A stretch of 64,000 bases of DNA, taken from assembly GCA_902769535.1 (NCBI GenBank), contig CACXPH010000003.1, positions 1-64,000 on the forward strand, read 5' to 3'. Positions 1-64,000 of this stretch are shown here, piece by piece. A program made the translations under genes and the position numbers. The notes beneath the pieces are model-generated. The model saw only the letters and a list, made by a program, of their open reading frames with translations, was not told where the DNA came from and did not search any database. Source of the stretch: an uncultured Bacteroidales bacterium. GTDB lineage: Bacteria; Bacteroidota; Bacteroidia; Bacteroidales; Paludibacteraceae. The first letter of the stretch is position 1, and each line of letters begins with the position of its first letter.

Positions 1-21
1 ATCTGCCAGGAAAAGAAGAAA

Positions 22-57
22 GAAAAACCAGCCCGCTATTGAGCGAGCCGGTTTAGA
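22..57 (-). terminator. hairpin with U-tract, minus-strand reading
   Basis: A stem of about 10 bp (CCGGCTCGCT pairing with AGCGGGCTGG, loop CAAT) is followed on the minus strand by TTTTTC, which fits an intrinsic terminator. No recognised gene ends here; a 32-codon minus-strand frame (stop at 36-38) ends inside the loop. The rest of positions 1-199 holds nothing else I can support. Confidence 0.4.
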
Positions 58-199
58 AGAGAGCGGGCAATGGAATTGCCCTGATAATAGACGAAGGGAA
101 GCAGGATGGTATCCCGCACAAAAGAAGAAGGCACAAAAGCAAAACAAAGATATCAAAATGAAGAAAAATGAAGGAAAAATGCTTTTTTCTAAAGAAAAA

Positions 200-231
200 T
201 TTGGTCATGTCAAAAAATTGTTGTACTTTTG
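200..231 (+). promoter_or_regulatory. promoter of the rpsF-rpsR-rplI operon
   Basis: TTTG at 200-203 and TACTTTTG at 224-231 with a 20-bp spacer match the Bacteroidota housekeeping promoter. Transcription would start near 238, leaving a 60-nt leader that contains a small hairpin (CGCGC-GTTTT-GCGCG, 243-257). Autoregulation by the S6:S18 complex is common for this operon in bacteria, but I do not see the published motif clearly here. Confidence 0.8.
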
Positions 232-298
232 CAGTCCATTTCGCGCGTTTTGCGCGAGTGTAACATTATTAACTAATTAAAATTAACAGTTTACTAGA

Positions 299-649
299 AT
301 GGTAAATCATTATGAAACAGCCTTCGTTTTGACTCCCGTTTTGTCTGAACCGCAGACGAAGGAGGCTGTAGAAAAATTCGAGAATCTTCTCACGCAGAAT
401 GGCGGTACCATCCTGAACCGTGAGGAGTGGGGCTTGAAGCAACTTGCTTACCCTATCCAAGGTAAAAATTCGGGTTTCTATTTCATTCTTCAGTTTGATG
501 CAGAGCCCGCAGTAATCGCTACCCTCGAGACCGAGTTCCGTCGTGACGAGCGCATTATCCGCTTCCTGACGACCCGTCTTGACAAGTACGCATTTGAGTA
601 CGCCGAGAAGCGTCGTAACAAAGGTAAAAAAGTAGAAGAGGAGGCTTAA
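299..649 (+). CDS. rpsF: 30S ribosomal protein S6
   Basis: Small-subunit protein that pairs with S18 on the 16S rRNA central domain. The 116 residues match the family in length and begin with the typical N-terminal strand ([12 protein letters not shown]), followed by the conserved [10 protein letters not shown] strand near residues 44-53 and the basic RRDERIIRF segment; the tail is acidic (EEEA). It is first in an operon with rpsR two bases downstream and rplI after a 43-base gap, the standard S6-S18-L9 order. A strong promoter lies 70 bases upstream. Confidence 0.97.
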
Positions 650-651
650 TC

Positions 652-918
652 ATGGCACAGAATGACGAAATCCGCTATCTGACTCCGCAAGGTTCGGATC
701 AGAAGAAGAAAAAGTACTGCCGTTTCAAGAAGAGCGGTATTAAGTACATCGATTACAAAGATCCTGAGTTCCTCAAGAAGTTCCTGAACGAGCAAGGCAA
801 GATCCTTCCGCGTCGTATCACCGGTACTTCGCTGAAGTTCCAACGCAAAGTTGCTCAGGCCGTTAAGAAAGCACGCCACCTGGCATTGCTGCCTTACGTA
901 ACGGATATGATGAAGTAA
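652..918 (+). CDS. rpsR: 30S ribosomal protein S18
   Basis: Binds S6 and 16S rRNA in the platform of the small subunit. The 88-residue product carries the conserved core: [16 protein letters not shown], then [15 protein letters not shown] and the C-terminal [13 protein letters not shown] helix. The start is two bases after the rpsF stop, so translational coupling is likely. The gene ends at a tandem 7-bp word array (925-952) that separates it from rplI. Confidence 0.97.
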
Positions 919-924
919 ACCCAG

Positions 925-952
925 TTGAAAATTGAAAAATGAAAATTGAAAG
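925..952. repeat. 7-bp word array, TTGAAAA x4, between rpsR and rplI
   Basis: Four head-to-tail heptamers (TTGAAAA, TTGAAAA, ATGAAAA, TTGAAAG) fill the gap between the rpsR stop and the rplI start. It belongs to a series of locus-specific word arrays across the window. The last unit runs into the AGGAG that precedes the rplI start. Confidence 0.9.
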
Positions 953-961
953 GAGAAAAGT

Positions 962-1405
962 ATGGAAGTAATTTTGATACAAGACCTTGCTAATCTGGGT
1001 TTCAAGAACGACATCGTAAAAGTACGTGACGGCTACGGACGCAACTACCTGCTGCCGCAGAAGATTGCTATCATCGCAAACGAGAGCAACAAGAAACAGT
1101 TGGCTGAGAACCTGAAACAACAGGCTCACAAGGCTGCTAAGATTCTGGCAGACGCACAGGCTCTGGAGGCTAAACTCGCAGAAACCGTAATCGAGGTTAA
1201 GGTTAAAGCTAACGAGGACGGAAAGATCTTCGGTACTGTTACCACACAGAATATCTCTGACGCGCTCAAGGCACAGGAGATCATCATCGACAAGAAGGTG
1301 ATCACGATTGCAGAGCCGATCAAGGAGGTTGGTGAGCATACCGCACAGGCTCGTCTGCACCGCGAGGTTAAGGCTGAGATCAAGCTGAATGTAGTAGCTG
1401 AGTGA
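962..1405 (+). CDS. rplI: 50S ribosomal protein L9
   Basis: Elongated large-subunit protein that binds 23S rRNA near the L1 stalk. The 147 residues start with the family signature MEVILIQDLANLG, then VKVRDGYGRNYLLPQKIA in the N-terminal RNA-binding domain. An Ala/Lys-rich connecting helix spans about residues 40-75, and the C-terminal domain (VKANEDGKIFGTVT) follows. A short AGGAG lies upstream of the ATG. It is followed by a heptamer word array and then rpmE. Confidence 0.97.
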   Translation: MEVILIQDLANLGFKNDIVKVRDGYGRNYLLPQKIAIIANESNKKQLAENLKQQAHKAAKILADAQALEAKLAETVIEVKVKANEDGKIFGTVTTQNISDALKAQEIIIDKKVITIAEPIKEVGEHTAQARLHREVKAEIKLNVVAE

Positions 1406-1440
1406 GTAAAGTTTAAAGTTTAACGTTTAAAGTTTAAAGA
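1406..1440. repeat. 7-bp word array, TTAAAGT x5, between rplI and rpmE
   Basis: Five tandem heptamers (GTAAAGT, TTAAAGT, TTAACGT, TTAAAGT, TTAAAGA) begin directly after the rplI stop and end six bases before the rpmE start. The word is different from the one 480 bases upstream although both are A/T-rich. Confidence 0.9.
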
Positions 1441-1446
1441 AAGACT

Positions 1447-1701
1447 ATGAAACAAGGAATTCATCCTGATAACTACCGCGTAGTAGTTTTCAAAGATATG
1501 TCTGACGGTACTCAGTTCTTCAGCCGCTCTACAGCCGCTACCAAGGACACGATTGAGATTGACGGCGTTCAGTATCCGCTTATCAAGCTGGAGATCTCGA
1601 ACACGAGTCACCCGTTCTACACCGGTAAGTCCAAACTCGTGGACACCGCAGGTCGTGTGGACAAGTTTATGTCTCGCTACGGCAACCGCACTCGCAAGTA
1701 A
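1447..1701 (+). CDS. rpmE2: 50S ribosomal protein L31, type B (zinc-independent)
   Basis: Large-subunit protein at the subunit interface. The 84 residues show the type B pattern: [17 protein letters not shown] at the start, [21 protein letters not shown] near the C-terminus, and no CxxC zinc motif. That absence separates type B from the zinc-binding type A. It sits behind rplI on the same strand and is closed by a strong terminator, so it probably ends the S6-S18-L9 transcript. Confidence 0.95.
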
Positions 1702-1708
1702 TGCGGGC

Positions 1709-1747
1709 AATAATAAGGGCGGGCTACTATGCTCGCCCTTATTATAT
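1709..1747 (+). terminator. intrinsic terminator after rpmE
   Basis: A 14-bp stem (TAATAAGGGCGGGC pairing with GCTCGCCCTTATTA, one G-U) with loop TACTAT is followed by TATTT. It directly follows the rpmE stop and separates the ribosomal operon from the transporter gene. Confidence 0.85.
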
Positions 1748-1751
1748 TTAT

Positions 1752-1779
1752 GATTTAAGATTTCAAATTTAGGATTTAT
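1752..1779. repeat. 7-bp word array, GATTTAA x4, upstream of the PnuC-like gene
   Basis: Four heptamers (GATTTAA, GATTTCA, AATTTAG, GATTTAT) occupy the space between the rpmE terminator and the next start codon. The ATG at 1778 overlaps the last unit. Confidence 0.75.
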
Positions 1780-2536
1780 GGAAAACACACATCTCTGGCG
1801 CGCCCTCGGCCGCAACACCATTATCTCTATTCTTTTGTTTGGAGCGCTGTTAGGGCTCCTATGGTTGGCGGAAATGATTTGGCCGTCCGTTACTTTATTG
1901 AAATGGCATGATCCCGCCTGGGTAGTCGGTATACCGGCTTCCGTCATCGGCGTAGCATATATATTGACAATTCGCGACCCGCATAATTATACGGGTTTTT
2001 ACGCAGGTATTGTGATGTCTATCCTGCTTGGTGTGCAGTTTATCCTGCAAGGCGGGTACGACAGTGCGTTCCTGTTCTTCTGCGTGTTCATCCCGTTCCA
2101 GATGTTGAGTATCTACAAGTGGAGTCGCAGTCGCGAAGAAGGAGGAGCCACTTTTGAGCCGAAGTTCCTGGAGACGCCGCGCATGATCATATCGGTACTC
2201 ATGATGCTGTGTATTACCGCAGGCGATTATGTGATGGCTACTTATGCCTTCCATCATGACGGATTATTCGAGAACATGCCGGTGAAGATTCTCAACGGAT
2301 TGTTGATCTCGAGTTCGTTCCTCGCTAACTACTGGTTGATCTATCGCAAGACGGACAGTTGGATCTATTGGTTTATCTATAGCGCAGCCGGAATCGGGCT
2401 ATTCATCCTTCTGGGAAATGTCTTCTCGATCGTACTGTTCATCTTCTTCCTTGTCATCAACTCGATGGCCGGAATCGCATGGATTAAAGGGACAACAGCC
2501 GAAAACCTCGGCTGGGTTAAATTGTTAAAACGTTAA
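1778..2536 (+). CDS. pnuC: PnuC-family nicotinamide riboside/mononucleotide transporter
   Basis: Predicted inner-membrane facilitator for an NAD precursor. The 252 residues contain about seven hydrophobic segments. The middle segment ending IPFQMLSIYKWSR resembles the PnuC 'QxxxxYxW' region, and the C-terminal part (SWIYWFIYSAAGIGLF then INSMAGIAWIKG) resembles the family's final helices. It is somewhat longer than many PnuC proteins because of an N-terminal membrane segment. The last codons and the stop lie in an 8-bp word array that runs into rluA. No riboswitch or nadR partner is visible, so the substrate rests on family resemblance only. Confidence 0.8.
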   Translation: MENTHLWRALGRNTIISILLFGALLGLLWLAEMIWPSVTLLKWHDPAWVVGIPASVIGVAYILTIRDPHNYTGFYAGIVMSILLGVQFILQGGYDSAFLFFCVFIPFQMLSIYKWSRSREEGGATFEPKFLETPRMIISVLMMLCITAGDYVMATYAFHHDGLFENMPVKILNGLLISSSFLANYWLIYRKTDSWIYWFIYSAAGIGLFILLGNVFSIVLFIFFLVINSMAGIAWIKGTTAENLGWVKLLKR

Positions 2537-2547
2537 ATTGTTAAGAT
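2516..2547. repeat. 8-bp word array, GTTAAATT x4, at the pnuC/rluA boundary
   Basis: Four octamers (GTTAAATT, GTTAAAAC, GTTAAATT, GTTAAGAT) encode the last residues of the PnuC-like protein (VKLLKR), contain its stop and reach the start codon of the next gene. Confidence 0.85.
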
Positions 2548-3466
2548 GATAAAGCGTAAAGCAGATACTGTATTGAAAGTGGCAGAGCCGGCGGCTTTGA
2601 TGGATTTTCTCATTGCTAAGATGGGAGGCATGGCGCGTTCGTCGGTTAAGCAGTTGCTTGGTCAGCGTCGCGTGAAGGTGGGTAATGCTATTCAGACGCG
2701 GCATGATTTCGCGTTGAAGGCAGGCGATGTTGTGACCGTTTCTTCGGGAAGAGGGAACAGTCAGTTGACGCACCCGAAGTTGAAGATCGTCTATGAGGAC
2801 GACGACCTGATTGTGGTGAATAAGCAGCCGGGACTGCTGACCGTTGCTGCCACGCCGGGTAGTTCAGAGACGACCGCCTACTCTATCCTACGCGCGTACG
2901 TTAAAAAGCAGAACGCGCGCGCGGGTATATACGTCGTGCATCGGCTGGATCGCGAGACAAGTGGTTTGTTGGTATTTGCTCGTTCGGAAGAGCTACAGCA
3001 TTATATGCGCGAATATTGGCGTGAGTTGGTGACGGAGCGGACGTATATCGCCTTAGCTGAAGGTGTGCTAAATCCGAGAGAAGGACAGATCAAGACCTGG
3101 TTCACGGAGGACAAACGCAATGCGATGGTCTATTCGTCGCCGGTGGACGACGGAGGAGATCTGGCGATTACGAACTATAAGACGCTGCGCGTCTCAGAGG
3201 CGAAGGGCGAAGGGCTAGAGGCTAAAGGGTATTCCCTTGTAGAACTGCATCTGGAGACCGGTCGGACGAACCAGATCCGCGTACATCTTGCAAGCAAGGG
3301 TTGTCCGGTTGTGGGAGATAGAAAGTACGGTCACGGCAATGAGAGCAGTCCGATAGACAGGCTGTGTCTGCACGCGAAAGTGCTGGCATTTATTCATCCG
3401 GTGACCGAGAAGACCGTGCGTTTCGAGAGTCCCGTTCCGAAGGAGTTTAATCGCGTGTTAGTATGA
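2546..3466 (+). CDS. RluA-family pseudouridine synthase
   Basis: Converts uridine to pseudouridine in rRNA or tRNA. The 306 residues have an N-terminal S4 RNA-binding domain (about residues 15-75, MARSSVKQLLGQRRVKVG) and the RluA catalytic domain with HRLDRETSG at 132-140, where Asp135 is the catalytic aspartate. TGRTNQIRVHLASKGCPVVGDRKYG is the typical C-terminal RNA-contacting motif. Residues about 218-228 (EAKGEGLEAKG) are encoded by a tandem 7-bp array and look like a loop insertion. It overlaps the next gene by 4 bases. The exact target site cannot be assigned from sequence. Confidence 0.92.
   Translation: MIKRKADTVLKVAEPAALMDFLIAKMGGMARSSVKQLLGQRRVKVGNAIQTRHDFALKAGDVVTVSSGRGNSQLTHPKLKIVYEDDDLIVVNKQPGLLTVAATPGSSETTAYSILRAYVKKQNARAGIYVVHRLDRETSGLLVFARSEELQHYMREYWRELVTERTYIALAEGVLNPREGQIKTWFTEDKRNAMVYSSPVDDGGDLAITNYKTLRVSEAKGEGLEAKGYSLVELHLETGRTNQIRVHLASKGCPVVGDRKYGHGNESSPIDRLCLHAKVLAFIHPVTEKTVRFESPVPKEFNRVLV
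3199..3228. repeat. 7-bp word array, GGCGAAG x4, inside rluA-like gene
   Basis: Four heptamers (GGCGAAG, GGCGAAG, GGCTAGA, GGCTAAA) lie within the pseudouridine synthase reading frame. They encode a hydrophilic EAKGEGLEAKG stretch in what should be a surface loop between two strands of the catalytic domain. Confidence 0.85.
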
Positions 3467-4779
3467 GACGTCTTATAGTCTTTATTTTTTGCGTTATTCT
3501 CTTCGTTCCGGTTTTCGGAACGAAGCGTAAGGTGCACACTATCGGCGACAGTACGATGAGCGAGTACAAACCGGCTGCAACGCCGAAGCGGGGTTGGGGC
3601 ATGTACCTTCAGGCGTTCTTCAATGCCGACAGTATCGAAGTGAATAACCGTGGTAAAAGCGGAGCGAGTACACGTACGTTCTATGAGACAGAGAACCTGT
3701 GGCCCTCGGTAAAAGCACAGATGAGCGCAGGGGATTATTTGATTATTCAGTTCGCGCACAACGATGAGAAATGCAAAGGCGAGGACGTCTATGTAGAGAA
3801 TGCGAGACTGCGCGCGGCAGGGAAGGACACGCTAACCGACATGCGCGGTACAGAGCCGAATACGACGTATAAAGAGTATTTGCGCAGATACATCCTCGAA
3901 GCCCGCGAAATGGGCGTCAAACCGATCCTTATGTCCCCGATCTGCCGCGTCTATTTTAAGGACGGCAAAATCAACGATGAAGGACGACATGTCTTGTCGC
4001 CCGAGAAAGACTACCCGAAAGCGATGCGGGAAGTGGCTGAAGAGATGAACGTGCCCTTCCTCGACATGACAGCGAAAAGTCTGGAGATGTACGAGAGTGC
4101 AGGACAGAAGACCTGCATGGAGCGCTATTTCAACTGCGGCGATAAGACGCACACGGGACAGGAAGGCGGCATGGTCAATGCTAACTTGGCGTACCTGCTG
4201 ATCAAGAACTGTCCGGAGTTAGCTGAGTTGCACCATCTGGTTGCATTGCCTCCTATTGAGGAGTACAGCAGGTATATTCGTGCGATTGAAGAGAAGGGCA
4301 GACGTGAGGCTTTTGCTGCGAAAGGGACACCATTCGGTAAATCACTCAAGGTGAGTAAGTTGGTGAACATGCAGGCCAAGAAGAATGTGTATTCGCCTGA
4401 AGACGGATTTTGGCCGGCAGGTGAGATAGACGAGGTGGCTAACCGCTATGTGGAGTACACGATTAGTGCGGACAAGAAGAAAGGGTTGGTTATTGAGACT
4501 ATTTACCTACCCGTTTGCGCGAAAGGCGGTGACGGAATGAATATTCACATCAACTACGGTTTCGGGGATAAGTTCCGCAACGTGACGACCATCTATGAGA
4601 ACACGGCGCTGCCGAAGGACAAAGAGGTGACCGTGAAGATCGATCAACCGATTTTAGTTCCGGCGGGCGAGACGTTACATCTTCGTGTGCTACCGTGGTA
4701 TGATTCAAATGGAAGGCCACAGAAAGGCAAGCGCCTTGTGTTAGGCGAGATGAAAGTTACCGGAAAGAAGTTACAATAA
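3463..4779 (+). CDS. secreted SGNH acetylesterase (rhamnogalacturonan acetylesterase-like)
   Basis: Predicted exported esterase that removes acetyl groups from pectin-type polysaccharides. Residues 1-19 form a signal peptide. The SGNH blocks are present: IGDST with Ser30, NNRGKSGAST around residue 63, FAHNDE around 97, and DKTHTGQ with Asp227 and His230. A further C-terminal beta-rich domain of about 130 residues follows, making 438 residues, longer than single-domain CE12 enzymes. The ATGA overlap with the upstream pseudouridine synthase implies co-translation, an odd pairing by function. A bidirectional terminator follows. Substrate is inferred from family only. Confidence 0.88.
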   Translation: MRRLIVFIFCVILFVPVFGTKRKVHTIGDSTMSEYKPAATPKRGWGMYLQAFFNADSIEVNNRGKSGASTRTFYETENLWPSVKAQMSAGDYLIIQFAHNDEKCKGEDVYVENARLRAAGKDTLTDMRGTEPNTTYKEYLRRYILEAREMGVKPILMSPICRVYFKDGKINDEGRHVLSPEKDYPKAMREVAEEMNVPFLDMTAKSLEMYESAGQKTCMERYFNCGDKTHTGQEGGMVNANLAYLLIKNCPELAELHHLVALPPIEEYSRYIRAIEEKGRREAFAAKGTPFGKSLKVSKLVNMQAKKNVYSPEDGFWPAGEIDEVANRYVEYTISADKKKGLVIETIYLPVCAKGGDGMNIHINYGFGDKFRNVTTIYENTALPKDKEVTVKIDQPILVPAGETLHLRVLPWYDSNGRPQKGKRLVLGEMKVTGKKLQ

Positions 4780-4780
4780 C

Positions 4781-4810
4781 AAAAAACACGCCTTAAATGG
4801 CGTGTTTTTT
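4781..4810. terminator. bidirectional terminator between acetylesterase and lipoprotein genes
   Basis: A perfect 12-bp inverted repeat (AAAAAACACGCC / GGCGTGTTTTTT, loop TTAAAT) ends with T-runs in both directions. It serves the plus-strand esterase and the converging minus-strand lipoprotein gene. Confidence 0.9.
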
Positions 4811-4826
4811 GCATACGGCAGTAGGA

Positions 4827-5222
4827 TCATTTGCCTGCATCGATCATCCATTTACCGTCATCCAGCACAAGTTTCATGTCGTCTTTGCTCTCGGTGCCGT
4901 TGCCGAAATGCAGGGTGTATTTCACTTTTGCACTCTGACCGTCTTCTGCCATTTCCACCTCATCGATATCATACGAAGCGATGCCTCCCTTCTTCGCTAC
5001 CTCAGATGCAACTTTCTCTTCGAGCAGAGCAGCGAACTGCGCTTTGTCTTCATCGCTCACTTGTTTGGAAAATTTCATCTGGTCAACCATGGCTGCGTAG
5101 TCGCCATTCTGATAGTCCTTGAGGAAGGTCTTTGCTGCGCCTTCCGGAGTCGCGGACTTACCGCAAGCGGTCATTGCCATTACCACGATGGCCATAGCCA
5201 TCAAACGAAATAGTTTTTTCAT
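4827..5222 (-). CDS. small lipoprotein, DUF4878-like
   Basis: A 131-residue lipoprotein of unknown function. The N-terminus MKKLFRLMAMAIVVMAMTACG is a lipoprotein signal with Cys as residue 20. The remainder resembles the NTF2-like DUF4878 fold: PEGAAKTFLKDYQNGDY helix, then alternating strands ending VLDDGKWMIDAGK. I chose the start at 5222 because 14 further upstream codons would precede the signal peptide without adding anything useful. It lies 7 bases downstream of the YiiX-like gene and probably shares its transcript. It ends at a bidirectional terminator. Confidence 0.85.
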   Translation of the reverse strand: MKKLFRLMAMAIVVMAMTACGKSATPEGAAKTFLKDYQNGDYAAMVDQMKFSKQVSDEDKAQFAALLEEKVASEVAKKGGIASYDIDEVEMAEDGQSAKVKYTLHFGNGTESKDDMKLVLDDGKWMIDAGK

Positions 5223-5229
5223 ACTGATT

Positions 5230-5880
5230 TTAATTAAAGTGTTTAACAAAAAGAGTGTGTTCACTCATTTCTATATCATTCGGGAAGATTGCTTCCCCTT
5301 CTTTACAAAAGATCGTCGGCACCTCGTGTCGCCGTCCGGACGTGATATCTATTCCCTGCGTGAGGAATGCTCGCCATACGAGTTCTGTGCAGTATAGTTG
5401 CGTTGAATCCTCCAACAAGTACTCGTTATCAAAAAGGACTTTTTCGTTCACGTTGCGTAGGGCATAATGCGTTGCTACTTTTGCGACACTATCTGTACAG
5501 TTGACGCGAAGCCACGCACCGATCTTGGCTCTTTCGGGCGCGAAGAACCGCTCAACGGGTTCTTCTTTCACATACTCGGGTTCATCTTCTCCAGGCACAG
5601 CGTGTATCACGTTCCACTGACCGCTCACGCTGTCGAAATGCAGTATGCCGATGTGCGAGAAAGGGGAATGTCCTTGATACACCACCAGCCTACTCTCTGC
5701 ACCCCATCCGCACCGTAATACCAAGTCTCCCTCGCGCCATTCGTCCATTCCGCTTAACGAGACAGGACTGTGCACAGGTCGGCAGCCTGCCAATCCGATG
5801 AGACATATAGATACAAAAAGAGCCGCAACGAAGCGGCTCTCAATGTAACTCTTAGTAACTTGTACGCTGTGTAGCAGCAT
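5230..5880 (-). CDS. YiiX-like permuted papain-fold cysteine hydrolase, lipoprotein
   Basis: Predicted cell-envelope amidase or peptidase of the permuted NlpC/P60 (YiiX/YebB) type. Of 216 residues, 1-33 form a lipoprotein signal (LIGLAGC, Cys33). The catalytic elements are GDLVLRCG (50-57), FSHIGI with His76 and YCTELVWR with Cys164 and Glu166, in the permuted order His before Cys. The reading frame overlaps the end of the upstream exbD by 29 bases, and a perfect terminator hairpin of the exb operon lies within its signal-peptide codons. If a downstream start such as the ATG of MDEWREGD were used, the lipoprotein signal would be lost, so I prefer 5880. Confidence 0.8.
   Translation of the reverse strand: MLLHSVQVTKSYIESRFVAALFVSICLIGLAGCRPVHSPVSLSGMDEWREGDLVLRCGWGAESRLVVYQGHSPFSHIGILHFDSVSGQWNVIHAVPGEDEPEYVKEEPVERFFAPERAKIGAWLRVNCTDSVAKVATHYALRNVNEKVLFDNEYLLEDSTQLYCTELVWRAFLTQGIDITSGRRHEVPTIFCKEGEAIFPNDIEMSEHTLFVKHFN
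5815..5846 (-). terminator. intrinsic terminator of the exb operon, inside the next gene
   Basis: On the minus strand AGAGCCGC-TTCGTT-GCGGCTCT is followed by TTTT. It begins a few bases after the second exbD stop, yet its bases also encode signal-peptide residues ESRFVAALF of the YiiX-like gene. Confidence 0.8.
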
Positions 5881-6322
5881 AACTGATCTTCAGTGCATAA
5901 GCGCGACGGAGTTCCTGTTTGATGTCAGCGATGACACCCATCTTGGTTTCCTTGTCGGCTTTGATAGAAACGGTCATCAAACCCTGGTCAGACTCTTTCA
6001 TGGACGAACGCTCATTGACGATATACTCGCCAATCTCTTTCACTTCCGCGAATTGGTCATTGAGTTGGATACGTGTTTCTGCACCGTACTGCTTGCGGAA
6101 CTCTGCGGTCGGAGTACCGACGTAGATATAACGCACAAGTGATTTATTCTCCAGTTTGGTGAGCTCAGAAGCCTGCGGATTCTGGAACGACACCTTATAG
6201 CTAACCTCCTTCATTGACGTAACAGACATGAAGAAGAACAGCAGCATGAAGATAATATCAGGGAGAGACGACGTATTGAGCGCCGGCATCTCACGTTTCT
6301 CATTTCTACGAATCTTTGCCAT
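5852..6322 (-). CDS. exbD: ExbD/TolR biopolymer transport protein (second copy)
   Basis: Single-span inner-membrane protein that couples the proton motive force, together with ExbB, to TonB-type energisation. The 156 residues start MAKIRRNEKREMPALNT, followed by one membrane segment with the conserved Asp (SSLPDIIFMLLFFFM) and a periplasmic domain. The start at 6322 was chosen because it gives the usual basic N-terminus; an upstream ATG at 6355 would overlap the preceding gene. It lies 14 bases after the first exbD copy. Two ExbD paralogues in tandem are normal in Bacteroidota Ton systems. Confidence 0.93.
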   Translation of the reverse strand: MAKIRRNEKREMPALNTSSLPDIIFMLLFFFMSVTSMKEVSYKVSFQNPQASELTKLENKSLVRYIYVGTPTAEFRKQYGAETRIQLNDQFAEVKEIGEYIVNERSSMKESDQGLMTVSIKADKETKMGVIADIKQELRRAYALKISYAATQRTSY

Positions 6323-6336
6323 GTTAGTTACCGTAA

Positions 6337-6813
6337 TTAATACTTCTGCGCGCATTCTTCACGCAGTTCATTGTACGCTGCTACGAGTTCATTCTGCACG
6401 TCGAGGTATGCCTGATAGCGTGTATCGACATCGTTCTGCACGGAAATGACGTGATCCTTGGTGTATTTGATAACACCGAAAGGAGCGCCGAAATCCTCTT
6501 CGAACAATTTCGGATAGTAATCCGCATTCTCTTCGTTCTTAATGAACCTCTTGGCATTCTCTTTGAGTTGCTTCACATCCATCAACTGGCCTTGCACCAT
6601 CAATTGGTTTGCCGAGTTAATCTTGACAACCAACAGGTTGCGTTTGTTGATATCCTTATCCTCTACTTTTTGGTCAGGAGGAATAGGTGCAGGCAGACGG
6701 CGAGCCAGTCCTTGGTTCACATCCATAGAGGTGGTCACCAAGAAGAAAATCAGCAACAGGAACGAGATGTCCGCCATGGAGCTGGCGTTGATCTGTGGGA
6801 CTTTCTTTGCCAT
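6337..6813 (-). CDS. exbD: ExbD/TolR biopolymer transport protein (first copy)
   Basis: A 158-residue ExbD with the N-terminal pattern MAKKVPQINASSMADISFLLLIFFLVTTSM. The Asp of MADISF is the conserved membrane proton-path residue. The periplasmic part is longer and more charged than in the second copy (NEENADYYPKLFEEDFG), so the two are not recent duplicates. It sits 12 bases downstream of a four-span membrane protein and 14 bases upstream of the second exbD. Confidence 0.93.
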   Translation of the reverse strand: MAKKVPQINASSMADISFLLLIFFLVTTSMDVNQGLARRLPAPIPPDQKVEDKDINKRNLLVVKINSANQLMVQGQLMDVKQLKENAKRFIKNEENADYYPKLFEEDFGAPFGVIKYTKDHVISVQNDVDTRYQAYLDVQNELVAAYNELREECAQKY

Positions 6814-6825
6814 GATAAATGTGAT

Positions 6826-7305
6826 TTACTTCGACAGTTTTTTGGTGTAAATATAACCCCAAAGCATCGTACCAAGGGTAGCGATAACGAGGAAATAGCA
6901 AGCATAGATAACCGCGTCAGCGAGCTGAGCCCATGCGCCTTCGTTATCTGTACCTTCGTAACCGATAATGTTAATTTTCTCCGGGCTACCGAGGAACCAG
7001 CAGATGAGTGCCAAAGCGATGAAGCCACCTACTACGCCGAGCGTCATGTACGCTTTGCGACGGTTGGTCTTCCAGTTATTAGCAAACTCAACGCATACCA
7101 CAGCCAGAGTGACGAGAATCACAAGGGCCAACAGGATATAAACCCAGATGAGGAAAGCGTTGGTGAAACGAGGGATATCCAGGAAATCACCAGCCACCTC
7201 GAGACTACCATTAGAGCCACCGAGGAAGAACAACGCGATGAACACGATGCCTAAACCAAGCAATGACCATAAGGTAATCTTAGGTATCATTTTATAGTTT
7301 TTCAT
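6826..7305 (-). CDS. conserved four-span membrane protein of the exb operon
   Basis: Unknown function. The 159 residues contain four hydrophobic helices (about 9-29, 48-70, 84-105 and 128-150) with a basic stretch NNWKTNRRKAY between the second and third. Two short extracytoplasmic loops are acidic. It sits between exbB and the first exbD, a position where Bacteroidota often carry a protein of this type. Context therefore suggests an accessory subunit of the ExbB-ExbD motor, but no motif proves it. Confidence 0.8.
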   Translation of the reverse strand: MKNYKMIPKITLWSLLGLGIVFIALFFLGGSNGSLEVAGDFLDIPRFTNAFLIWVYILLALVILVTLAVVCVEFANNWKTNRRKAYMTLGVVGGFIALALICWFLGSPEKINIIGYEGTDNEGAWAQLADAVIYACYFLVIATLGTMLWGYIYTKKLSK

Positions 7306-7330
7306 ATTGCACTCAGAATTAAAAATTAGT

Positions 7331-7358
7331 ATTCAGAATTCAGAAGTCAGAATTCAGA
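7331..7358. repeat. 7-bp word array, ATTCAGA x4, inside the exb operon
   Basis: Four heptamers (ATTCAGA, ATTCAGA, AGTCAGA, ATTCAGA) fill the gap between exbB and the four-span protein gene, ending one base before the exbB stop codon. Confidence 0.9.
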
Positions 7359-7359
7359 C

Positions 7360-8187
7360 TTATTTCTTTTTCTGGGCAGCGTCGTACTCTACTACGATAT
7401 CGAGCAGGCTAATCGAGCTGTCCTCCATTTCATTAACCAGACCCTCAACGAGGCTCAGGATGTAATTGTAGAACAACTGCAGAACAACAGCAATAATCAA
7501 ACCGAGGAGGGTAGTCAACAGAGCGACCTTGATACCACCGGCAACAACGGTAGCCGAGATATCACCTACTTGCTGAATCTTATCGAACGCCTCGATCATA
7601 CCGATGATGGTACCCAAGAATCCGAGAGACGGAGCGATAGCGATGAACAAGGTAATCCAAGAGAGGTTCTTCTCGAGCAGACCGAGCTGAACGCCACCAT
7701 AGGAAGCAACAGTCTTCTCTACCACGTCGATACCTTCGTTATAGCGGCTCAGACCCTGATAGAAGATCGAAGCGACCGGTCCGCGGGTATTACGGCAAAC
7801 CTCCAAAGCTTTCTCGATGCCACCTTCTTTGAGAGCTGCCTCAACGTTATCGAGCAACTCTTTGGTGTTGGTTTTGCTCAGCGACAGATAGATGATACGC
7901 TCAATGCAAAGAGCCAAACCGAAAACGAGGGTAACGAGAGTCAGCGCCATGAAGCCGGCACCACCTTCAATAAACTTAGTCTTCAGCGTTTTGTGAAGGG
8001 CTACGAGTCCGCCAGCCTCCTCTGCAGGAGCCTCAGCTTCTTCAACTACTGCCTCAGGAGCAGCTACTTCATCAACGTTCTCTACAGCAGCTTCCTCAGC
8101 AGGAGCAGCTGCATCTTGTGCCATTACTGCTGCGCTACCAAAGGTCAGCATCGCCAGCACTGTAAGGGTTGCAAATACTTTTTTCAT
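7360..8187 (-). CDS. exbB: ExbB/TolQ/MotA-type proton channel protein
   Basis: Proton-channel subunit that drives TonB- or Tol-dependent envelope work with the ExbD proteins encoded downstream. The 275 residues begin with a cleavable-looking signal (MKKVFATLTVLAMLTFGSAAVMA) followed by a 35-residue Ala/Glu/Pro-rich linker, then three membrane helices. The family signature appears as APSLGFLGTIIGMIEAFDKI and ISATVVAGGIKVALLTTLLGLI. The acidic linker after a signal peptide is an extension beyond classic ExbB but known in Bacteroidota. It is the first gene of the operon; I see no clear -7/-33 promoter in the 270 bases upstream. Confidence 0.93.
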   Translation of the reverse strand: MKKVFATLTVLAMLTFGSAAVMAQDAAAPAEEAAVENVDEVAAPEAVVEEAEAPAEEAGGLVALHKTLKTKFIEGGAGFMALTLVTLVFGLALCIERIIYLSLSKTNTKELLDNVEAALKEGGIEKALEVCRNTRGPVASIFYQGLSRYNEGIDVVEKTVASYGGVQLGLLEKNLSWITLFIAIAPSLGFLGTIIGMIEAFDKIQQVGDISATVVAGGIKVALLTTLLGLIIAVVLQLFYNYILSLVEGLVNEMEDSSISLLDIVVEYDAAQKKK

Positions 8188-8252
8188 GAGATAATAATTT
8201 AATTGAGTTATTTGTGTTTTGTATTAAATCCTTTGCGGAAACATTCTCTTCT

Positions 8253-8276
8253 CGGGGATTCGGACTCCGCCTTGCT
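8253..8276 (-). repeat. 24-bp repeat resembling the tRNA-Ser 3' end, copy 1
   Basis: Identical to 8326-8349. On the minus strand its end, CCGAATCCCCG, matches the T-loop and T-stem of tRNA-Ser(GGA), located 180 bases upstream in the direction of transcription. Confidence 0.75.
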
Positions 8277-8325
8277 GTGCGGGAGACGAAGATTGCTTCG
8301 TCGCTCCGCTCCTAACTTGTCGAGA

Positions 8326-8349
8326 CGGGGATTCGGACTCCGCCTTGCT
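8326..8349 (-). repeat. 24-bp repeat resembling the tRNA-Ser 3' end, copy 2
   Basis: Identical to 8253-8276. Reading onward on the minus strand the match to the tRNA gene extends through CGAATCCCCGTCTC (8322-8335), that is T-arm plus part of the acceptor stem. Confidence 0.75.
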
Positions 8350-8458
8350 TCGCAATTCCCCCGAATTCCAACAAGCTGCCGCTGGCACCTTGTTCAAGCC
8401 TTTCACTTCATTCGCTCACTCAAGCAAGCTTGGACTCGCTCTTGTTGTGAAAGTCTTG

Positions 8459-8546
8459 CGGAGAGACGGGGATTCGAACCCCGGAAACCCTTTTGGAGTT
8501 TACACGCTTTCCAGGCGTGCCTCTTCAACCACTCGAGCATCTCTCC
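8459..8546 (-). tRNA. tRNA-Ser(GGA)
   Basis: A class II tRNA of 88 nt: acceptor GGAGAGA/TCTCTCC with discriminator G, anticodon loop CTGGAAA (GGA) closed by CACGC/GCGTG, a long variable arm and T-loop TTCGAAT. The D-loop has the normal GG. No CCA is encoded. A promoter lies at 8682-8713 on the same strand. Confidence 0.97.
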
Positions 8547-8681
8547 TCGTCGGAAGTAGCTCACAATGACTTCGTTACTGCGTAACTCGTTTAATTGCCG
8601 CACCTCCTCCTCTTCCGTCGGCAAAACAAGTTTTACCTCCCGAGATTTTCAATAATTAGCGCATAATTCACTAATCGGCTA

Positions 8682-8713
8682 CAAAGGTACTACATTTTTC
8701 GCAAATACGCAAG
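8682..8713 (-). promoter_or_regulatory. promoter reading toward tRNA-Ser(GGA)
   Basis: On the minus strand CTTG (8710-8713) and TACCTTTG (8682-8689) are separated by 20 bp. Start near 8675 would give a 5' leader of about 130 nt before the tRNA. The remaining bases between the tRNA and tatD show no gene. Confidence 0.7.
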
Positions 8714-8742
8714 AGTTTATGCAATTTTTTAACAAATTTTCG

Positions 8743-9504
8743 TTATTTTATTGCAAAAAGTTGCCGTGCGTTGCGACTTGTGGTTTCGATTATCTGTTCT
8801 ACCGAACAGTTATAGACCTGTGCGAGTCGTTCTGCTACATGAATCATGAGTCGACTCTCATTGCGTTCTCCACGATGAGGCGTAGGAGCTAAATACGGGC
8901 CATCGGTCTCTAGCACAAGACGATCCAAAGGCACTACCTCGAGTGTCTCAGACAATTTGCAGTTCTTAAAGGTCAGCACACCTCCGATACCCAGATAGAA
9001 ACCCATTTGTAGATACTGCTGAGCCACTTCTTTGCTTCCGTTGAAGCAATGAATCACTCCGCGCACATGAGCAGTTTTGAGCACATTGAGCGTATCTTCT
9101 GTAGCTTCGCGGCTATGAATCATAACGGGTAAGTTCAGTTCCTCCGCCAGATCCAACTGGCGTTGGAAGACTTCTCGCTGCTCATCTTTGAACGTTGTAT
9201 CCCAATAATAATCAAAACCAATCTCACCGATTGCCACTATCTCCTCTTTATGGGCACGGATAGCTTGCTCGATGATGGTCCACTGTTCCTGCCAATCGGC
9301 TTTCACATCCTGCGGATGGAAACCCAAAGCGGGATAACAATAATCAGGATGTTGATGGCACACGTCTATGATGCCGGGTATCGAAGCCACGTTCACACCC
9401 GGTACAATCATGGCCTCTACTCCACTCTCACGCTGACGCGCAATCACTTCTTCGCGATCAGGAGCATAGGCTTCTTCGTCTAAATGAATGTGTGTATCTA
9501 TCAT
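8743..9504 (-). CDS. tatD: TatD-family metal-dependent hydrolase
   Basis: TIM-barrel nuclease/hydrolase of the amidohydrolase superfamily, active on DNA ends in characterised members. The 253 residues match the family length and show the metal ligands in order: HIHLD (His5, His7), GEIGFDYYW with its Glu, MIHSREA, GVIHCFNGS and LETDGPYLAP with the Asp. It is third in an operon with a THUMP methyltransferase and queA; the gap to queA is 9 bases and contains a word array. Confidence 0.95.
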   Translation of the reverse strand: MIDTHIHLDEEAYAPDREEVIARQRESGVEAMIVPGVNVASIPGIIDVCHQHPDYCYPALGFHPQDVKADWQEQWTIIEQAIRAHKEEIVAIGEIGFDYYWDTTFKDEQREVFQRQLDLAEELNLPVMIHSREATEDTLNVLKTAHVRGVIHCFNGSKEVAQQYLQMGFYLGIGGVLTFKNCKLSETLEVVPLDRLVLETDGPYLAPTPHRGERNESRLMIHVAERLAQVYNCSVEQIIETTSRNARQLFAIK

Positions 9505-9507
9505 TGA

Positions 9508-9523
9508 TAATGTTTAATGTTTA
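9508..9523. repeat. 7-bp word array, TAATGTT x2+, at the queA/tatD boundary
   Basis: Two exact heptamers plus a partial third cover the queA stop codon and the gap to tatD. It is the shortest array of the series. Confidence 0.6.
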
Positions 9524-10698
9524 GAGAGAATGCTGCTATCCCCATAACTCAAGAAACGGAAATCGTGACTAAGGGCGTAGTCATAGATGGTGTGCCAGTC
9601 GCCTCCGACGAAGGCGCTCACGAGTAGGAGCAATGTAGATTGCGGTTGGTGAAAATTGGTAATGAGTTGATCCACTACGTGGAACTGATAACCAGGTTTG
9701 ATCATGATCTGCGTCTCTGCATGCAGGGTCTGCTGACCTGTGGCGTCCATCCAGTCAAGAAGGGACTGCAAGGCCTCACGCGTACTCATCGGATAGTCCT
9801 TTTCGTACGGTTCGAACTGGGATACATGGGCAGATTGAGAGCAGCCCATGAAATAGAGGCTCTCGAGCGTACGCATAGAGGTTGTTCCTACCGCCACTAT
9901 ATGTCCGAGTTTAGACAATATATGCGCGATTGCTTTGCGAGGCACGGCAATAATCTCCGTGTGCATAGTATGTTCGTTCGCATCGGCAGTCTTGACCGGG
10001 AGGAATGTACCGGCTCCGACGTGAAGCGTTACTTCTTCGGTTTCTATGCCGCGTGCATGCAGATCGTCCAGCACTTTGTCTGTAAAATGCAGACCGGCAG
10101 TCGGAGCGGCCACCGAACCTTTGATGCGCGAATAGACGGTCTGGTAAGTCGTCTTATCGGACTCCTCGGTTTTGCGGTTCAAGTACGGAGGAATTGGCAG
10201 TTCTCCTGCGGCATCAAGGATCTCAGCGAATGAGACGTTCTCTCCGCTCCATTCAAAACGCACGGCATAAGTATTTCCGATTGCCTCACCTTTGTACGCA
10301 CGAAGCGTATAGGAGCCAACCTGCATCTCTACGGGTTCGGCATGCCATTTCTTCGCGTTACCCACCATACATTTCCACGTACAACCGTTTGTAGAGGAGA
10401 GGGAGAGCTGGTAGTCGTGCGGAACTAGCGGTTCAAGGCAAAAGACTTCCACACGGGCACCTGTCGATTTGAAGAACTCCAGGCGGGCTTGTATGACGCG
10501 CGTGTTGTTATAGACAAGGAGTGCGTTCGGCAAGATATAATCGCCTACGTTATAAAAATGATCCTCGCTAACCTGTCCGTCGCGGTAGACGAGCAGTTTG
10601 CTGTGGTCTCGTTCGGACAGCGGGTATTTGGCAATCCGCTCGTCCGGTAAGGGGTAATTATAATCAGCGATATATAATGGTGATTGGTGATTGGTCAT
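9514..10698 (-). CDS. queA: S-adenosylmethionine:tRNA ribosyltransferase-isomerase
   Basis: Transfers the ribosyl part of S-adenosylmethionine to preQ1 at tRNA position 34, making epoxyqueuosine. The 394 residues contain family blocks YPLPDERIAKYPL, LLVYNNTRVIQARL, GSVAAPTAGLHFT, VTLHVGAGTFLPVK and TNFHQPQSTLLLLVSAF. It is about 40 residues longer than E. coli QueA. The first residues (MTNHQSP) are encoded by a 7-bp word array that starts in the previous gene's stop region, so the extreme N-terminus is probably not conserved. Confidence 0.95.
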   Translation of the reverse strand: MTNHQSPLYIADYNYPLPDERIAKYPLSERDHSKLLVYRDGQVSEDHFYNVGDYILPNALLVYNNTRVIQARLEFFKSTGARVEVFCLEPLVPHDYQLSLSSTNGCTWKCMVGNAKKWHAEPVEMQVGSYTLRAYKGEAIGNTYAVRFEWSGENVSFAEILDAAGELPIPPYLNRKTEESDKTTYQTVYSRIKGSVAAPTAGLHFTDKVLDDLHARGIETEEVTLHVGAGTFLPVKTADANEHTMHTEIIAVPRKAIAHILSKLGHIVAVGTTSMRTLESLYFMGCSQSAHVSQFEPYEKDYPMSTREALQSLLDWMDATGQQTLHAETQIMIKPGYQFHVVDQLITNFHQPQSTLLLLVSAFVGGDWHTIYDYALSHDFRFLSYGDSSILSKH

Positions 10699-10714
10699 TG
10701 GTTATTGGTTATTG
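10679..10714. repeat. 7-bp word array, GGTGATT x5, spanning stop and start codons
   Basis: Five heptamers (GGTGATT, GGTGATT, GGTCATT, GGTTATT, GGTTATT) contain both the stop of the THUMP methyltransferase gene (10702-10704) and the start of queA (10698), and encode residues at both ends. Confidence 0.9.
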
Positions 10715-11871
10715 TCTTTTCGTTTCCCTTGGAATAGTTCGTATTTGTTAAATTGGCAATCCAGTTCGCCGTTAAGCAGATGGTATTTCTTAGAGGGTTT
10801 GAGTCCGATACATTTCATTGCGGCCGCATTGGACGAGATGATCCACGCAGTAGAATCCACAAAATGATGCTTGAGGGCAGTACCGATAGCGCTATATAAG
10901 TCTTCCATCTCCTTATTACTCTTTAAGCGTTCGCCGTAAGGAGGGTTCATCATAATGAGTCCTTTGCCTCCTTGCAACTCCTCGAGACGGATCTGCTTGA
11001 GTTCTATATCGTGCTGCACACCGGCAGACTTGACATTTTTAGTGGCTTGCCGGATGGCATAGAACGAGGCGTCGGAACCGTAGATACGATGCGTGAACTC
11101 GCGTTCTTGGCTATCATCATTGTAGATATCGTTCCATAAGTCAGCATCGAAGTCAGGCCATTTCTCGAAAGCATAGGACTGGCGGAAGACACCGGGTGCT
11201 ATATTACGCGCCATGAGCGCTGCCTCGATGATGAGCGTTCCGGAACCGCACATCGGATCGTAGAAATCCGATTGTCCGTGCCACCCGGCCATGCGAAGCA
11301 TACCGGCAGCGAGGACCTCGTTAATCGGTGCTTCGGTTGTTGCTACGCGGTAACCGCGTTTATGCAGACTCTCGCCGCTGCTATCCAAAGAGAGAGTTAG
11401 TAGATCATTACCTATATGCAAGTTGATACGGATATCGGGGTTTTGCGCATTGACATTCGGTCGTTTCCCTGTTTTCTCGCTCCAATAATCAACAATCGCA
11501 TCTTTAACGCGGTAGGTTACAAAGAGACTATTATGAAAAAACTCGCTATAGACCGTGGCATCAATCACGAAGGTGTTATCCACTGTCATAAAACGACTCC
11601 AGTCGATGGATTTGGCAATCTCGTACACCTGATCTTCGGGCTTAGAACCTTTGGCTTTCAGTTTGTCTGTCTTGATCGGAACAAGAATACGGATAGCTGT
11701 GCGCAGGCAGAAGTTCGCGCGGTACAACAGGGCTTTGTCGCCACGGAAAGAAACCGCGCGGCGCTCGAGCTGCACGTCGTTGGCACCTAACTCGATCAGT
11801 TCTTGTGCCAGCACCTCTTCCAGACCTTTGAAGGTCTTGGCAAGCATGGAAAAGTCCTTTGCATTCTTCAT
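10702..11871 (-). CDS. THUMP-domain class I RNA methyltransferase (RlmL N-terminal/YpsC type)
   Basis: Likely N2-guanosine methyltransferase of 23S rRNA. The 389 residues have a ferredoxin-like/THUMP region (about 8-160), then a Rossmann methyltransferase with [15 protein letters not shown] for S-adenosylmethionine binding and the catalytic [10 protein letters not shown] (N/D-PPY type). It corresponds to the first half of E. coli RlmL only. It is first in the operon with queA and tatD. Start is 37 bases after a terminator hairpin that follows tRNA-Ser(TGA). Confidence 0.92.
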
Positions 11872-11877
11872 TGAATA

Positions 11878-11905
11878 ACAAAGGAGCCGTTAGTGGCTCC
11901 TTTAG
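11878..11905 (-). terminator. terminator hairpin behind tRNA-Ser(TGA)
   Basis: AAAGGAGCC-ACTAAC-GGCTCCTTT reads as a hairpin between the tRNA 3' end and the THUMP methyltransferase start. The U-tract is short (TTTG), so read-through into the operon is possible. Confidence 0.6.
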
Positions 11906-11907
11906 TG

Positions 11908-11992
11908 CGGAAAGAGAGGGATTCGAACCCCCGGTACCTTTCAGTACTTCGGTTTTCAAGACCGACGCAATAGACCACTCTGCCATCTTTCC
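11908..11992 (-). tRNA. tRNA-Ser(TGA)
   Basis: Class II tRNA of 85 nt: acceptor GGAAAGA/TCTTTCC, discriminator G, anticodon loop CTTGAAA (TGA) with stem TCGGT/ACCGA, long variable arm and T-loop TTCGAAT. It lies 67 bases downstream of the coiled-coil gene on the same strand. Its own promoter appears damaged, so it may depend on read-through. Confidence 0.97.
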
Positions 11993-12000
11993 TCAAAAGC

Positions 12001-12032
12001 GGGTGTAGTGCTTTTTTTTGAAATATGCAAAT
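12001..12032 (-). promoter_or_regulatory. apparently deleted -7 promoter remnant of tRNA-Ser(TGA)
   Basis: The flanks match the promoters of tRNA-Cys and tRNA-fMet (TTTGCATATTTC, run of A, GCA, then ACCCGCTTTT), but where those have TACTTTTGCACCC this one has TACACCC. The six bases that make up the TTTTG part of the -7 box are missing. Confidence 0.6.
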
Positions 12033-12059
12033 TTTGCAGCACTTTTTTGCTCTCCGCTT

Positions 12060-12941
12060 TTATTTTTTCAGTTGGAAGGGGAAGGAGCCGATGAGGTTAC
12101 CGTCGCAGAAGAAATCGATGGTATAGAAGCCTTCCTGGATATCTGTTTCTTCGTTTAAGGTGCAATAACACGTTCCGCTGTATGCTTCACCTGCGTATTC
12201 GAACTGCTGGGTAAGCGTGTAAGGGATATACAGGTTCTCAAAGGGGAAAGTCTTCGCATCGTCCTCTCCAAGCAAAGTTCCTTCCGGCGTGATGATACGC
12301 GCATAGAGCGATTTGATTCCGGGCGCACATGTTACATTTCGCGCAATAACGAAATCGAACTGCAGTTTATGTACGTGGCTGGCCATGCGCGTTTTCCTGT
12401 CGTTCTTATTGAGCATGGTCAGGGTGCAAGAGGTGATCTCCAGCATCGAGGCACGTGTCACCGTTTCCGTCAAGGCGGTATTTTCCTGCGTCAGTTCTTC
12501 GTTACGGTTCTTGACCAATTCGTTCTCCAGTTTGACCTGTTCGTTTTCCTCCGTCAGACGCGCGTTGGTAGCATTGAGCGAATCGATCTGCCGCACATAG
12601 TCCTTCATCACCTCACGCACGGTCGCCAGTTCCTTCTTGAGTTCGGCTATACGACGGGCATTAGAAGCCTTGGTCTGACGCAGTTCTTCGAGCAAGTCCT
12701 GCACGCGTTGCTGCTCGCGCGAGAGCAGATCTTGCAAACTGTCATTACGGATATCCATCTGCTGATAGCCGTCAAACTGAATAGCCAGATCTTCGTACTC
12801 TTCCTCCAGTTCTTCCTTCTCAATGGTCATCTGCTCGACCAACTCATTGAGTTCCTGACGCTGGCTGAAGTTCCAAATGACCAAACCGACGATGATGGCT
12901 ACCAGGACAGCCAGAACAGTATATATAAGTCCTTTTTTCAT
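12060..12941 (-). CDS. membrane-anchored coiled-coil protein of unknown function
   Basis: Not recognised as a named family. The 293 residues have one N-terminal membrane helix (5-24), a long coiled coil (about 28-168, rich in E, L, Q and R), and a C-terminal beta-rich domain of about 120 residues beginning around LEITSCTLTML. That ends in FFCDGNLIGSFPFQLKK, which looks like an extracytoplasmic beta-sandwich. The start ATG overlaps the murF stop by one base (TAATG). Coupling to murF and the envelope cluster suggests a periplasmic structural or regulatory role, which is inference. Confidence 0.8.
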   Translation of the reverse strand: MKKGLIYTVLAVLVAIIVGLVIWNFSQRQELNELVEQMTIEKEELEEEYEDLAIQFDGYQQMDIRNDSLQDLLSREQQRVQDLLEELRQTKASNARRIAELKKELATVREVMKDYVRQIDSLNATNARLTEENEQVKLENELVKNRNEELTQENTALTETVTRASMLEITSCTLTMLNKNDRKTRMASHVHKLQFDFVIARNVTCAPGIKSLYARIITPEGTLLGEDDAKTFPFENLYIPYTLTQQFEYAGEAYSGTCYCTLNEETDIQEGFYTIDFFCDGNLIGSFPFQLKK

Positions 12942-14092
12942 TATAATAACGGGATAACTTTTTCTAATTGGTTACTACGGCTGCCTTTGAGTAGGATGTG
13001 ATAACCGCGGATCGGTTCTGCCTGCAGGTGCTCGCAGAGGGCTTCTACATTGTCAAAGACAGGATAAGGCGCAGTCGTTTCTTTGTATTCCTCTCCGACC
13101 AGCAGCACTTTGTCCGCCTTGCGTTCGAGGAGCATATTCACGATGTTCTGGTGCTCGAGGTGCGAGTAGTCGCCGAGTTCACGCATTGCGCCGAGGATAT
13201 AACAGTTGCCCTTGAACGCATTAATCGCAGCCTGCATGGAAGTAGGGTTGGCGTTATAGGCATCGACCACTACTGTGTTACGCTCGGTCTGCATGAACTG
13301 CGAACGATTGTTGGAAGGCACGTAGGCGCGAATAGCCGCTAAAGCCACTTTTTCGGGAACACCGAAGTACTTACCCACACAAATTGCAGCGGAGACGTTC
13401 TCGGCGTTATAGCCGCCTACGAGATGCGTCCCTTCAGGCATGGTACCGGTGGTATAAGGCACCGTTTGCAGGTCACCCGCCATCTGCGCCAGATAAGGGT
13501 TGTCTATATTCCGGAAGCAGAAACCGCCGTGCGCACGCAGGTAGTCGTACAGTTCGGCTTTGGTGCGTTGCACGCCTTCGAACGAACCGAAACCTTGGAG
13601 GTGCGCTTTGCCGACGTTCGTGATGAGGCCATAGTTAGGTTCCGCTATCTCGACCAACTCTTTGATGTCACCGGGATGCGAGGCGCCCATCTCGACGATA
13701 GCCATTTCGTGCGCGCGCGTGATATTTAATAAGGTGAGAGGCACACCGAGCTGGTTATTGAGGTTGCCTTGCGTGTAATACAAGTTGTATTTTGTACCGA
13801 GCACAGCCGCACAGAGTTCCTTAGTGGTCGTCTTGCCATTCGTGCCAGTAATACCGAGAATAGGCAGACCTAACTCCCGACGCCAAGCACGTGCAAGATC
13901 TTGCAATTCGGCTAAGGCATTCTCGCCGGAGATAATATATTCTGCGCCATCCTTACGGGCTTGGTCCACGAAGGCATTACCGTCGAAATGCTCACCTTTG
14001 AGTGCCACAAAGACACAGCCGGGAGTTACCTTCCGGCTGTCTGTTGTAACACAAAGCGAATCCTTATTTTTTATTAGGAAGTTCCAGTCCAT
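12941..14092 (-). CDS. murF: UDP-N-acetylmuramoyl-tripeptide--D-alanyl-D-alanine ligase
   Basis: Adds D-Ala-D-Ala to the UDP-MurNAc tripeptide, the last cytoplasmic step of peptidoglycan precursor synthesis. The 383 residues, short for the family (about 430-450), contain the ATP loop GTNGKTTTKEL at 83-93, MGASHPGDIKEL for UDP-substrate handling, and VVDAYNANPTSM plus LGAMRELGDYS in the C-terminal domain. In many Bacteroidota MurF is fused to alanine racemase; here it is not. It overlaps the MFS gene by 29 bases and the coiled-coil gene by one. Confidence 0.95.
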   Translation of the reverse strand: MDWNFLIKNKDSLCVTTDSRKVTPGCVFVALKGEHFDGNAFVDQARKDGAEYIISGENALAELQDLARAWRRELGLPILGITGTNGKTTTKELCAAVLGTKYNLYYTQGNLNNQLGVPLTLLNITRAHEMAIVEMGASHPGDIKELVEIAEPNYGLITNVGKAHLQGFGSFEGVQRTKAELYDYLRAHGGFCFRNIDNPYLAQMAGDLQTVPYTTGTMPEGTHLVGGYNAENVSAAICVGKYFGVPEKVALAAIRAYVPSNNRSQFMQTERNTVVVDAYNANPTSMQAAINAFKGNCYILGAMRELGDYSHLEHQNIVNMLLERKADKVLLVGEEYKETTAPYPVFDNVEALCEHLQAEPIRGYHILLKGSRSNQLEKVIPLL

Positions 14093-15434
14093 AACCTTTA
14101 CGTTTGTCTTCTACCTTGAGGGCAAGGCTGAGCAGGAATGCCAGCACACCGAAGGAAGCGAAGACGATCATCGGAACGACGTATCCGTCGGTAGCCACAC
14201 GCAGTTTGCCGATGAGCAGCGGCACGAGGCAGAGGCCTACGTTCTGAACCCAGAAGATAAGGCAGTATGCCGAACCCAGCACTTTCTCGTCAATGATCTT
14301 AGGCACAGAGGGCCACATAGAAGCCGGTACGAGCGAGAAGCTGACACCGAGAACAAGGATCGTGACAAGCGCCAGGGTCTTGCTCGGATAAGCCGGAAGT
14401 ACGAACGCGAAGACGCTATGGCAAACGATCATAATGACAGCGCCGAGGAGCATCATCGAAGCACCTTTACCCTTATAGTCGATGAACGCGCCGAGGAACG
14501 GCGTGAGCACCATCGCGAGTATCGGGAACCACTTAAAGAGGCCTGCCGCTTCGGCATTACTGATAGCGAGCGTCTCCTCAAGGAAGTTCGTGGCGAAACG
14601 CTGGAACGGGAAGATAGCCGAATAATAGAGCACACAGAGGAGCGCTACGATCCAGAACATCTTCGAACTGAAGATCTGCTTGAGGTCGGATACGTGGAAC
14701 TCATCCTCCGGATCTTTCTCCGCCGTTGCCTCTCCGATAGCCACGAGTTGGTTATCGAACGACTTATCCATGATCGTGAAGACGAAGAAGTTGATAAGGC
14801 CTACTACGAGCAGGATGGAAGCGAAGAGCAGCGGAGCGGTGATGGAGTTCGTGCCGTTAACAGCGAAATGCGAACTGAACATCGGCGAGAGCCACATAGC
14901 ACCGAACACACCGAGACGAGCGATAGCCATCTCAAGGCCCATAGCGAGTGCCATTTCCTTACCTTTGAACCATTTAGCCAAGACCTTACTAACCGTTGTT
15001 CCCGCCATCTCACAGCCGCAGCCGAAGATCATGAAACCGAACATCGCCAGTTTGGCGCTACCCGGCATAGAAGGCCACCAAGCATTGAGCCACTCTACCG
15101 TGTTGGCGTCAGCCCATGAGATACCCCAGTATTTGATCGCTGCACCAATAACCATCAGACTTGCAGAGAGCAGACCCGTGAAACGGACACCCATCTTATC
15201 CAGGATGATTCCGGCAATGATGAGGAAACCGAACACGTTGAGCAGGAACTCACCGGCGGCATAAGTACCGAAGACGCCTTGATCCCAACCGAGATTGTCG
15301 TTAAGCAACGAAGCCAGCGGAGAGAGGATGTCCACGAACATATACGCGAAGAACATCATCGAAGCTACGAGGACGAGCACCGTCCAACGTGCAGCTGCAC
15401 TATCGCGAAGTGTCTTTTGAATTTTTTCTACCAT
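14064..15434 (-). CDS. major facilitator superfamily transporter
   Basis: Inner-membrane carrier of 456 residues with about twelve helices and an inserted charged loop after the sixth (KSFDNQLVAIGEATAEKDPEDEF). Segments such as GFMIFGCGCEMAGTTVSKVLAKWFKGKEMALAMGLEMA recall the G-x-x-R/K-G loop region of the OFA/nitrate-hexuronate end of the family. The start at 15434 gives a normal cytoplasmic leader; an upstream ATG at 15497 lies in a different small gene. Substrate is unknown. It sits between envelope genes and murF in a gap-free run. Confidence 0.88.
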   Translation of the reverse strand: MVEKIQKTLRDSAAARWTVLVLVASMMFFAYMFVDILSPLASLLNDNLGWDQGVFGTYAAGEFLLNVFGFLIIAGIILDKMGVRFTGLLSASLMVIGAAIKYWGISWADANTVEWLNAWWPSMPGSAKLAMFGFMIFGCGCEMAGTTVSKVLAKWFKGKEMALAMGLEMAIARLGVFGAMWLSPMFSSHFAVNGTNSITAPLLFASILLVVGLINFFVFTIMDKSFDNQLVAIGEATAEKDPEDEFHVSDLKQIFSSKMFWIVALLCVLYYSAIFPFQRFATNFLEETLAISNAEAAGLFKWFPILAMVLTPFLGAFIDYKGKGASMMLLGAVIMIVCHSVFAFVLPAYPSKTLALVTILVLGVSFSLVPASMWPSVPKIIDEKVLGSAYCLIFWVQNVGLCLVPLLIGKLRVATDGYVVPMIVFASFGVLAFLLSLALKVEDKRKGYGLELPNKK

Positions 15435-15525
15435 AATTGTAGGAATATGATTGTTTCTTTTTAAGCCACTCTGCCTTTTTCTTCTCGTATTCGGCATAAT
15501 GGCTTTCTAAATATCCGTCGGCCAT
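15400..15525 (-). CDS. candidate small basic protein between ompH and the MFS gene
   Basis: A 41-codon frame starts one base after the ompH stop (TAATATG) and overlaps the MFS start in another frame. Its product begins MADGYLESHYAEYEKKK and continues AEWLKKKQ, a strongly amphipathic, charged helix; the tail after that runs into the MFS start region and looks less protein-like. Spacing typical of translational coupling and the helix-like composition favour a real gene. I do not know a function, and chance cannot be excluded at this length. Confidence 0.45.
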   Translation of the reverse strand: MADGYLESHYAEYEKKKAEWLKKKQSYSYNYGRKNSKDTSR

Positions 15526-15526
15526 A

Positions 15527-16018
15527 TTATTTAATACCGAGCTCTTTCTTCACAGATGGGGTAGCGTCGATCGCATCTGCGCCGATATGAACCATAGCCT
15601 GGCTATCGAAGATATAGGTGTAGTTCTCGCGCTCACCGACTGCTTTGATCGCTTTCGCCAGTTTCTCATGAACGGGAGCCAGCAGTTCTTGCTGCTTCTT
15701 CTGGATATCCTGTTCTGCCGTTTGGTAGAAGAGTTGGATACGTTGCTGCATCTCCTGCAACTCCTGCTGACGAATCTGCTTGATCGCGTCTGCCATGTTT
15801 GCTTCCTGAGCCTGATAATCTTGTACTTTCTTCTGGAACTCTTCGTTCATAGAAGCCAACTGATTCTCATACTGACTCTGGATGGTATCCATTTTCAGTT
15901 TGACTTGTGCCACTTCTGGCATCTGAGCGAAGAGCTCTTGCGTGTTGATGTGACCGAATTTCTGTGCGCTGGCGAGCATCGGCAAAGCCAGCATGATTGC
16001 GATAATAATTTTCTTCAT
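15527..16018 (-). CDS. skp: OmpH/Skp-family periplasmic chaperone (distal copy)
   Basis: Periplasmic holdase for outer-membrane proteins on their way to BamA. The 163 residues have a signal peptide (1-18, ending LASA), then the OmpH strand FGHINTQELFAQMPE and a long coiled-coil hairpin rich in Q and E, ending at FDSQAMVHIGADAIDATP. Two skp-like genes follow bamA here; this one lies 18 bases after the other. Confidence 0.92.
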   Translation of the reverse strand: MKKIIIAIMLALPMLASAQKFGHINTQELFAQMPEVAQVKLKMDTIQSQYENQLASMNEEFQKKVQDYQAQEANMADAIKQIRQQELQEMQQRIQLFYQTAEQDIQKKQQELLAPVHEKLAKAIKAVGERENYTYIFDSQAMVHIGADAIDATPSVKKELGIK

Positions 16019-16036
16019 TTTTACTATTGATTTTTG

Positions 16037-16555
16037 TTATTTTGCTCCTAATTTACGTAATACTTGGTCGGATATATCCAGTTTGGAGGACATATAGATG
16101 AGCGAAGGATCAGCCGATCGGTCTTTGACGATGTCGATACGTTTCTCATTCGCCAAGTCCTGAATGGCATTGTATATCTCATCCTGGATTGGCTTGATGA
16201 GCGCTTCGCGCTTTTTGTACAACTCACCATCCTGTCCGAAATACTTACGCTTGAGTTCAAGTACTTCCTGCTCTTTCTTGACTATCTCCTGCTCGCGCTG
16301 TGTGCGCATTGCCTCCGAGAGGAAGATCTGCTCCGTCTGATAGTTCGTCGCCATGACGCGTGCCTCTTGTTGCGCGGCGTCTATCTCTTTCTGCCAGCGT
16401 TTGGAGAGCATGGTCAACTGTTCATTCGCCTGCTCATACTGCGGCAGATTCTTGAGGATATAATTCATATCGATATACGCTATCGATTGATCTTTAGCAA
16501 AAGCCGTGCCAAAAGCAAGCAGCGCAGTAACAAATAATATAATCGTTCTTTTCAT
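16037..16555 (-). CDS. skp: OmpH/Skp-family periplasmic chaperone (proximal copy)
   Basis: A 172-residue Skp-like protein: signal peptide 1-20 (ending TAFA), IAYIDMNYILKNLPQYE at the start of the mature protein, then the alpha-helical tentacles and a C-terminal LIYMSSKLDISDQVLRKLG. It starts five bases after the bamA stop. Both copies share the family plan but differ strongly in sequence, so this is an old duplication that is common in Bacteroidota. Confidence 0.92.
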   Translation of the reverse strand: MKRTIILFVTALLAFGTAFAKDQSIAYIDMNYILKNLPQYEQANEQLTMLSKRWQKEIDAAQQEARVMATNYQTEQIFLSEAMRTQREQEIVKKEQEVLELKRKYFGQDGELYKKREALIKPIQDEIYNAIQDLANEKRIDIVKDRSADPSLIYMSSKLDISDQVLRKLGAK

Positions 16556-16560
16556 ATGCT

Positions 16561-19158
16561 TTATAACTCTTGTCCGAGGACGAAGTGGAACTGACTTCCA
16601 CCATATTGGTCGGAACCGTTAATCTTATCAAAGCCCCATCCCCAATCGATACCTAACAGACCGAACATCGGCAGGAAGACACGCACGCCGACACCGGCGG
16701 AACGCTTCAGATCGAAGGGGTTATAGCTCTTTATATCCGAGAAGCAGTTTCCGGCCTCAAGGAAGACGTGTGCCCAGATAGTCGCACTCTGTTCCAACGA
16801 AATCGGGTAACGAAGTTCGAGCGTGAACTTGTTATAGAGGTAACCCATATTACGGCCCGTTGCTACGTCATACGGCGTAAGCGAACCGGATGAGTAACCA
16901 CGCATAGCCACGTACTCGGTAGCGTAACTCGTATAACTCGACATACCGTCACCACCCATATAGAAGGACTCGAACGGCGACTTGAGGTCTTTATTGAAAT
17001 GTCCCAGATAACCGAATTCCGCACGCGTCATGAGCACGAGTTTGCTGTCTCTGGTGAGCGGCGTGAAGACCTTGCCGGTAAATTTCCACTTATGGTACTC
17101 GATGAGGTGGTACTTTTCGTTGTTCGTCATCTGGCTGTAGTTCTTGCCGGAAGAGAAGAGCGACCAAGGCGGTGTGATCTTCAAGCCCAGCGTGAACTGA
17201 CTACCGCGACGAGTGTATATCGGGTTGTCAATGGACGAACGGCTTAATTGCAAGTTCAGCGCGAGGTTATGACACGTACCATCCGAGATGAGCAAGTACG
17301 GCCAATCCTTCATCATGTACATCTGGTAACTGAGTTCGCCGTAGAACGTGAAATAATCATCCGGCCAACGCAGACGCTTACCGTATCCGACCGATACTCC
17401 GAGTGTACGCAGGTAGATATCTTTATCGGCCTCAGCCTCAGCGAGTTGCTGGTAATAATTGCTGTTACCCGAATAATAGTAATAACTCGAATAAGTGTTA
17501 TAGAGGTTCTGGTATGCCTCTCTATACCGCTTCGAATAGCCGGTCTGGTTCGCAAAATACACGCTTACACTCAAACTGTTCGGACGCTTACCACCTAGCC
17601 ACGGTTCGAGGAACGAGAGGCTGGCAGACGTATAATAGATACCATTCGTACGCGCGTTAATAGAGAAGGTCTGACCTTCACCTTGTGGTACGATGCGGTA
17701 CGATTTTTTATTGAAGAGGTTCTGGATCGCGAAGTTCGTGAACTTCAGACCGAGCGAACCGACGAGACCTGTTGCACCCCATCCCAGCGAGAACTCGATC
17801 TGGTCAGACGACTTGGTCTCCAGTTGGTAGGTAATGTCCACTGTGCCTTCTTCGGGATTCGGTTGAATATCCGGAACGAGTTTCTCCTGGTCGAAGTGAC
17901 CCATCTGCGCCAACTCACGGAGTGAACGCATAATATCCGACTGCGAATAGAGTTGTCCCGGCTTCGTATATAACTCACGACGCACAACGTGCTCATAAAC
18001 GCGGGTGTTACCGACGATCTTCACTTCATTGATCGTAGCAGGTTTACCTTCGTACATGCGCATCTCGAAGTCAATCGAGTCATTGGACACATTCACCTCG
18101 ACAGGTTCGACGTTGAAGAAGAGGTAACCGCGATCGGTGTACAGTTTGCTCACGGCATCGTCGTCATTGGTCAGACGGTCATTGAGTGTCTTGAGGTTAT
18201 AGACGTCACCCGGCTTGACTCCTAAGGTCGCATCCAACATCTCGTACGGATAGACGGTGTTTCCGACCCATTTGACGGAACGCACGTAGTACTTATCACC
18301 CTCACTGATGGTCATGTAGATGTCCACGCGATCCGGATCTTCGGGGTTCGGCACCACAGAGTCCGCCACGATATACGCATCGCGGTAACCGTACTCGTTG
18401 TATTTCTCGATGACGGCTTGCTTATCTTTCTCGTACTCCTCGGTGACAAATTTCTTCGTGCGGAAGAGGTTGACGATATCGTTATCGTTCGTCTTCTTCA
18501 TCGCCTTGTTAATCTGTCGGTGGGTAAGGTTCTCATTGCCGGTGATATAGATCTTGCCGACCTTGGTCTTCACTTTCTTATCCACGCCGACCAGCACTTT
18601 GACGTACCCCGGATGATCAGGATCATTCTGCTGGATAACAAACACTTCAGCATTGTGGTATCCTTTCTCTGCCAGGTACTTCTTAATAACGGTCTTGGCG
18701 TGGTCTTCCACGTTCGGCGTCATCTGCGAACCCTGACGGATACCGGCTTTTACCTCTACGTCCTCTTTCTCGGATTTCTTTAGTCCTTCGTAGCGCACCT
18801 CGCTGATACGCGGACGTTGTTTGAGTTCGATGATAAGCCAAATCTTCGAGCCGTCTATCTTCTTGGCCTTGATCTTCACATCGGAGAACAGACCTTGTTT
18901 CCAGAAGCGCTTGATCGCCTTGGTGATCTGGTCACCCGGCACTTCAATCTTATCTCCCACAGCGAGACCCGAGAAACCGATGAGCACAAAATCCTCGTAA
19001 CTATCCGCTCCTTCCACCTCAATGCCGGCAATCTCGTAGGTCTTACGCGTCATACCGTACTCGATCTCGGGCACAGTGGACGCAGGCACAGTGTCTGTCT
19101 GCGCGAACATACCGAGGCTGAGTAACAGCAGTAATATGCTATTAATGAATCTGTTCAC
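16561..19158 (-). CDS. bamA: outer membrane assembly factor BamA
   Basis: Central pore of the BAM complex that inserts beta-barrel proteins into the outer membrane. About 865 residues: signal peptide ([18 protein letters not shown]), five POTRA domains to about residue 435, then the 16-strand barrel, where [20 protein letters not shown] is the conserved late-barrel motif. No ATG fits: candidates are GTG at 19158 or TTG at 19170, and GTG gives the cleaner signal peptide. It overlaps uppS. It ends FHFVLGQEL rather than with a terminal aromatic residue. Confidence 0.95.
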
Positions 19159-19882
19159 TTGTCTTGCCAAATCTTCTTTCCCTTCTTTGATAATCCACTA
19201 TGGCTTTATAGAACTCCTCTTCGGTGAACTCAGGCCATAGACAATCGGTGAAGTACAGCTCACTATACGCCAATTGCCATAATAAGAAATTACTGATGCG
19301 GTATTCGCCGCTGGTTCGGATCAACAGATCCGGGTCGGGCATTTCACGTGTGGTCATGAGCGAACTAACCATTTGTTCGTTCACATCCTCCGCACGCATC
19401 TTACCCGCTTGCGCCAAGCGCACCGCCTCGCGCATTGCCTCGGTGATCTCCCACCGCGCCGAGTAACTGAGGGCGATGACCATCGTCAGGCCGGTGTTAC
19501 GGCTCGTCTGCTCGATACAACCGAGGAATTTCTGACGCGTACCTTCCGGCAGACGCTCGATATCTCCGATGGTCTGCAGGCGGACGTTGTTATTCATGAG
19601 CGTCGGTGTCTCTTTGGCGATGGTATCCACCAAGAGTGTCATCAACGCATCCACTTCTTCTTTCGGTCGATTCCAGTTCTCCGTGGAGAAGGTATAGAGC
19701 GTTAGGTATTCAATACCTAATGCGGTAGCGGCTACCGTGATATTATGCACGGTTTCCACGCCTTGCTTATGACCGAACATACGCGCAAGGCCTTGTTTCT
19801 TTGCCCAGCGACCGTTACCGTCCATGATAATCGCCACGTGACGCGGCAGACGCTCTTTGTCTATTTGTTGTTTATAATCCAT
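19142..19882 (-). CDS. uppS: isoprenyl transferase (undecaprenyl diphosphate synthase)
   Basis: Makes the C55 lipid carrier for peptidoglycan and other glycans. From the ATG at 19882 it has 246 residues, with the catalytic IMDGNGRWA (Asp21) near the start, [13 protein letters not shown], and the C-terminal [19 protein letters not shown] plus [13 protein letters not shown] longer frame from 19945 would overlap the upstream gene. The 3' end overlaps bamA by 17-29 bases depending on the bamA start. The uppS-bamA pair is a standard envelope arrangement in this phylum. Confidence 0.96.
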
Positions 19883-19886
19883 GTTC

Positions 19887-20588
19887 TTACCAGTTACAGA
19901 TTCGGCAAGGATTCTTCGCTTGTCCAAATTCAAAAACCATGCCAACTGTTATCATTCCCGTTAGGTCACAATTCAAAATATTGCTTCCGTTAAGGCCATA
20001 GGTGTCGTTAAGGTTTAAGCCGTTTTCAATGTTATCCGCGAGATAGACGTTATGTTGCCAAGCGATGTTCAGTCCCGCGCGCTCGCTGAATTTCCACTTG
20101 AAGCCTATTCCGAACGGGAAATAAGCCATCACATGGTTGTACTTGGCATCTTTGTACCCGTTCGCGCCATATACACTGGCACCGATACCCAGGAAGATAT
20201 ACGGCGTGTAGGGTTTGAGTCGTCTATCGTACACACCGGACGAGCCGAAACGGAAGAAGTTAAACTCCGCTACAATGTCCGTGTTGATCAGTTGATTCTC
20301 CCATTTGGTATCGAGTCGATGCATGTCTTCGTCGTGGTTCCAGCCCGTTATACGTTGGGTGGTTGCCTTCACTTGGAGCGCCCAACGTTTGGTGAACTTA
20401 TAACGGAACTGCAGTCCGTACGCCTCACGCGGGTGCATGAAGATGTGCTCTGCGCCATCACCCACATAGTAACCGCAACCGGCTTGGAAACCCAGTTCGC
20501 ACAGATACGTCGGTCCTTCTGTCTGAGCAGACAGCGAACAACACAATGCGCTAAAAACGATTAATAATATATATTTCTTTTTCGTCAT
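19887..20588 (-). CDS. outer-membrane beta-barrel protein, DUF6089-like
   Basis: Predicted outer-membrane protein of 233 residues with signal peptide 1-21 (ending LSAQ) and a series of amphipathic strands: [36 protein letters not shown] and [20 protein letters not shown]. The pattern matches the DUF6089/porin-type proteins that sit next to uppS-bamA in Bacteroidota. The last residues NPCRICNW contain two Cys, unusual for an exported barrel, and lie just before the uppS start. Function unknown. Confidence 0.82.
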
Positions 20589-20618
20589 TACGTGATTACG
20601 TTATTTCGTAATTACGAT
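20587..20618. repeat. 8-bp word array, ATTACGTG x4, at the radA boundary
   Basis: Four octamers (ATTACGTG, ATTACGTT, ATTTCGTA, ATTACGAT) fill the gap between radA and the barrel gene. The array includes the radA stop (20612-20614) and touches the next start codon. Confidence 0.85.
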
Positions 20619-21970
20619 TTGATTAACAGTCTAAATGCGTCCGTCACTCTCTTCACCCCCACAATCTCGATGGTATAGCGTTTACTATCCACTTTCTGAT
20701 CGGCCGGGATCATGATTCGCCTAAAGCCCAGTTTCTGTGCTTCGGCAATGCGTTGCTCGATGCGGTTCACCGGTCTAATCTCTCCCGCCAAACCTACTTC
20801 GCCACAGAGACAGGTGGTAGCATCGAGTGCGATATCCATATTACTGCTCAGCACAGCTGCCAGCACCGCCAAGTCAATCGCCGGGTCTTGCACACGCAGG
20901 CCTCCGGCTATATTGAGGAACACATCTTTCTGCAGCAACTTGAAGCCTACTCGCTTCTCCAGCACGGCGAGTAACATATTCAGACGGCGACCGTCAAAAC
21001 CGGTCGAAGAGCGTTGCGGTGTACCGTAAGCCGCTGAAGACACGAGAGCCTGTACCTCAATCAAGAACGGACGCACTCCTTCTACCGCTGCCGCTATCGC
21101 GATGCCCGAGAGGCCTTCACGGGAAGTGGAGAGCAACAACTCCGAAGGGTTGCTCACTTCGCGCAGACCGTCTTGCCGCATCTCATAGATGCCCAGTTCG
21201 GACGTCGAACCGAAGCGGTTCTTCTGCGCTCGAAGGATGCGGTACATGTTATGTTGGTCGCCCTCGAACTGAAGGACGGTATCTACGATGTGCTCCAGCA
21301 CTTTCGGGCCGGCCAGCGAGCCTTCCTTATTGATGTGTCCGATGATGAAGAACGGAATGTTTCTCGTCTTGGCAAACTCAAGGATTCGTGCGGCACACTC
21401 ACGTACCTGACTCAATGAACCAATGGTCGCGTCGATGGTCTCCGTACCGATGGTCTGGATGGAATCGATAACCACGATCTCCGGTTCCAGTTCTTTGACC
21501 TGGTCTAAGATACGCTCGAGGGATGTCTCCGACGATATATACAGGTTCTCCGCGTTGCCGGCCAAGCGTTCTGCGCGCAGTTTGAGTTGGCGCACGGACT
21601 CCTCGCCGGAAGCGTAGAAAGTCTTGCGCTCGCCTTGCTGCATCAGCATTTGGAGTGCCAGTGTGGACTTACCAATACCCGGTTCGCCGCCTAACAACAC
21701 TAAGCTACCTGGTACGAGTCCGCCGCCTAAGACACGATTCAACTCGCCGTTGTGCATGTCGAGTCTCATCTCTTCGGAGGCCACCACTTCCTGTAAGCGC
21801 TGCGGTGTAGCTGTGCCCAGCGAACGCGGAGTCACTCCTTTCTTAGGAGCAGCATTCACTATCTCCTCTTCGTACGTACCCCACTCGCCGCAAACCGGAC
21901 AACGACCGAGCATCTGCGGGGCTTTTGCTCCGCAGGACGAACAAACATATTGAATCGTAGCTTTTGCCAT
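20612..21970 (-). CDS. radA: DNA repair protein RadA
   Basis: RecA-like branch-migration ATPase with a Lon-like C-terminal domain. The 452 residues contain the N-terminal zinc finger (Cys10, Cys13, Cys24, Cys27), Walker A GGEPGIGKST near 94-103, the RadA-specific KNRFGST motif near 250, and the degenerate Lon domain thereafter. Its last codons fall in an 8-bp array. The start ATG overlaps the rnz stop by one base. Confidence 0.97.
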   Translation of the reverse strand: MAKATIQYVCSSCGAKAPQMLGRCPVCGEWGTYEEEIVNAAPKKGVTPRSLGTATPQRLQEVVASEEMRLDMHNGELNRVLGGGLVPGSLVLLGGEPGIGKSTLALQMLMQQGERKTFYASGEESVRQLKLRAERLAGNAENLYISSETSLERILDQVKELEPEIVVIDSIQTIGTETIDATIGSLSQVRECAARILEFAKTRNIPFFIIGHINKEGSLAGPKVLEHIVDTVLQFEGDQHNMYRILRAQKNRFGSTSELGIYEMRQDGLREVSNPSELLLSTSREGLSGIAIAAAVEGVRPFLIEVQALVSSAAYGTPQRSSTGFDGRRLNMLLAVLEKRVGFKLLQKDVFLNIAGGLRVQDPAIDLAVLAAVLSSNMDIALDATTCLCGEVGLAGEIRPVNRIEQRIAEAQKLGFRRIMIPADQKVDSKRYTIEIVGVKRVTDAFRLLIKS

Positions 21971-22779
21971 TACAAATCAAATACTAAGTTTTCCTCCGCC
22001 AACACGGTATTGTCAAAAATCGGTTTGGCCTCGTTGAGGAACAGACTATGGTCTTCCACCCGTGCGGAATAGTGGCCAAGAATGAGTTTTTCCACGTTCG
22101 CTTTCTGTGCGATAGTAGCCGCCTCTGCCGCCGTGGAGTGCTTCACTTCCTTACTGCGCTCGCCGTGTTCCTGCAGGAACGTGGACTCGTGGTATAACGT
22201 GCCTACGCCTTCAATGATCGGAATGATCTTCTCGCTATACTGCGTGTCGGAACAGTAGGCATAGCGCTTGCGCGTCTCGTAATCAAACGAACCATCTTCG
22301 TTCTTGATACGATGCGTCTCCTTGAACAAAAAACCACAGGTCGGCACGCCGTGCTTGAGCGGAATCGTCTCCACACTCACCGTGCGATCTTCATAAATCA
22401 CCTCGTGCTTACGCGGGTTGATGTGATGGAAGATGATCTCGTACTGACGGTCGTTGGCATGGTATTCCAGCAGCGGTGTCAGCAGTTTTTCCAAGTCCGG
22501 GTGCGCGTAGATGTGCATAGGCTGCGTACGCTTGAGCATACCAAGCGTCGTCAGCAGACCAATCAGACCGAAACAATGATCACCATGCAGATGCGAGATG
22601 AAGATGTTATAGAGTCTCGAGGTGTGTACGCCGAGTTTCTGCATCGTCAGTAGCACTCCTTCTCCGCAATCGACGAGGAAGGACTTATCGCACAGATCGA
22701 CCAGTTGCCCCGAAGGGGAAGTGGTCTTGGTCGGCTTGGCACTACCGCATCCTAATATGGTGACTTTTGCTTCGCTCAT
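21970..22779 (-). CDS. rnz: ribonuclease Z
   Basis: Metallo-beta-lactamase-fold endonuclease that cuts tRNA precursors at the 3' end; this matters here because the tRNA genes do not encode CCA. The 269 residues (family near 305) contain the zinc motif SHLHGDH, YCSDTQYSE, LYHESTFL and the late LILGHYSAR. It lies between DUF4954 (8-base gap) and radA (1-base overlap). Confidence 0.93.
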   Translation of the reverse strand: MSEAKVTILGCGSAKPTKTTSPSGQLVDLCDKSFLVDCGEGVLLTMQKLGVHTSRLYNIFISHLHGDHCFGLIGLLTTLGMLKRTQPMHIYAHPDLEKLLTPLLEYHANDRQYEIIFHHINPRKHEVIYEDRTVSVETIPLKHGVPTCGFLFKETHRIKNEDGSFDYETRKRYAYCSDTQYSEKIIPIIEGVGTLYHESTFLQEHGERSKEVKHSTAAEAATIAQKANVEKLILGHYSARVEDHSLFLNEAKPIFDNTVLAEENLVFDL

Positions 22780-22787
22780 AGTTTCTT

Positions 22788-24767
22788 TTAATCCAACTGA
22801 TCTAGTTTTTCCAGGATCTTATTGCCTAACGCTGTTTTCTTCTCAATGTGCTCGAGCACGGCCTTAACGAAGGAGTTGGACTCAAACGAACCACGCACTT
22901 CTTCGAAGTCAGCAGCAGCCTGACTGCGGTCGCCATCTACGCCAAAACCTGTTTGGCTGTTGAGGTCGAACTCCTTACGGGCATCGTTATAGACCATCTT
23001 ATCAAGGTCCACCACGGCTTTCTGCCAATCAGTCACAGTCTTCTTGAGTTGTCCCAAGGTCACGTTCTCTACCGAACAACCCCATACTTGTTCCAGACGG
23101 CTCAGCGCCCACGTCCATTCGTACGAATAGTAATTGGCATGCATCGTCTCCAGACGTGCCTGAATATCATCGAGCGTCAGGGTACCTGTCTGGATATCAT
23201 CCAGCAACTCCTTCACCGCCCCCTTAGGCGCGATCAGACCCGCCAAGTCCACCCAGTCGCCTAAACCCACTTCGCTGTCCGGACGCAAGGCTGCACGCAT
23301 CTCGTCTATCGTGTGCCATTCGCTTTGCTCTAGGCGGCTAATGAGGCTGTTACCAAGGAATTTCCGGATGCCGATCGTATAGAGTTCGCGACCGTGTTTG
23401 AGCGACGAGTTGCGAATCTTACAATTTTTGTAACCGTACACCTCCGTGTTCTCTCCGCTCAGCGCCACTAACTCATCCAGCACTTCGCGGCCACGCCACA
23501 TTTTCTGTACCGTATACGGACTCAAGAGATTGAAATTGATCTGATCGAGTTTATGCGGATCTTTGCGGTTGTCACGTTTCGGCCATTTCTGCGCGTCACG
23601 GATCGTACCTACGGTACGAAGGTTAGCACCCGGCACGAGATAACTCTCCGAGTTGTTCTCTATCAGATAGGAGAACGGCAGATCGGAAGTATCGGCATGG
23701 TGCGTGTGACGACCCATCACAAGGCTGAACGCACCGATCTTCGAGGGCCACAACAGATAACTGTCACTCGTTGTCTTCGATCCGCGCTCCGCCATGCCCT
23801 GGTGGATTGGACCGAGTTTATACATATGGTTCGACTGGTTACTACCCGAACCGGCATTCATGAACGAGAACATACCGGCAATGAGCAGCGTCGACTTATG
23901 GTGGGTTACGGTGTACGGACCGGCGAAGATCGCACAGGCCTCACCGTGCATGCCTTGGCAGTTACTGAAGAACAGACTCTCGCCTGCCGAGTAGTGCTTG
24001 TCGAAGATCGTACCCTGGCCAACAAAACACTTGTCCACCAAAGTCGAGTCGCCGATCTCAACGCCCGAAGAAAGGATAAAGTCGATGCACTTCACACCAC
24101 TGCCTAAACGAACCGGCGCTGCCTCATTGGAATTGATCGTACCGTTCTTAAGACGACTCACGCCGATCAATTCGGCATAGTCACCAACGCGCACGTTCTT
24201 GATCGAACCGCAGTTAAGGATACGCACGTGGTCGCCTATGTAGCCGTGATCAGACGCCTGTGCTTCCGCATAAGCGTCCACCATCTGCTCCACCTCATGA
24301 ATCATCTTCGGACGGTGACGATAGAGCGTAAGGATATACGCCAGGCTGGCACTCAGTTCATTGAAGATAGGAATCTCGCGACCACCACCTTCGTTCATTA
24401 CCGGTACACGCACGCCGTTACCGAACGTCGTCTTGCCGTCCACGAGGATGGCGTTGACGTTCTCAATGCAGGTGTTGGCACCGATGTGATAGTTGGCGAT
24501 GTAGTTATGGATGTTATACAGATGCGCATCGTCGCCTACCTCGCAGTTGTGCAGCGTCGCGTTATAGATACCCGAGTGCACTTTCAAACCACCCGGCATC
24601 TCTATCTCACGACGGAAAACACCTAATTGGTTATGTCCGGAGAAACGCACATGGTGAACGTAGCGCGCATCAAAATCCTGCGCCACTTCCACCTCAGCCC
24701 AGTTGGTCGCCGAGCAACCTTGAGCCTCCAGTTGTGCGATCTCCGCACTTGTTAATGAACGAAACAT
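22788..24767 (-). CDS. DUF4954 protein with left-handed beta-helix
   Basis: A 659-residue conserved Bacteroidota protein. The N-terminal two thirds consist of hexapeptide-like turns (IENVNAILVDGKTTFGNGVRV, RILNCGSIKNVRVGDYAELIG, IDFILSSGVEIGDSTLVDKCF), typical of left-handed beta-helix acyltransferase folds. The C-terminal part is helical. The family has been suspected of sugar-nucleotide or acyl transfer but has no proven reaction. It starts one base after the dnaN stop, so it is co-expressed with the sliding clamp. Confidence 0.88.
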   Translation of the reverse strand: MFRSLTSAEIAQLEAQGCSATNWAEVEVAQDFDARYVHHVRFSGHNQLGVFRREIEMPGGLKVHSGIYNATLHNCEVGDDAHLYNIHNYIANYHIGANTCIENVNAILVDGKTTFGNGVRVPVMNEGGGREIPIFNELSASLAYILTLYRHRPKMIHEVEQMVDAYAEAQASDHGYIGDHVRILNCGSIKNVRVGDYAELIGVSRLKNGTINSNEAAPVRLGSGVKCIDFILSSGVEIGDSTLVDKCFVGQGTIFDKHYSAGESLFFSNCQGMHGEACAIFAGPYTVTHHKSTLLIAGMFSFMNAGSGSNQSNHMYKLGPIHQGMAERGSKTTSDSYLLWPSKIGAFSLVMGRHTHHADTSDLPFSYLIENNSESYLVPGANLRTVGTIRDAQKWPKRDNRKDPHKLDQINFNLLSPYTVQKMWRGREVLDELVALSGENTEVYGYKNCKIRNSSLKHGRELYTIGIRKFLGNSLISRLEQSEWHTIDEMRAALRPDSEVGLGDWVDLAGLIAPKGAVKELLDDIQTGTLTLDDIQARLETMHANYYSYEWTWALSRLEQVWGCSVENVTLGQLKKTVTDWQKAVVDLDKMVYNDARKEFDLNSQTGFGVDGDRSQAAADFEEVRGSFESNSFVKAVLEHIEKKTALGNKILEKLDQLD

Positions 24768-24768
24768 A

Positions 24769-25893
24769 TTAGTCGTTTAAGAGCATCGGCATCAACAGCA
24801 TCAGCACATCCTCGTTCGCCTCGTTCTCTGCCGGCAAGATCAGACCTGCGCGTGCAGGATCAGCCAGCTTGAGTTGAACGTCTGCACTCTCGATGGAGCT
24901 GAGCAAATCGATCAGGAACGGAGCCTTGAAACCGATAGCCATCGGCGTTCCGTTATAGCTGCATGCAATAACCTCTTCTGCGCTGGTCGAGAAGTCGATA
25001 TCCTGTGCGGAGATCTTGATCTGATTCTCGCTGAGCGCCAAGCGGAGTTGAGCCGTACCGTTGTTAGCAAAAACAGCCACACGCTTGCAAGCGTTGATGA
25101 TCGTCTGACGATCAACGGTTACAATATTCTGGTTAGCCTGCGGAATAACGGCGTTGTAGTTCGGGAAACGACCCTCGATCTGGCGGCAAACGACGATCGT
25201 GCTGCCGTACTCGAATCGTGCGTTCTTGGCGCCGAAAGTAACCTTCACCTCGTCCTCTGCTTTTGCCAGCAGGTTCTTCAGCAACGAAGCCGGCTTCTTC
25301 GGCAGGATGAAACTTGCGGTCACACCTGCAACCACGCCGGTGTTCGTATAACGAACGAGACGGTGTGCGTCGGTGGCAACCATCGTCACCTTGTCAGCAG
25401 CGATATCGAAGAAGATACCGTTCATTACCGGTCGCAACTCGTCGTCTGCGGTACAGAAGATCGTCTTCTCGATTGCAGCCTGCAGTACGTTAGCCGGCAT
25501 AGTGATGGTCTGTGCCTCTGCTTCAGCAGCCGGCATCTCCGGATACTCGTTGCCGTTAACGCCTACGAACGAATACGTACCGTTCTGGCTGACCATGTTG
25601 ACTGCGAAGTTGTTCTCGTCAATCACGAAAGAAAGAGGTTGCTCGCTGAACTCCTTGAGCGTCTCCAGAAGCAGTTTGGCAGCAGAAGCCACTTTACCTG
25701 CGCCTTCTACGTTCTCTACCTCAACAGCCGTGCGGATAGTGGTCTCGCCGTCCGATGCGGTCAGTTTCAGTTCGTTACCGGCCAAATCAAAGAGCACGTC
25801 ATCCAAGATCGGAAGCGCATTCTTACTGTTAATCACGCGGCTTACTGCCTGTAATTGCGAAAAGAGTTTGGAACTCGAAATAGTGAATTTCAT
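24769..25893 (-). CDS. dnaN: DNA polymerase III beta subunit (sliding clamp)
   Basis: Ring-shaped processivity factor. The 374 residues have the three-domain clamp pattern starting MKFTISSSKLFSQLQAVSRVI, with VMNGIFFDIAADKVTMVATDAHRLV in the second domain and the C-terminal hydrophobic tail VLMLLMPMLLND, equivalent to the canonical MPMRL end. It heads the minus-strand run of envelope and repair genes and has a clear promoter. dnaA is not adjacent, so this is not an origin region. Confidence 0.97.
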   Translation of the reverse strand: MKFTISSSKLFSQLQAVSRVINSKNALPILDDVLFDLAGNELKLTASDGETTIRTAVEVENVEGAGKVASAAKLLLETLKEFSEQPLSFVIDENNFAVNMVSQNGTYSFVGVNGNEYPEMPAAEAEAQTITMPANVLQAAIEKTIFCTADDELRPVMNGIFFDIAADKVTMVATDAHRLVRYTNTGVVAGVTASFILPKKPASLLKNLLAKAEDEVKVTFGAKNARFEYGSTIVVCRQIEGRFPNYNAVIPQANQNIVTVDRQTIINACKRVAVFANNGTAQLRLALSENQIKISAQDIDFSTSAEEVIACSYNGTPMAIGFKAPFLIDLLSSIESADVQLKLADPARAGLILPAENEANEDVLMLLMPMLLND

Positions 25894-25985
25894 ATTCGTA
25901 TATTTTTAGTTATTTGTGTTCGTTTTTATTCCCCTTTATGTACATGTACACGCGCACTTCACACGCGCACACCACATTTAGCGTG

Positions 25986-26017
25986 CAAAAGTACTACTTT
26001 TTTTTGAATTATGCAAG
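25986..26017 (-). promoter_or_regulatory. dnaN promoter
   Basis: Minus-strand CTTG (26014-26017) and TACTTTTG (25986-25993) with a 20-bp spacer containing a run of eight A. It is divergent from the murI promoter. The leader to dnaN is about 90 nt. Confidence 0.8.
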
Positions 26018-26022
26018 TTTTT

Positions 26023-26054
26023 TTTGTATATTTGCAAAAAAAGCAGTAATTTTG
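26023..26054 (+). promoter_or_regulatory. murI promoter
   Basis: TTTG at 26023-26026 and TAATTTTG at 26047-26054, 20-bp spacer. The expected start near 26061 leaves only about 13 nt before the ATG. Confidence 0.8.
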
Positions 26055-26073
26055 CAGCCGAAATCGCAAAACT

Positions 26074-26940
26074 ATGGCTAAGATAGGTGTTTTTGATAGC
26101 GGATACGGAGGACTGACGATCCTACGCGAGATACGCAAGGTATTACCTCAGTACGACTATTTGTACCTGGGTGACAACGCGCGTGCGCCTTATGGCACAC
26201 ACTCGTTCGACGTCATCTATCGCTATACGCTCCAAGCCGTACAATACCTGCTGGACCAAGATTGCGCACTGGTCATTCTGGCCTGCAACACCGCTTCAGC
26301 CAAAGCCCTTCGCACCATTCAGCAACGCGACCTGCCTCTTATCAAAGATAAGAAAGTGAATGTACTCGGTGTGATTCGGCCTACCGTTGAAGCTGTGCCG
26401 GGTGTCACCCAAACCGGCCACGTAGGTGTTTTAGCTACTCCGGCAACGGTTAGTTCCGAGAGCTACGTGCTGGAGTTAGAGAAGATTGCGACTGATTTGA
26501 CCATCACCCAACAGGCTTGTCCTATGTGGGTGCCACTGATTGAAGCCGGCGAGCATCAGAGTGACGGCGCAAAGTATTTTGTAGGGAAGTACCTGCGGGA
26601 AATCTTGGCGAAAGACCCGCAGATCGACACGCTCGTGCTCGGGTGCACGCACTATCCGTTATTGAAAGAGAAGATAGAAGGTTGGTTACAATATCATCGT
26701 GAGATAGAAGCGTCTGAGTTTCCGAAACCGGAAAATGCTCCGATGATGCAGATTATTTCGCAGGGCGAGCTGGTAGCTCAGAGTCTGGCGGACTACCTGA
26801 AGCGGCATCCTGAGTACCGCGAGCAACTTTCAAAAAATGGGACTTGCACCTATCTGACCACAGAAAATGCGGATCGTTTCGCACAATCCGCATCGCTCTT
26901 TATCGGAGAGAATATATGTGCGCAGCACATCAATCTCTAA
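26074..26940 (+). CDS. murI: glutamate racemase
   Basis: Supplies D-glutamate for peptidoglycan. The 288 residues carry IGVFDSGYGGLT, YLGDNARAPYG, the first catalytic cysteine in LACNTASA (Cys71) and the second in LGCTHYPLL (Cys191). It is transcribed alone, divergent from dnaN. The stop codon is the first triplet of a 7-bp word array shared with the converging sufB. Confidence 0.96.
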   Translation: MAKIGVFDSGYGGLTILREIRKVLPQYDYLYLGDNARAPYGTHSFDVIYRYTLQAVQYLLDQDCALVILACNTASAKALRTIQQRDLPLIKDKKVNVLGVIRPTVEAVPGVTQTGHVGVLATPATVSSESYVLELEKIATDLTITQQACPMWVPLIEAGEHQSDGAKYFVGKYLREILAKDPQIDTLVLGCTHYPLLKEKIEGWLQYHREIEASEFPKPENAPMMQIISQGELVAQSLADYLKRHPEYREQLSKNGTCTYLTTENADRFAQSASLFIGENICAQHINL

Positions 26941-26965
26941 ACGCTAAACACTAAACGCTAAACGT
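26938..26965. repeat. 7-bp word array, TAAACGC x4, between murI and sufB
   Basis: Four heptamers (TAAACGC, TAAACAC, TAAACGC, TAAACGT) begin with the murI stop codon and reach the sufB stop, so the two converging genes share only this array as a spacer. No terminator hairpin is visible. Confidence 0.9.
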
Positions 26966-28402
26966 CTATCCTATAGATCCTTCGAGAGAAACTTGCAGCA
27001 GTTTCTGGGCTTCAACGGCAAACTCCATCGGTAGTTTGTCCATCACCTCTTTGGCGTAACCGTTGACAATGAGTCCGACAGCGTCTTCCACACCTATTCC
27101 TCTTTGCCTACAGTAGAACAACTGATCTTCATTGATCTTGCTCGTCGTTGCCTCATGTTCCACCGTGGCCGTGGGATTACTTATAATCATATCCGGGAAG
27201 GTGTGTGCACCGCATTGATCACCCAACAACAAACTGTCACATTGGCTGTAGTTACGGGCATTAATGGCATTCACACCCATCTTCACCAAACCACGATACG
27301 CATTCTGGCTATGCCCCGCCGAGATACCCTTCGAGATAATTCGACTGCGGGTATTCTTTCCGATATGAATCATCTTCGTGCCTGTATCTGCCTGCTGATA
27401 GTTATTAGTAACTGCCACCGAATAGAACTCCGCTGTGGAGTTATCGCCTCGCAGGATACAACTCGGGTATTTCCACGTGATAGCGGAACCTGTTTCCACC
27501 TGCGTCCAACTCAGGCGCGCGTTCTCAAACGTTATACCGCGTTTGGTGACGAAATTATAAATTCCTCCCTTACCGTTTTTATCACCCGGATACCAGTTTT
27601 GCACGGTCGAATACTTCACTTCCGCATCTTTATGCACCACGATCTCCACAATCGCCGCGTGCAATTGGTTCTCGTCACGCATCGGTGCCGTACAACCCTC
27701 TAGATACGAGAGATAAGCACCTTCATCCGCAATAAGCAGCGTGCGCTCAAACTGGCCTGTCTTACCGGCATTGATACGGAAATACGTACTCAGTTCCATC
27801 GGACATCTTACACCTTTCGGCACATAGACAAACGAACCGTCCGAGAAGACTGCAGAGTTCAGCGCCGCATAGAAATTATCCGTCGGTGGGACAACCGAAC
27901 CAAGGTATTTCTTCACCAAGTCCGGATGTTCACGCACGGCTTCCGAAATAGAACAGAAGATAATACCCTTCTCTGCCAACGTCTCGCGGAAGGTAGTCTT
28001 GACGCTCACCGAGTCCATAACGGCATCTACCGCCATATTACCCGCCAGCGCCGCGCGTTCCTCCAAGGGAATACCGAGTTTGTCGAAGGTCTTCATGATC
28101 TCTTCGTCAATCTCGTCTTTCTCGCCTTCCGCCTTCTTCGTTTTCGGCGCAGCAAAATACGAAATCGCCTGAAAATCTATCTCGGGAATCGTGAGGTGCG
28201 CCCACGTAGGAGGAACCATCGTCTGCCATTTACGGAAGGCCTTCAGACGAAACTCCAGAAGCCAATCAGGTTCCCCTTTCTTCGCAGAAATAAGCCGAAT
28301 GATGTCTTCATTCAGTCCTGCAGGCACGATCTCCGTCTCCACATCGGTCGTGAAGCCGTATTTGTACTCCTGAGAAGTTATGTCTTGAATTAAAGAATCC
28401 AA
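26966..28402 (-). CDS. sufB: Fe-S cluster assembly protein SufB
   Basis: Scaffold subunit of the SUF system. The 478 residues are typical: [50 protein letters not shown], and C-terminal [20 protein letters not shown] with the conserved cysteine. The only plausible start is TTG at 28402, immediately behind a word array; a stop lies four codons upstream and no ATG is available. SufC and SufD, normally adjacent in this phylum, are missing because murI converges directly behind. No promoter is evident, so it may be read through from tRNA-Cys. Confidence 0.93.
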
Positions 28403-28428
28403 ATCAAAAATCTAAAATCTTAAATCAA
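28401..28428. repeat. 7-bp word array, AAATCTA-type x4, at the sufB start
   Basis: Four heptamers (AAATCAA, AAATCTA, AAATCTT, AAATCAA) reach into the sufB start codon on the other strand, so the TTG start is part of, or made by, the array. Confidence 0.85.
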
Positions 28429-28432
28429 AAAA

Positions 28433-28468
28433 TAAGATAGTCACTCGTGGTTTTGAGTGACTATCTTC
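28433..28468 (-). terminator. terminator of tRNA-Cys
   Basis: A 12-bp stem (AGATAGTCACTC / GAGTGACTATCT) with loop AAAACCAC is followed on the minus strand by TATTTTTTG. It lies two bases from the tRNA 3' end. Confidence 0.85.
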
Positions 28469-28470
28469 AG

Positions 28471-28542
28471 AGGCCGGTAGCGGAGTCAAACCGCTCTAAA
28501 CGGTTTTGCAGACCGCTGACTAAGTCGCTCATCCAACCGGCC
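28471..28542 (-). tRNA. tRNA-Cys(GCA)
   Basis: A 72-nt tRNA: acceptor GGCCGGT/ACCGGCC with discriminator T as expected for Cys, anticodon loop CTGCAAA (GCA). The T-loop is TTTGACT instead of TTCGACT and the D-loop has GCGA where GCGG is expected. C56 is therefore U and G19 is A, which keeps a Watson-Crick 19-56 pair. Confidence 0.97.
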
Positions 28543-28561
28543 GTTTTGTTAAAAGCGGGTG

Positions 28562-28593
28562 CAAAAGTACTGCTTTTTTTTGAATTACGCAAA
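28562..28593 (-). promoter_or_regulatory. promoter of tRNA-Cys
   Basis: TTTG (28590-28593) and TACTTTTG (28562-28569) on the minus strand, 20-bp spacer. The stretch from the spacer to GCACCCGCTTT is nearly identical to the promoter of the initiator tRNA at 31358. Confidence 0.85.
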
Positions 28594-28621
28594 TTTTTGC
28601 GCCATTTTCTGCAATTTTTCC

Positions 28622-29485
28622 CTAAAAAAGGCACAAATCCGCGTCGGAGATAGTTCCTTTCGGTCGTTTTTTGCCGCGAGAAGGACTTGGTTTGGTCGAC
28701 GGAGCAAACGGCGATGTATAGCGTCCTATATACGGATTGATGATGTTTCGCGTCTGGTCATCCGTCCACTGGCATTTATCCACGATCCACTCCAGATAAC
28801 TGCGGTCGATACGAACCATCGACTCAATCGATTCGCCTTTGTGACCACCTTGCGTCAAGTAGTAATACCCGCCCTTCTTCGTTAACCAACGGTCGTAACA
28901 GATAAAACCGAACTCATCGCGTTGTGCCCAAGCCCATCCGTGTGCAGCGACTTGCGCCTTAAACACCTCAATCGTCGCCATCACATCGTCCAAGGAGTTG
29001 TGCGCACCCTCAAACGGATGACCGTAGTAACGGGTGTACGCGCTCGTCAAGTTATTATGTAACTTCTCTCCGTTTTCATCCACCATTCCCGCCGTGTGAA
29101 TACGCTCGAGCAACAACGCATCGTACCACGTACGACCTTCGAAATCGAACGTCAGACCAAGTCGTTTGAGGTTATAATAGAGGATCGGCGCATCGTAGCC
29201 GTTGCCGTTGTAGGACAAGATGTCACAACCGTTCGTGAACGCGATCAGTTCATCATAAACGCTACGCAGCGACACACCATTCTCTAGCAAGAACTGCTTG
29301 GATATATGGTGCACAGCCTCCGCTTCCGCCGGGATATTGAACTCTCCTTCCGGCAGAATATACCAGTCGCGCTGGTCAAGAACCTGCCAGTTGTCGGTCT
29401 CAAACTTCACCAACGACAGTTGGATAATATGCTCTTTCTGCACGTCAAGACCCGTAGTCTCCGTATCAAAACAAACTAAAATCAT
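28622..29485 (-). CDS. DnaQ-like 3'-5' exonuclease
   Basis: DEDD-type exonuclease of 287 residues. Exo I is CFDTETTGLD (Asp7, Glu9), Exo II is LSYNGNGYDAPIL, and Exo III is HNSLDDVMAT. A C-terminal extension of about 100 residues (KGGYYYLTQGGHKGESI, then SYLEWIVDK) resembles the small domain found in exonuclease proteins that also appears in DUF3820-type modules. Likely substrates are DNA 3' ends, but RNA is not excluded. It overlaps the rlmI-like gene by four bases and is the last gene of a three-gene operon. Confidence 0.88.
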   Translation of the reverse strand: MILVCFDTETTGLDVQKEHIIQLSLVKFETDNWQVLDQRDWYILPEGEFNIPAEAEAVHHISKQFLLENGVSLRSVYDELIAFTNGCDILSYNGNGYDAPILYYNLKRLGLTFDFEGRTWYDALLLERIHTAGMVDENGEKLHNNLTSAYTRYYGHPFEGAHNSLDDVMATIEVFKAQVAAHGWAWAQRDEFGFICYDRWLTKKGGYYYLTQGGHKGESIESMVRIDRSYLEWIVDKCQWTDDQTRNIINPYIGRYTSPFAPSTKPSPSRGKKRPKGTISDADLCLF

Positions 29486-30699
29486 TCTACGTATAGTACT
29501 AATCCCTTCAGGTATTCGCCTTCCGGGTGGTAAATATTAATCGGATGGTCTTGCGGTTGATGCAGTTGGTGCAAGATCCGCACTTTGCGTCCCACTTGTG
29601 CTGCCGCACTAAACACTGCCAGCCGGAAAGCCTCCTTGTCCACCGCTTGCGAGCAGGAGAAAGTGAACAGTATACCTCCCGGACGAATCATCTCAATCGC
29701 CTTCGCATTGATGCGCTGGTAGCCACGAAGTGCGTTCTTCACCGCGTCACGATGCTTCGCAAAGGCCGGAGGATCGAGAATAATCAGATCATAAGTCTTA
29801 CCCTCTGCTTTCTGCGCACTCAGGTATTCAAACGCATCGGCTGCCACCGACGTGTGGTTCGTGGCTTTTGGGAAGTTCCGCGCTACGTTGACATTCACCA
29901 GATCAATCGCCTTCTGACTTACATCCACCGAGTCCACACGCTTCGCACCGCCTCGCAGCGCATAGAGCGAGAATCCACCGGTGTAACAGAACATATTCAG
30001 CACATCCTTGCCCTTCGCATAGCGCTCCACCAACGCACGGTTCTCCCGCTGGTCAATGAAGAAACCCGTTTTCTGTCCCCTTAACCAATCGATACGGAAC
30101 TGCAAACCGTTTTCCGTACTCCAAAACTCCGATTCATCCGAGTTATCCGATTGGATCAGATAACCTATCTTCTCCCCATCAACAGGCGCCTTGAACGGCA
30201 ACGTATCGTCCGACTTATAATAGACATTCTCCACCTGCGGGATCTCATCCAAAACAGCCTTTGCGATCTCGTTTCGATGCACGTGCATGCCCACGGAGTG
30301 CGCCTGTACCACCGCCGTATCGGCATAGACATCCACAATCAGTCCCGGCAGAAAATCACCTTCCCCGTGAATCAAACGAAACGTGTTATTATCCGGTCGA
30401 ATCAGTCCTATCGCCTCGCGCACTTGATACGCCGCACGGATACGTGCGTTCCAGAAATTCGCAGGCAGACTCTCTTCGCCGAAAGCCAAGATACGCACGG
30501 CGATAGAACCCACTTGCCAATGACCGACGCCAAGGCACTCATTCGCTGCCGAACGCACGCAGACAATCTCTCCCTCTTCCGGCGCAGAAGCCTTATGATT
30601 CGCGTCCAGCACGACCTTCGCAATCGCGCCACTGAACACCCACGGATGGAAACGCTTGAGCGATTCTTCTTTATGCGGTTTCAAAAAAATAGTTGTCAT
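29482..30699 (-). CDS. rlmI: RlmI-type 23S rRNA (cytosine-C5) methyltransferase
   Basis: S-adenosylmethionine-dependent methyltransferase with an N-terminal PUA domain (about 1-80, LKRFHPWVFSGAI), a central beta-hairpin and a Rossmann domain with LNMFCYTGGFSLYALRGGA (cofactor) and LIILDPPAFAK followed by FSCSQAV with the catalytic Cys. The length of 405 matches E. coli RlmI (396). Overlaps with both neighbours are four bases. The specific target cytosine is assigned by similarity. Confidence 0.92.
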   Translation of the reverse strand: MTTIFLKPHKEESLKRFHPWVFSGAIAKVVLDANHKASAPEEGEIVCVRSAANECLGVGHWQVGSIAVRILAFGEESLPANFWNARIRAAYQVREAIGLIRPDNNTFRLIHGEGDFLPGLIVDVYADTAVVQAHSVGMHVHRNEIAKAVLDEIPQVENVYYKSDDTLPFKAPVDGEKIGYLIQSDNSDESEFWSTENGLQFRIDWLRGQKTGFFIDQRENRALVERYAKGKDVLNMFCYTGGFSLYALRGGAKRVDSVDVSQKAIDLVNVNVARNFPKATNHTSVAADAFEYLSAQKAEGKTYDLIILDPPAFAKHRDAVKNALRGYQRINAKAIEMIRPGGILFTFSCSQAVDKEAFRLAVFSAAAQVGRKVRILHQLHQPQDHPINIYHPEGEYLKGLVLYVE

Positions 30700-31187
30700 T
30701 CTACGCCGTGAGTTAAATCGTGATACGCATGGAGACTCAAGTTATCGCTGACATATTTGAAACTGTGCAGGTTCTTAAAACCAAGCGCCGCTATAAACGC
30801 CAACTCCATATCGAAAACGCAGTCTTTATAGTCCGAAGCCAACACAAAATCGCAGTTCGAATAACATACCGCTTTTCTGACTTCTGACTTCTGAATACTG
30901 AAATCTGAAATCTTCAACTCCGGTTCCGGATACGTCACATTCGGATGGTTCAGACGCACTTCCGTCACCTCTACCCACGTACCCAAATCGAAATTCGCAC
31001 TACCAGCATAGCCGATGTTGATCAGTTCCGCCTCGCGGTCAATATCCTGCAAACTCCGAATAATATTGATTGCACCAACGCCGGTAAAGATCACCGGTAC
31101 ACCGCTCAAATCCAAACCTAACTGCTCACGCGCTTTGTCCAACAAAACACGCTCGCCTTCCTCTGCCATTACGATAAATTTTGCCAT
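30696..31187 (-). CDS. nucleoside phosphorylase-like protein (MTA/SAH nucleosidase type)
   Basis: A short 163-residue member of the purine nucleoside phosphorylase/nucleosidase fold (typical MTAN about 230). Recognisable parts are PVIFTGVGAINII, LINIGYAGSA, and the substrate segment VFDMELAFIAALGFKNLHSFKYVSDN, where DMEL corresponds to the DMEGA nucleoside-binding motif. Residues about 92-104 are encoded by a 7-bp word array (30875-30913) and have no counterpart in the family. It leads an operon with the methyltransferase and exonuclease from a promoter at 31205. Substrate uncertain. Confidence 0.8.
   Translation of the reverse strand: MAKFIVMAEEGERVLLDKAREQLGLDLSGVPVIFTGVGAINIIRSLQDIDREAELINIGYAGSANFDLGTWVEVTEVRLNHPNVTYPEPELKISDFSIQKSEVRKAVCYSNCDFVLASDYKDCVFDMELAFIAALGFKNLHSFKYVSDNLSLHAYHDLTHGVE
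30875..30913. repeat. 7-bp word array, TTCTGAC x5, inside the nucleosidase-like gene
   Basis: Five heptamers (TTCTGAC, TTCTGAC, TTCTGAA, TACTGAA, ATCTGAA) plus ATCT lie in frame. On the coding strand they give a hydrophilic stretch (ISDFSIQKSEVRK). The same kind of word (ATTCAGA) forms the intergenic array at 7331. Confidence 0.9.
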
Positions 31188-31204
31188 ACTTACGATTTTG
31201 GGTG

Positions 31205-31236
31205 CAAAATTACAAAAAAAATCTCATATATGCAAG
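31205..31236 (-). promoter_or_regulatory. promoter of the nucleosidase-rlmI-exonuclease operon
   Basis: Minus-strand CTTG (31233-31236) and TAATTTTG (31205-31212), 20-bp spacer; the leader to the ATG at 31187 is about 10 nt. Confidence 0.8.
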
Positions 31237-31255
31237 CACATACGAGATTTTATTG

Positions 31256-31327
<72 letters not shown>

Positions 31328-31357
31328 ATACATCCTTCGTTTTCACGAAAGCGGGTG

Positions 31358-31389
31358 CAAAAGTACTGCTTTTTTTTGAATTGACCAAA
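31358..31389 (-). promoter_or_regulatory. promoter of initiator tRNA
   Basis: Minus-strand TTTG (31386-31389) and TACTTTTG (31358-31365), 20-bp spacer with a run of eight A. The -7 region and its downstream GCACCCGCTTT are the same as at tRNA-Cys. Confidence 0.85.
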
Positions 31390-31404
31390 TTTTTTGACAT
31401 TTTT

Positions 31405-31436
31405 TTTGCAAATATGCTGAATTTTTAGTAATTTTG
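31405..31436 (+). promoter_or_regulatory. promoter of the secreted nuclease gene
   Basis: TTTG (31405-31408) and TAATTTTG (31429-31436), 20-bp spacer, divergent from the initiator tRNA promoter. The location rules out the upstream ATG at 31434 as a start. Confidence 0.8.
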
Positions 31437-31457
31437 CAGCGCAAAGTATGTGAAATT

Positions 31458-32741
31458 ATGCGCAAAACTTGTTTTTTATTCTTACTTGTTCTTTCTTCGC
31501 TCTCCGTTCACGCGGTGGAGCGTGTTTCGTTAGAGCAGCTTAAGGCTGATTGGTCCAAGTACACCAACCAGACGGTAGTGCTCACTACTCCACTCGTCGT
31601 CTGCGGTAGTTTTTACGATTCGCTTGTCCTTGCCCCTGAACGTCTCTTCTGTCCCGAAGAACGTGCGGTAGGCCTTGCGGATGGCGACAGCACGATGTAC
31701 TACCAGCTGGTAGCGCAAAATCTGGACGCCAGCATTGTGATCAATTGCCGCAATAACTACTACAACGTGCGTTGTGGAGACCGCGTGAAGAACATCCAGG
31801 CGCGTGTGACCAAAGCGCGTCACCTCGTCACCGGCCAACCGATCAAGACCAGCCATATGCCACTCGACAAACTGCCCAAACCCAAGAAAGGTGAGTTGCG
31901 CATTGTCGGCGCGAACATCGAGAACTACTTCGCAGACTTAGGCGGGTACGCCACAAAACGCACCACCCCTGCCCAACAATCAATGAAGACGCGCAAACTC
32001 GTTCAAGCCCTTCGTAGCATGCATGCAGATATTATCGCGTGCTGCGAGATGCAAGTCGGCGACAAAGCCCCGACCATGTTACTCGAGGCGCTGAACAAAG
32101 GCGGCGGCAACTATGCGTTCGTATCTATGCCGCTGGACAACATGGATCGCATCGGTGGCTGTTTTATTTATAATACGGAGCGCGTGCGCACGTACGCGCA
32201 ACCGCTCTCGGCCTATAAGGACACGGCCAGCCATTACTACGGTCGCATGTTTGCGGTAGGTTTTGAGCAGATCGCGTCCGGAGAACGACTCATCGTGGGT
32301 GTCAACCATTTCAAATCCAAACGTCCCGGTCGAGGTAATTACGACACCCACCTCAAAAGAATGCAGAATACCGATTCACTCTTAGCCATGCTCCCGCAAG
32401 CCATCGATCATTTCGGCGATACCGATGTGCTGCTGCTCGGTGACTACAACTGCTACACGCAGGAAGGACCGATCCAGGCCATCGTTCGTGCAGGCTATGC
32501 CGATATGTTACCGCACGGCCTAACGTGTGACTACTCGTACAGTTTCAAAGGCGAGGCAGGTTATCTGGATCGCTGTTTTGCCAACCCGTCCATGGCCTCG
32601 CAGATCATTCGCGTACGACCTTGGCACATCAACGCCGACTGGTACTACTCGCACGGTGCATACAAGCTAAAAGACAAAACCCTGCACCGCTATTCCGACC
32701 ACGACCCGATCATCGTAGACATAAAAATGAGCAGCCGTTAA
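31458..32741 (+). CDS. secreted endonuclease/exonuclease/phosphatase-family protein
   Basis: Exported nuclease or phosphodiesterase of 427 residues. Signal peptide 1-19 (ending SVHA); residues about 22-120 form a beta-rich OB-like domain. The EEP catalytic domain follows, with RIVGANIENYF, CEMQVG (catalytic Glu), NHFKSKRPG, LLLGDYNCY and the terminal YSDHDPIIVDI. The start at 31458 was chosen because the frame's first ATG lies within the promoter. The stop codon sits in the loop of the terminator hairpin. Substrate could be extracellular DNA or RNA. Confidence 0.9.
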   Translation: MRKTCFLFLLVLSSLSVHAVERVSLEQLKADWSKYTNQTVVLTTPLVVCGSFYDSLVLAPERLFCPEERAVGLADGDSTMYYQLVAQNLDASIVINCRNNYYNVRCGDRVKNIQARVTKARHLVTGQPIKTSHMPLDKLPKPKKGELRIVGANIENYFADLGGYATKRTTPAQQSMKTRKLVQALRSMHADIIACCEMQVGDKAPTMLLEALNKGGGNYAFVSMPLDNMDRIGGCFIYNTERVRTYAQPLSAYKDTASHYYGRMFAVGFEQIASGERLIVGVNHFKSKRPGRGNYDTHLKRMQNTDSLLAMLPQAIDHFGDTDVLLLGDYNCYTQEGPIQAIVRAGYADMLPHGLTCDYSYSFKGEAGYLDRCFANPSMASQIIRVRPWHINADWYYSHGAYKLKDKTLHRYSDHDPIIVDIKMSSR

Positions 32742-32753
32742 GCTGCTCTTTTC
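32729..32753. terminator. bidirectional terminator overlapping the nuclease stop codon
   Basis: GAGCAGC-CGTTAA-GCTGCTC followed by TTTT. The TAA stop is inside the loop, so the last sense codons form the 5' arm. On the minus strand the same hairpin followed by ATTTTTAT ends the tRNA-Arg(CCG) transcript. Confidence 0.88.
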
Positions 32754-32762
32754 TTTGTGGAG

Positions 32763-32836
32763 TGACCCTACTGGGGCTCAAACCCAGAACCTTCAGAACC
32801 GGAATCTGACACTCTATTCAATTGAGCTATAGGGCC
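32763..32836 (-). tRNA. tRNA-Arg(CCG)
   Basis: A 74-nt tRNA: acceptor GGCCCTA/TAGGGTC, discriminator A, anticodon loop TTCCGGT (CCG) with stem TCAGA/TCTGA. The T-loop is TTTGAGC and the D-loop AATTGAATA, so positions 56 and 19 are U and A instead of C and G, a matched exchange. Its 5' end is only six bases behind the stop of the Fur-like gene, so it must be processed from that mRNA. Confidence 0.96.
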
Positions 32837-32842
32837 GAAATG

Positions 32843-33313
32843 TTATCCTCTTAGTCTTCCTATCGTCTTTATGCGGCAGATCTTACACTCGCCATACACG
32901 TACAGTGTAAAATGCTGCATATTAAAATTACTAAACTTATGATCCTTAATGGCGCTCGTTATACCGGTGGCGCTCACATTCTGCACACGTCCGCATTTCT
33001 TGCAGATCATCTGGATCTTATTGCTCGCGGCTGCAATCAGTTCGTACTCCGTTGCTCGCTGTCCTTCCTGCCGCTTGTAGGCATGCAGTATATGCGCGTC
33101 CAAAAACAGATTAAGCGCATTGTACACCGTTCCGACGGATATATGCTCTGCCGCGCAGGTCTCTATCAATTGCTCTGCCGTGAAAGGTTGTGGGAGAGCC
33201 AGGACTTGCTCCAGCACCATGTTACGCACCTTGGAAGGACGCATCTCATGGTCACGCACATACCTGTTCAGGCGTTCTTGCGCCGACTTATATGACTTAA
33301 TACCTGCCTTCAT
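32843..33313 (-). CDS. Fur-family transcriptional regulator
   Basis: A 156-residue winged-helix repressor of the Fur/Zur/PerR superfamily. The DNA-binding domain spans about 20-95 (RPSKVRNMVLEQVL, HISVGTVYNALNLFLDA). The dimerisation domain keeps the structural zinc cysteines CKKC and CKIC. The His-rich regulatory site before the first CxxC (HHHHLIC in classic Fur) is replaced by SNKIQMIC, so the sensory metal may be different or absent. Its ATG abuts the stop of the acetyltransferase gene (TAAATG), and tRNA-Arg follows six bases after its stop. Confidence 0.9.
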   Translation of the reverse strand: MKAGIKSYKSAQERLNRYVRDHEMRPSKVRNMVLEQVLALPQPFTAEQLIETCAAEHISVGTVYNALNLFLDAHILHAYKRQEGQRATEYELIAAASNKIQMICKKCGRVQNVSATGITSAIKDHKFSNFNMQHFTLYVYGECKICRIKTIGRLRG

Positions 33314-34444
33314 TTAGATGGCTTTGATATATGCGCGGCGACGCTTATGCTGCTTATGGTCGAACTGTGTGAAGTTCGCAATGTTCTTGGTGTTCGTCTC
33401 CAAGATAGAGGTGGTCTCCAGACGCTTGATACCGTACTTGGCCATGCGTGGTATCTGATCCTGGAAGAAGAGCGCATTGATGCCTGTGCCCTGATAGTCC
33501 GGTCGAACGGCAATGAGCAGCAAGTCAAACGCTTCCATCTTTTTCGCCTTGAGCGCCTTGAGGATGTGATACCAACCGAAGGGGAACAAATGTCCACCGC
33601 ACTTACGCAGCGCTTCGGATATATCCGGCATGCCGAGTCCTACTCCGACGATCTCGTTCTTATCGTTCACAACGATCGTTACAAAATCGAAATTGAGGAT
33701 CGGGAAATACATCTTCTTGTAGTAGTTCTTCTGCGCATCGGTCATCGGCTGGAAGTTATACAATTTCTGGTACGCCTCATCAATCACATCCATATACTCG
33801 ATGCCGTATTTACGCACGAGTTCGCGGGAGTTCTTCACTTTGTCCACGCGTACATGCGAACGTTGCTTAACGATCTCCGCGATACGATCCAGACGCTCCG
33901 GACAAGTCTTAGGCGGATAGACCTGGATCTCGATCCAATCTGCCTCTTTGGTCAGACCGTAAGCCTCGACGTGCTTCACGTAATACGGATAGTTATACAG
34001 CGAAGCCATCGGCGCCAGGTACTCGTAGCCTTCGAGCAACAGTCCCTCGTGGTCAAAGTCCGTAAAGCCGACCGGCCCGTTAAGACCCTCCATGCCACGC
34101 TCTTTACCCCACTTAGCCACCGTATCCAGCAAGGCCTTGCTCACCTCCAGATCATCAATGAAGTCGAACCAACCGAAACGTACGTGCTTCACGTTCCAAG
34201 TCTCATTCGCACGACGGTTGATAATACCGGCGATTCGTCCGACAGGCTTACCGTCGCGATACGCCATCCATAACTGGTATTCGCTCACCTCCAATGCAGG
34301 ATTAGTCTCGGCATTGAAGCAGTTCATCTCATCGAAGAACAAAGGCGGACAATAGTACGGACAATCTTTGTACAGATCATTCGCAAATTCAATGAACCGC
34401 TTCAGTTCCTTCTTGGTGTTAATTTCTCGAATTTCCAGTGCCAT
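33314..34444 (-). CDS. GNAT-like acyltransferase, Bacteroidota conserved
   Basis: A 376-residue protein of the large 'GTP cyclohydrolase/N-acetyltransferase' type in this phylum. N-terminal ELKRFIEFANDLYKDCPYYCPPL and GPVGFTDFDHEGLLLEGYEYLAP are family hallmarks; the C-terminal part (LLLIAVRPDYQGTGINALFF) has the GNAT acetyl-CoA binding pattern R-x-x-x-x-G-x-G. Substrate unknown. The start at 34444 gives MALEIREINTKKEL; the longer frame would begin within the promoter. It heads the acyltransferase - fur - tRNA-Arg transcript. Confidence 0.85.
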   Translation of the reverse strand: MALEIREINTKKELKRFIEFANDLYKDCPYYCPPLFFDEMNCFNAETNPALEVSEYQLWMAYRDGKPVGRIAGIINRRANETWNVKHVRFGWFDFIDDLEVSKALLDTVAKWGKERGMEGLNGPVGFTDFDHEGLLLEGYEYLAPMASLYNYPYYVKHVEAYGLTKEADWIEIQVYPPKTCPERLDRIAEIVKQRSHVRVDKVKNSRELVRKYGIEYMDVIDEAYQKLYNFQPMTDAQKNYYKKMYFPILNFDFVTIVVNDKNEIVGVGLGMPDISEALRKCGGHLFPFGWYHILKALKAKKMEAFDLLLIAVRPDYQGTGINALFFQDQIPRMAKYGIKRLETTSILETNTKNIANFTQFDHKQHKRRRAYIKAI

Positions 34445-34471
34445 TTCTTGCATTTTAATCAAAAAATCGCG

Positions 34472-34503
34472 CAAAAGTACAAAAAAATTTTGATATGTGC
34501 AAA
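34472..34503 (-). promoter_or_regulatory. promoter of the acyltransferase-fur-tRNA-Arg transcript
   Basis: Minus-strand TACTTTTG at 34472-34479 with TTTG about 20-21 bp upstream near 34500-34503. It is divergent from the tmRNA promoter. Confidence 0.75.
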
Positions 34504-34519
34504 TAATTTTGTAATTTTG
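34488..34519 (+). promoter_or_regulatory. promoter of tmRNA
   Basis: TTTG (about 34489-34492) and TAATTTTG (34512-34519), 19-20 bp spacer. The expected transcript begins near 34526, giving a 25-nt leader to be removed by RNase P. Confidence 0.8.
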
Positions 34520-34550
34520 CAGCCGCTTTTGACGAAAAGTGTATCACAAC

Positions 34551-34939
34551 GGGGCTATTTGGTTTTGACAGCAGGTAGAATGGTTGTGTAAGCACGCCGA
34601 GCAATGAGGCAACGCTCGTTAATCTCGCTTCGAAGCATAACTGGCAACACTTCTTATGCTCTCGCTGCTTAATCGAAGTATAGTAGATTGGCCTATTTGG
34701 GCGCAAGGCGCCTAAACGAGACGTCACTCCAAGCCGAGTCTGTGGGCTGAATGGATATAGTGGCGCAGGAATTCACAGAATAGATCTCGTAGGCTGCGAT
34801 GCGAAATCGAAAACTTAGCAGATAAGCCGGTGGTTGGTGGCTTGGGTCTTGCTACCGGACGAAAACGAAGGCCAAGATAAGCGTGTAGAAAGCGCAAGTA
34901 TTCCTTGTTTGGACACGGGTTCGAATCCCGTTAGCTCCA
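34551..34939 (+). ncRNA. ssrA: tmRNA
   Basis: Rescues stalled ribosomes by trans-translation. The 5' end GGGGCTATTTGGTTTTGACAGC pairs with the 3' end TAGCTCC-A (G3-U70 pair as in tRNA-Ala), with T-arm CGGG-TTCGAAT-CCCG. The tag frame at 34643-34669 reads GNTSYALAA, followed by TAA at 34670-34672. The YALAA ending is the usual degradation signal in this phylum. The total is 389 nt. The 3' end is duplicated 105 bases downstream. Confidence 0.96.
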
Positions 34940-34971
34940 CACAAAAGAAAATCTTTTGGGATCTAAAGGGG
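34926..34971 (+). repeat. 46-bp direct repeat covering the tmRNA 3' end, copy 1
   Basis: From the T-stem of tmRNA through the acceptor, a small hairpin (CAAAAGA-AAA-TCTTTTG) and TCTAAAGGGG. It is identical over 46 bases to 35031-35076, at an offset of 105. Confidence 0.95.
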
Positions 34972-35030
34972 ATTCTCACCCGGGTTCTTAGCCCGGAGGG
35001 CACGATTAATGCACAAGTGCATTTTTCGAC
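34972..35030 (+). other. tmRNA-trailing element core
   Basis: Contains CCGGG-TTCTTAG-CCCGG and a terminator-like ATGCAC-AA-GTGCAT-TTTT. Its core (GGTTCTTAGCC..GGGCACGATTAATGC) recurs behind tRNA-Ala at 35198-35225. Each copy ends in a duplicate of the 3' end of the RNA gene that precedes it. Confidence 0.75.
35010..35026 (+). terminator. tmRNA terminator
   Basis: ATGCAC-AA-GTGCAT followed by TTTT, about 70 bases after the tmRNA 3' end. Confidence 0.65.
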
Positions 35031-35076
35031 TCCCGTTAGCTCCACACAAAAGAAAATCTTTTGGGATCTAAAGGGG
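35031..35076 (+). repeat. 46-bp direct repeat covering the tmRNA 3' end, copy 2
   Basis: A perfect second copy of 34926-34971. Its last bases (GGGG) are also the start of tRNA-Ala, so the element abuts the tRNA 5' end. Confidence 0.95.
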
Positions 35077-35146
35077 GTATTAGCTCAGTTGGTAGAGCGC
35101 AACGTTCGCAATGTTGAGGTCAGGGGTTCGACTCCCCTATGCTCCA
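35074..35146 (+). tRNA. tRNA-Ala(CGC)
   Basis: A 73-nt tRNA: acceptor GGGGTAT/ATGCTCC with the G3-U70 identity pair of alanine, discriminator A, anticodon loop TTCGCAA (CGC, reads GCG) with stem CAACG/TGTTG, D-loop with GG, T-loop TTCGACT. It begins within the second 46-bp repeat. Confidence 0.95.
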
Positions 35147-35151
35147 CAAAA
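35127..35151 (+). repeat. 25-bp repeat of the tRNA-Ala 3' end, copy 1
   Basis: T-loop to trailer of tRNA-Ala, identical to 35238-35262 at an offset of 111. Confidence 0.9.
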
Positions 35152-35262
35152 GGTGTAGGCCACCTTTTGGAACCAAGAAGAGGGGATTCAAACCCCGGTT
35201 CTTAGCCTGAAGGGCACGATTAATGCTCAAAGCATTTTTCGACTCCCCTATGCTCCACAAAA
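35147..35262 (+). other. tRNA-Ala-trailing element
   Basis: After the tRNA come a terminator-like hairpin (AAAAGGTG-TAGGC-CACCTTTT, 35149-35168) and an inverted T-arm-like GGGGATTCAAACCCC. Then follow the shared core GGTTCTTAGCC..GGGCACGATTAATGC, a second hairpin (ATGCT-CAA-AGCAT-TTTT) and a copy of the tRNA-Ala 3' end. It is clearly related to the element behind tmRNA. Confidence 0.75.
35238..35262 (+). repeat. 25-bp repeat of the tRNA-Ala 3' end, copy 2
   Basis: Identical to 35127-35151. It ends the element and is followed by AAGCCA-AGCG-TGGCTT and then secG. Confidence 0.9.
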
Positions 35263-35307
35263 AGCCAAGCGTGGCTTTGGTTTAGGAAAACTAAATTTTA
35301 TAAACAT

Positions 35308-35616
35308 ATGTACGTATTTCTTACAATTTTAATCGTCATCGCCGCTGTATTGCTGACGCTCCTCGTTTTGGTGCAGAACAGCAAAGGCGGAGGACTGGCA
35401 GCCGGTTTTGCAAGTGGTAACCAAGTAATGGGCGCGCCGAAAACCGCTGACTTCCTGGAGAAAGCAACTTGGACGTTAGTAGCGCTGATCGTTGTATTCA
35501 GCATCGCAGCTGTAGGCTTCAGCAGAGGTCAGGCAGAAGCAGCAGAAGAGCAATCCGCCGTTCAAGTTGAGCAAGTAGCTCCCGCAGCAGAAATTCCTGC
35601 TGAAAGCGCTGAGTAA
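35308..35616 (+). CDS. secG: preprotein translocase subunit SecG
   Basis: Small Sec translocon subunit with two membrane helices. The 102 residues contain the first helix (VFLTILIVIAAVLLTLLVLVQ), the conserved NSKGGGLAAGFASGNQVMGA loop with family-typical glycines, and the second helix ending SIAAVGFS. An Ala/Glu/Pro tail follows, common in Bacteroidota. It is expressed behind tRNA-Ala and ended by a strong terminator. Confidence 0.96.
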   Translation: MYVFLTILIVIAAVLLTLLVLVQNSKGGGLAAGFASGNQVMGAPKTADFLEKATWTLVALIVVFSIAAVGFSRGQAEAAEEQSAVQVEQVAPAAEIPAESAE

Positions 35617-35638
35617 TTTTTCAGCATGTAAACCAAAA

Positions 35639-35672
35639 GATACGACTCGCAGCTGCGGGCCGTATTTTTTAA
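35639..35672 (+). terminator. secG terminator
   Basis: ATACGACTCGC-AGCT-GCGGGCCGTAT (one mismatch, one G-U) followed by TTTTTT. Confidence 0.88.
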
Positions 35673-35696
35673 TATAAAATAGGAAAAATCCTAAAA

Positions 35697-35780
35697 TCAC
35701 GGGATAATATATATAAATATATATTATAGGGTGTACCAGGATACGATATACATAGGATATACATAGGACATAGATACGAT
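35697..35780. repeat. A/T palindrome and 11-bp word array, ATACATAGGAT
   Basis: A 22-bp A/T palindrome (TAATATATATAAATATATATTA, 35705-35726) is followed by 11-bp tandem units ATACATAGGAT (35748-35758), ATACATAGGAC (35759-35769) and ATAGATACGAT (35770-35780). No gene is seen between secG and the secreted-protein gene. Confidence 0.8.
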
Positions 35781-35789
35781 TACCCTGCA

Positions 35790-35823
35790 CAAAAAAAAAG
35801 AGCCGCCGAAGCGACTCTTTTTT
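35790..35823. terminator. bidirectional terminator behind the 975-residue secreted protein gene
   Basis: AAAAAAGAGCCGC-CGAA-GCGACTCTTTTTT, with T-runs on both strands; it faces the minus-strand gene that ends at 35840. Confidence 0.88.
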
Positions 35824-35839
35824 CGTATCCGTTGAAGGA

Positions 35840-38767
35840 TTAGAGATTAGCACCATTTACATTGTACTTCTTACCAGCCTTCTCGATAACAACGTTGCCG
35901 TTTACGAGACGCTTGATAGCCTTAACAGCTGCGTCAACATTCTCAAAGCCCTCGGTTTTACCAATGCTCATGGATACCTTGTAGAGGGTGTTGTTGTAGC
36001 AGAGCAGGTCAGCAGTGATGCTGTAAACGCCTTCTCCTTCACCCGGCAATACATTGATAACAGCAGAGAAGATACTATGGCTTCCATCAGCGTCCTGTAC
36101 ACCAGAACCGACGTATTGGAGGTCTAAGTCTTCCTCGGTGAAGTCGCCGTCGAAGTCTTCCTCTGCCCAGATAGCGAGTTGAACATATGCGGTCTTATCA
36201 TCTGCTGTACCATATACAGCGTAGAGACCATATGAAGCATATCCGTCATAGAGGGTACCGTTAGAGATGGTTACATTAACAAGTCTCTCAGCCTTCGGAT
36301 CAGCATAGGTGAGGTTGAAGTTATATACGTTACCATCGTCGCCTACGAGAGCGCCAACAATCGTTACGGTACCATCATTAGCTACTGCAACAGTTACAGA
36401 ACCATCAACGAAAGTAACGTCAGTGGTATCGGTAGCCGTCATAACGGTAATGTACGAATATTTCGGATCTAGGTCATCAATCGTATAAACACCAGCGGTC
36501 TCAGTAGTCGATACATTGGAGAGCGAGAATTCATAGTCCTCGGTCGCACCCATGATCTGCCACCAACCTGCGCTAGCAACAGCGTCAGTCCATACGAGAG
36601 CACCCGGAGTAGTGATGGCGTTGATAGTGACGTCAATCGTATCACCCTCAACCGGAGTCTCAGCGGCATGCTTAATGTCAACGAGGTAGCAACCGGTATT
36701 GAGTTCGTGTGTAGAGTTGTAGAGTTTGTACTTACCGAAAGCGATAACCGTGTCACCTACGTGAACTGCAACACCGTTTCCGTCAGATACTTCCTTAAAT
36801 TCTGCCCAAGCGGTGCTGGTTGCATCGTAAGCAGGAACAGAAGCCTTGAAGGTGTCAGCCTCGAGCGAGTAGCAGTTGAAGAACTCGAACTCACCCTCAG
36901 CGCCAGTAGCGTCCGCTACGTAGATGTTTACAGAACCGTATTTAGCAAAGTTCTTACCCTTGAACTCCATCTTGGTGATGACACCACGAACGAGTACTTC
37001 ATCATTCTCTTGAAGACCAGCAGCGATAGCCTCAGCAACTTCGTATTGCGGAGTTACAGGAGCGTCGGTATCAACGAAGAGTACGTTCTGGATGAAGACA
37101 ACTCCCGTGAGATTGTGGCAGTCATAGAAACCTACTTGTTGGAGGTCAGCCTTCGTGTTGCCCTTGATATTCAGAACAATGTGGTTCCATTGACCTGCTA
37201 CAAGGTTGAATGTTTGAGCCTCGCCGATACCGATAGCCTGGGTATTCAAAACAGAACCCTCAGTAGTTGCATATACATCCATTTCGAGAGCATCGTATGC
37301 AGAAGCATCAACGGCTGCGAAAGCCAAACCGAAGCAGCTGGAAGGTGTAGTATTCGGCTCAAGGCAGAGTGCCTTGCTTGTAGCAGTCAGGTTACCTTCA
37401 GAAATAGCAGGACCTGCATACCAATTTTGAATCTCAGTCAGTTTATTGTCATAAGCATCAGCATAGATAGCCAATACCTTATCAGCAGCATAAGTCGGAG
37501 CAGTAGCAGGAGCCGGAGCAGCCAGCGTCGTAGCAACAACAGCTACCGGATCAGCAGCATTGCCGCTTTCGTCCTTAGCGATAACAGAGAAGTTATAAGC
37601 CGTGTTCGGGAGAAGACCGTTAACGGTGATCTCTTTAGCGACACCAGAAACTGCAGGAGCAGTAGCCAGTTCATTCTCACCATCCTTAACAACGAAGATC
37701 ACTGCGTCCGAGTTGTCGGTAGCAGTAGCCGAAATCTTTGCGCTGAAGTACGAAGCAGAAACCAACGAAGCAGCAACAGCCGTCGGAGCCTGAGTGTCAG
37801 CTTCAGGAGCTACAGTGGTGTAGAAGTAAATATTGTTCAGCCAGAAAGTCAGATTAGATGCATTGTCAATCTTGATCTGATAAACATTGCTCCAATCGGT
37901 AACTTGGTCAAAGTCGGTCAAAGCAATCTCAACGCTGTTCCATTGCTGGCCAACGAGGTTAGCACCAATACCTTGCTCAGCGCCACCCCAAATAGGAACG
38001 ATACGGATAGAAGCGTCAGCAGCAACCCAAACGTCCATGTGGAGTTTCTCCATCTTAGCGCAGTTCAAAGCAGTAAACTCAAGTCCGAAGTAGCCCAACC
38101 CAGTGGTAACATACTTCTTACCAACAGTCTCTTGCGTGTAAGCAGTACCGGAACCCCACTCACCGAAATTACAGTCAGCATTGTAAGTAGCGGAGTAAAC
38201 AGCCTTTACTTGGTTAGCCGGATAAGTCGGTGCGTCCGGAGCAGCAGCCGGCTCAGTCAGCGTTGCAGGAGGAGTTACGCCACCAGCCTCGTAGTTAACG
38301 GTAACGGATTTGAGATAGTTACGATTTGTAACCGTACCCAAAGTGATGGACGAAACCTCCGTAGCCGAAGCATAAGTGTAAGTGTAGTCCTGGAAAGCGT
38401 CACCACCATCCAACTCATAATCATTCTTGTCTTGAATGATCAGCGTTTTCTCCGTGTCATTGTACTTACGTGCATTAACTACGATAGACGTAACTTTTAC
38501 CGGAGTAGCCAGAGTCAGCACTAAAGAACCTGTCTTTTTACCAGTACCCAACTTAATACCACGACCAATACGTGCGTTGTATACCTCTGTAGCAGCAACT
38601 TCAGATACATACTGTGCACCATCCGAAATAATACCTTCAATAGTAGTTTGCTTAGCGCTACCATCACTGGTCTCACCAGTACCCTCCTTGAAAGTAATCG
38701 TGTAAGAGTCAGCCATCATGCTACCTGCGAAAAGCAGAGCAGCGAAAAAAGAAAAGAATTTCTTCAT
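35840..38767 (-). CDS. large secreted multidomain protein with T9SS-like C-terminus
   Basis: A 975-residue exported protein of unknown function. Signal peptide 1-19 (LLFAGSMMADS). The modules are: a beta domain (20-155), a beta-sandwich (about 185-320), a fibronectin III-like domain (about 325-415), a second beta-sandwich (about 430-565, SALCLEPNTT..QWNHIVLNIKG) and an OB-like domain (about 570-700, VLVRGVITKMEF). Two further repeats containing VDVTINAI/VNVTISNG strands follow. The end AIKRLVNGNVVIEKAGKKYNV resembles type A sorting tails of type IX secretion. Carbohydrate binding is plausible, no catalytic motif is seen. It has its own promoter. Confidence 0.82.
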   Translation of the reverse strand: MKKFFSFFAALLFAGSMMADSYTITFKEGTGETSDGSAKQTTIEGIISDGAQYVSEVAATEVYNARIGRGIKLGTGKKTGSLVLTLATPVKVTSIVVNARKYNDTEKTLIIQDKNDYELDGGDAFQDYTYTYASATEVSSITLGTVTNRNYLKSVTVNYEAGGVTPPATLTEPAAAPDAPTYPANQVKAVYSATYNADCNFGEWGSGTAYTQETVGKKYVTTGLGYFGLEFTALNCAKMEKLHMDVWVAADASIRIVPIWGGAEQGIGANLVGQQWNSVEIALTDFDQVTDWSNVYQIKIDNASNLTFWLNNIYFYTTVAPEADTQAPTAVAASLVSASYFSAKISATATDNSDAVIFVVKDGENELATAPAVSGVAKEITVNGLLPNTAYNFSVIAKDESGNAADPVAVVATTLAAPAPATAPTYAADKVLAIYADAYDNKLTEIQNWYAGPAISEGNLTATSKALCLEPNTTPSSCFGLAFAAVDASAYDALEMDVYATTEGSVLNTQAIGIGEAQTFNLVAGQWNHIVLNIKGNTKADLQQVGFYDCHNLTGVVFIQNVLFVDTDAPVTPQYEVAEAIAAGLQENDEVLVRGVITKMEFKGKNFAKYGSVNIYVADATGAEGEFEFFNCYSLEADTFKASVPAYDATSTAWAEFKEVSDGNGVAVHVGDTVIAFGKYKLYNSTHELNTGCYLVDIKHAAETPVEGDTIDVTINAITTPGALVWTDAVASAGWWQIMGATEDYEFSLSNVSTTETAGVYTIDDLDPKYSYITVMTATDTTDVTFVDGSVTVAVANDGTVTIVGALVGDDGNVYNFNLTYADPKAERLVNVTISNGTLYDGYASYGLYAVYGTADDKTAYVQLAIWAEEDFDGDFTEEDLDLQYVGSGVQDADGSHSIFSAVINVLPGEGEGVYSITADLLCYNNTLYKVSMSIGKTEGFENVDAAVKAIKRLVNGNVVIEKAGKKYNVNGANL

Positions 38768-38842
38768 AAATTGATGATTTTTAGTTAAACAAAAAGTTGG
38801 TTGTATATAAAGTTAAAAACTTTAGTCATACCAATTCGGCTA

Positions 38843-38874
38843 CAAAGGTAGCACAATTTTTTGACATGTGCAAA
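38843..38874 (-). promoter_or_regulatory. promoter of the 975-residue secreted protein gene
   Basis: Minus-strand TTTG (38871-38874) and TACCTTTG (38843-38850), 20-bp spacer. The leader is about 70 nt. Confidence 0.8.
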
Positions 38875-38890
38875 TAAATTTTGCTTTTTT

Positions 38891-39883
38891 TTATTTTTTA
38901 TGCGCTACGACAAAAAGTTGGACGGAATTGAAGAGGTTCTGCCAGATGATATAAGCCGCAGCTCCAAGGGCTGCCAGCGGATTCAAATACGTCTGTGCCA
39001 TCCACACGCCAAGAGAAGTATTTTTCTGCCCGAAAGCCTGACCGGCTGTGATACTCGAAACACCCGCCATGGTTTTCGGCGCCGCTGCAGGGTTGATAAG
39101 CACGTCTTGATAGTCCGTGCCTTTGCTCGGTGCAGGCAGGTAATAACCAATCAGTTTGCCCAGACCGAACTGCAGCAAGCAAGCGAAGAACGAACCGATT
39201 AGCAGATAGATGATAGATGACAGATAAACCTCATAGTTATCCACTACATCTTTGGTAACCACCGCTGAAAGGACGATGATCGATGCTACCCAGAGATAGA
39301 ACGGAATAACTGCCAACCGTTTGGACAGCACGAACTCTTGTTTGGTGCGCGCCTTATAGAGCAGGCGAAGTATCCACGCGCCGAAGAAAGGTCCTAAGAG
39401 CAGTGGTGCGATGCGCGATAAGATCAACAGAAATGCCGGCCAGAACGTCATGTCCGCGGCAGGGTAAATGAGCGGAAAAGTAGCCGGTACAATAATTGCC
39501 GTCGCGAAGTTAGAAAGGAGTGTGAAGGTGGTGAGGTTTTGTATCGAGCCTCCCATCTTTCCGGCGATGATCGGTGCGGCTGTTGCCGTTGGCATAATAA
39601 AGCACATGAGCAGTCCTTGGGCCAACACCGCATCATTCGTCAGGTATAAAATACCTGCATAGGTCGCGAAACTGAAGAGTAATTGCGCTACGAGCACCGC
39701 CAAATGCCATTTATGCAGACGCAGATCCAACGGGTTGACCTTGCAGAAGGTGAAGAAGAGCATAAAGAAAATCCAGACCGGCAGCGTTGGTTTCAGCGGC
39801 AGGAACAGCTTATAGCCCACACAACCGATGAGCATCGACAACCACAAAGCGTTACCGTCAAAATATTTTCTTAATTGCCCCAT
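38891..39883 (-). CDS. bile acid:sodium symporter (BASS)-like transporter
   Basis: A 330-residue inner-membrane protein with about nine or ten helices and the BASS/AEC-type plan. The conserved segments are IMPTATAAPIIAGKMGGSIQNLT, a broken helix on the first inverted repeat, and GVSSITAGQAFGQKNTSLGVWMA, the equivalent in the second repeat with ion-binding polar residues. The substrate could be an organic anion. It overlaps the dus gene by 13 bases and ends the gldD operon. Confidence 0.85.
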   Translation of the reverse strand: MGQLRKYFDGNALWLSMLIGCVGYKLFLPLKPTLPVWIFFMLFFTFCKVNPLDLRLHKWHLAVLVAQLLFSFATYAGILYLTNDAVLAQGLLMCFIMPTATAAPIIAGKMGGSIQNLTTFTLLSNFATAIIVPATFPLIYPAADMTFWPAFLLILSRIAPLLLGPFFGAWILRLLYKARTKQEFVLSKRLAVIPFYLWVASIIVLSAVVTKDVVDNYEVYLSSIIYLLIGSFFACLLQFGLGKLIGYYLPAPSKGTDYQDVLINPAAAPKTMAGVSSITAGQAFGQKNTSLGVWMAQTYLNPLAALGAAAYIIWQNLFNSVQLFVVAHKK

Positions 39884-40887
39884 TTTTCGACGATTTGATC
39901 CATAATAGAGAACACCTCATCCAGCGTGTCGGCACGAAGGAGCGCGATGCGGGTCTGCTTGAAATCCGTAAGACCTTTGAACACCGGCGAAGCCGCAAAA
40001 TGCCGACGGGAATGAATGATGCCCTTGCGTTCGTCATTACCGCACCACGCGATAGATGCCAGCACGTGCTCTTTGAGCACCGCCACTTTCTCTGCCATAG
40101 TAATCGGCGCCGGAAGACCTTTCATCTCGGCGAAGAGCCACGGCGCACCAAACGTAGCACGACCGATCATAATGGCATCCACGCCGTATTTGTCCAAACA
40201 TTCTCTCGCGCGCTCGGGTGTGCACACGTCTCCGTTTCCTATTATAGGTATATGTATGCGCGGGTTATTTTTCACTTCCCCGATAAGTGTCCAATCGGCT
40301 TCGCCGCGGTACATTTGGCTCCGCGTGCGGCCATGGATAGCTAGTTCTTGAATACCGACATCCTGAAGCCGCTCTGCAAGATCCACGATAAAATAGGAAG
40401 CCGAGCCTACCCCCGCCCCCTCCCTAAAGGGAAGGGAGTTAAGCCCAAGCGGATTATATTTAGGAGTTAAGTCACTTTCATCCCATCCGAGGCGGGTCTT
40501 GGCCGTTACAGGAGTCTGAACAGCATTTACTACCGCTTTAGCTATCTCTAACATCTTAGGCACATCCTTTAGGAGACCTGCGCCTGCACCCTTGCCTGCC
40601 ACTTTCTTAACCGGGCAGCCGAAGTTGATGTCGATAAAGTCCGGCTTGGCCGTTTCGACAATCCGTGCAGCATCAGCCATGGCTTCGGGTTCACGGCCGT
40701 AGATCTGAATGGCCACCGGTCGCTCCTCATCGCGGATGGTTAATTTGCGAGTGGTAGAAGCGATGTCCCGAACGAGCGCGTCGGCATTGACGAACTCGGT
40801 ATAGACACGATCCGCTCCGTAGCGTTTGCACAACAGACGAAACGCAGGATCCGTGACGTCCTCCATCGGTGCTAAATACAGGTTCAT
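39871..40887 (-). CDS. dus: tRNA-dihydrouridine synthase
   Basis: FMN-dependent enzyme that reduces uridines in tRNA D-loops. The 338 residues show LYLAPMEDVTDPAFR, INFGCPVKKVAGKGAGAGL with catalytic Cys91, TAKTRLGW, and GNGDVCTPE for flavin phosphate binding. Between GWDESD and the next conserved block DVGIQELAIHGRTR there is an extra stretch of about 25-30 residues (137-166) including NSLPFREGAGVG, encoded by a palindromic C/G-rich sequence. That looks like an inserted repetitive element. Overlaps with pgpH (4 bases) and the transporter (13 bases) indicate one operon. Confidence 0.93.
   Translation of the reverse strand: MNLYLAPMEDVTDPAFRLLCKRYGADRVYTEFVNADALVRDIASTTRKLTIRDEERPVAIQIYGREPEAMADAARIVETAKPDFIDINFGCPVKKVAGKGAGAGLLKDVPKMLEIAKAVVNAVQTPVTAKTRLGWDESDLTPKYNPLGLNSLPFREGAGVGSASYFIVDLAERLQDVGIQELAIHGRTRSQMYRGEADWTLIGEVKNNPRIHIPIIGNGDVCTPERARECLDKYGVDAIMIGRATFGAPWLFAEMKGLPAPITMAEKVAVLKEHVLASIAWCGNDERKGIIHSRRHFAASPVFKGLTDFKQTRIALLRADTLDEVFSIMDQIVEKWGN
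40398..40440. repeat. REP-like palindrome inserted in the dus gene
   Basis: CCTCCCTAAAGGGAAGGGAG forms a hairpin-prone imperfect palindrome flanked by CCCCCGCC. Read on the coding strand it gives NSLPFREGAGVG, a peptide that dispersed intergenic palindromes of this kind tend to encode when inside genes. Confidence 0.65.
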
Positions 40888-42788
40888 TTATTCAATGTCG
40901 GATAAGAGATTCGATGATGATTCATAGCCACAAGGCGAGTCGTGAACACACGACGGATATCTTCGACATCTTTGAACGAGAGCGGTGTTTCCGCGAACTG
41001 ACCATCGGCTATCTGGGCGTCAATCATGAGGTTGACTGTTTTCGCGATGGACTCTTCCGAGAAGTCCTCCAGACTACGTGAACGCGCTTCGATGGCGTCG
41101 GCCATCATAAGGATCGCGCCTTCTTTGGTACTCGGTTTGGCTCCCGGATAGCGGAAGAGCGATTCGTCCACTTTCTCTTTCGGGTGCGCGTTACAATAGG
41201 TGTTATAGAAATAGCGCACAAGCGAGGTTCCATGATGCGTGGTGATGAAGTTGATGATCACTTCCGGCAAGTGGTTCCGACGAGCAATCTTCTCGCCTTC
41301 CGTCACATGCGCCATGACCACTTGTGCGGCATCGCGCGGATCCATCGAGAGCAAGGGGTTCTCTACACCTGCCTGATTCTCTACATAGTAGAGCGGATCG
41401 GTGATCTTACCTATATCATGGTAGAGTGCACCCGTACGAACGAGCAACGCGTTCGCACCTATCGCCTTCGCTGCTTCCGCTGCGAGGTTAGAGACTTGCA
41501 TGGAGTGCTGGAACGTACCGGGCGCACGTTCAGCAAGCGTGTGCAGCAGTTCGGAGTTAATATCCGTCAGTTCGACAAGCGTGATGGACGAGATGAAACG
41601 GAACAGTTTCTCGAACGAATAAATAAGACCGTAACAACCGACCGTCAGCAGGGCGCAGATGACGAAATAGAGGTACATCCACGGATCAATCGACGTAATA
41701 GCACCTGTCTGTGCGAAGGTGATAGCGGTATAAGCCACCACCTGTGCAAGCAGTATCCATGCAGCCGTCTGCACGAGTTGCGCGCGGCGTGTCATGTCGC
41801 TAAGGGATGAGACAGCTACCATGCCGACCACTATCTGAATAAAGAAGAACTCTACCGGCGCAGGTACGACAATCGAGGTGATGAGGATCGTCGTAAAATG
41901 CAAGAAGAGTGCGGTGCGCGAATCGAAGAAGACACGCGTCAATATCGGAACCCACGCAAACGGGATAAGATAAACAGAGAGGTTAAACCGCAAAGCGAGG
42001 CACGCCAGACCGATGACGATAAACATCTGCAAGGCGAAGAAAAGCACCGTGGATGTCGAGCGCAGATAACATATGCGGAAGACGTAGAGGTACACCACAA
42101 AGAGGCAGAGGAACAGTAGTACCAGCATTGACTCACCAAGCACAGATAGCGTGCGCTGTTTGGTCCCAAGCGCCTCATCGTCGTACGCACGGCGGAGAGA
42201 CTGCAGCACCTGGTACGTGCGGTCGGTAATAATCTCACCTTTACCGACTATCTTTTCTCCTTTCTGCACCATGCCTTGTGTGGGCGAAAGAGTAGCTAAC
42301 ATCTTGCTGCGCAGGGACTCGGTGCGGGCAGTATCCAGAACGAGGTTCGTAGCACAGTCATAGCCGAACTTCTTATGCGCGGTCATCGGCGTATAGACTT
42401 CTGACAGCGGGTACTTGTTCTGGTTGATAGCGATACGTGTATAGCCCTCATTCTGCAACCACTCCATCGTCTCTAATGAAACGACTTTCACCTCCCGCTG
42501 CACGCGAGGGATATATTTGAAAATCGGCACAAAGGTAGAAAGCAACTGCTGCTGGTCTTTCTCCATCTGCTCGTCTGTCTTATAGATCGGGAAATCAAAA
42601 TCTGCCGTCAGCGTATTATATCCCCAGGGTTTGCCTAACTCAAAATGATAGCGGAAGGCATTGTTGTAACGCGGAAACATCAACACGATAATTGCCGCCA
42701 GCACGACAAAGACTCCTAAACGAAAGATAGTCGGTGAGTTCTTGGCTTTTACGATTTTTGATGTCAGATTTTGGAATTCGGGTTTCAT
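40884..42788 (-). CDS. pgpH: 7TM-HD family phosphohydrolase (PgpH-like c-di-AMP phosphodiesterase)
   Basis: Membrane-bound HD-domain enzyme, 634 residues. One N-terminal helix (about 25-42), an extracytoplasmic 7TMR-HDED domain to about 195, seven membrane helices (about 205-400), then the HD domain with FQHSMQVSNLAAEAAKAIG and TGALYHDIGK, FITTHHGTSL, and ILMMADAIEARSRS. This architecture matches PgpH, which hydrolyses c-di-AMP in Firmicutes and Bacteroidota. It overlaps its neighbours by 1 and 4 bases. Confidence 0.92.
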   Translation of the reverse strand: MKPEFQNLTSKIVKAKNSPTIFRLGVFVVLAAIIVLMFPRYNNAFRYHFELGKPWGYNTLTADFDFPIYKTDEQMEKDQQQLLSTFVPIFKYIPRVQREVKVVSLETMEWLQNEGYTRIAINQNKYPLSEVYTPMTAHKKFGYDCATNLVLDTARTESLRSKMLATLSPTQGMVQKGEKIVGKGEIITDRTYQVLQSLRRAYDDEALGTKQRTLSVLGESMLVLLFLCLFVVYLYVFRICYLRSTSTVLFFALQMFIVIGLACLALRFNLSVYLIPFAWVPILTRVFFDSRTALFLHFTTILITSIVVPAPVEFFFIQIVVGMVAVSSLSDMTRRAQLVQTAAWILLAQVVAYTAITFAQTGAITSIDPWMYLYFVICALLTVGCYGLIYSFEKLFRFISSITLVELTDINSELLHTLAERAPGTFQHSMQVSNLAAEAAKAIGANALLVRTGALYHDIGKITDPLYYVENQAGVENPLLSMDPRDAAQVVMAHVTEGEKIARRNHLPEVIINFITTHHGTSLVRYFYNTYCNAHPKEKVDESLFRYPGAKPSTKEGAILMMADAIEARSRSLEDFSEESIAKTVNLMIDAQIADGQFAETPLSFKDVEDIRRVFTTRLVAMNHHRISYPTLNK

Positions 42789-43939
42789 TATCGCTTCGAT
42801 TTAAAGAATTCTTGTATAAGTGCACGGCACTCGGCTTCAAGCACACCGGCCGTGACGGTTGCTTTGGGATGGAAGACCCGCGGCGCATATAGCGAATAAC
42901 CGCGTTTGGGATCGGCAGCGCCGTATACGATTCGACTTATCTGCGCCCAGCCAATCGCACCAGCGCACATCGGACAAGGTTCCACCGTGACATATAACGT
43001 AGCGTCCGGCAAATACTTCCCGCCTACCGTCTGTGCTGCCGCGGTGATAGCTTGTATCTCGGCGTGCGCCGTAACATCCTCAAGCGTCTCAGTCAAGTTA
43101 TGTCCACGACCGATGATCTGGTTCTGCGAGACGATGACACAACCGATAGGAATCTCATCTTGCGCAAGCGCTTTCTGCGCCTCCACGAGAGCGACGCGCA
43201 TGTAACGCTCGTCTTTTTCGTGATCTCGTGATCTCGTGATCTCGTGATCTCGACAGAAGTCTTTAAGCGACTCCGGATGCTGTTCAAAATGATTGCCGAT
43301 CACAACGATGTCCGCACCAGCGTCATAGGCTGCATTCATCGCCTCAGGCGTACGGATACCTCCGCCGACAATGAGGGTAATGGATGTGCTAGCACGAACG
43401 GCTTTGATGATGTCTACAGAGACAGGGATCTTCGCGCCAGAACCAGCCTCCAGATAGATAGCCTTCTTGCCCATTAGTTCCGCTGCTATACAGGTATCTA
43501 CAATCGTCGTTATATCGTTCGGATCGAGGGGTTGCGTCTGCGTCACGCGCATCGTAGAAGTCTCCACTCCGCCGTCAATCAGAACATAAGCCGTTGGGAC
43601 GAAATCTATGTGCGAATCACGAATAGCCCGAGCCGACTTAACCTGCTGATTTACAAGGTATTCCGGATTTTTACCAGACAGCAAAGAGAGAAACAAAATT
43701 CCGTCAGCTTTGGGACTAAATTGGGTTGCATCTCCCGGAAATAATATTACCGGGATTGATGATTTTAGACTTGAGATTTTAGATTTTAGAGAATCTATAA
43801 ACTCCGTCGTGTCACCGCCGGTCGAACCACCTACGAAGACATAGTCCGGATGACACGCTGCGGTAATGGGCAGCGCGTCAATATTTGCTTTCTCAGGATC
43901 AAGCAGCAAGGCCAAACTATGTTTCTTCGTTATTTCCAT
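42788..43939 (-). CDS. fusion of GGGP synthase (PcrB family) and tRNA adenosine deaminase TadA
   Basis: A 383-residue single frame joining two enzymes. Residues 1 to about 226 are a geranylgeranylglyceryl phosphate synthase-type barrel: LLLDPEK, VFVGGSTGGD, LFLSLLSGKNPEYL, YLEAGSGA and IVGGGIRTPE. Residues about 243-383 are TadA, which deaminates A34 of tRNA-Arg: HAEIQAI (His292, Glu294) and PCPMCAGAI (Cys322, Cys325). The linker (230-240) is encoded by four 8-bp repeats, and a further 7-bp array encodes residues 49-61 of the barrel. The two reactions are unrelated, so the fusion looks accidental. Overlaps with gldD (10 bases) and pgpH (1 base). Confidence 0.92.
   Translation of the reverse strand: MEITKKHSLALLLDPEKANIDALPITAACHPDYVFVGGSTGGDTTEFIDSLKSKISSLKSSIPVILFPGDATQFSPKADGILFLSLLSGKNPEYLVNQQVKSARAIRDSHIDFVPTAYVLIDGGVETSTMRVTQTQPLDPNDITTIVDTCIAAELMGKKAIYLEAGSGAKIPVSVDIIKAVRASTSITLIVGGGIRTPEAMNAAYDAGADIVVIGNHFEQHPESLKDFCRDHEITRSRDHEKDERYMRVALVEAQKALAQDEIPIGCVIVSQNQIIGRGHNLTETLEDVTAHAEIQAITAAAQTVGGKYLPDATLYVTVEPCPMCAGAIGWAQISRIVYGAADPKRGYSLYAPRVFHPKATVTAGVLEAECRALIQEFFKSKR
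43219..43252. repeat. 8-bp word array, CGTGATCT x4, at the fusion junction
   Basis: Four perfect octamers plus CG, the cleanest array in the window. Because 8 is not a multiple of 3, loss or gain of one unit shifts the frame between the GGGP synthase and TadA parts. Confidence 0.95.
43761..43790. repeat. 7-bp word array, GATTTTA x4, inside the GGGP synthase part
   Basis: Units GATTTTA, GACTTGA, GATTTTA, GATTTTA plus GA. On the coding strand they give DSLKSKISSLKSS, a polar insert between VGGSTGGDTTEFI and the strand IPVILFPG. Confidence 0.85.
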
Positions 43940-44496
43940 TCGAATGTCTCGACCATTTTGATGATATCCGTCCTCAAATAATTATACACCGGCGCAAGGG
44001 AATCCGCGTTCGGCGGACAGTTGCAGTAGACCGATGCACGGAAGAAATGTCTCGTCGAATCGGTTACAAAGAACTGGCAGGAAGAGGCTGTATTTCCTTC
44101 AAGATCAAAGAGCACACCATAGACCTTCGCTTCGGGATGCGAATAGTCGCTCTCCGGTATCGCGTTCGCAAAAGAAGCGTTTCGATACACGAACTCGAGG
44201 GCATCGTTGGTCAGTTCGCGCAAGTTGTTGTTCACCGGTTTGTAGGAACAATGCACCGTAGCGTCCAAAGCGGGATAGTAGATATTGATCCAATACGGCT
44301 CGTCCGTTCGTTCTTTCACCTGCGCATTTACGGACAAAGCGAAAGAATACGGATAGCGCGGATACAAAGACGCAAAATCTGTATAGGCGGTATCCGGAAC
44401 CGTGATACGATAGTAGCCGTAGGGACGAGGTGATGACACCTTCCCGCAAGCGCTCAACGCCAGAACCAATATTACTATGTAGCCGATTTTTCGCAT
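43930..44496 (-). CDS. gldD: gliding motility lipoprotein GldD
   Basis: Lipoprotein of the Bacteroidota gliding/type IX secretion set. From 44496 it has 188 residues: signal MRKIGYIVILVLALSACG with Cys17, then PRPYGYYRITVPDTAY, YPYSFALSV and YWINIYYPALDATVHCSYK, the conserved GldD blocks, ending HFFRASVYCNCPPNADSLAPV. The start was chosen by the signal peptide; a longer frame from 44589 runs through the promoter and a word array. It leads the five-gene operon to the BASS transporter. Confidence 0.9.
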   Translation of the reverse strand: MRKIGYIVILVLALSACGKVSSPRPYGYYRITVPDTAYTDFASLYPRYPYSFALSVNAQVKERTDEPYWINIYYPALDATVHCSYKPVNNNLRELTNDALEFVYRNASFANAIPESDYSHPEAKVYGVLFDLEGNTASSCQFFVTDSTRHFFRASVYCNCPPNADSLAPVYNYLRTDIIKMVETFEWK

Positions 44497-44515
44497 TTTT
44501 CCGCAAAATACCATG

Positions 44516-44523
44516 CAAAGGTA
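44516..44523 (-). promoter_or_regulatory. -7 element of the gldD operon promoter
   Basis: Minus-strand TACCTTTG about 20 bases before the chosen start. The position expected for the -33 box (about 44544-44547) falls inside a 7-bp word array and reads CTTT. Confidence 0.65.
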
Positions 44524-44532
44524 GTAAAAAAA

Positions 44533-44561
44533 GATGAAAGGTGAAAGGTTAAAGGTGAAAG
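44533..44561. repeat. 7-bp word array, GGTGAAA x4, between gldD and manC
   Basis: GATGAAA, GGTGAAA, GGTTAAA, GGTGAAA. It lies in the divergent gldD-manC promoter region and overlaps the -33 position of the gldD promoter. Confidence 0.9.
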
Positions 44562-44614
44562 TTTTTTGTTTTTTTGGCAAAAATCGCACTTTTTTATAAA
44601 AAAAGTCGCGCGCG

Positions 44615-44646
44615 CTTGCATATGTAAAAATAAAGTTGTATCTTTG
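44615..44646 (+). promoter_or_regulatory. manC promoter
   Basis: CTTG (44615-44618) and TATCTTTG (44639-44646), 20-bp spacer; about 13 nt from the expected start to the ATG at 44666. Confidence 0.8.
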
Positions 44647-44665
44647 TGCCCAAATTGTTTATCAG

Positions 44666-45778
44666 ATGAATCAAAACAACTATTGCGTTATCATGGCAGG
44701 CGGAGTCGGAAGTCGTTTCTGGCCATACAGCCGCGCTGACAAGCCCAAACAGTTTTTGGACTTCTTCGGTACCGGCAGAAGTTTGCTGCAGATGACGGTG
44801 GATCGTTTTCGTCCGATCGTTCCGATCGAGAACGTCTATATCGTAACGAACGTAGCCTATAAGCAGATCATCCTGGAGCAAGTGCCGGACTTGAGCGAGG
44901 CGCAGATTCTCTGCGAACCGGCAAGAAGAAACACTGCGCCGTGCATCGCCTATGCGACAGCGGCTATCAAAGCGAAGACGAAAGAGGCGAATATCGTGGT
45001 AGCTGCAAGCGATCACTTGATTTTGGAGGAAGAGAAATTCCGCCAGACAATCGTTAAGGCTTTTGATTTTGTCAGCACACACCCTGCCATCTGCACACTC
45101 GGCATGCAACCTACCCGACCGGAAACTGGGTACGGATATATTCAGTTTGAGGCATTATCTAAGGACATTGGTAGGACATCGGAAGCACATTGCCAGCATA
45201 TTGATAGCACAACGGACGGTATTTGCCCGGTGAAACAGTTCAAGGAGAAGCCGAATTTGGAGACCGCGAAAGCGTATCTGGAAAGCGGAGATTATCTATG
45301 GAACAGCGGTATCTTCATATGGAGCCTGGAGACGATTAGTGCTGCCATCGAGAGCTATATGCCGGAATTGGCGCAGATCTTTGCACAAGGCGAAGGTATC
45401 ATCGGCACGGCAGGCGAGAAGGCATGGATTGACGAGAACTTCCCGAAATGTCCGAATATCTCGATTGACTACGGCATCATGGAGAAAGCCGACAACGTGT
45501 TTGTGCTGCCCTCGAGTTTCGGTTGGAGCGATTTAGGCACATGGGGCAGTCTGTATGAGTTAAGTGAGAAAGACGAGGCGCAAAACGTAAGCCTGCATAG
45601 CGAGGCGCATTTCTACGAGGCGGAAGGCAATATTGTGGTGTTAGAGCCGGGCAAAGTGGCAATCGTACAAGGCGTGAACGATATGATCATTGCGGAGGAA
45701 CGAGGCGCTTTGCTGATTTGCAAGAAGGCCGAAGAACAACGAATCAAAGACTTTACAAATAATTTACTTAATACTTAA
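44666..45778 (+). CDS. manC: mannose-1-phosphate guanylyltransferase
   Basis: Makes GDP-mannose from mannose-1-phosphate. The 370 residues contain the nucleotide-binding CVIMAGGVGSRFWPYSR, EPARRNTAPCIAYA, TRPETGYGYIQFE and VKQFKEKPN, and WNSGIFIWSLETI. Residues about 167-181, between the conserved GYGYIQFE and the VKQFKEKP block, are encoded by four 11-bp repeats and are extra to the family. The start at 44666 follows the promoter; the frame's earlier ATG at 44636 overlaps the -7 box. It heads the glycogen cluster, 7 bases before the next gene. Confidence 0.94.
   Translation: MNQNNYCVIMAGGVGSRFWPYSRADKPKQFLDFFGTGRSLLQMTVDRFRPIVPIENVYIVTNVAYKQIILEQVPDLSEAQILCEPARRNTAPCIAYATAAIKAKTKEANIVVAASDHLILEEEKFRQTIVKAFDFVSTHPAICTLGMQPTRPETGYGYIQFEALSKDIGRTSEAHCQHIDSTTDGICPVKQFKEKPNLETAKAYLESGDYLWNSGIFIWSLETISAAIESYMPELAQIFAQGEGIIGTAGEKAWIDENFPKCPNISIDYGIMEKADNVFVLPSSFGWSDLGTWGSLYELSEKDEAQNVSLHSEAHFYEAEGNIVVLEPGKVAIVQGVNDMIIAEERGALLICKKAEEQRIKDFTNNLLNT
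45165..45208. repeat. 11-bp word array, ACATTGGTAGG-type x4, inside manC
   Basis: Units ACATTGGTAGG, ACATCGGAAGC, ACATTGCCAGC, ATATTGATAGC. They encode a polar stretch (IGRTSEAHCQHIDS) between two conserved strands of the guanylyltransferase. Confidence 0.8.
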
Positions 45779-45785
45779 ACACATC

Positions 45786-47771
45786 ATGAGTTATCTGAAT
45801 TTTGACAAGACAGTGCTTGTTAATCTGGAGCGCTCGCTTCAGAAAGAGATGATTCGAACGAACCGTGCGGGTGTGTACAACTCGACCACGCTGGTGGATT
45901 GTAACACACGTAAGTACCACGGCCAGTTGGTGATGCCGATTCCCGAGTTGGGTGACGACAACTTCGTGCTGCTCAGTTCGCTGGATGAGACGGTGATCCA
46001 ACACGGCGCGGAGTTCAACTTAGGTCTGCACGAGTACGGCGAGAACCATTTCAGTCCGAACGGACACAAGTACATTCGCGAGTTTGATTGCGAGTTGATT
46101 TCCCGCACGACGTATCGCGTAGGCGCGATGGTGCTGCAGAAAGAGCGTCTGCTGGTTAGTTTCGAGCCGCGTGTACTGATCCGTTACACCTTATTGGAGA
46201 GCGGCAGTCCGACGCTGTTGCGTTTCCGTCCGTTCCTGGCATTTAGAAACGTGAACGAATTGACGCACGAGAACCCGCTGGCAAACCCGAACATGGAAGA
46301 TTGCGAGAACGGTCGTTACAACCGGATGTATCCGGGATTCCCGAACCTGTACATGCAGTTCAGCAAGGCCGTTGAGTATCATCACGATCCGCAGTGGTAC
46401 AAGGACATCGAGTACCGTAAAGAGCGCGAGCGCGGGTACGCATTTAAGGAAGACCTGCTTGTTCCGGGTTATTTCGAATTGCCGATGAAGAAAGGCGAGA
46501 GTATTATTTTCTCTGCCGGTGTGACGGAGGTTAAGACGGCAACACTGAAGGCTACTTGGAAGAAAGAGCTGGAGCGTCGCAACCGCCGCGAGGATATGTT
46601 CAGCACGCTCAAGAACAGCGCGAGCCAGTTCTACAAACGAGAAGGCGACAAGTGCTATCTGTTAGCCGGTTTCCCGTGGTTCAAGGCAGATGCCCGTACG
46701 ACATTCTTCAGTGTGGCAAGTTGTACGCTCGACATCGACCGCCCGGAATACTGGGACGCCATCGTCAACAAGACAGCTATTGACGAGATTTTGAAATTCA
46801 TGAACGGTCGCGGCAACGAGATAAAGATGAGCGGCATGGACGAACCGGATGTGTTACTTTGGTTCATTCGCGCTTGTCAGAAGTACGCGCATAAATATAC
46901 CGTTCGCGAGGCGGCTGATTTGTACGGACAACTCTGTCTGGACATCATCAACTGGTATCGCAAGCAGAACCACCCGCGTACCAAACTGCACCAGAACGGT
47001 CTGCTATGGACCGATGGCACACAACGCCCGGCGACTTGGATGAACGCCACCGAGAACGGATGGCCGATCACTCCGCGTACGGGATATATCGTTGAGTTGA
47101 ATGCGTTGTGGTACAACGCAATGCGTTTCACGGCGGAGATGCTCCGCGAGATGGGCAAAGAGACGAGTGCCGACTTGATGGAATACCAAGCAGAGATCAG
47201 TAAGGACGCGTTCGTCAAGACCTTCTGGAACGGTATCTATCTGAACGACTACGTGCTGGACGGTTACGAGAACAAGGAAGTTCGTCCGAACATGATCTGG
47301 GCTGTCGGTCTGCCATACAGTCCGCTGGACAAGAAACAGCAGAAAGCAGTAGTGGATATCTGCACGAAGGAGTTGTTGACACCCAAGGGCTTGCGTAGTT
47401 TGAGTCCGAAGAGCGGAAATTACCGTCCTACTGTTTACGGCGGTGCTATCGAACGCGACCGCAGTCTGCACAACGGCGTTGTATGGCCATCGACCATCAC
47501 CGCTTATTCGCGTGCATACATGAACATTTACAAGTATAGCGGTACCAGTTTCATGGAGCGTCTGTTGGTTGGTTTTGAGGCCGAGATGAACGAGTTGACG
47601 ATCGGTACGCTCAACGAGTGCTACGACGGCAACCCGCCATACAAAGGACACGGAGGCATGAGTAGTGCACCGAGTGTAGCAGCGGTTATCAGTCTCATGG
47701 ACACCCTTAAGAAATATATTCAAGCCGAGAAAGAGGCTCAAGAAGCACAAGAAAAGGAGGTACAACAATGA
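45786..47771 (+). CDS. glycogen debranching enzyme (amylo-alpha-1,6-glucosidase)
   Basis: Removes alpha-1,6 branches in glycogen. The 661 residues have the bacterial/archaeal-type N-terminal domain (NRAGVYNSTTLVDCNTRKYHGQLV, YIREFDCELISRTTYRVG) and the C-terminal (alpha/alpha)6 barrel with QNGLLWTDGTQRPATWMNA, RPNMIWAVGLPYSPL and YHG-like end SLHNGVVWPSTITAYSRA. It precedes a glycosyltransferase and a GH57 enzyme, the usual Bacteroidota glycogen cluster. It overlaps the next gene by four bases. Confidence 0.93.
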   Translation: MSYLNFDKTVLVNLERSLQKEMIRTNRAGVYNSTTLVDCNTRKYHGQLVMPIPELGDDNFVLLSSLDETVIQHGAEFNLGLHEYGENHFSPNGHKYIREFDCELISRTTYRVGAMVLQKERLLVSFEPRVLIRYTLLESGSPTLLRFRPFLAFRNVNELTHENPLANPNMEDCENGRYNRMYPGFPNLYMQFSKAVEYHHDPQWYKDIEYRKERERGYAFKEDLLVPGYFELPMKKGESIIFSAGVTEVKTATLKATWKKELERRNRREDMFSTLKNSASQFYKREGDKCYLLAGFPWFKADARTTFFSVASCTLDIDRPEYWDAIVNKTAIDEILKFMNGRGNEIKMSGMDEPDVLLWFIRACQKYAHKYTVREAADLYGQLCLDIINWYRKQNHPRTKLHQNGLLWTDGTQRPATWMNATENGWPITPRTGYIVELNALWYNAMRFTAEMLREMGKETSADLMEYQAEISKDAFVKTFWNGIYLNDYVLDGYENKEVRPNMIWAVGLPYSPLDKKQQKAVVDICTKELLTPKGLRSLSPKSGNYRPTVYGGAIERDRSLHNGVVWPSTITAYSRAYMNIYKYSGTSFMERLLVGFEAEMNELTIGTLNECYDGNPPYKGHGGMSSAPSVAAVISLMDTLKKYIQAEKEAQEAQEKEVQQ

Positions 47772-49030
47772 AAGCGTTAATGTTTGGTTGGGAGTTTCCT
47801 CCCCATATCTTAGGTGGTTTGGGAACAGCGAGTTACGGTTTGACTCGCGGCATGGCCGAGCAGAAGGACATGGAGATCACGTTCGTCATTCCGAAGCCTT
47901 GGGGTGATGAGGATCAATCGTTCCTGCGTATCATCGGTGCGAACAGTATACCGGTTGTTTGGAAAGATGTCAATTATGACTACGTCAAGCAACGCATGGA
48001 AGGCAAGATGAGTCCCGAAGAGTATTATCATTTCCGTGACGGTATTCGCTACGACTACCGTCGTATCGGCACGGACGACTTGGGTTGCATCGGTTTCTCG
48101 GGTCGCTATCCGGACAACCTGATCGAAGAGATCGGTAACTACGAAGCCGTTGCCAGTGTGTTAGCGAACAGTCTGGATTTTGATATTATCCACAGTCACG
48201 ACTGGTTGACTTATCCGGCCGGTGTGTTTGCCAAGCAGATTAGCGGTAAGCCGCTCGTCATTCACGTACACGCAACCGATTTTGACCGCAGTCGCGGTAA
48301 TGTCAACCCGACCGTTTATGCCATCGAGAAGCGCGGCATGGACGAAGCGGATCATATTATGTGCGTAAGTAACCTGACGCGTCGTACCGTTATTGAGAAA
48401 TACGGTCAAGACCCGCGTAAGGTAAGCACCGTACACAATGCTGTTGAGCCTTTGGCTCATCCGGAAGAGTTCACGAAGCCTGAGCGCAAGGATAAGTTGG
48501 TTACTTTCCTCGGTCGTATCACGATGCAGAAAGGACCGGAGTACTTTGTGGAAGCCGCAGCGCGCGTGCTGAGCAAGACAGACGGTGTTCGCTTTGTGAT
48601 GGCCGGTAGCGGTGATAAGATGGCGGAGATGATTGACTTGGTAGCTAAACGCGGCATCGCCGACAAGTTCCACTTCCCGGGCTTCATGCGCGGCAAGCAG
48701 GTTCAGGAGATGCTCGCAATGAGCGACGTCTATATCATGCCTTCGGTCAGCGAGCCGTTCGGTATCAGTCCGTTGGAGGCGATGCAGGTAGGTTGTCCGT
48801 CTATCATCAGTCATCAGTCGGGTTGTGCAGAGATTCTGCAACATGCCATCAAGACTGATTACTGGGACATTGATGCCATGGCGGATGCTATCTATGCAAT
48901 CGTCAAATATCCGGCGATGTACAAGAGTCTGCACGAACTGGGCATGGCGGAAGTCAACAATATCAAGTGGGCAGACGCGGGGCTCAAAGTGCGCAGAATT
49001 TATGACGGAGTAATTAACCATACTTTATAA
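47768..49030 (+). CDS. GT4-family glycosyltransferase (glycogen synthase-like)
   Basis: Retaining glycosyltransferase of 420 residues with GT-B fold. The N-terminus MFGWEFPPHILGGLGTASYGLTRG and C-terminal SEPFGISPLEAM (the E-x7-E signature) are typical. Its place between debranching enzyme and GH57 amylase implies alpha-1,4-glucan synthesis, probably from a nucleotide glucose; the donor is not shown by sequence. It overlaps the upstream gene (ATGA type) and the next follows 20 bases later. Confidence 0.9.
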   Translation: MKALMFGWEFPPHILGGLGTASYGLTRGMAEQKDMEITFVIPKPWGDEDQSFLRIIGANSIPVVWKDVNYDYVKQRMEGKMSPEEYYHFRDGIRYDYRRIGTDDLGCIGFSGRYPDNLIEEIGNYEAVASVLANSLDFDIIHSHDWLTYPAGVFAKQISGKPLVIHVHATDFDRSRGNVNPTVYAIEKRGMDEADHIMCVSNLTRRTVIEKYGQDPRKVSTVHNAVEPLAHPEEFTKPERKDKLVTFLGRITMQKGPEYFVEAAARVLSKTDGVRFVMAGSGDKMAEMIDLVAKRGIADKFHFPGFMRGKQVQEMLAMSDVYIMPSVSEPFGISPLEAMQVGCPSIISHQSGCAEILQHAIKTDYWDIDAMADAIYAIVKYPAMYKSLHELGMAEVNNIKWADAGLKVRRIYDGVINHTL

Positions 49031-49050
49031 ACGAAAAAATTATTAGTATT

Positions 49051-50319
49051 ATGAAAAATATATGTTTATGCTTCCAGATGCACGCACCGTATCGTCTGAA
49101 GCGCTATCGTTTTTTCGAGATTGGTCATGATCATTACTATTACGATGACATGGCAACGGAAGAACATATCAACTGGTTGGTTCAGACCTCGTATCTGCCG
49201 CTTTGCCAGACCATTAAGGACATGATCAACCTCAGTAAGGGTAAGTTCCACTGCGCTATCAGTATCAGCGGAACGATGATCGAGATGTTTGAGCAGTTCA
49301 ACCCCGAGATGATTGACATCCTCAAGGAGTTGGCAGCCACGAAGGCCGTTGAGTTCCTTGCGACCCCGTACGCTTATTCGCTGGCTTCGGAGTACAACGC
49401 AGAGGAGTTCAAAAAACAGCTCAAGTTCCAAGGCGAGTTGCTTGAGACGATTCTGGGCGTGAAGGCACAGAGTGTCTGGAACACGGAGTTGCTGTACACC
49501 GACGAGACGGCATATAACCTGAACAAGATGGGTTACAAGACGATCCTGACCGAAGGTGCCAAGCACGTGCTGAGTTGGAAGACTCCGAATAAGGTGTATC
49601 AGTCGGCAGGTGCTCCGAAGATGAAGGTGCTGCTACGTAACACGACGTTGAGCGACGAGTTGAGTTTCCACTTCTCCGATCCGAACTGGGCTAACTTCCC
49701 GATGGATGCAGAGAAATACGCCAACATGCTGGTTGCTCTGCCGGAAGGCGAGGACATCATCAACATCTGGGTAGGTGCTGAGACCTTCGGTATCCGTCAG
49801 AATGCAGGAACGGGTATCTTTGACTTCCTGAAGGCTCTTCCGTATTTCGCTTTGGAGCGCGAGATGGGCTTCATGACACCGGCTGAGGCAGCTAAGAAGA
49901 TGGCCGCAGAGGATGTACTGTCCAGTCCGTATCCGTTGACATGGAGCGGTGAGGCGAAGGACCTGAGCGTTTATACGGGTAATGACTTGCAGCAAGAGGC
50001 GCTCAATAAGTTGTACGCCGTTACAGAGCGCGTTCACTTGTGCCAAGACAAGAACCTGAAGACGAACTGGTTGCGTCTGCAGGATGTGAATTATCTGCAC
50101 TACATGAATCACATCGACCAAGGCGAGACGCAATTTGAGTCAGCTTATGACGCATTCATCAACTATATGAATGTGCTGTCTGACTTCCTGCAGAGCGTGG
50201 AAGAGCAGTATCCAACAACGATCGAGAACGAGGAGTTGAACGAGTTGCTCAAGACCATCCGCAACCAAGAGGAGGAGATTCAGAAACTGAACGAGAAGTT
50301 GAAAAAGGCGAAGAAGTAA
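49051..50319 (+). CDS. GH57-family alpha-amylase/glucanotransferase
   Basis: Intracellular alpha-glucan hydrolase or transferase, 422 residues. Signature regions are CLCFQMHAPYRLKRYRFF (region 1), SISGTMIEMFEQ (region 2) and QSVWNTELLYTDETAYNLNKMGYKTILTEG (region 3, catalytic Glu in NTELLY). INIWVGAETFGIRQ follows. The C-terminus (about 385-422) is a coiled coil. No signal peptide, so it acts in the cytoplasm with the neighbouring glycogen enzymes. Confidence 0.92.
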   Translation: MKNICLCFQMHAPYRLKRYRFFEIGHDHYYYDDMATEEHINWLVQTSYLPLCQTIKDMINLSKGKFHCAISISGTMIEMFEQFNPEMIDILKELAATKAVEFLATPYAYSLASEYNAEEFKKQLKFQGELLETILGVKAQSVWNTELLYTDETAYNLNKMGYKTILTEGAKHVLSWKTPNKVYQSAGAPKMKVLLRNTTLSDELSFHFSDPNWANFPMDAEKYANMLVALPEGEDIINIWVGAETFGIRQNAGTGIFDFLKALPYFALEREMGFMTPAEAAKKMAAEDVLSSPYPLTWSGEAKDLSVYTGNDLQQEALNKLYAVTERVHLCQDKNLKTNWLRLQDVNYLHYMNHIDQGETQFESAYDAFINYMNVLSDFLQSVEEQYPTTIENEELNELLKTIRNQEEEIQKLNEKLKKAKK

Positions 50320-50322
50320 TCC

Positions 50323-52263
50323 TTGTTTAAACGAGTCGGAATAGTATTAGTGCTGTTGGCAGCGACCCTTGTGGCCGCTGCCAAACCGCCTCGTGTAGCA
50401 ACAAAGGTGAAGACCTGGCAGATGCCAGGATATAGCGCCGTTGCTGACACGATACCTTTTGTAGATACGACAATGCTGAATTATCACGATGTCGATGTAC
50501 AAAGTGATTTCTCCATCAGTAACGTGACGAACGGCAACGTGCTTGTATCACCTTTGGAGTCACGCGTCATTAACGACCGGAAGAAGACGATCGACGATCC
50601 GTTTGCGTGGAGTCTGACGCCTTATGTGCTCACGCCGCAGCAACAACGGTTCTTTAACACGACGACTCCCTTCTCGACCGTGGCCTATAAGAAAGGTTTT
50701 GTGACCGGACACGAAGAGAATGATATCGACTTTTTGTTTACCGGTAATATCGGCAAGGCTCTCAACTTAGGCCTGGAGATGGATTATCTGAGTTCGGTTG
50801 GTCACTACGCGAACACGGCCGGCAAACTCTACCGCGGTTCCGTATGGGGTAGTTATAACGGCGCCCATTACACGTGCCACGGCGCCTTTAGTTGGAGCCA
50901 GTTGAGTTCATACGATAACGGCGGACTCAAAGATGTGAGTCAGTTGAGCAGTTCATTGGATCCAGAGGATCTACCGGTTCGGTTGAATGCCATGACCGGA
51001 TATCGGTATCTGAGCGGTTATCTGCACAACCAATATGCTATCACCAAAGAGCGTGAGTACCATGACTCCATAGAGGTGATAGAAGAAGGCCGCAGAGTCA
51101 AGCAGGATACGATCAAGGTAGAACATATACCGCTGATGACTTTTAGTCATATTTTCGAGACCAATAACTCGAACCGGCGTTATATTGAGAAAACAGCGAA
51201 TCAGGGCTTCTATGACACCACGTATTACGACACGAGTAAAACAAACGACACAACGGATGTGCTAACTATACGCAACACCGTAGCCGTAACTTTCTGCGAA
51301 GCGTATAACACGAAGTTGAAGTTCGGTATCACAGCCTTCGCCATGAACGAATGTCAACGGTTTATGCGAGACAGCGTGCCCTATGACAGTATCTACGACT
51401 ATAAATGGACGAATAATACGTTTGTGGGAGGTGCGATCCATAAGCACAGCGGTGCGAACGTGCGCTATCATGTAGAGGGACAAGTGTGCGTCGTGGGTTA
51501 TAAGATCGGTGAGTTTGACGTACACGGTAATTTACAGACACAATTTAACGCAGGCAAGTATCCGATGCATATTTCCGCGCGGGCTTATGCGAAGAGCGAG
51601 ACGCCGAGTTGGTACTTGCAGCATTTCCATTCCAACCACGTATGTTGGGAAAATAATTTCGGTTTTACCTATCGGTTCTTGGGTGGAGCTACCCTCTCCT
51701 ACCCGACCAAATGGGTAAAAGCACGACTGGATTTCAGTTTTGAGAACCAGACCAATCCTATCTATGTCTCGGCAGCCGACTGGAAACCGAGGCAGTACAA
51801 GGGACACGTACAAATCATCACGGGGGACGTAGGAGTGGACATTACGACCCCGTGGGTAAATTTAGAGAACAGAGCGGTTATTCAGCATAGCACCGTAGAT
51901 AGCGTGATGGCCGTACCGTTGGTTATTTTACAGCACAGACTGTATTACCACGGAACATGGTTCAAGGCGCTGGATGCACAGATTGGTGTAGATGTGCGCT
52001 ATTTCACCAAGTATCACGCACCGGTATTATGTCCCGAAACGGGTATGTTCGCGGCACAGACGGACACTAAGATCGGTAACTATCCGTGGATGAACGTCTA
52101 TGCGAATTTCTATGTGCGATCGATTCGTTTGCGTTTCTTCGCACAGTATCAACATATCAACCGTCTGTTTATGAAAGATAATATTGACTATTTGACCATG
52201 CCGGGCTATCCGACTAATCGAGATGTATTCCGCGCAGGCTTGGCATGGCATTTCTATAATTGA
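50323..52263 (+). CDS. putative porin, outer-membrane beta-barrel
   Basis: Predicted outer-membrane barrel of 646 residues. A signal peptide (FKRVGIVLVLLAATLVAAA) follows a TTG start; no ATG is available, and the start lies four bases behind the GH57 stop. The segments FLFTGNIGKALNLGLEMDYLSSVG, YRGSVWGSYNGAHYTCHGAFSW and LSGYLHNQYAITKE are typical of Bacteroidota 'putative porin' proteins. The C-terminus FRAGLAWHFYN ends with aromatic residues, as outer-membrane barrels do. Transported molecule unknown; it shares a transcript with the glycogen cluster and ClpC-like gene. Confidence 0.85.
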   Translation: MFKRVGIVLVLLAATLVAAAKPPRVATKVKTWQMPGYSAVADTIPFVDTTMLNYHDVDVQSDFSISNVTNGNVLVSPLESRVINDRKKTIDDPFAWSLTPYVLTPQQQRFFNTTTPFSTVAYKKGFVTGHEENDIDFLFTGNIGKALNLGLEMDYLSSVGHYANTAGKLYRGSVWGSYNGAHYTCHGAFSWSQLSSYDNGGLKDVSQLSSSLDPEDLPVRLNAMTGYRYLSGYLHNQYAITKEREYHDSIEVIEEGRRVKQDTIKVEHIPLMTFSHIFETNNSNRRYIEKTANQGFYDTTYYDTSKTNDTTDVLTIRNTVAVTFCEAYNTKLKFGITAFAMNECQRFMRDSVPYDSIYDYKWTNNTFVGGAIHKHSGANVRYHVEGQVCVVGYKIGEFDVHGNLQTQFNAGKYPMHISARAYAKSETPSWYLQHFHSNHVCWENNFGFTYRFLGGATLSYPTKWVKARLDFSFENQTNPIYVSAADWKPRQYKGHVQIITGDVGVDITTPWVNLENRAVIQHSTVDSVMAVPLVILQHRLYYHGTWFKALDAQIGVDVRYFTKYHAPVLCPETGMFAAQTDTKIGNYPWMNVYANFYVRSIRLRFFAQYQHINRLFMKDNIDYLTMPGYPTNRDVFRAGLAWHFYN

Positions 52264-52279
52264 TGAGGAGAGAAGGAGA

Positions 52280-54550
52280 ATGATGATGGTAGTAACACAG
52301 AACACGAACAAGATTATTCTATACTCGCAGGAAGAGGCCAATCGATTGATGAGTTCGTATATCGAACCGGCACATATCTTGTTGGCTATTATCCGTTTGG
52401 GAGAAGGTTCGGCGTATGAACTGCTGGGCAAGACCGAGTTTGCGCCTGACCAGGCAAAAGTAGCCTTGGAAGACTCGGTTCGCGGTACAGAAAGCAAAGG
52501 GAATATTCCGTTGAGTGCCAGCACGGAACGTATCTTCCGCATCGCAGAGGGTATAAGTCGTGAGTATCGTACCGAAGCGGTATGGTCTGCGCACTTGTTG
52601 ATTGCTATTCTGCGCGAGCGTATTAACAAGACAGCCGCGTATCTGGAACATGAGTGGCATATCACGTACGATCAGTTGGTCGATTTACTTGGCCAGCCGC
52701 ATGAGACGATTGAGTATCCGCAAGACGGAGCAGAGCAGTTAGGCGATGTGAACGATGCCAACTGGCAGCCGCAGCGGGAACAGCCCAAGAACAAGAAAGG
52801 TAAGACGACGGCGTTGGACAAGTACGGTCGAGATCTGACCAAACAGGCAGAACAAGGACTGTTAGATCCGGTGGTAGGCCGCGAGAATGAGATCGAGCGC
52901 GTAGTTCAGATCCTGAGTAGGCGCAAGAAGAACAATCCGATCCTGATCGGTGATCCCGGTGTCGGCAAGTCGGCTATCGTGGAGGGTATCGCGCTTCGTA
53001 TCATGAGCGAGGACGCGGGTGCGCTCAAAGGCAAACGTATCGTGACCTTAGATATCGCGTCGATGGTAGCCGGTACTACGTACCGCGGGCAGTTTGAGGA
53101 GCGCATGAAACAGGTCATCACGGAGTTACGCGAACATCCGGAGATCATCCTGTTTGTCGATGAGATTCACACGCTGATCGGAGCCGGAAACGCTTCCGGT
53201 TCGCTGGATGCGGCTAATATCCTTAAGCCGGCATTGGCACGCGGCGAGGTACAGTGTATCGGCGCCACAACTACAGCAGAATACGCCAAGTCGATAGAGA
53301 AAGACGGGGCATTAGAGCGGCGGTTCCAGAAAGTGATTGTTCGTCCGACGACAGGCGAGGAGACATTCGATATCCTCAAACGACTGAGCGAGCACTATGC
53401 AGACTATCACCATGTCGTTTATACGAACGAGGTGCTGCGGGTGTGTGTAGAGTTGAGTGAGCGGTACTTGACCGACCGTGCGTTCCCTGACAAAGCAATC
53501 GATGTGCTGGATGAAGTAGGTGCTCGCAGCCATGCCCGCGAGCAAAAGGCCAAGGGTGCTGATGCGCCTTATGTGATCACGACGGAAGATGTAGCGGGTG
53601 TAGTGAGCATGATGAGCGGCGTACCGGTTCAACGGGTAGCGACCGCGGAGAGTGAGCGTCTGCGTACCATGGCAGACTCAATCAAAAAACGCGTCATCGG
53701 ACAAGACACGGCAGTAGAGACGGTTGTTCGCGCTATCCAGCGAAGCCGTTTGGGCCTGAGAGATCCGAAACGTCCGATTGGTACATTCTTCTTCCTGGGC
53801 AGCACAGGTGTGGGTAAGACCTATCTGGCACAATGCCTGGCAGAAGAGATGTTCGGATCGAAAGATGCGATGATCCGTTTCGACATGTCGGAATATACGG
53901 AGAAGCACACGGCGAGTCTGTTAGTAGGAGCACCTCCAGGATACGTGGCGCACGAAGACGGCGGTAAGTTAACCGAGGCGGTGCGACGCAAACCCTACTC
54001 GATTATTCTATTTGACGAGATCGAGAAAGCACACCCGGATATCTTCAACGTACTGCTGCAAGTGTTAGACGAAGGTCGTCTGACCGACCGACAGGGACAT
54101 AATGTCGATTTTCGAAACACGATCATCGTGCTCACGGGAAATGTGGGTACGCGTCAGGTACAGGAGTTCGGTGCAGGCATCGGCTTTGACACCAACGAGA
54201 TGGATCAGAAGCGTGTGAATGCGACCTTGCTAAAGGCATTACAGAAACAGTTCCCGCCGGAGTTCGTCAACCGTATTGACAATGTAGTGACGTTTGAACC
54301 GCTGAGCAAAGAGAGTATCGCACAGATCGTGCGGATAGAAGTCGGACTTCTCCAACAGCGGATGAAGAAACAAGGTCACCACTTGAGCGTTTCCAATGAA
54401 GCGATTGATCAATTAGTAGAGAAGAGTTTTGACAGCAAGAACGGAGCGCGTCCGGTTAAACGAGCCGTGCAGACCTATCTGGAAGATCCGCTGACAGATA
54501 TCCTGCTGCGCAGACCAAATCAGAAAAAAATAACCATTAAAAAGATATAA
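52280..54550 (+). CDS. clpC: Clp ATPase, ClpC/ClpA type
   Basis: AAA+ unfoldase that feeds proteins to ClpP. 756 residues from the first of three consecutive ATG codons behind a good AGGAG-rich ribosome site. Clp N-domain repeats span about 10-155, D1 has Walker [10 protein letters not shown] and [11 protein letters not shown]2 has [12 protein letters not shown] and [21 protein letters not shown] near the end of D2 aligns with the IGF/VGF loop that docks to ClpP. There is no UVR middle domain, so it lies between ClpA and ClpC types. It starts 16 bases after the porin stop. Confidence 0.92.
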
Positions 54551-54552
54551 TT

Positions 54553-54867
54553 ATGACAGTAGAAATTACAGATGCGAACATCAAGGATGTGATTGCATCG
54601 GGTAAACCGGTAGTAGTTGATTTCTGGGCAGCTTGGTGCGGTCCTTGCAAAATGATGCTTCCGATTTTAGAGGAGTTAAGTAATGATTATGAGGGTAAAG
54701 TAGTTGTCGGCAAACTGAATGTCGATGATAATCCTGACACCTGCGAAGAGTACGGCATTATGAATATCCCGACTATGTTGTTCTTCCAGAACGGTGAGTT
54801 AGTCAATCGTCACGTAGGTGCATGCCGCAAGCAAGATTTAGCTCAACTTTTTGACGCTCTTTTGTAA
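54553..54867 (+). CDS. trxA: thioredoxin
   Basis: Cytoplasmic disulfide reductase, 104 residues. WCGPCKMM active site (Cys29, Cys32), DFWAAWCG strand, cis-proline in NIPTMLFFQNG, and no signal peptide. It starts two bases after the Clp ATPase stop and is co-transcribed; both relate to protein quality control. Confidence 0.97.
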   Translation: MTVEITDANIKDVIASGKPVVVDFWAAWCGPCKMMLPILEELSNDYEGKVVVGKLNVDDNPDTCEEYGIMNIPTMLFFQNGELVNRHVGACRKQDLAQLFDALL

Positions 54868-54892
54868 AAAAGTGCAGAAAAATTCGCAAAAA

Positions 54893-54924
54893 TTTGCGTA
54901 TATCAAAAAAAAGCAGTAATTTTG
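54893..54924 (+). promoter_or_regulatory. promoter of tRNA-Arg(TCT)
   Basis: TTTG (54893-54896) and TAATTTTG (54917-54924), 20-bp spacer with the recurring AAAAAAAAGCAG. The leader to the tRNA is about 95 nt and contains the strong hairpin TTCTCCCG-TTTAT-CGGGAGAA (54999-55019). Confidence 0.82.
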
Positions 54925-55026
54925 CGCCCTATTTTGCCGTAATAGGCACGCTTTTTTTGCGCATATGCATATAAAAAGCCCTCTTAGGCGGAAGCCGCTT
55001 CTCCCGTTTATCGGGAGAACGCTCCG

Positions 55027-55100
55027 GGTCCGGTAGCTCAGCTGGATAGAGCAACAGCCTTCTAAGCTGTGGGTCTCGGGTTCGAATCCCGACCGGATCA
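55027..55100 (+). tRNA. tRNA-Arg(TCT)
   Basis: A 74-nt tRNA: acceptor GGTCCGG/CCGGATC with discriminator A, anticodon loop CTTCTAA (TCT) with stem ACAGC/GCTGT, D-loop with GG, T-loop TTCGAAT. It is followed by a small hairpin TTGCC-GTCA-GGCAA and, 49 bases on, by rpoD. Confidence 0.97.
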
Positions 55101-55148
55101 CTTGCCGTCAGGCAAAAGAAAACGAAACACAAGTATACTTATTTATAC

Positions 55149-56009
55149 ATGCGTCAATTAAAAATCACAAAATCAATCACCAATCGTGAGTCAGCGAGTC
55201 TGGACAAGTATCTTCAAGAGATCGGTCGGGAGGAGTTGATTACCGTGGATCGTGAAGTAGAGTTGGCCGGTCGTATTCGTAACGGAGACCGTGCAGCATT
55301 GGAGGAACTGGTTCGAAGCAACCTGCGCTTTGTGGTGTCGGTAGCTAAGCAGTATCAAAATCAAGGTTTGAGTTTGCCTGACTTGATTAACGAAGGTAAC
55401 TTGGGTCTGATTAAAGCTGCTGAGAAATTCGATGAGACTCGTGGTTTCAAGTTCATCTCTTATGCCGTATGGTGGATTCGCCAATCGATTCTTCAGGCTT
55501 TGGCTGAACAGAGCCGTATTGTTCGTCTGCCGCTTAACCAAGTGGGTTCAATGAACAAGATCAACAAAGCTTACCAGCGTTTCGAGCAAGAGAACGAGCG
55601 TAAGCCGAGTGCGGAAGAGTTGGCCGAGATGTTAGATATCCCGGTAGATAAGATTGCTGAGACGCTTAAGATGTCCGGTCGTCACGTGAGTGTAGATGCG
55701 CCGTTTGTAGAAGGAGAGGACAACAGTCTGATCGACGTCATGATCAACGAGGATTCGCCGAATGCGGACCGTGGTCTTATTAATGAGTCGCTCTCTACAG
55801 AAATCAGTCGTGCGCTTGCTACCCTGACGCCACGTGAAGCGGATATTCTGCGTAAGTTCTTTGGTATCGGCACACCCGAAAAGACACTGGAAGAGATCGG
55901 CGATGAGTTGCATCTGACCCGTGAGCGTGTGCGCCAGATCAAGGAGAAAGCAATTCGCAAACTCAACTCAGGACAACGCAGTCACATCTTGCAGACTTAC
56001 CTTGGATGA
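55149..56009 (+). CDS. rpoD: primary RNA polymerase sigma factor RpoD
   Basis: The housekeeping sigma factor that recognises the -33/-7 promoters seen across this window. The 286 residues lack region 1.1 as usual for this phylum. Region 1.2 is [14 protein letters not shown]; region 2 includes [29 protein letters not shown] and [22 protein letters not shown]; region 3 is [15 protein letters not shown]; region 4 holds [13 protein letters not shown] and [17 protein letters not shown]. It lies behind tRNA-Arg without a separate clear promoter. Confidence 0.97.
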
Positions 56010-56020
56010 TAAAGGTGCAT

Positions 56021-56041
56021 GGTTAACGGTTAAAGGTTAAC
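56021..56041. repeat. 7-bp word array, GGTTAAC x3, behind rpoD
   Basis: GGTTAAC, GGTTAAA, GGTTAAC between the rpoD stop and its terminator. The same word family recurs behind tRNA-Gln (62567). Confidence 0.8.
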
Positions 56042-56044
56042 AGT

Positions 56045-56072
56045 AACGCCTCCTTTACGGGAGGCGTTTTTT
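56045..56072. terminator. terminator behind rpoD
   Basis: AACGCCTCC-TTTAC-GGGAGGCGTT followed by TTTT; it can also serve the converging 60-residue gene. Confidence 0.9.
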
Positions 56073-56077
56073 ATGAT

Positions 56078-56260
56078 TTAGTCGAAGAGTGTAGGCTGGT
56101 CGGAGTCGAGCTTCTTAAGGATGGCGCGCATAAGCGACTCACGAATGACACGACTACGGTTCTTCACTCCGTATTTCTCACAAAAGCGCTCGAGCGTACG
56201 CTGTTCACTTTCGTTGAGCAGGATGGATATTCTATGTTCGCGGGGGGCTTTCTTTGCCAT
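56078..56260 (-). CDS. small basic protein, ribbon-helix-helix-like
   Basis: A 60-residue protein. REHRISILLNESEQRTLERFC gives a short strand and a helix, and KNRSRVIRESLMRAILKKL a second helix, the spacing of ribbon-helix-helix DNA-binding proteins. The C-terminal SDQPTLFD is acidic. It starts two bases after the stop of the upstream outer-membrane gene, so it is probably in the same transcript. Binding target unknown; an antitoxin role is not supported because no toxin gene is adjacent. Confidence 0.7.
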   Translation of the reverse strand: MAKKAPREHRISILLNESEQRTLERFCEKYGVKNRSRVIRESLMRAILKKLDSDQPTLFD

Positions 56261-56262
56261 GA

Positions 56263-57015
56263 TTAGAAGTAAAGGGCGAATTTAATACCCGCATTGACGA
56301 GGCTACGACCGGACTCGTTGGTAAAAGCATCGGTCTGCGTTTCCCCTTCGACAGTCTCCGTGACGGTCATCCGCGCTTGTTGGAACTGCGCGAAAGCTAT
56401 GAGCGAAAGCGCTGTTTTGGGATTTAGTTGGTAACGATAGCCGAAATCCAGCCCCGCATAGAGTCCGCCGACGTATTGTTTGGAAAGGGCTATGCCGTAA
56501 CCAAGACCGAGCCCGAAGACCGGTGAATGCTTGGCTTCGATGAAGGGCATTCGAATTGCCGCTTGAATCGGCAGAAAGTTATACATCTCGCCCAAGACCA
56601 TACCATGATAACCCAAACCGCCACCTACGAAAATATGCTTGTCACCAATATGGTGCGAACCAAAGAGCAGATCCACGTTGTACCCTACTCCGACTGCGTT
56701 ATTGGGAATAACTGCCGCGCCGACACCTACTTCCAAAAGGATAGAGGCTTTCTTGGTTGTTTTGATCTCCGGATCTACCGCCGTTTCTTGTTTGGGTGCT
56801 TCGGTGATGGCTGCGTCGTCTGTCAGGATCTCCTGTACATCGGACTTCGGATACTGGAAACGCGCACCTTCGGCATTACGGATGATGACCACTTCCTCAT
56901 TCTGGAAGACAATCGTTCCTTGCACGCGTGCACCCGTACGCAAGACAACTATTTCCGCGTATGCGCAGAGGCAAGTGACGCAGAGGAGGGCTATTATGGA
57001 GAGTCTTTTTAACAT
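56263..57015 (-). CDS. outer-membrane barrel protein with N-terminal beta domain
   Basis: About 250 residues. Signal peptide 1-18 (LCVTCLCAYA), then a short domain IVVLRTGARVQGTIVFQNEEVVIIRN..RFQYPKSDVQEIL of the kind often found in Bacteroidota envelope proteins. A linker and a C-terminal set of amphipathic strands (LLEVGVGAAVIP, GLGLGYGIALSKQYVGGLYAGLDFGYRYQ) end at NAGIKFALYF with the terminal Phe expected of an outer-membrane barrel. The start at 57015 was chosen by the signal peptide; a longer frame would overlap the RNase gene. Function unknown. Confidence 0.8.
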   Translation of the reverse strand: MLKRLSIIALLCVTCLCAYAEIVVLRTGARVQGTIVFQNEEVVIIRNAEGARFQYPKSDVQEILTDDAAITEAPKQETAVDPEIKTTKKASILLEVGVGAAVIPNNAVGVGYNVDLLFGSHHIGDKHIFVGGGLGYHGMVLGEMYNFLPIQAAIRMPFIEAKHSPVFGLGLGYGIALSKQYVGGLYAGLDFGYRYQLNPKTALSLIAFAQFQQARMTVTETVEGETQTDAFTNESGRSLVNAGIKFALYF

Positions 57016-57046
57016 ATCGGCTGCAAAGTTACAAAAATTATTTGAA

Positions 57047-58381
57047 TTATGCAAACTCAAAATCAATTAATGAGCGATTAACGTCCACTTGCACTACTTT
57101 TACAGTCACTTTATCGCCTAAGGTGTACGAAATCTTGTTCTCTGCGCAGACCAAACGGTAGTTTTTCTCATCATACATCCATGTCTCGCCGGGGAAGCCG
57201 ATTTTGGAAATATGAATAAGTCCCTCACAGCGGGATTCGTCGAGTTGGACAAAGAGTCCGAAGTCGGTCACACCAGAGATGTGTCCGGTCAGGACTTCGC
57301 CTATATGGTCGTTCATCCAGATGGCTTGGAAGAGTTTGACGGACTCACGTTCGGCCTGTGCGGCTTCCTGCTCGCAGGCAGAACAATGTTCGCACTTGTC
57401 TTCGAGTTCTTCGCGGGTAAGGGAAATCTTCTTGCCCGTGAGGATATATTTCTCGACGAGGCGATGCACCATCAAGTCGGGGTAACGGCGGATCGGCGAG
57501 GTGAAATGGGTGTAATGTGAAAAGGCCAGTCCGTAGTGACCGATGTTATAGGTCGAGTAAACAGCCTTGGCTTGAGCACGGATGGTGAGTAGGTCGATGG
57601 TCTGCTGCGTGACACGTGTTCCCATCTTGCGTTTGAAGGCTTTTATCTCATCGAGTTTCTCGCCGTTGGGCAGGTCGTGAACGCGGTACACGAACGGACG
57701 TCCGGAACCGACCGCGGTGGCGATAGTACGGTTGGCAAGGAGCATGAACTCTTCGATAAGATGGTGTGCCTCGTTGGGTTGTTCGAAGTAGATGTCGGTC
57801 GGATGTCCGTTGGCATCGAGGCGGAAGCGCATCTCGTCCTGTTCGATAGTGAGCGCACCGTTGGCAATTCGTTCGGCGCGAAGGATCTGCGCCAGACTGT
57901 TTAAGGTAGTGATAGCTAGCACTTGCATAGCATCTGCCTCTGACGTAAGAATGATCTGCTGCGCCTCGTCGTAATTGAGGCGGGCATTGGAGCAAATGAC
58001 GGTTCGGCACACCTTATATTTTAGCACGCGCGCGTGGGAGTCCATGGTGAAGATTACCGACATGCAGAGTTTATCTTCGTTGGGTCGCAGCGAGCACTTG
58101 TCGTTGCACAGTTCCTCGGGAAGCATCGGCAGCACGCGGTCAACGAGGTAGACGGAAGTGCCGCGTTTATAGGCGTCCTCATCGGTTTTTGTTCCCGGGC
58201 GAACATAGAAGGAGACATCGGCTATATGGACTCCGATCTGGTAGGTATCATCGTCGTTGACGGCGAACGAAAGGGCATCGTCAAAGTCCTTGGCATCGGC
58301 CGGGTCGATGGTGAAGGTGTAGACATCTCGCATGTCTCGTCTGCGAACTATCTCGTTTATTATTTCGGATGACTCTTTCAT
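57047..58381 (-). CDS. rnr: RNB-S1 exoribonuclease, RNase R-like without cold-shock domains
   Basis: 3'-5' exoribonuclease of only 444 residues (RNase R is usually 700 or more). It begins right at the RNB catalytic domain: RRRDMRDVYTFTIDP then ADAKDFDDALS, with Asp26, Asp29 or Asp32 and Asp34/Asp35 covering the four acidic metal ligands. HYTHFTSPIRRYPDLMVHR is the conserved late RNB motif. An S1 domain closes the protein (GHISGVTDFGLFVQL). Both N-terminal cold-shock domains are absent, yet the gene has an intact start and its own promoter, so this seems a true short form rather than a recent truncation. Confidence 0.88.
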   Translation of the reverse strand: MKESSEIINEIVRRRDMRDVYTFTIDPADAKDFDDALSFAVNDDDTYQIGVHIADVSFYVRPGTKTDEDAYKRGTSVYLVDRVLPMLPEELCNDKCSLRPNEDKLCMSVIFTMDSHARVLKYKVCRTVICSNARLNYDEAQQIILTSEADAMQVLAITTLNSLAQILRAERIANGALTIEQDEMRFRLDANGHPTDIYFEQPNEAHHLIEEFMLLANRTIATAVGSGRPFVYRVHDLPNGEKLDEIKAFKRKMGTRVTQQTIDLLTIRAQAKAVYSTYNIGHYGLAFSHYTHFTSPIRRYPDLMVHRLVEKYILTGKKISLTREELEDKCEHCSACEQEAAQAERESVKLFQAIWMNDHIGEVLTGHISGVTDFGLFVQLDESRCEGLIHISKIGFPGETWMYDEKNYRLVCAENKISYTLGDKVTVKVVQVDVNRSLIDFEFA

Positions 58382-58421
58382 CGTTTGCTAATTCAATTAC
58401 ACAAAAACCACTTTACGGGTG

Positions 58422-58452
58422 CAAAATTACAAAAATTCTTGCATATATCAAA
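58422..58452 (-). promoter_or_regulatory. promoter of the short RNase R-like gene
   Basis: Minus-strand TTTG (58449-58452) and TAATTTTG (58422-58429), 19-bp spacer, with GCACCCG following as in the tRNA promoters. It overlaps the divergent glgP promoter. Confidence 0.78.
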
Positions 58453-58469
58453 AAAAAAGAGTAATTTTG
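58438..58469 (+). promoter_or_regulatory. glgP promoter
   Basis: CTTG (58438-58441) and TAATTTTG (58462-58469), 20-bp spacer with a run of A. It is interleaved with the divergent RNase promoter, so the two may compete. Confidence 0.8.
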
Positions 58470-58515
58470 CACGCTTTTTTAATAACGTAAGTCAGAAATT
58501 TAATATACTATACCT

Positions 58516-61077
58516 ATGAAAGTTAAAGTTAGTAATGTCAATCAGCCTACTTGGAAGGAGTGCAACGTACACGCCAACCTTCCTGCAGAGCTGAGTAAAC
58601 TTCAAGAGCTCGCGTACAATGTATGGTGGAGTTGGAACGGCGACGCAAAGGACTTGTTCCGTTACATTGACACGGATGCATGGAAACGCGCCAACTCGAA
58701 CCCGATCGTACTGCTGAACATCATCAGTTACGACCGCATGGTAGAGCTCTCCAAAGACGAGAAGTTCATGAAGCGTCTGAACGATGTCTATGCAGAGTTC
58801 CGCGCATACATGGACACGCCGAAAGATAAGAAGAAACCGACCATCGCTTATTTCTCGATGGAATACGGTCTGACGCACGTGCTGAAGATCTATTCGGGTG
58901 GTCTGGGTATTCTGGCCGGTGACTATATCAAAGAGGCATCGGATTGCAATATCGACATGGATGCCATCGGTTTCCTCTATCGTTACGGTTATTTCACCCA
59001 GACACTGAGTCCGGAGGGTCAACAGATTGCCAATTACGAGGCACAGAACTTCAGCAACCTGCCTATTTATCAGGTAAAAGAAGAAGATGGCTCGAACATG
59101 GTTGTTGAGGTTCCTTACCCGGGTCGTACGGTGAAAGCGTATCTGTGGCGCGTGGCTGTCGGCCGCATGAACCTGTATCTGCTGGATACGGACAACGAGC
59201 TGAACAGCGAGTGGGATCGTCAGATCACACACCAGCTGTACGGCGGAGACTGGGAGAACCGTATCAAACAGGAAATCATGTTGGGTATCGGTGGTATGCT
59301 GGCACTCAAGAAATTGGGTATCAAGAAAGATGTTTACCACTGTAACGAGGGTCACGCCGCACTCATGGGCTTGCAGCGTCTGGTTGACCTGGTACAAGAA
59401 GAAGGTCTGACCTTCAACCAGGCAAAAGAGGTTGTTCGCGCAAGCGGTCTGTACACATGCCATACTCCGGTTCCGGCTGGTCACGACTATTTCGAGGAAG
59501 GCTTGTTCTACAAGTACATGGCTGACTACGCTGAGAAGTTAGGCATCGAATGGAACGATTTGATCGGTATGGGTCGTACGAATCCGGACGACAAGAACGA
59601 GAAGTTCTCGATGTCCGTATTCGCGCTGAACACCTGCCAAGAGGCTAACGGCGTGAGCTGGTTGCACGGCGAGGTAAGCAAGAAGATGTTCAGTCCGGTA
59701 TGGCCGGGTTATTTCCCGGAGGAGCTGCACGTAGATTACGTGACGAACGGTGTTCACATGCCGACCTGGGCTGCATCCGACTGGAAGAAGGTTTATAAGA
59801 AATACCTGCCGAAAGAGTGGATGAGTGATCAATCGAATCTTGATATGTGGAAGGCTTATGCGGATATTCCAGATGCAGAGATCTGGGAGACGCGTATCGG
59901 CCTGAAGCGCAAGATGATGGATTATATCAAGCAGCAGTTCCGTGAGGACTGGATGAAGAGTCAGGGTGATCCTGCTCGTATCGTTCGCGCGCTGAGTGAG
60001 ATGAAGCCGGAGAACCTGATCATCGGTTTCGGTCGTCGTTTTGCCACATACAAACGTGCACACTTGTTGTTCACGGATCTGGAGCGTCTGGACAAGTTGG
60101 TTAACAACCCGAACTATCCGGTTCAGTTCCTGTTCACGGGTAAGGCTCACCCGGCAGATGGCGGTGGTCAAGGCCTGATCAAGCGCATCATCGAGATCAG
60201 CCGTATGCCGCAGTTCCTGGGTAAGATCATTTTCCTTGAGAACTACGATATGCGTTTGGCTAAACGTTTAATTTCCGGTGTGGATATCTGGCTGAACACG
60301 CCGACTCGTCCGCTGGAGGCATCCGGTACCTCGGGAGAAAAAGCCCAGATGAACGGTGTGCTCAACTTCTCCGTGAAGGACGGTTGGTGGTACGAGGGTT
60401 ACGTAGAGGGCGCAGGCTGGGCATTGACCGAGCATCGCACCTACGAGAACCAGGCGCACCAGGATCAGCTCGATGCCGCTACCATCTATCAAATGTTAGA
60501 GAGCGAAATCATCCCGCTGTACTACGCTAAGAACAGCAAGGGTTACAGCCCTGAGTGGATCCAATACATCAAGAACTCGGTAACGAAGATCACTCCGCGC
60601 TTCACGATGAAGCGTATGATGGACGACTATTTCGACAAGTTCTATTACAAACTGGCGAAACGCCACAGCCTCCTGATGAGCGACAACTACAAGGTAGCGA
60701 AAGAGATCACGGCTTGGAAAGAGAACATGGTAGCTCACTGGGATGAGATCGAGGTGGTTCATAAGTCGAGCTCAAAGGAATTGGATAACCTCAATGTAGG
60801 TGACAAGTTCAACGTGAGCGTAGAACTGGACACGAAGGGACTGAACGACAAGGGTATCGGCGTAGAGTTGGTAGCTGTTCGTACTTCGACGCACAATAAC
60901 GACAAACTCTACGAAGTAGAGCCGCTGAAGTTAGTGAAATCCGAAGGCAGCCATCTGTTCTTCGAGAACACCTATCAGTTGGACTACGCCGGTGGTATGA
61001 AGTTCTGCTTACGTATGTATCCGCAGAACGAGTTACTGCCGCACCGCATGGACTTCTGCTATGTTCGTTGGATTTAA
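58516..61077 (+). CDS. glgP: alpha-glucan (glycogen) phosphorylase
   Basis: Releases glucose-1-phosphate from glycogen; a PLP enzyme of 853 residues. It is of the DUF3417-containing type: N-terminal [24 protein letters not shown], then [25 protein letters not shown]-like substrate region ([20 protein letters not shown]), [12 protein letters not shown], and [19 protein letters not shown], where Lys of GEKAQMNG is near the cofactor phosphate. It works with the debranching and GH57 enzymes encoded 9-12 kb upstream but is under its own promoter. tyrS follows 6 bases later. Confidence 0.95.
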
Positions 61078-61083
61078 TCAAGT

Positions 61084-62382
61084 ATGAAGAAGAATTTTGT
61101 AGAAGAACTGCGCTGGAGAGGCATGCTGCAAGACATCATGCCGGGTACGGAAGAGCAGTTGAACAAAGAGATGACTACCGCCTATGTGGGTATTGACCCG
61201 ACGGCGGATAGTCTTCATATCGGTCACTTGTGCGGCATCATGATGCTGCGCCACCTGCAGGCTTGCGGTCATAAACCGATTGCACTCATTGGTGGTGCAA
61301 CCGGTATGATCGGTGATCCGAGCGGTAAGAGCGCAGAGCGCAACCTGCTGACGGAGGAGATTCTGCGTCACAACGTACAATGCATCCGCGAGCAATTGGA
61401 GCACTTCCTGGACTTCAACAGCAACGAGCCGAATGCAGCCGAGTTGGTAAACAACTACGACTGGATGAAGGACTATACGTTCATCAACTTCACGCGTGAT
61501 ATCGGAAAACTCATTACCGTCAATTACATGATGGCGAAGGACAGTGTGAAGAAGCGTTTCAACGGCGAGTTCTCGCAGGGAATGTCGTTCACAGAGTTCA
61601 CGTACCAGCTGCTGCAAGGCTATGATTTCGTTTATCTGAACGAACACAAGAGCTGTCTGCTACAGATGGGAGGTTCGGACCAGTGGGGAAACATCACCAC
61701 AGGTATCGAGCTCATGCGTAAGATGAACGGTAAAACAGCCTTCGCGCTGACCTGTCCGCTGATTACCAAAGCAGACGGCGGTAAGTTCGGTAAGACCGAG
61801 AGTGGAAACGTTTGGCTCAGCAAGAAATACACGAGTCCGTATAAGTTCTACCAGTTCTGGATGAACGTGAGTGACGATGATGCCAAGCGTTATATTAAGA
61901 TTTTCACGAGTCTGAGTCGCGAAGAAATCGAGGCTCTGATCGCAGAGCACGAACAGGCGCCGCACTTACGTGTACTGCAGAAACGTCTGGCTAAAGAGGT
62001 AACCTGCATGGTTCACAGCGAGGCGGACTACAATGCAGCCGTAGAGGCATCAAATATCCTGTTCGGTAACGCTACAGCTGATGCGCTACGCGCTTTGGAC
62101 GAAGAGACGTTCCTGCAAGTGTTCGAAGGCGTAGAGCGTTATGAGATCAGCATGGAGGAATTGAAAGCCGGTATCGGTCCGTTGGATCTGCTGGCAGAGA
62201 AGACGAATATCTTCCCGAGCAAAGGCGAAGCGCGCAAGATGATTCAGGCGAACGGGTTCAGCATGAACAAAGAAAAGCTGACCGATCCGCAGACTCCGAT
62301 TACTGATGCAGCCTTACTCAACGGCAAGTACTTGCTGTTCCAAAAAGGCAAGAAAAACTACTATTTAGTAGTCGCTAAGTAA
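61084..62382 (+). CDS. tyrS: tyrosyl-tRNA synthetase
   Basis: Charges tRNA-Tyr. The 432 residues contain the HIGH motif in [46 protein letters not shown], and the KMSKS equivalent [12 protein letters not shown]-terminal S4 domain is present ([17 protein letters not shown]). Its pairing behind glgP is not functionally obvious. A weak GCACC-TAAAA-GTGC hairpin follows the stop. Confidence 0.97.
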
Positions 62383-62418
62383 AAAAAGCACCTAAAAGTG
62401 CAAAATTATTCGCAAAAA

Positions 62419-62450
62419 TTTGGTCAATTCAAAAATTTGTAGTAATTTTG
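62419..62450 (+). promoter_or_regulatory. promoter of tRNA-Gln
   Basis: TTTG (62419-62422) and TAATTTTG (62443-62450), 20-bp spacer. The transcript starts about 14 bases before the tRNA. Confidence 0.82.
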
Positions 62451-62470
62451 CACGCTTTTTTGAAAAGTGC

Positions 62471-62541
62471 TGTCCACTCGTATATCGGTATTACACCGGA
62501 TTTTGGTTCCGAGAAGCGAGGTTCGACTCCTCGGTGGACAA
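62471..62541 (+). tRNA. tRNA-Gln(TTG)
   Basis: A 71-nt tRNA: acceptor TGTCCAC/GTGGACA with the weak U1-A72 pair typical of Gln, discriminator A, anticodon loop TTTTGGT (TTG), D-loop ATCGGTA, T-loop TTCGACT. The first anticodon-stem pair is C-A. It is followed by a clear terminator. Confidence 0.96.
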
Positions 62542-62544
62542 CAA

Positions 62545-62568
62545 GAAGGCTGCGTAGGCAGCCTTTGT
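62545..62568 (+). terminator. terminator of tRNA-Gln
   Basis: AAGGCTGC-GTAG-GCAGCCTT followed by TGTT. The T-tract is short. Confidence 0.75.
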
Positions 62569-62601
62569 TAACGGTGAAAGGTTAACGGTTAAAGGTTAAC
62601 G
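62567..62601. repeat. 7-bp word array, GTTAACG x5, upstream of rplY
   Basis: GTTAACG, GTGAAAG, GTTAACG, GTTAAAG, GTTAACG between the tRNA-Gln terminator and the rplY leader. Confidence 0.92.
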
Positions 62602-62655
62602 TTCACGACGTGTGATGGAATACACGGTATTAAGTAACACAAAACAATTATTCAA

Positions 62656-63213
62656 ATGAAAGAATTCGCACTTGTAGGTACTCCGCGTAGCGAGTACGGA
62701 AAGAAGGCCGCAAAGGCACTTCGCGCAGAGGAACTGATTCCTTGCAACATTTACGGTTGTGGTTTGAGCACCACTTTCACGGTAGCAGCTGCTGACGTTC
62801 GTAAGCTGATCTACAGCCCGGACACGCAGATTGTTGACCTCACCATCGGTGAGACTAAGACCAAAGCTGTCGTAAAAGAGCTTCAATTCCACCCGATTGA
62901 CGGTAAGACGCTGCACATTGACTTCCTCGCAGTAGATGAGAAGAAGCCGGTAGTAGTAGAGATTCCGGTTCAGTTGAACGGTCTTGCAGAAGGTGTTAAA
63001 GCCGGTGGTAAGTTGGTTCAAGCAATGCGCAAACTGAAAGTTCAGGGTATCTACACCGCATTCCCCGATCGCATCAATATCGACGTTACCGAGCTTGGTC
63101 TTGGTAAGAAGATCGCTGTTGCGGACGTTAAGGTTGAAGGTCTGAAGTTCGTTAACCCGGCTGACGCATGTGTCGCAGAGGTTAAGGCAACTCGTCAGAG
63201 CAAGCAAGCTTAA
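62656..63213 (+). CDS. rplY: 50S ribosomal protein L25, CTC form
   Basis: 5S rRNA-binding protein. The 185 residues include the L25 domain ([49 protein letters not shown]) and the C-terminal TL5/CTC domain ([40 protein letters not shown]). It is closed by a terminator and followed 35 bases on by pth, a common pair. Confidence 0.96.
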
Positions 63214-63216
63214 TTG

Positions 63217-63247
63217 ACAAGGCGGGCATTAAGCTCGCCTTTATTTT
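63217..63247 (+). terminator. terminator between rplY and pth
   Basis: AAGGCGGGC-ATTA-AGCTCGCCTT followed by TATTTTT. It ends next to the pth start, so some read-through is likely. Confidence 0.8.
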
Positions 63248-63248
63248 T

Positions 63249-63812
63249 ATGAAATACTTAATCGTTGGACTTGGAAATATAGGCGACGAGTACGCAGGTA
63301 CACGCCATAACATCGGTTTTATGATGATCGATGCCTTTGCGGCGTCTGTGAAGGCCGAGTGGCAGGATAAGCGGTACGGGTTTGTGGCGAGATGTAGAGT
63401 TAAAAACGCCGAACTTGTGCTGCTTAAGCCTTCCACGTATATGAATCTGAGCGGTAACGCGGTGCGGTATTGGTTGCAGACCGAGAAGATTCCGGTAGAG
63501 AACCTGCTGGTGTTAGTCGATGATCTGAATCTGCCGTTCGGTGCGATTCGCATTCGCAAACAAGGTTCAAACGGAGGCCATAACGGTTTGGGTAATATCC
63601 AATCGGTATTAGGCACGGATAACTACGCACGCGTGCGTTTCGGTATAGGAAACGAGTACACGCGAGGAACACAAATCAATTTTGTGCTCGGCGAATGGAC
63701 CGATGATGAGAAAGCTAAGATTGATGAGCGGCTCAAAGTGACAACGGAGATTATTCCGAGTTTCTGTCTGCAAGGTATTGATCGAACGATGAATCAGTTT
63801 AACAATAGGTAA
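63249..63812 (+). CDS. pth: peptidyl-tRNA hydrolase
   Basis: Recycles peptidyl-tRNA released from ribosomes. The 187 residues contain [21 protein letters not shown] with catalytic His20, [42 protein letters not shown] and VRFGIGNEY, all family hallmarks. Its stop overlaps the next start by one base (TAATG). Confidence 0.97.
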
Positions 63813-64000
63813 TGGCTGAAGTTCGGGTAGATAAATATCTGTGGGCGATGCGGATTTACAAGACGCGGAGCATAGCTGCAGACGCGTGTAAGAACGGTCG
63901 TATCACGATGAAAGGCGTGCAACTCAAACCGAGTCGCACTTTTCATATAGGCGACACGTTCAATGTGCGCAAAGGGCCTATTACGTACACATATAAAGTA
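63812..64000 (+). CDS. hslR: S4-domain RNA-binding protein, Hsp15-like (5' part only)
   Basis: 63 codons are visible before the window ends. VRVDKYLWAMRIYKTRSIA, then CKNGRITMKGVQLKPSR and the strand FHIGDTFNVRKG form a complete S4 domain as in Hsp15, which binds free 50S subunits carrying nascent chains. Coupling to pth fits a ribosome rescue role. The C-terminal part lies outside the window. Confidence 0.9.
   Translation, partial: MAEVRVDKYLWAMRIYKTRSIAADACKNGRITMKGVQLKPSRTFHIGDTFNVRKGPITYTYKV

Follow-up and report, generated by a model that had tools for sequence, protein, structure and literature searches.

Heptamer arrays in a Paludibacteraceae genus tend to follow the replication strand rather than gene direction

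The strand of heptamer arrays that carries more G than C (the G>C strand) tends to track the replication-strand skew and not the direction of the neighboring genes, an observation made here for the first time. Because their words differ by species and tend to follow the direction in which the chromosome is copied, these short, imperfect tandem repeats look like by-products of DNA replication, and this suggests that they are not gene switches.

Tandem arrays in the 64-kb window

The window, that is, the whole 64-kb stretch of DNA that was analyzed, comes from the MAG of a gut bacterium, a Paludibacteraceae-like member of the Bacteroidales, and had been described in a first-pass annotation as holding tandem word arrays at 19 sites. 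TRF and an independent lag-match scan recovered arrays at all of them, with the periods claimed (fourteen of 7 bp, three of 8 bp and two of 11 bp), and revealed at least one further period-7 array that had been missed, three copies of GATAGAT at 39205..39225 in the gene ending at 38891, also present in G003, a genome of the same genus. The arrays had largely been placed at gene boundaries; 14 of the 19 do lie in or across such boundaries, and five are within genes (3199, 30875, 43219, 43761, and 45165). Gene starts are approximate since the calls in the window come from our own simple codon-usage caller.

Between rplI and the gene that precedes it, which we take to be rpsR, stand 3.9 copies of TTGAAAA (925..951; this and all other arrays are listed without strand), and between rplI and the next gene, presumably rpmE, 4.7 copies of TAAAGTT, of which the third reads TAACGTT (1407..1439). 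An ATTTAAG-type array of period 7 (1746..1770) lies upstream of the gene at 1778-2536, whose stop is spanned by 3.6 copies of the period-8 unit GTTAAATT (2516..2544). Further gene boundaries hold 4 copies of ATTCAGA (7331..7358), 2.3 copies of TAATGTT (9508..9523), and 5.3 copies of TGGTGAT/TGGTTAT spanning a two-gene boundary (10678..10714), all of period 7. Several boundary arrays are absent in G003, namely 4 copies of the period-8 unit CGTNATTA (20583..20613), an AAATCAA-type period-7 array (28401..28426), 3 copies of GGTTAAC (56021..56040) and, between genes that our calls make divergent, 4.6 copies of AAAGGTG (44530..44561). Four copies of CTAAACG between convergent genes (26937..26964) correspond in G003 to a gap of -4 with no array, and a GGTGAAA/GGTTAAC array after tRNA-Gln (62573..62599), whose period of 7 can also be read as 14, is absent in G002. 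The intergenic array of 3.6 copies of the 11-bp unit ATACGATATAC (35741..35776) forms a separate class.

Within genes, a period-7 GGCGAAG/GGCTAAA array (3199..3228) forms an in-frame loop insert in a pseudouridine synthase gene (PF00849), and 4.4 copies of the period-8 unit TCGTGATC (43218..43252) lie in the linker from a PcrB domain to a deaminase domain in a single open reading frame. At the place of the TTCTGAC/ATCTGAA period-7 array (30875..30913, gene 30696-31187), G003 carries an array of a different word; it also has an array at the place of the AGATTTT-type period-7 array (43767..43790, gene 42788-43939). A weak period-11 array of AAGGACATTGG type (score 10) lies at 45162..45203 in the gene at 44666-45778.

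Excess of the 7-bp period

The preference for 7 bp is real and composition does not explain it. In a larger sample of 862 kb, 46% of the window's genome, 114 kb of boundary sequence held 93 period-7 arrays, against 0.0 in 20 dinucleotide shuffles. Among the other periods from 3 to 30, boundary arrays were commonest at 11 bp (32), 8 bp (18), and 14 bp (11); no remaining period had more than 6, and period 6 had none. Gene interiors in this sample (747 kb) held 67 arrays of period 7 and at most 8 of any other period. A 464-kb sample, with 62.3 kb of boundary sequence (non-coding DNA plus 30-bp pads), gave 57 boundary period-7 arrays of score at least 11, whereas 10 dinucleotide shuffles averaged 0.2. 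Eight other Bacteroidales families (G+C 0.30-0.51) held 0-1 arrays per 100 kb in samples of 1 to 464 kb, two stretches of the phylum with a G+C of 0.00, presumably N, being left out (G057, G029). The shuffles of both samples and the family comparison refute chance or composition. Although the source genomes are MAGs, neither random periodicity of A/T-rich intergenic DNA nor an assembly artefact has more than a negligible probability, and the recurrence of identical arrays in separately named assemblies tells against this reading too.

Heptamer arrays have a median length of 31 bp. They occupy 31 of the 98 gaps of 20-40 bp and reach 0.93 per kb between convergent genes; their density is lower between divergent genes and, inside genes, about one ninth of that at boundaries. 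This scarcity in gene interiors and between divergent genes fits selection against insertions, so that the tie to boundaries is at least partly an effect of survival, several of the in-gene arrays being in-frame insertions.

Array orientation and replication skew

For each array, the G>C strand was compared with the fourfold-site replication skew of the bin, leaving out 4 of 44 bins that had no skew value and arrays with equal G and C. Where |skew| was at least 0.05, 76 of 99 arrays agreed with the skew, as did 17 of the 19 decided bins (seven more were tied or empty). Among control 31-mers drawn at random from non-coding DNA, 103 of 190 agreed; a contig-level sign-flip test gave p=0.017. Without the threshold agreement is weaker (95/142 arrays, 22/32 decided bins, p=0.05). 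In a set of ten genomes from the genus, one of them that of the window, agreement was seen for 85 of 106 at loci with |skew| >0.03. On the G-excess strand, C makes up 9.5% of arrays vs. 19.2% of non-coding DNA, while the G content is similar (19.9 and 20.2%). Arrays of 11-mers do not follow the replication skew.

Arrays at boundaries of co-directional genes follow the skew both where the genes run with it (21/26) and where they run against it (19/26), and no preference for sense or antisense was found, with 25 to 24 in co-directional gaps and 21 to 18 in genes. For in-gene arrays, the G>C strand was the gene strand in 19 of 56 cases in five genomes and 31 of 56 in the window's genome, which makes this figure unstable. 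Three arrays of the window (26.9, 28.4, and 30.9 kb) oppose the direction of 22 of 24 arrays in G003, and the sign of the local skew around them depends on the binning, one giving a negative value and another a slightly positive one. An inversion was ruled out, the window and G003 being collinear, and the three arrays thus stand as exceptions. A pattern-only check of further genomes (five listed of nine: G138, G154, G158, G169, and G184; arrays were merged manually, and only contigs with at least two of them were used) gave 37 of 46 in agreement where 33 were expected (p=0.047), a figure that is biased because several genomes were picked for unequal strand counts. A protein footprint, put forward in the first-pass annotation as one possible source of the 7-bp step, is not favored, since orientation follows the chromosome strand and not the gene.

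Words and species vocabularies

The words had been thought nearly unique to each site, a view that the wider genome overturned: 100 of its period-7 arrays yield 142 pairs with the same circular word, where shuffling the letters of the words gave 18 ± 4 and drawing heptamers at random from non-coding DNA gave 9 ± 4. Rather than being locus-specific, words recur, obey a loose grammar, resemble those of their neighbors more, and vary by species. The commonest classes in these 100 arrays are AAATCAT (14), AACCCGT (5), AATCACC, AAAGGTG, and AAATTTC (4 each), besides many others; no single G-tract family (GGGA/GGGGA) of the kind seen in Xanthomonas and Nostoc was found among the classes, and TAACTGA is absent from the 25 commonest classes listed.

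Vocabularies vary between species. Within a species, exact-word identity is not significant (p=0.09), and identity at a distance of at most 1 is (p=0.001). In the chi-square for species vocabularies, a single array can enter repeatedly through overlapping matches, and the Spearman coefficient of -0.46 is partly forced by retaining only genomes with at least five matches. Genomes with at least five matches of both patterns numbered 14, where 14.6 were expected; hence there is no mutual exclusion of the two patterns, only large differences between species. A special mutable column in the word, as in reverse-transcriptase-like targeting, was dropped from consideration because variants are only mildly concentrated. 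Columns with at least three states, in three sets, numbered 15 vs. 10.3 ± 2.6, 4 vs. 4.1 ± 1.7, and 30 vs. 22.1 ± 3.8 at period 7, and 3 vs. 1.5, 1 vs. 1.6, and 18 vs. 11.6 ± 2.6 at period 8; those at period 11 were as expected.

Turnover and insertions in genes

Word, period, and copy number vary at orthologous boundaries in related species. Together with the reality of the 7-bp excess, this means that the findings named in the first-pass annotation as able to refute it were mostly not obtained. Word, period or presence changes with little phylogenetic signal, some of which the words retain at two of four boundaries. Unit-length changes in copy number separate close species, and a seed was seen in one species pair only (1.6 vs. 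4.6 copies). There are exceptions to this variation: the array at 10678 is identical in G003 (L122), where the flanking proteins are 80-83% identical, and a TAAAGTT allele with the same imperfect third copy is found in scattered species. Some alleles are common to distant species, which share them in the form of short patches. Comparison of alleles was visual (TAAAGTT recurrence, window boundaries, and inserts in protein loops), the boundary comparison covering at most 22 loci per boundary among the matches listed. The tree is a quick one whose long outer branches may be misjoined, and it leaves out L002 and L009-L012, each a duplicate of another locus or of the window.

Arrays in genes sit in frame; for 20 of them an ortholog had been sampled, and 8 of these 20 are clearly insertions of 4-12 aa that keep the frame. 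Inserts reading ITNHQSP are present in proteins. One protein loop holds composite inserts with G+C-rich stretches that are palindrome-like by eye.

Candidate genes

Domain searches linked no gene to the process. Loss of mismatch repair was ruled out, a MutS domain being present in 21 of 21 genomes. A Y-family polymerase seemed promising in 13 genomes of the genus and failed in 121; PF00817 had no match in array-rich G125, G114, and G089, and G187, G169, and G183, being in neither list, must belong to the six unlisted non-matches (assemblies 82-98% complete). RVT_1 was not found in 10 of the 13 same-genus genomes (assemblies 75-95% complete), and its absence from array-rich G000, G003, and G006 led us to reject a diversity-generating retroelement, a retron or a telomerase-like writer, each of which would need a reverse transcriptase gene. 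The Y1 transposase domain of REP/RAYT systems gave no match in G000 and weak ones in G003 and G006.

A replication-linked model and its alternatives

We lean, with modest confidence, toward a process tied to replication, either slippage or template switching in steps of 7 nt, followed by selection and short-patch recombination. The arrays would be by-products of chromosome replication. Slippage, or a switch of template, would occur in a strand-specific way and favor steps of 7 nt, an event adding roughly four copies (some 30 bp) of a word that contains little C on the strand where replication is linked to an excess of G, conventionally the leading strand. Arrays would afterwards mutate, gain or lose units, and be replaced in concert; copying or conversion within a genome would give each species its particular vocabulary, and short recombination patches could transfer arrays between species. 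Survival would be mainly between genes, or in proteins when an array is in frame and stop-free, and most arrays would be without function. It is more doubtful whether an active fork-associated repeat writer exists, with a fixed 7-nt step, strand polarity and inserts of about four copies, whose old arrays would, by way of single-stranded DNA at the fork, serve as templates for further arrays and whose vocabulary, each species' own, would drift.

That the heptamers are selected regulatory sites, binding a cold-shock or S1-like protein in the mRNA leader or in DNA, or tuning translation between adjacent genes, seems unlikely. The frequent filling of short gaps, the conserved array at 10678 and the recurrent TAAAGTT allele would suit such sites, and protein binding of this kind is proposed for TAACTGA by MacGregor (2015; PMC4679880). 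Nevertheless, a given boundary can differ among close species in word, period, and presence of an array, similar arrays are inserted in proteins, others lie between convergent genes, and sense and antisense are balanced; a site at the mRNA level was rejected for this absence of sense bias. Less probable still is a dedicated system, mobile or carrying a template, that inserts ready-made repeats by means of a reverse transcriptase, a telomerase-like enzyme or a REP-type transposase. Species-differing vocabularies and locally similar words do look like spreading elements, and the composite inserts of the protein loop point the same way, but the words are diverse for a single template, and the absence of RVT_1 from 10 of 13 same-genus genomes speaks against it, as does, less clearly, the search for Y1 domains. 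Polar chromosome signals are less probable again; the arrays would then be oriented motifs recognized by a translocase or a nucleoid protein, and KOPS or Chi might be comparable. Their orientation would be gene-independent and along the replication strand, as observed; however, to our knowledge known polar signals are one fixed word, whereas words here vary between species and within one genome, and about a quarter of arrays are wrongly oriented even above the skew threshold.

Relation to known repeats

Earlier publications already describe an excess of heptamers and put forward slippage. Mrazek et al. (2007), as cited in PMC4679880 and PMC4692102, found 7 to be the commonest unit of long repeats in most surveyed genomes and proposed slippage through polymerase contacts for the heptanucleotide excess. 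Like the heptanucleotide simple-sequence repeats of Mrazek and Rehm, our arrays over-represent 7-nt units relative to neighboring unit lengths, are mostly intergenic by density, have about four units, and vary between relatives; compared with the long repeats of Mrazek, as summarized there, they are short and imperfect.

As described by Rehm et al. (2015; PMC4692102), GGGAATC and GGGGA(C/T)T arrays of Xanthomonas and Nostoc resemble ours in their heptamer unit, commonly four units and imperfect copies, in lying mostly between genes and near them, less often between divergent genes and seldom in genes, and in differing strongly in length and sequence from one related species to the next. Those organisms each have one G-rich, quadruplex-forming word family, whereas the Bacteroidales arrays have many words and additionally show in-frame protein inserts and word switching. 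GGGAATC arrays of Xanthomonas are described there as lacking a leading/lagging preference, unlike the skew bias reported here with or without the threshold, and repeat regions as more conserved than controls, which ours are not. The same paper mentions three tandem heptanucleotides in Calothrix. TAACTGA direct repeats occur, according to PMC4679880, in Beggiatoaceae, some Cyanobacteria, and five Bacteroidetes, with two sets in Paludibacter propionicigenes and other heptamer repeats sharing some of the intergenic regions; they too are heptamer arrays near start codons. They are presented as one fixed word, lying forward to a start codon, with a suggested translational role, related words being rarely repeated in the main genome. 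The Bacteroidales arrays differ in having many words and no gene-strand preference.

The tandem heptamers of Calothrix and Nostoc, which we take to be STRR, are likewise short tandem heptamers in one genome, but are few fixed words. Peptides such as ITNYQLP occur in cyanobacterial proteins and resemble the ITNHQSP inserts. Rickettsia palindromic elements are small in-frame gene inserts, palindromes of one family; our inserts are also small and in frame but consist of tandem words, and the palindrome-like inserts seen by eye in the same protein loop are the nearer match.

Concluding remarks

In the literature cited here, a suggestion of polymerase slippage is the only explanation offered for the dominance of 7 nt in bacterial repeats. 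Dense, strand-biased, and variable arrays with in-frame protein inserts in one genus make this suggestion testable, and the strand bias supplies a testable sign for the proposal of Mrazek as reported in those sources. Tandem words at gene boundaries should not be taken for regulatory sites by default. The arrays supply new sequence both between and within genes, and this sequence seems to move between species in short patches. If a fork-associated writer does exist, it would continually rewrite intergenic DNA and protein loops throughout the genus, heptad-coded peptides like ITNHQSP being its visible product.

Array inventory and distribution

The window corresponds to contig C3 in an assembly of 1.89 Mb that is 85% complete. 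For its rplI protein, the best 80 relatives are 76-99% identical; the MAGs that encode them carry the labels Paludibacteraceae, Bacteroidales or Bacteroidia, and many were obtained from the rumen or from other gut samples of ruminants. Arrays were detected as segments matching themselves at lag p (match +1, mismatch -2, score at least 11). All 19 window arrays listed in the first-pass annotation were confirmed, with the periods given there. In 464 kb of this genome, the 62.3 kb of boundary sequence (non-coding plus 30-bp pads) contain 57 period-7 arrays, where shuffles give 0.2; the 401 kb inside genes contain a further 38. Across 862 kb, the suspected excess of period 7 over shuffled sequence proved real, with 93 boundary arrays against 0.0 in shuffles and 67 in genes; period 8 accounts for 18 at boundaries and 3 in genes. 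Median array lengths are 31, 29.5 and 43.5 bp for periods 7, 8 and 11, respectively. Period-11 arrays (window 35741-35776; L106:10760, L105:3550 and L114:991 in relatives, and others) form a separate class without strand bias, with 32 at boundaries and not one in the 747 kb that lie inside genes. Their host gaps are long (median 279 bp).

Period-7 density reaches 20.5 per 100 kb in the window's genome, 20 in its collinear relative G003 and 25 in G006 (from 28 kb only), and lies between 0 and 12.5 in ten more samples of the genus. For eight other families of Bacteroidales (615 kb), the figure is 0-1 per 100 kb. Among 20 stretches sampled across the phylum, non-zero values come only from G031 and G036 (10 per 100 kb, each from a single 20-kb stretch) and from G022 (5). 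GGGTTAC arrays of up to eight copies occur in another family of the phylum (G031, G036; L182, L183). The dominant period also differs among genomes, the boundary arrays of G010 comprising 12 of period 11, five of period 8 and two of period 7. In G010, a same-genus genome poor in heptamers, the array at L219:789 consists of 12.5 copies of TGAGGAGA, and further period-8 arrays occur.

Arrays inside genes

Twenty in-gene arrays of G003 and G000 (apparently the window's genome) have a sampled ortholog. Eight of them clearly insert 4-12 aa in frame, eight rows represent four sites with an array in both species (same or different word), and of the remainder two have a longer ortholog and two are unclear. 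Because a stop-free heptamer gives the same 7-aa cycle in all frames, AATCACC-like words encode peptide cycles such as ITNHQSP. One loop of a pseudouridine synthase (PF00849), at window 3190-3230, was compared across 55 matched sequences: it has a length of 9 aa in 22, and in 17 it contains a period-7 array (score at least 8), with many different words among them. Other sequences of this loop carry G+C-rich in-frame inserts, palindromic-looking by eye (L029, L038, L039, L055, L058, L059, L064, L087 and others), which look like a separate small dispersed element; in L055 and L087 a heptamer array is joined to such an insert. In the ORF at window 42788-43939, the TCGTGATC array lies in the linker (residues 229-240) that connects a PcrB domain (residues 3-224) with a deaminase-like domain (approximately 241-383); the linker of the G003 ortholog is different.

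Vocabularies and turnover

Contrary to what had first been thought, words are not nearly unique to each site: 100 arrays yield 142 same-word pairs, versus 18 +- 4 and 9 +- 4 under two nulls. Words at distance <=1 make up 17.5% of pairs within 10 kb and 9.8% of others (p=0.001). Aligned with free choice of rotation and strand, words share the consensus AMYYWYM on one strand, with 5.35 bits of information against 4.50 +- 0.08 for shuffled words. The pattern (AATCWYM)x3 is present in 79 of 121 same-genus genomes, and its counts relative to the backward reading differ strongly among species (53 vs 0 in G147, 0 vs 43 in G125, 2 vs 50 in G183). In the rplI region, words from different sites lie at distance <=1 in 14.1% of within-species and 7.3% of between-species comparisons (permutation p=0.001); for exact identity within species, p=0.09.

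At the boundary after rplI, occupied in the window by a TAAAGTT array (1407..1439), 40 of 93 loci carry an array of period 7, 12 carry one of another period and 41 have none (score at least 9); the arrays fall into 24 distinct period-word classes. A tree of neighbouring genes with 90 rows requires at least 40, 33, 23 and 15 word changes at four boundaries. These are close to the means of 200 shuffles (43.4, 38.4, 23.9 and 15.8; lowest values 40, 37, 22 and 13), and array words therefore hold little phylogenetic signal, some being left at the first two boundaries.

Alignment of orthologous boundaries, the check initially proposed, revealed changes of word, copy number and presence between species, although the window array at 10678 is identical in G003. 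No arrays were seen in G003 at the sites of window 20583, 26937, 28401, 44530 and 56021. Close pairs differ in copy number by unit length and in array presence. In two places the word is swapped in every copy (CTTTCAA at L023:8944 vs TTGTCAA in L067/L025; CCGTAATC at L023:9614 vs ATCGAAAT in L025), and other arrays are identical, imperfect copies included.

Some alleles are shared between distant species. L065 and L073 have in common a 105-nt allele that is 98% identical, their genes being only 72% identical; L066, a close relative of L065, has the 9-aa pseudouridine synthase loop. Between L055 and L087 (genes 80% identical) the heptamer parts are identical and the palindrome-like parts less alike, and L072 and L041 (genes 82-85% identical) share the TAAAGTT boundary. 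For L065/L073 and L055/L087, high identity is lost no more than about 35 nt from the insert; for L072/L041 it extends into a conserved gene. We interpret these shared alleles as short patches of recombination, roughly 100-200 bp in length.

Strand orientation

GC skew is strong in heptamer arrays, with a mean absolute value of 0.77 vs 0.27 in non-coding 30-mers. On the strand with the replication-linked G excess, by convention the leading strand, they are C-poor rather than G-rich, with 9.5% C versus 19.2% in non-coding DNA. Their G>C strand matches regional skew in 102 of 136 cases and the gene strand in 53 of 119. When replication skew was computed at fourfold sites, using genes of both strands, ten genomes of the genus gave agreement for 85 of 106 arrays at loci where |skew| exceeds 0.03. 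In 862 kb of the window's genome, agreement at |skew| >=0.05 was 76/99 arrays and 17 of 19 decided bins (contig sign-flip p=0.017), and without threshold 95/142 arrays and 22/32 bins (p=0.05). Random non-coding 31-mers agreed in 103 of 190. Agreement was alike for co-directional genes of either direction (21/26 and 19/26), and this bias was absent at period 11 (12/29) and period 8 (6/11). A pattern-only check of five further genomes, biased because several were picked for unequal strand counts, found the majority orientation of the contig in 37 of 46 arrays, against 33 expected (p=0.047). Near window 44600, GC skew goes positive and the main gene direction flips, with arrays close by on the divergent gap.

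Source of the arrays

Heptamer excess and the idea of a polymerase contact have been published, as cited in PMC4679880 and PMC4692102; the latter (Rehm et al.) reports no leading/lagging preference for Xanthomonas arrays. Within the portions of the literature covered by our search, no Bacteroidales heptamers appeared beyond a few TAACTGA sets in MacGregor 2015 (PMC4679880). Among candidate causes, Y-family polymerases do not track the arrays across 121 same-genus genomes, nor does reverse transcriptase (RVT_1), which was not found in 10 of 13 same-genus genomes (assemblies 75-95% complete), nor do Y1 transposases, whose domain was not found in G000 and matched weakly in G003 and G006. All 21 genomes checked for MutS have it. 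A possible seed was seen in one pair only (L030/L088, 1.6 vs 4.6 copies).

The arrays are oriented by replication strand rather than by gene, occur as insertions in coding loops and show weak phylogenetic signal, and on these grounds we argue for a mutational source of the arrays at the replication fork, with selection as a later step. A 7-nt step of slippage, or of local template switching, would generate the period, the unit changes and the concerted word replacement, and copying among arrays together with short-patch exchange may give rise to species vocabularies and shared alleles.
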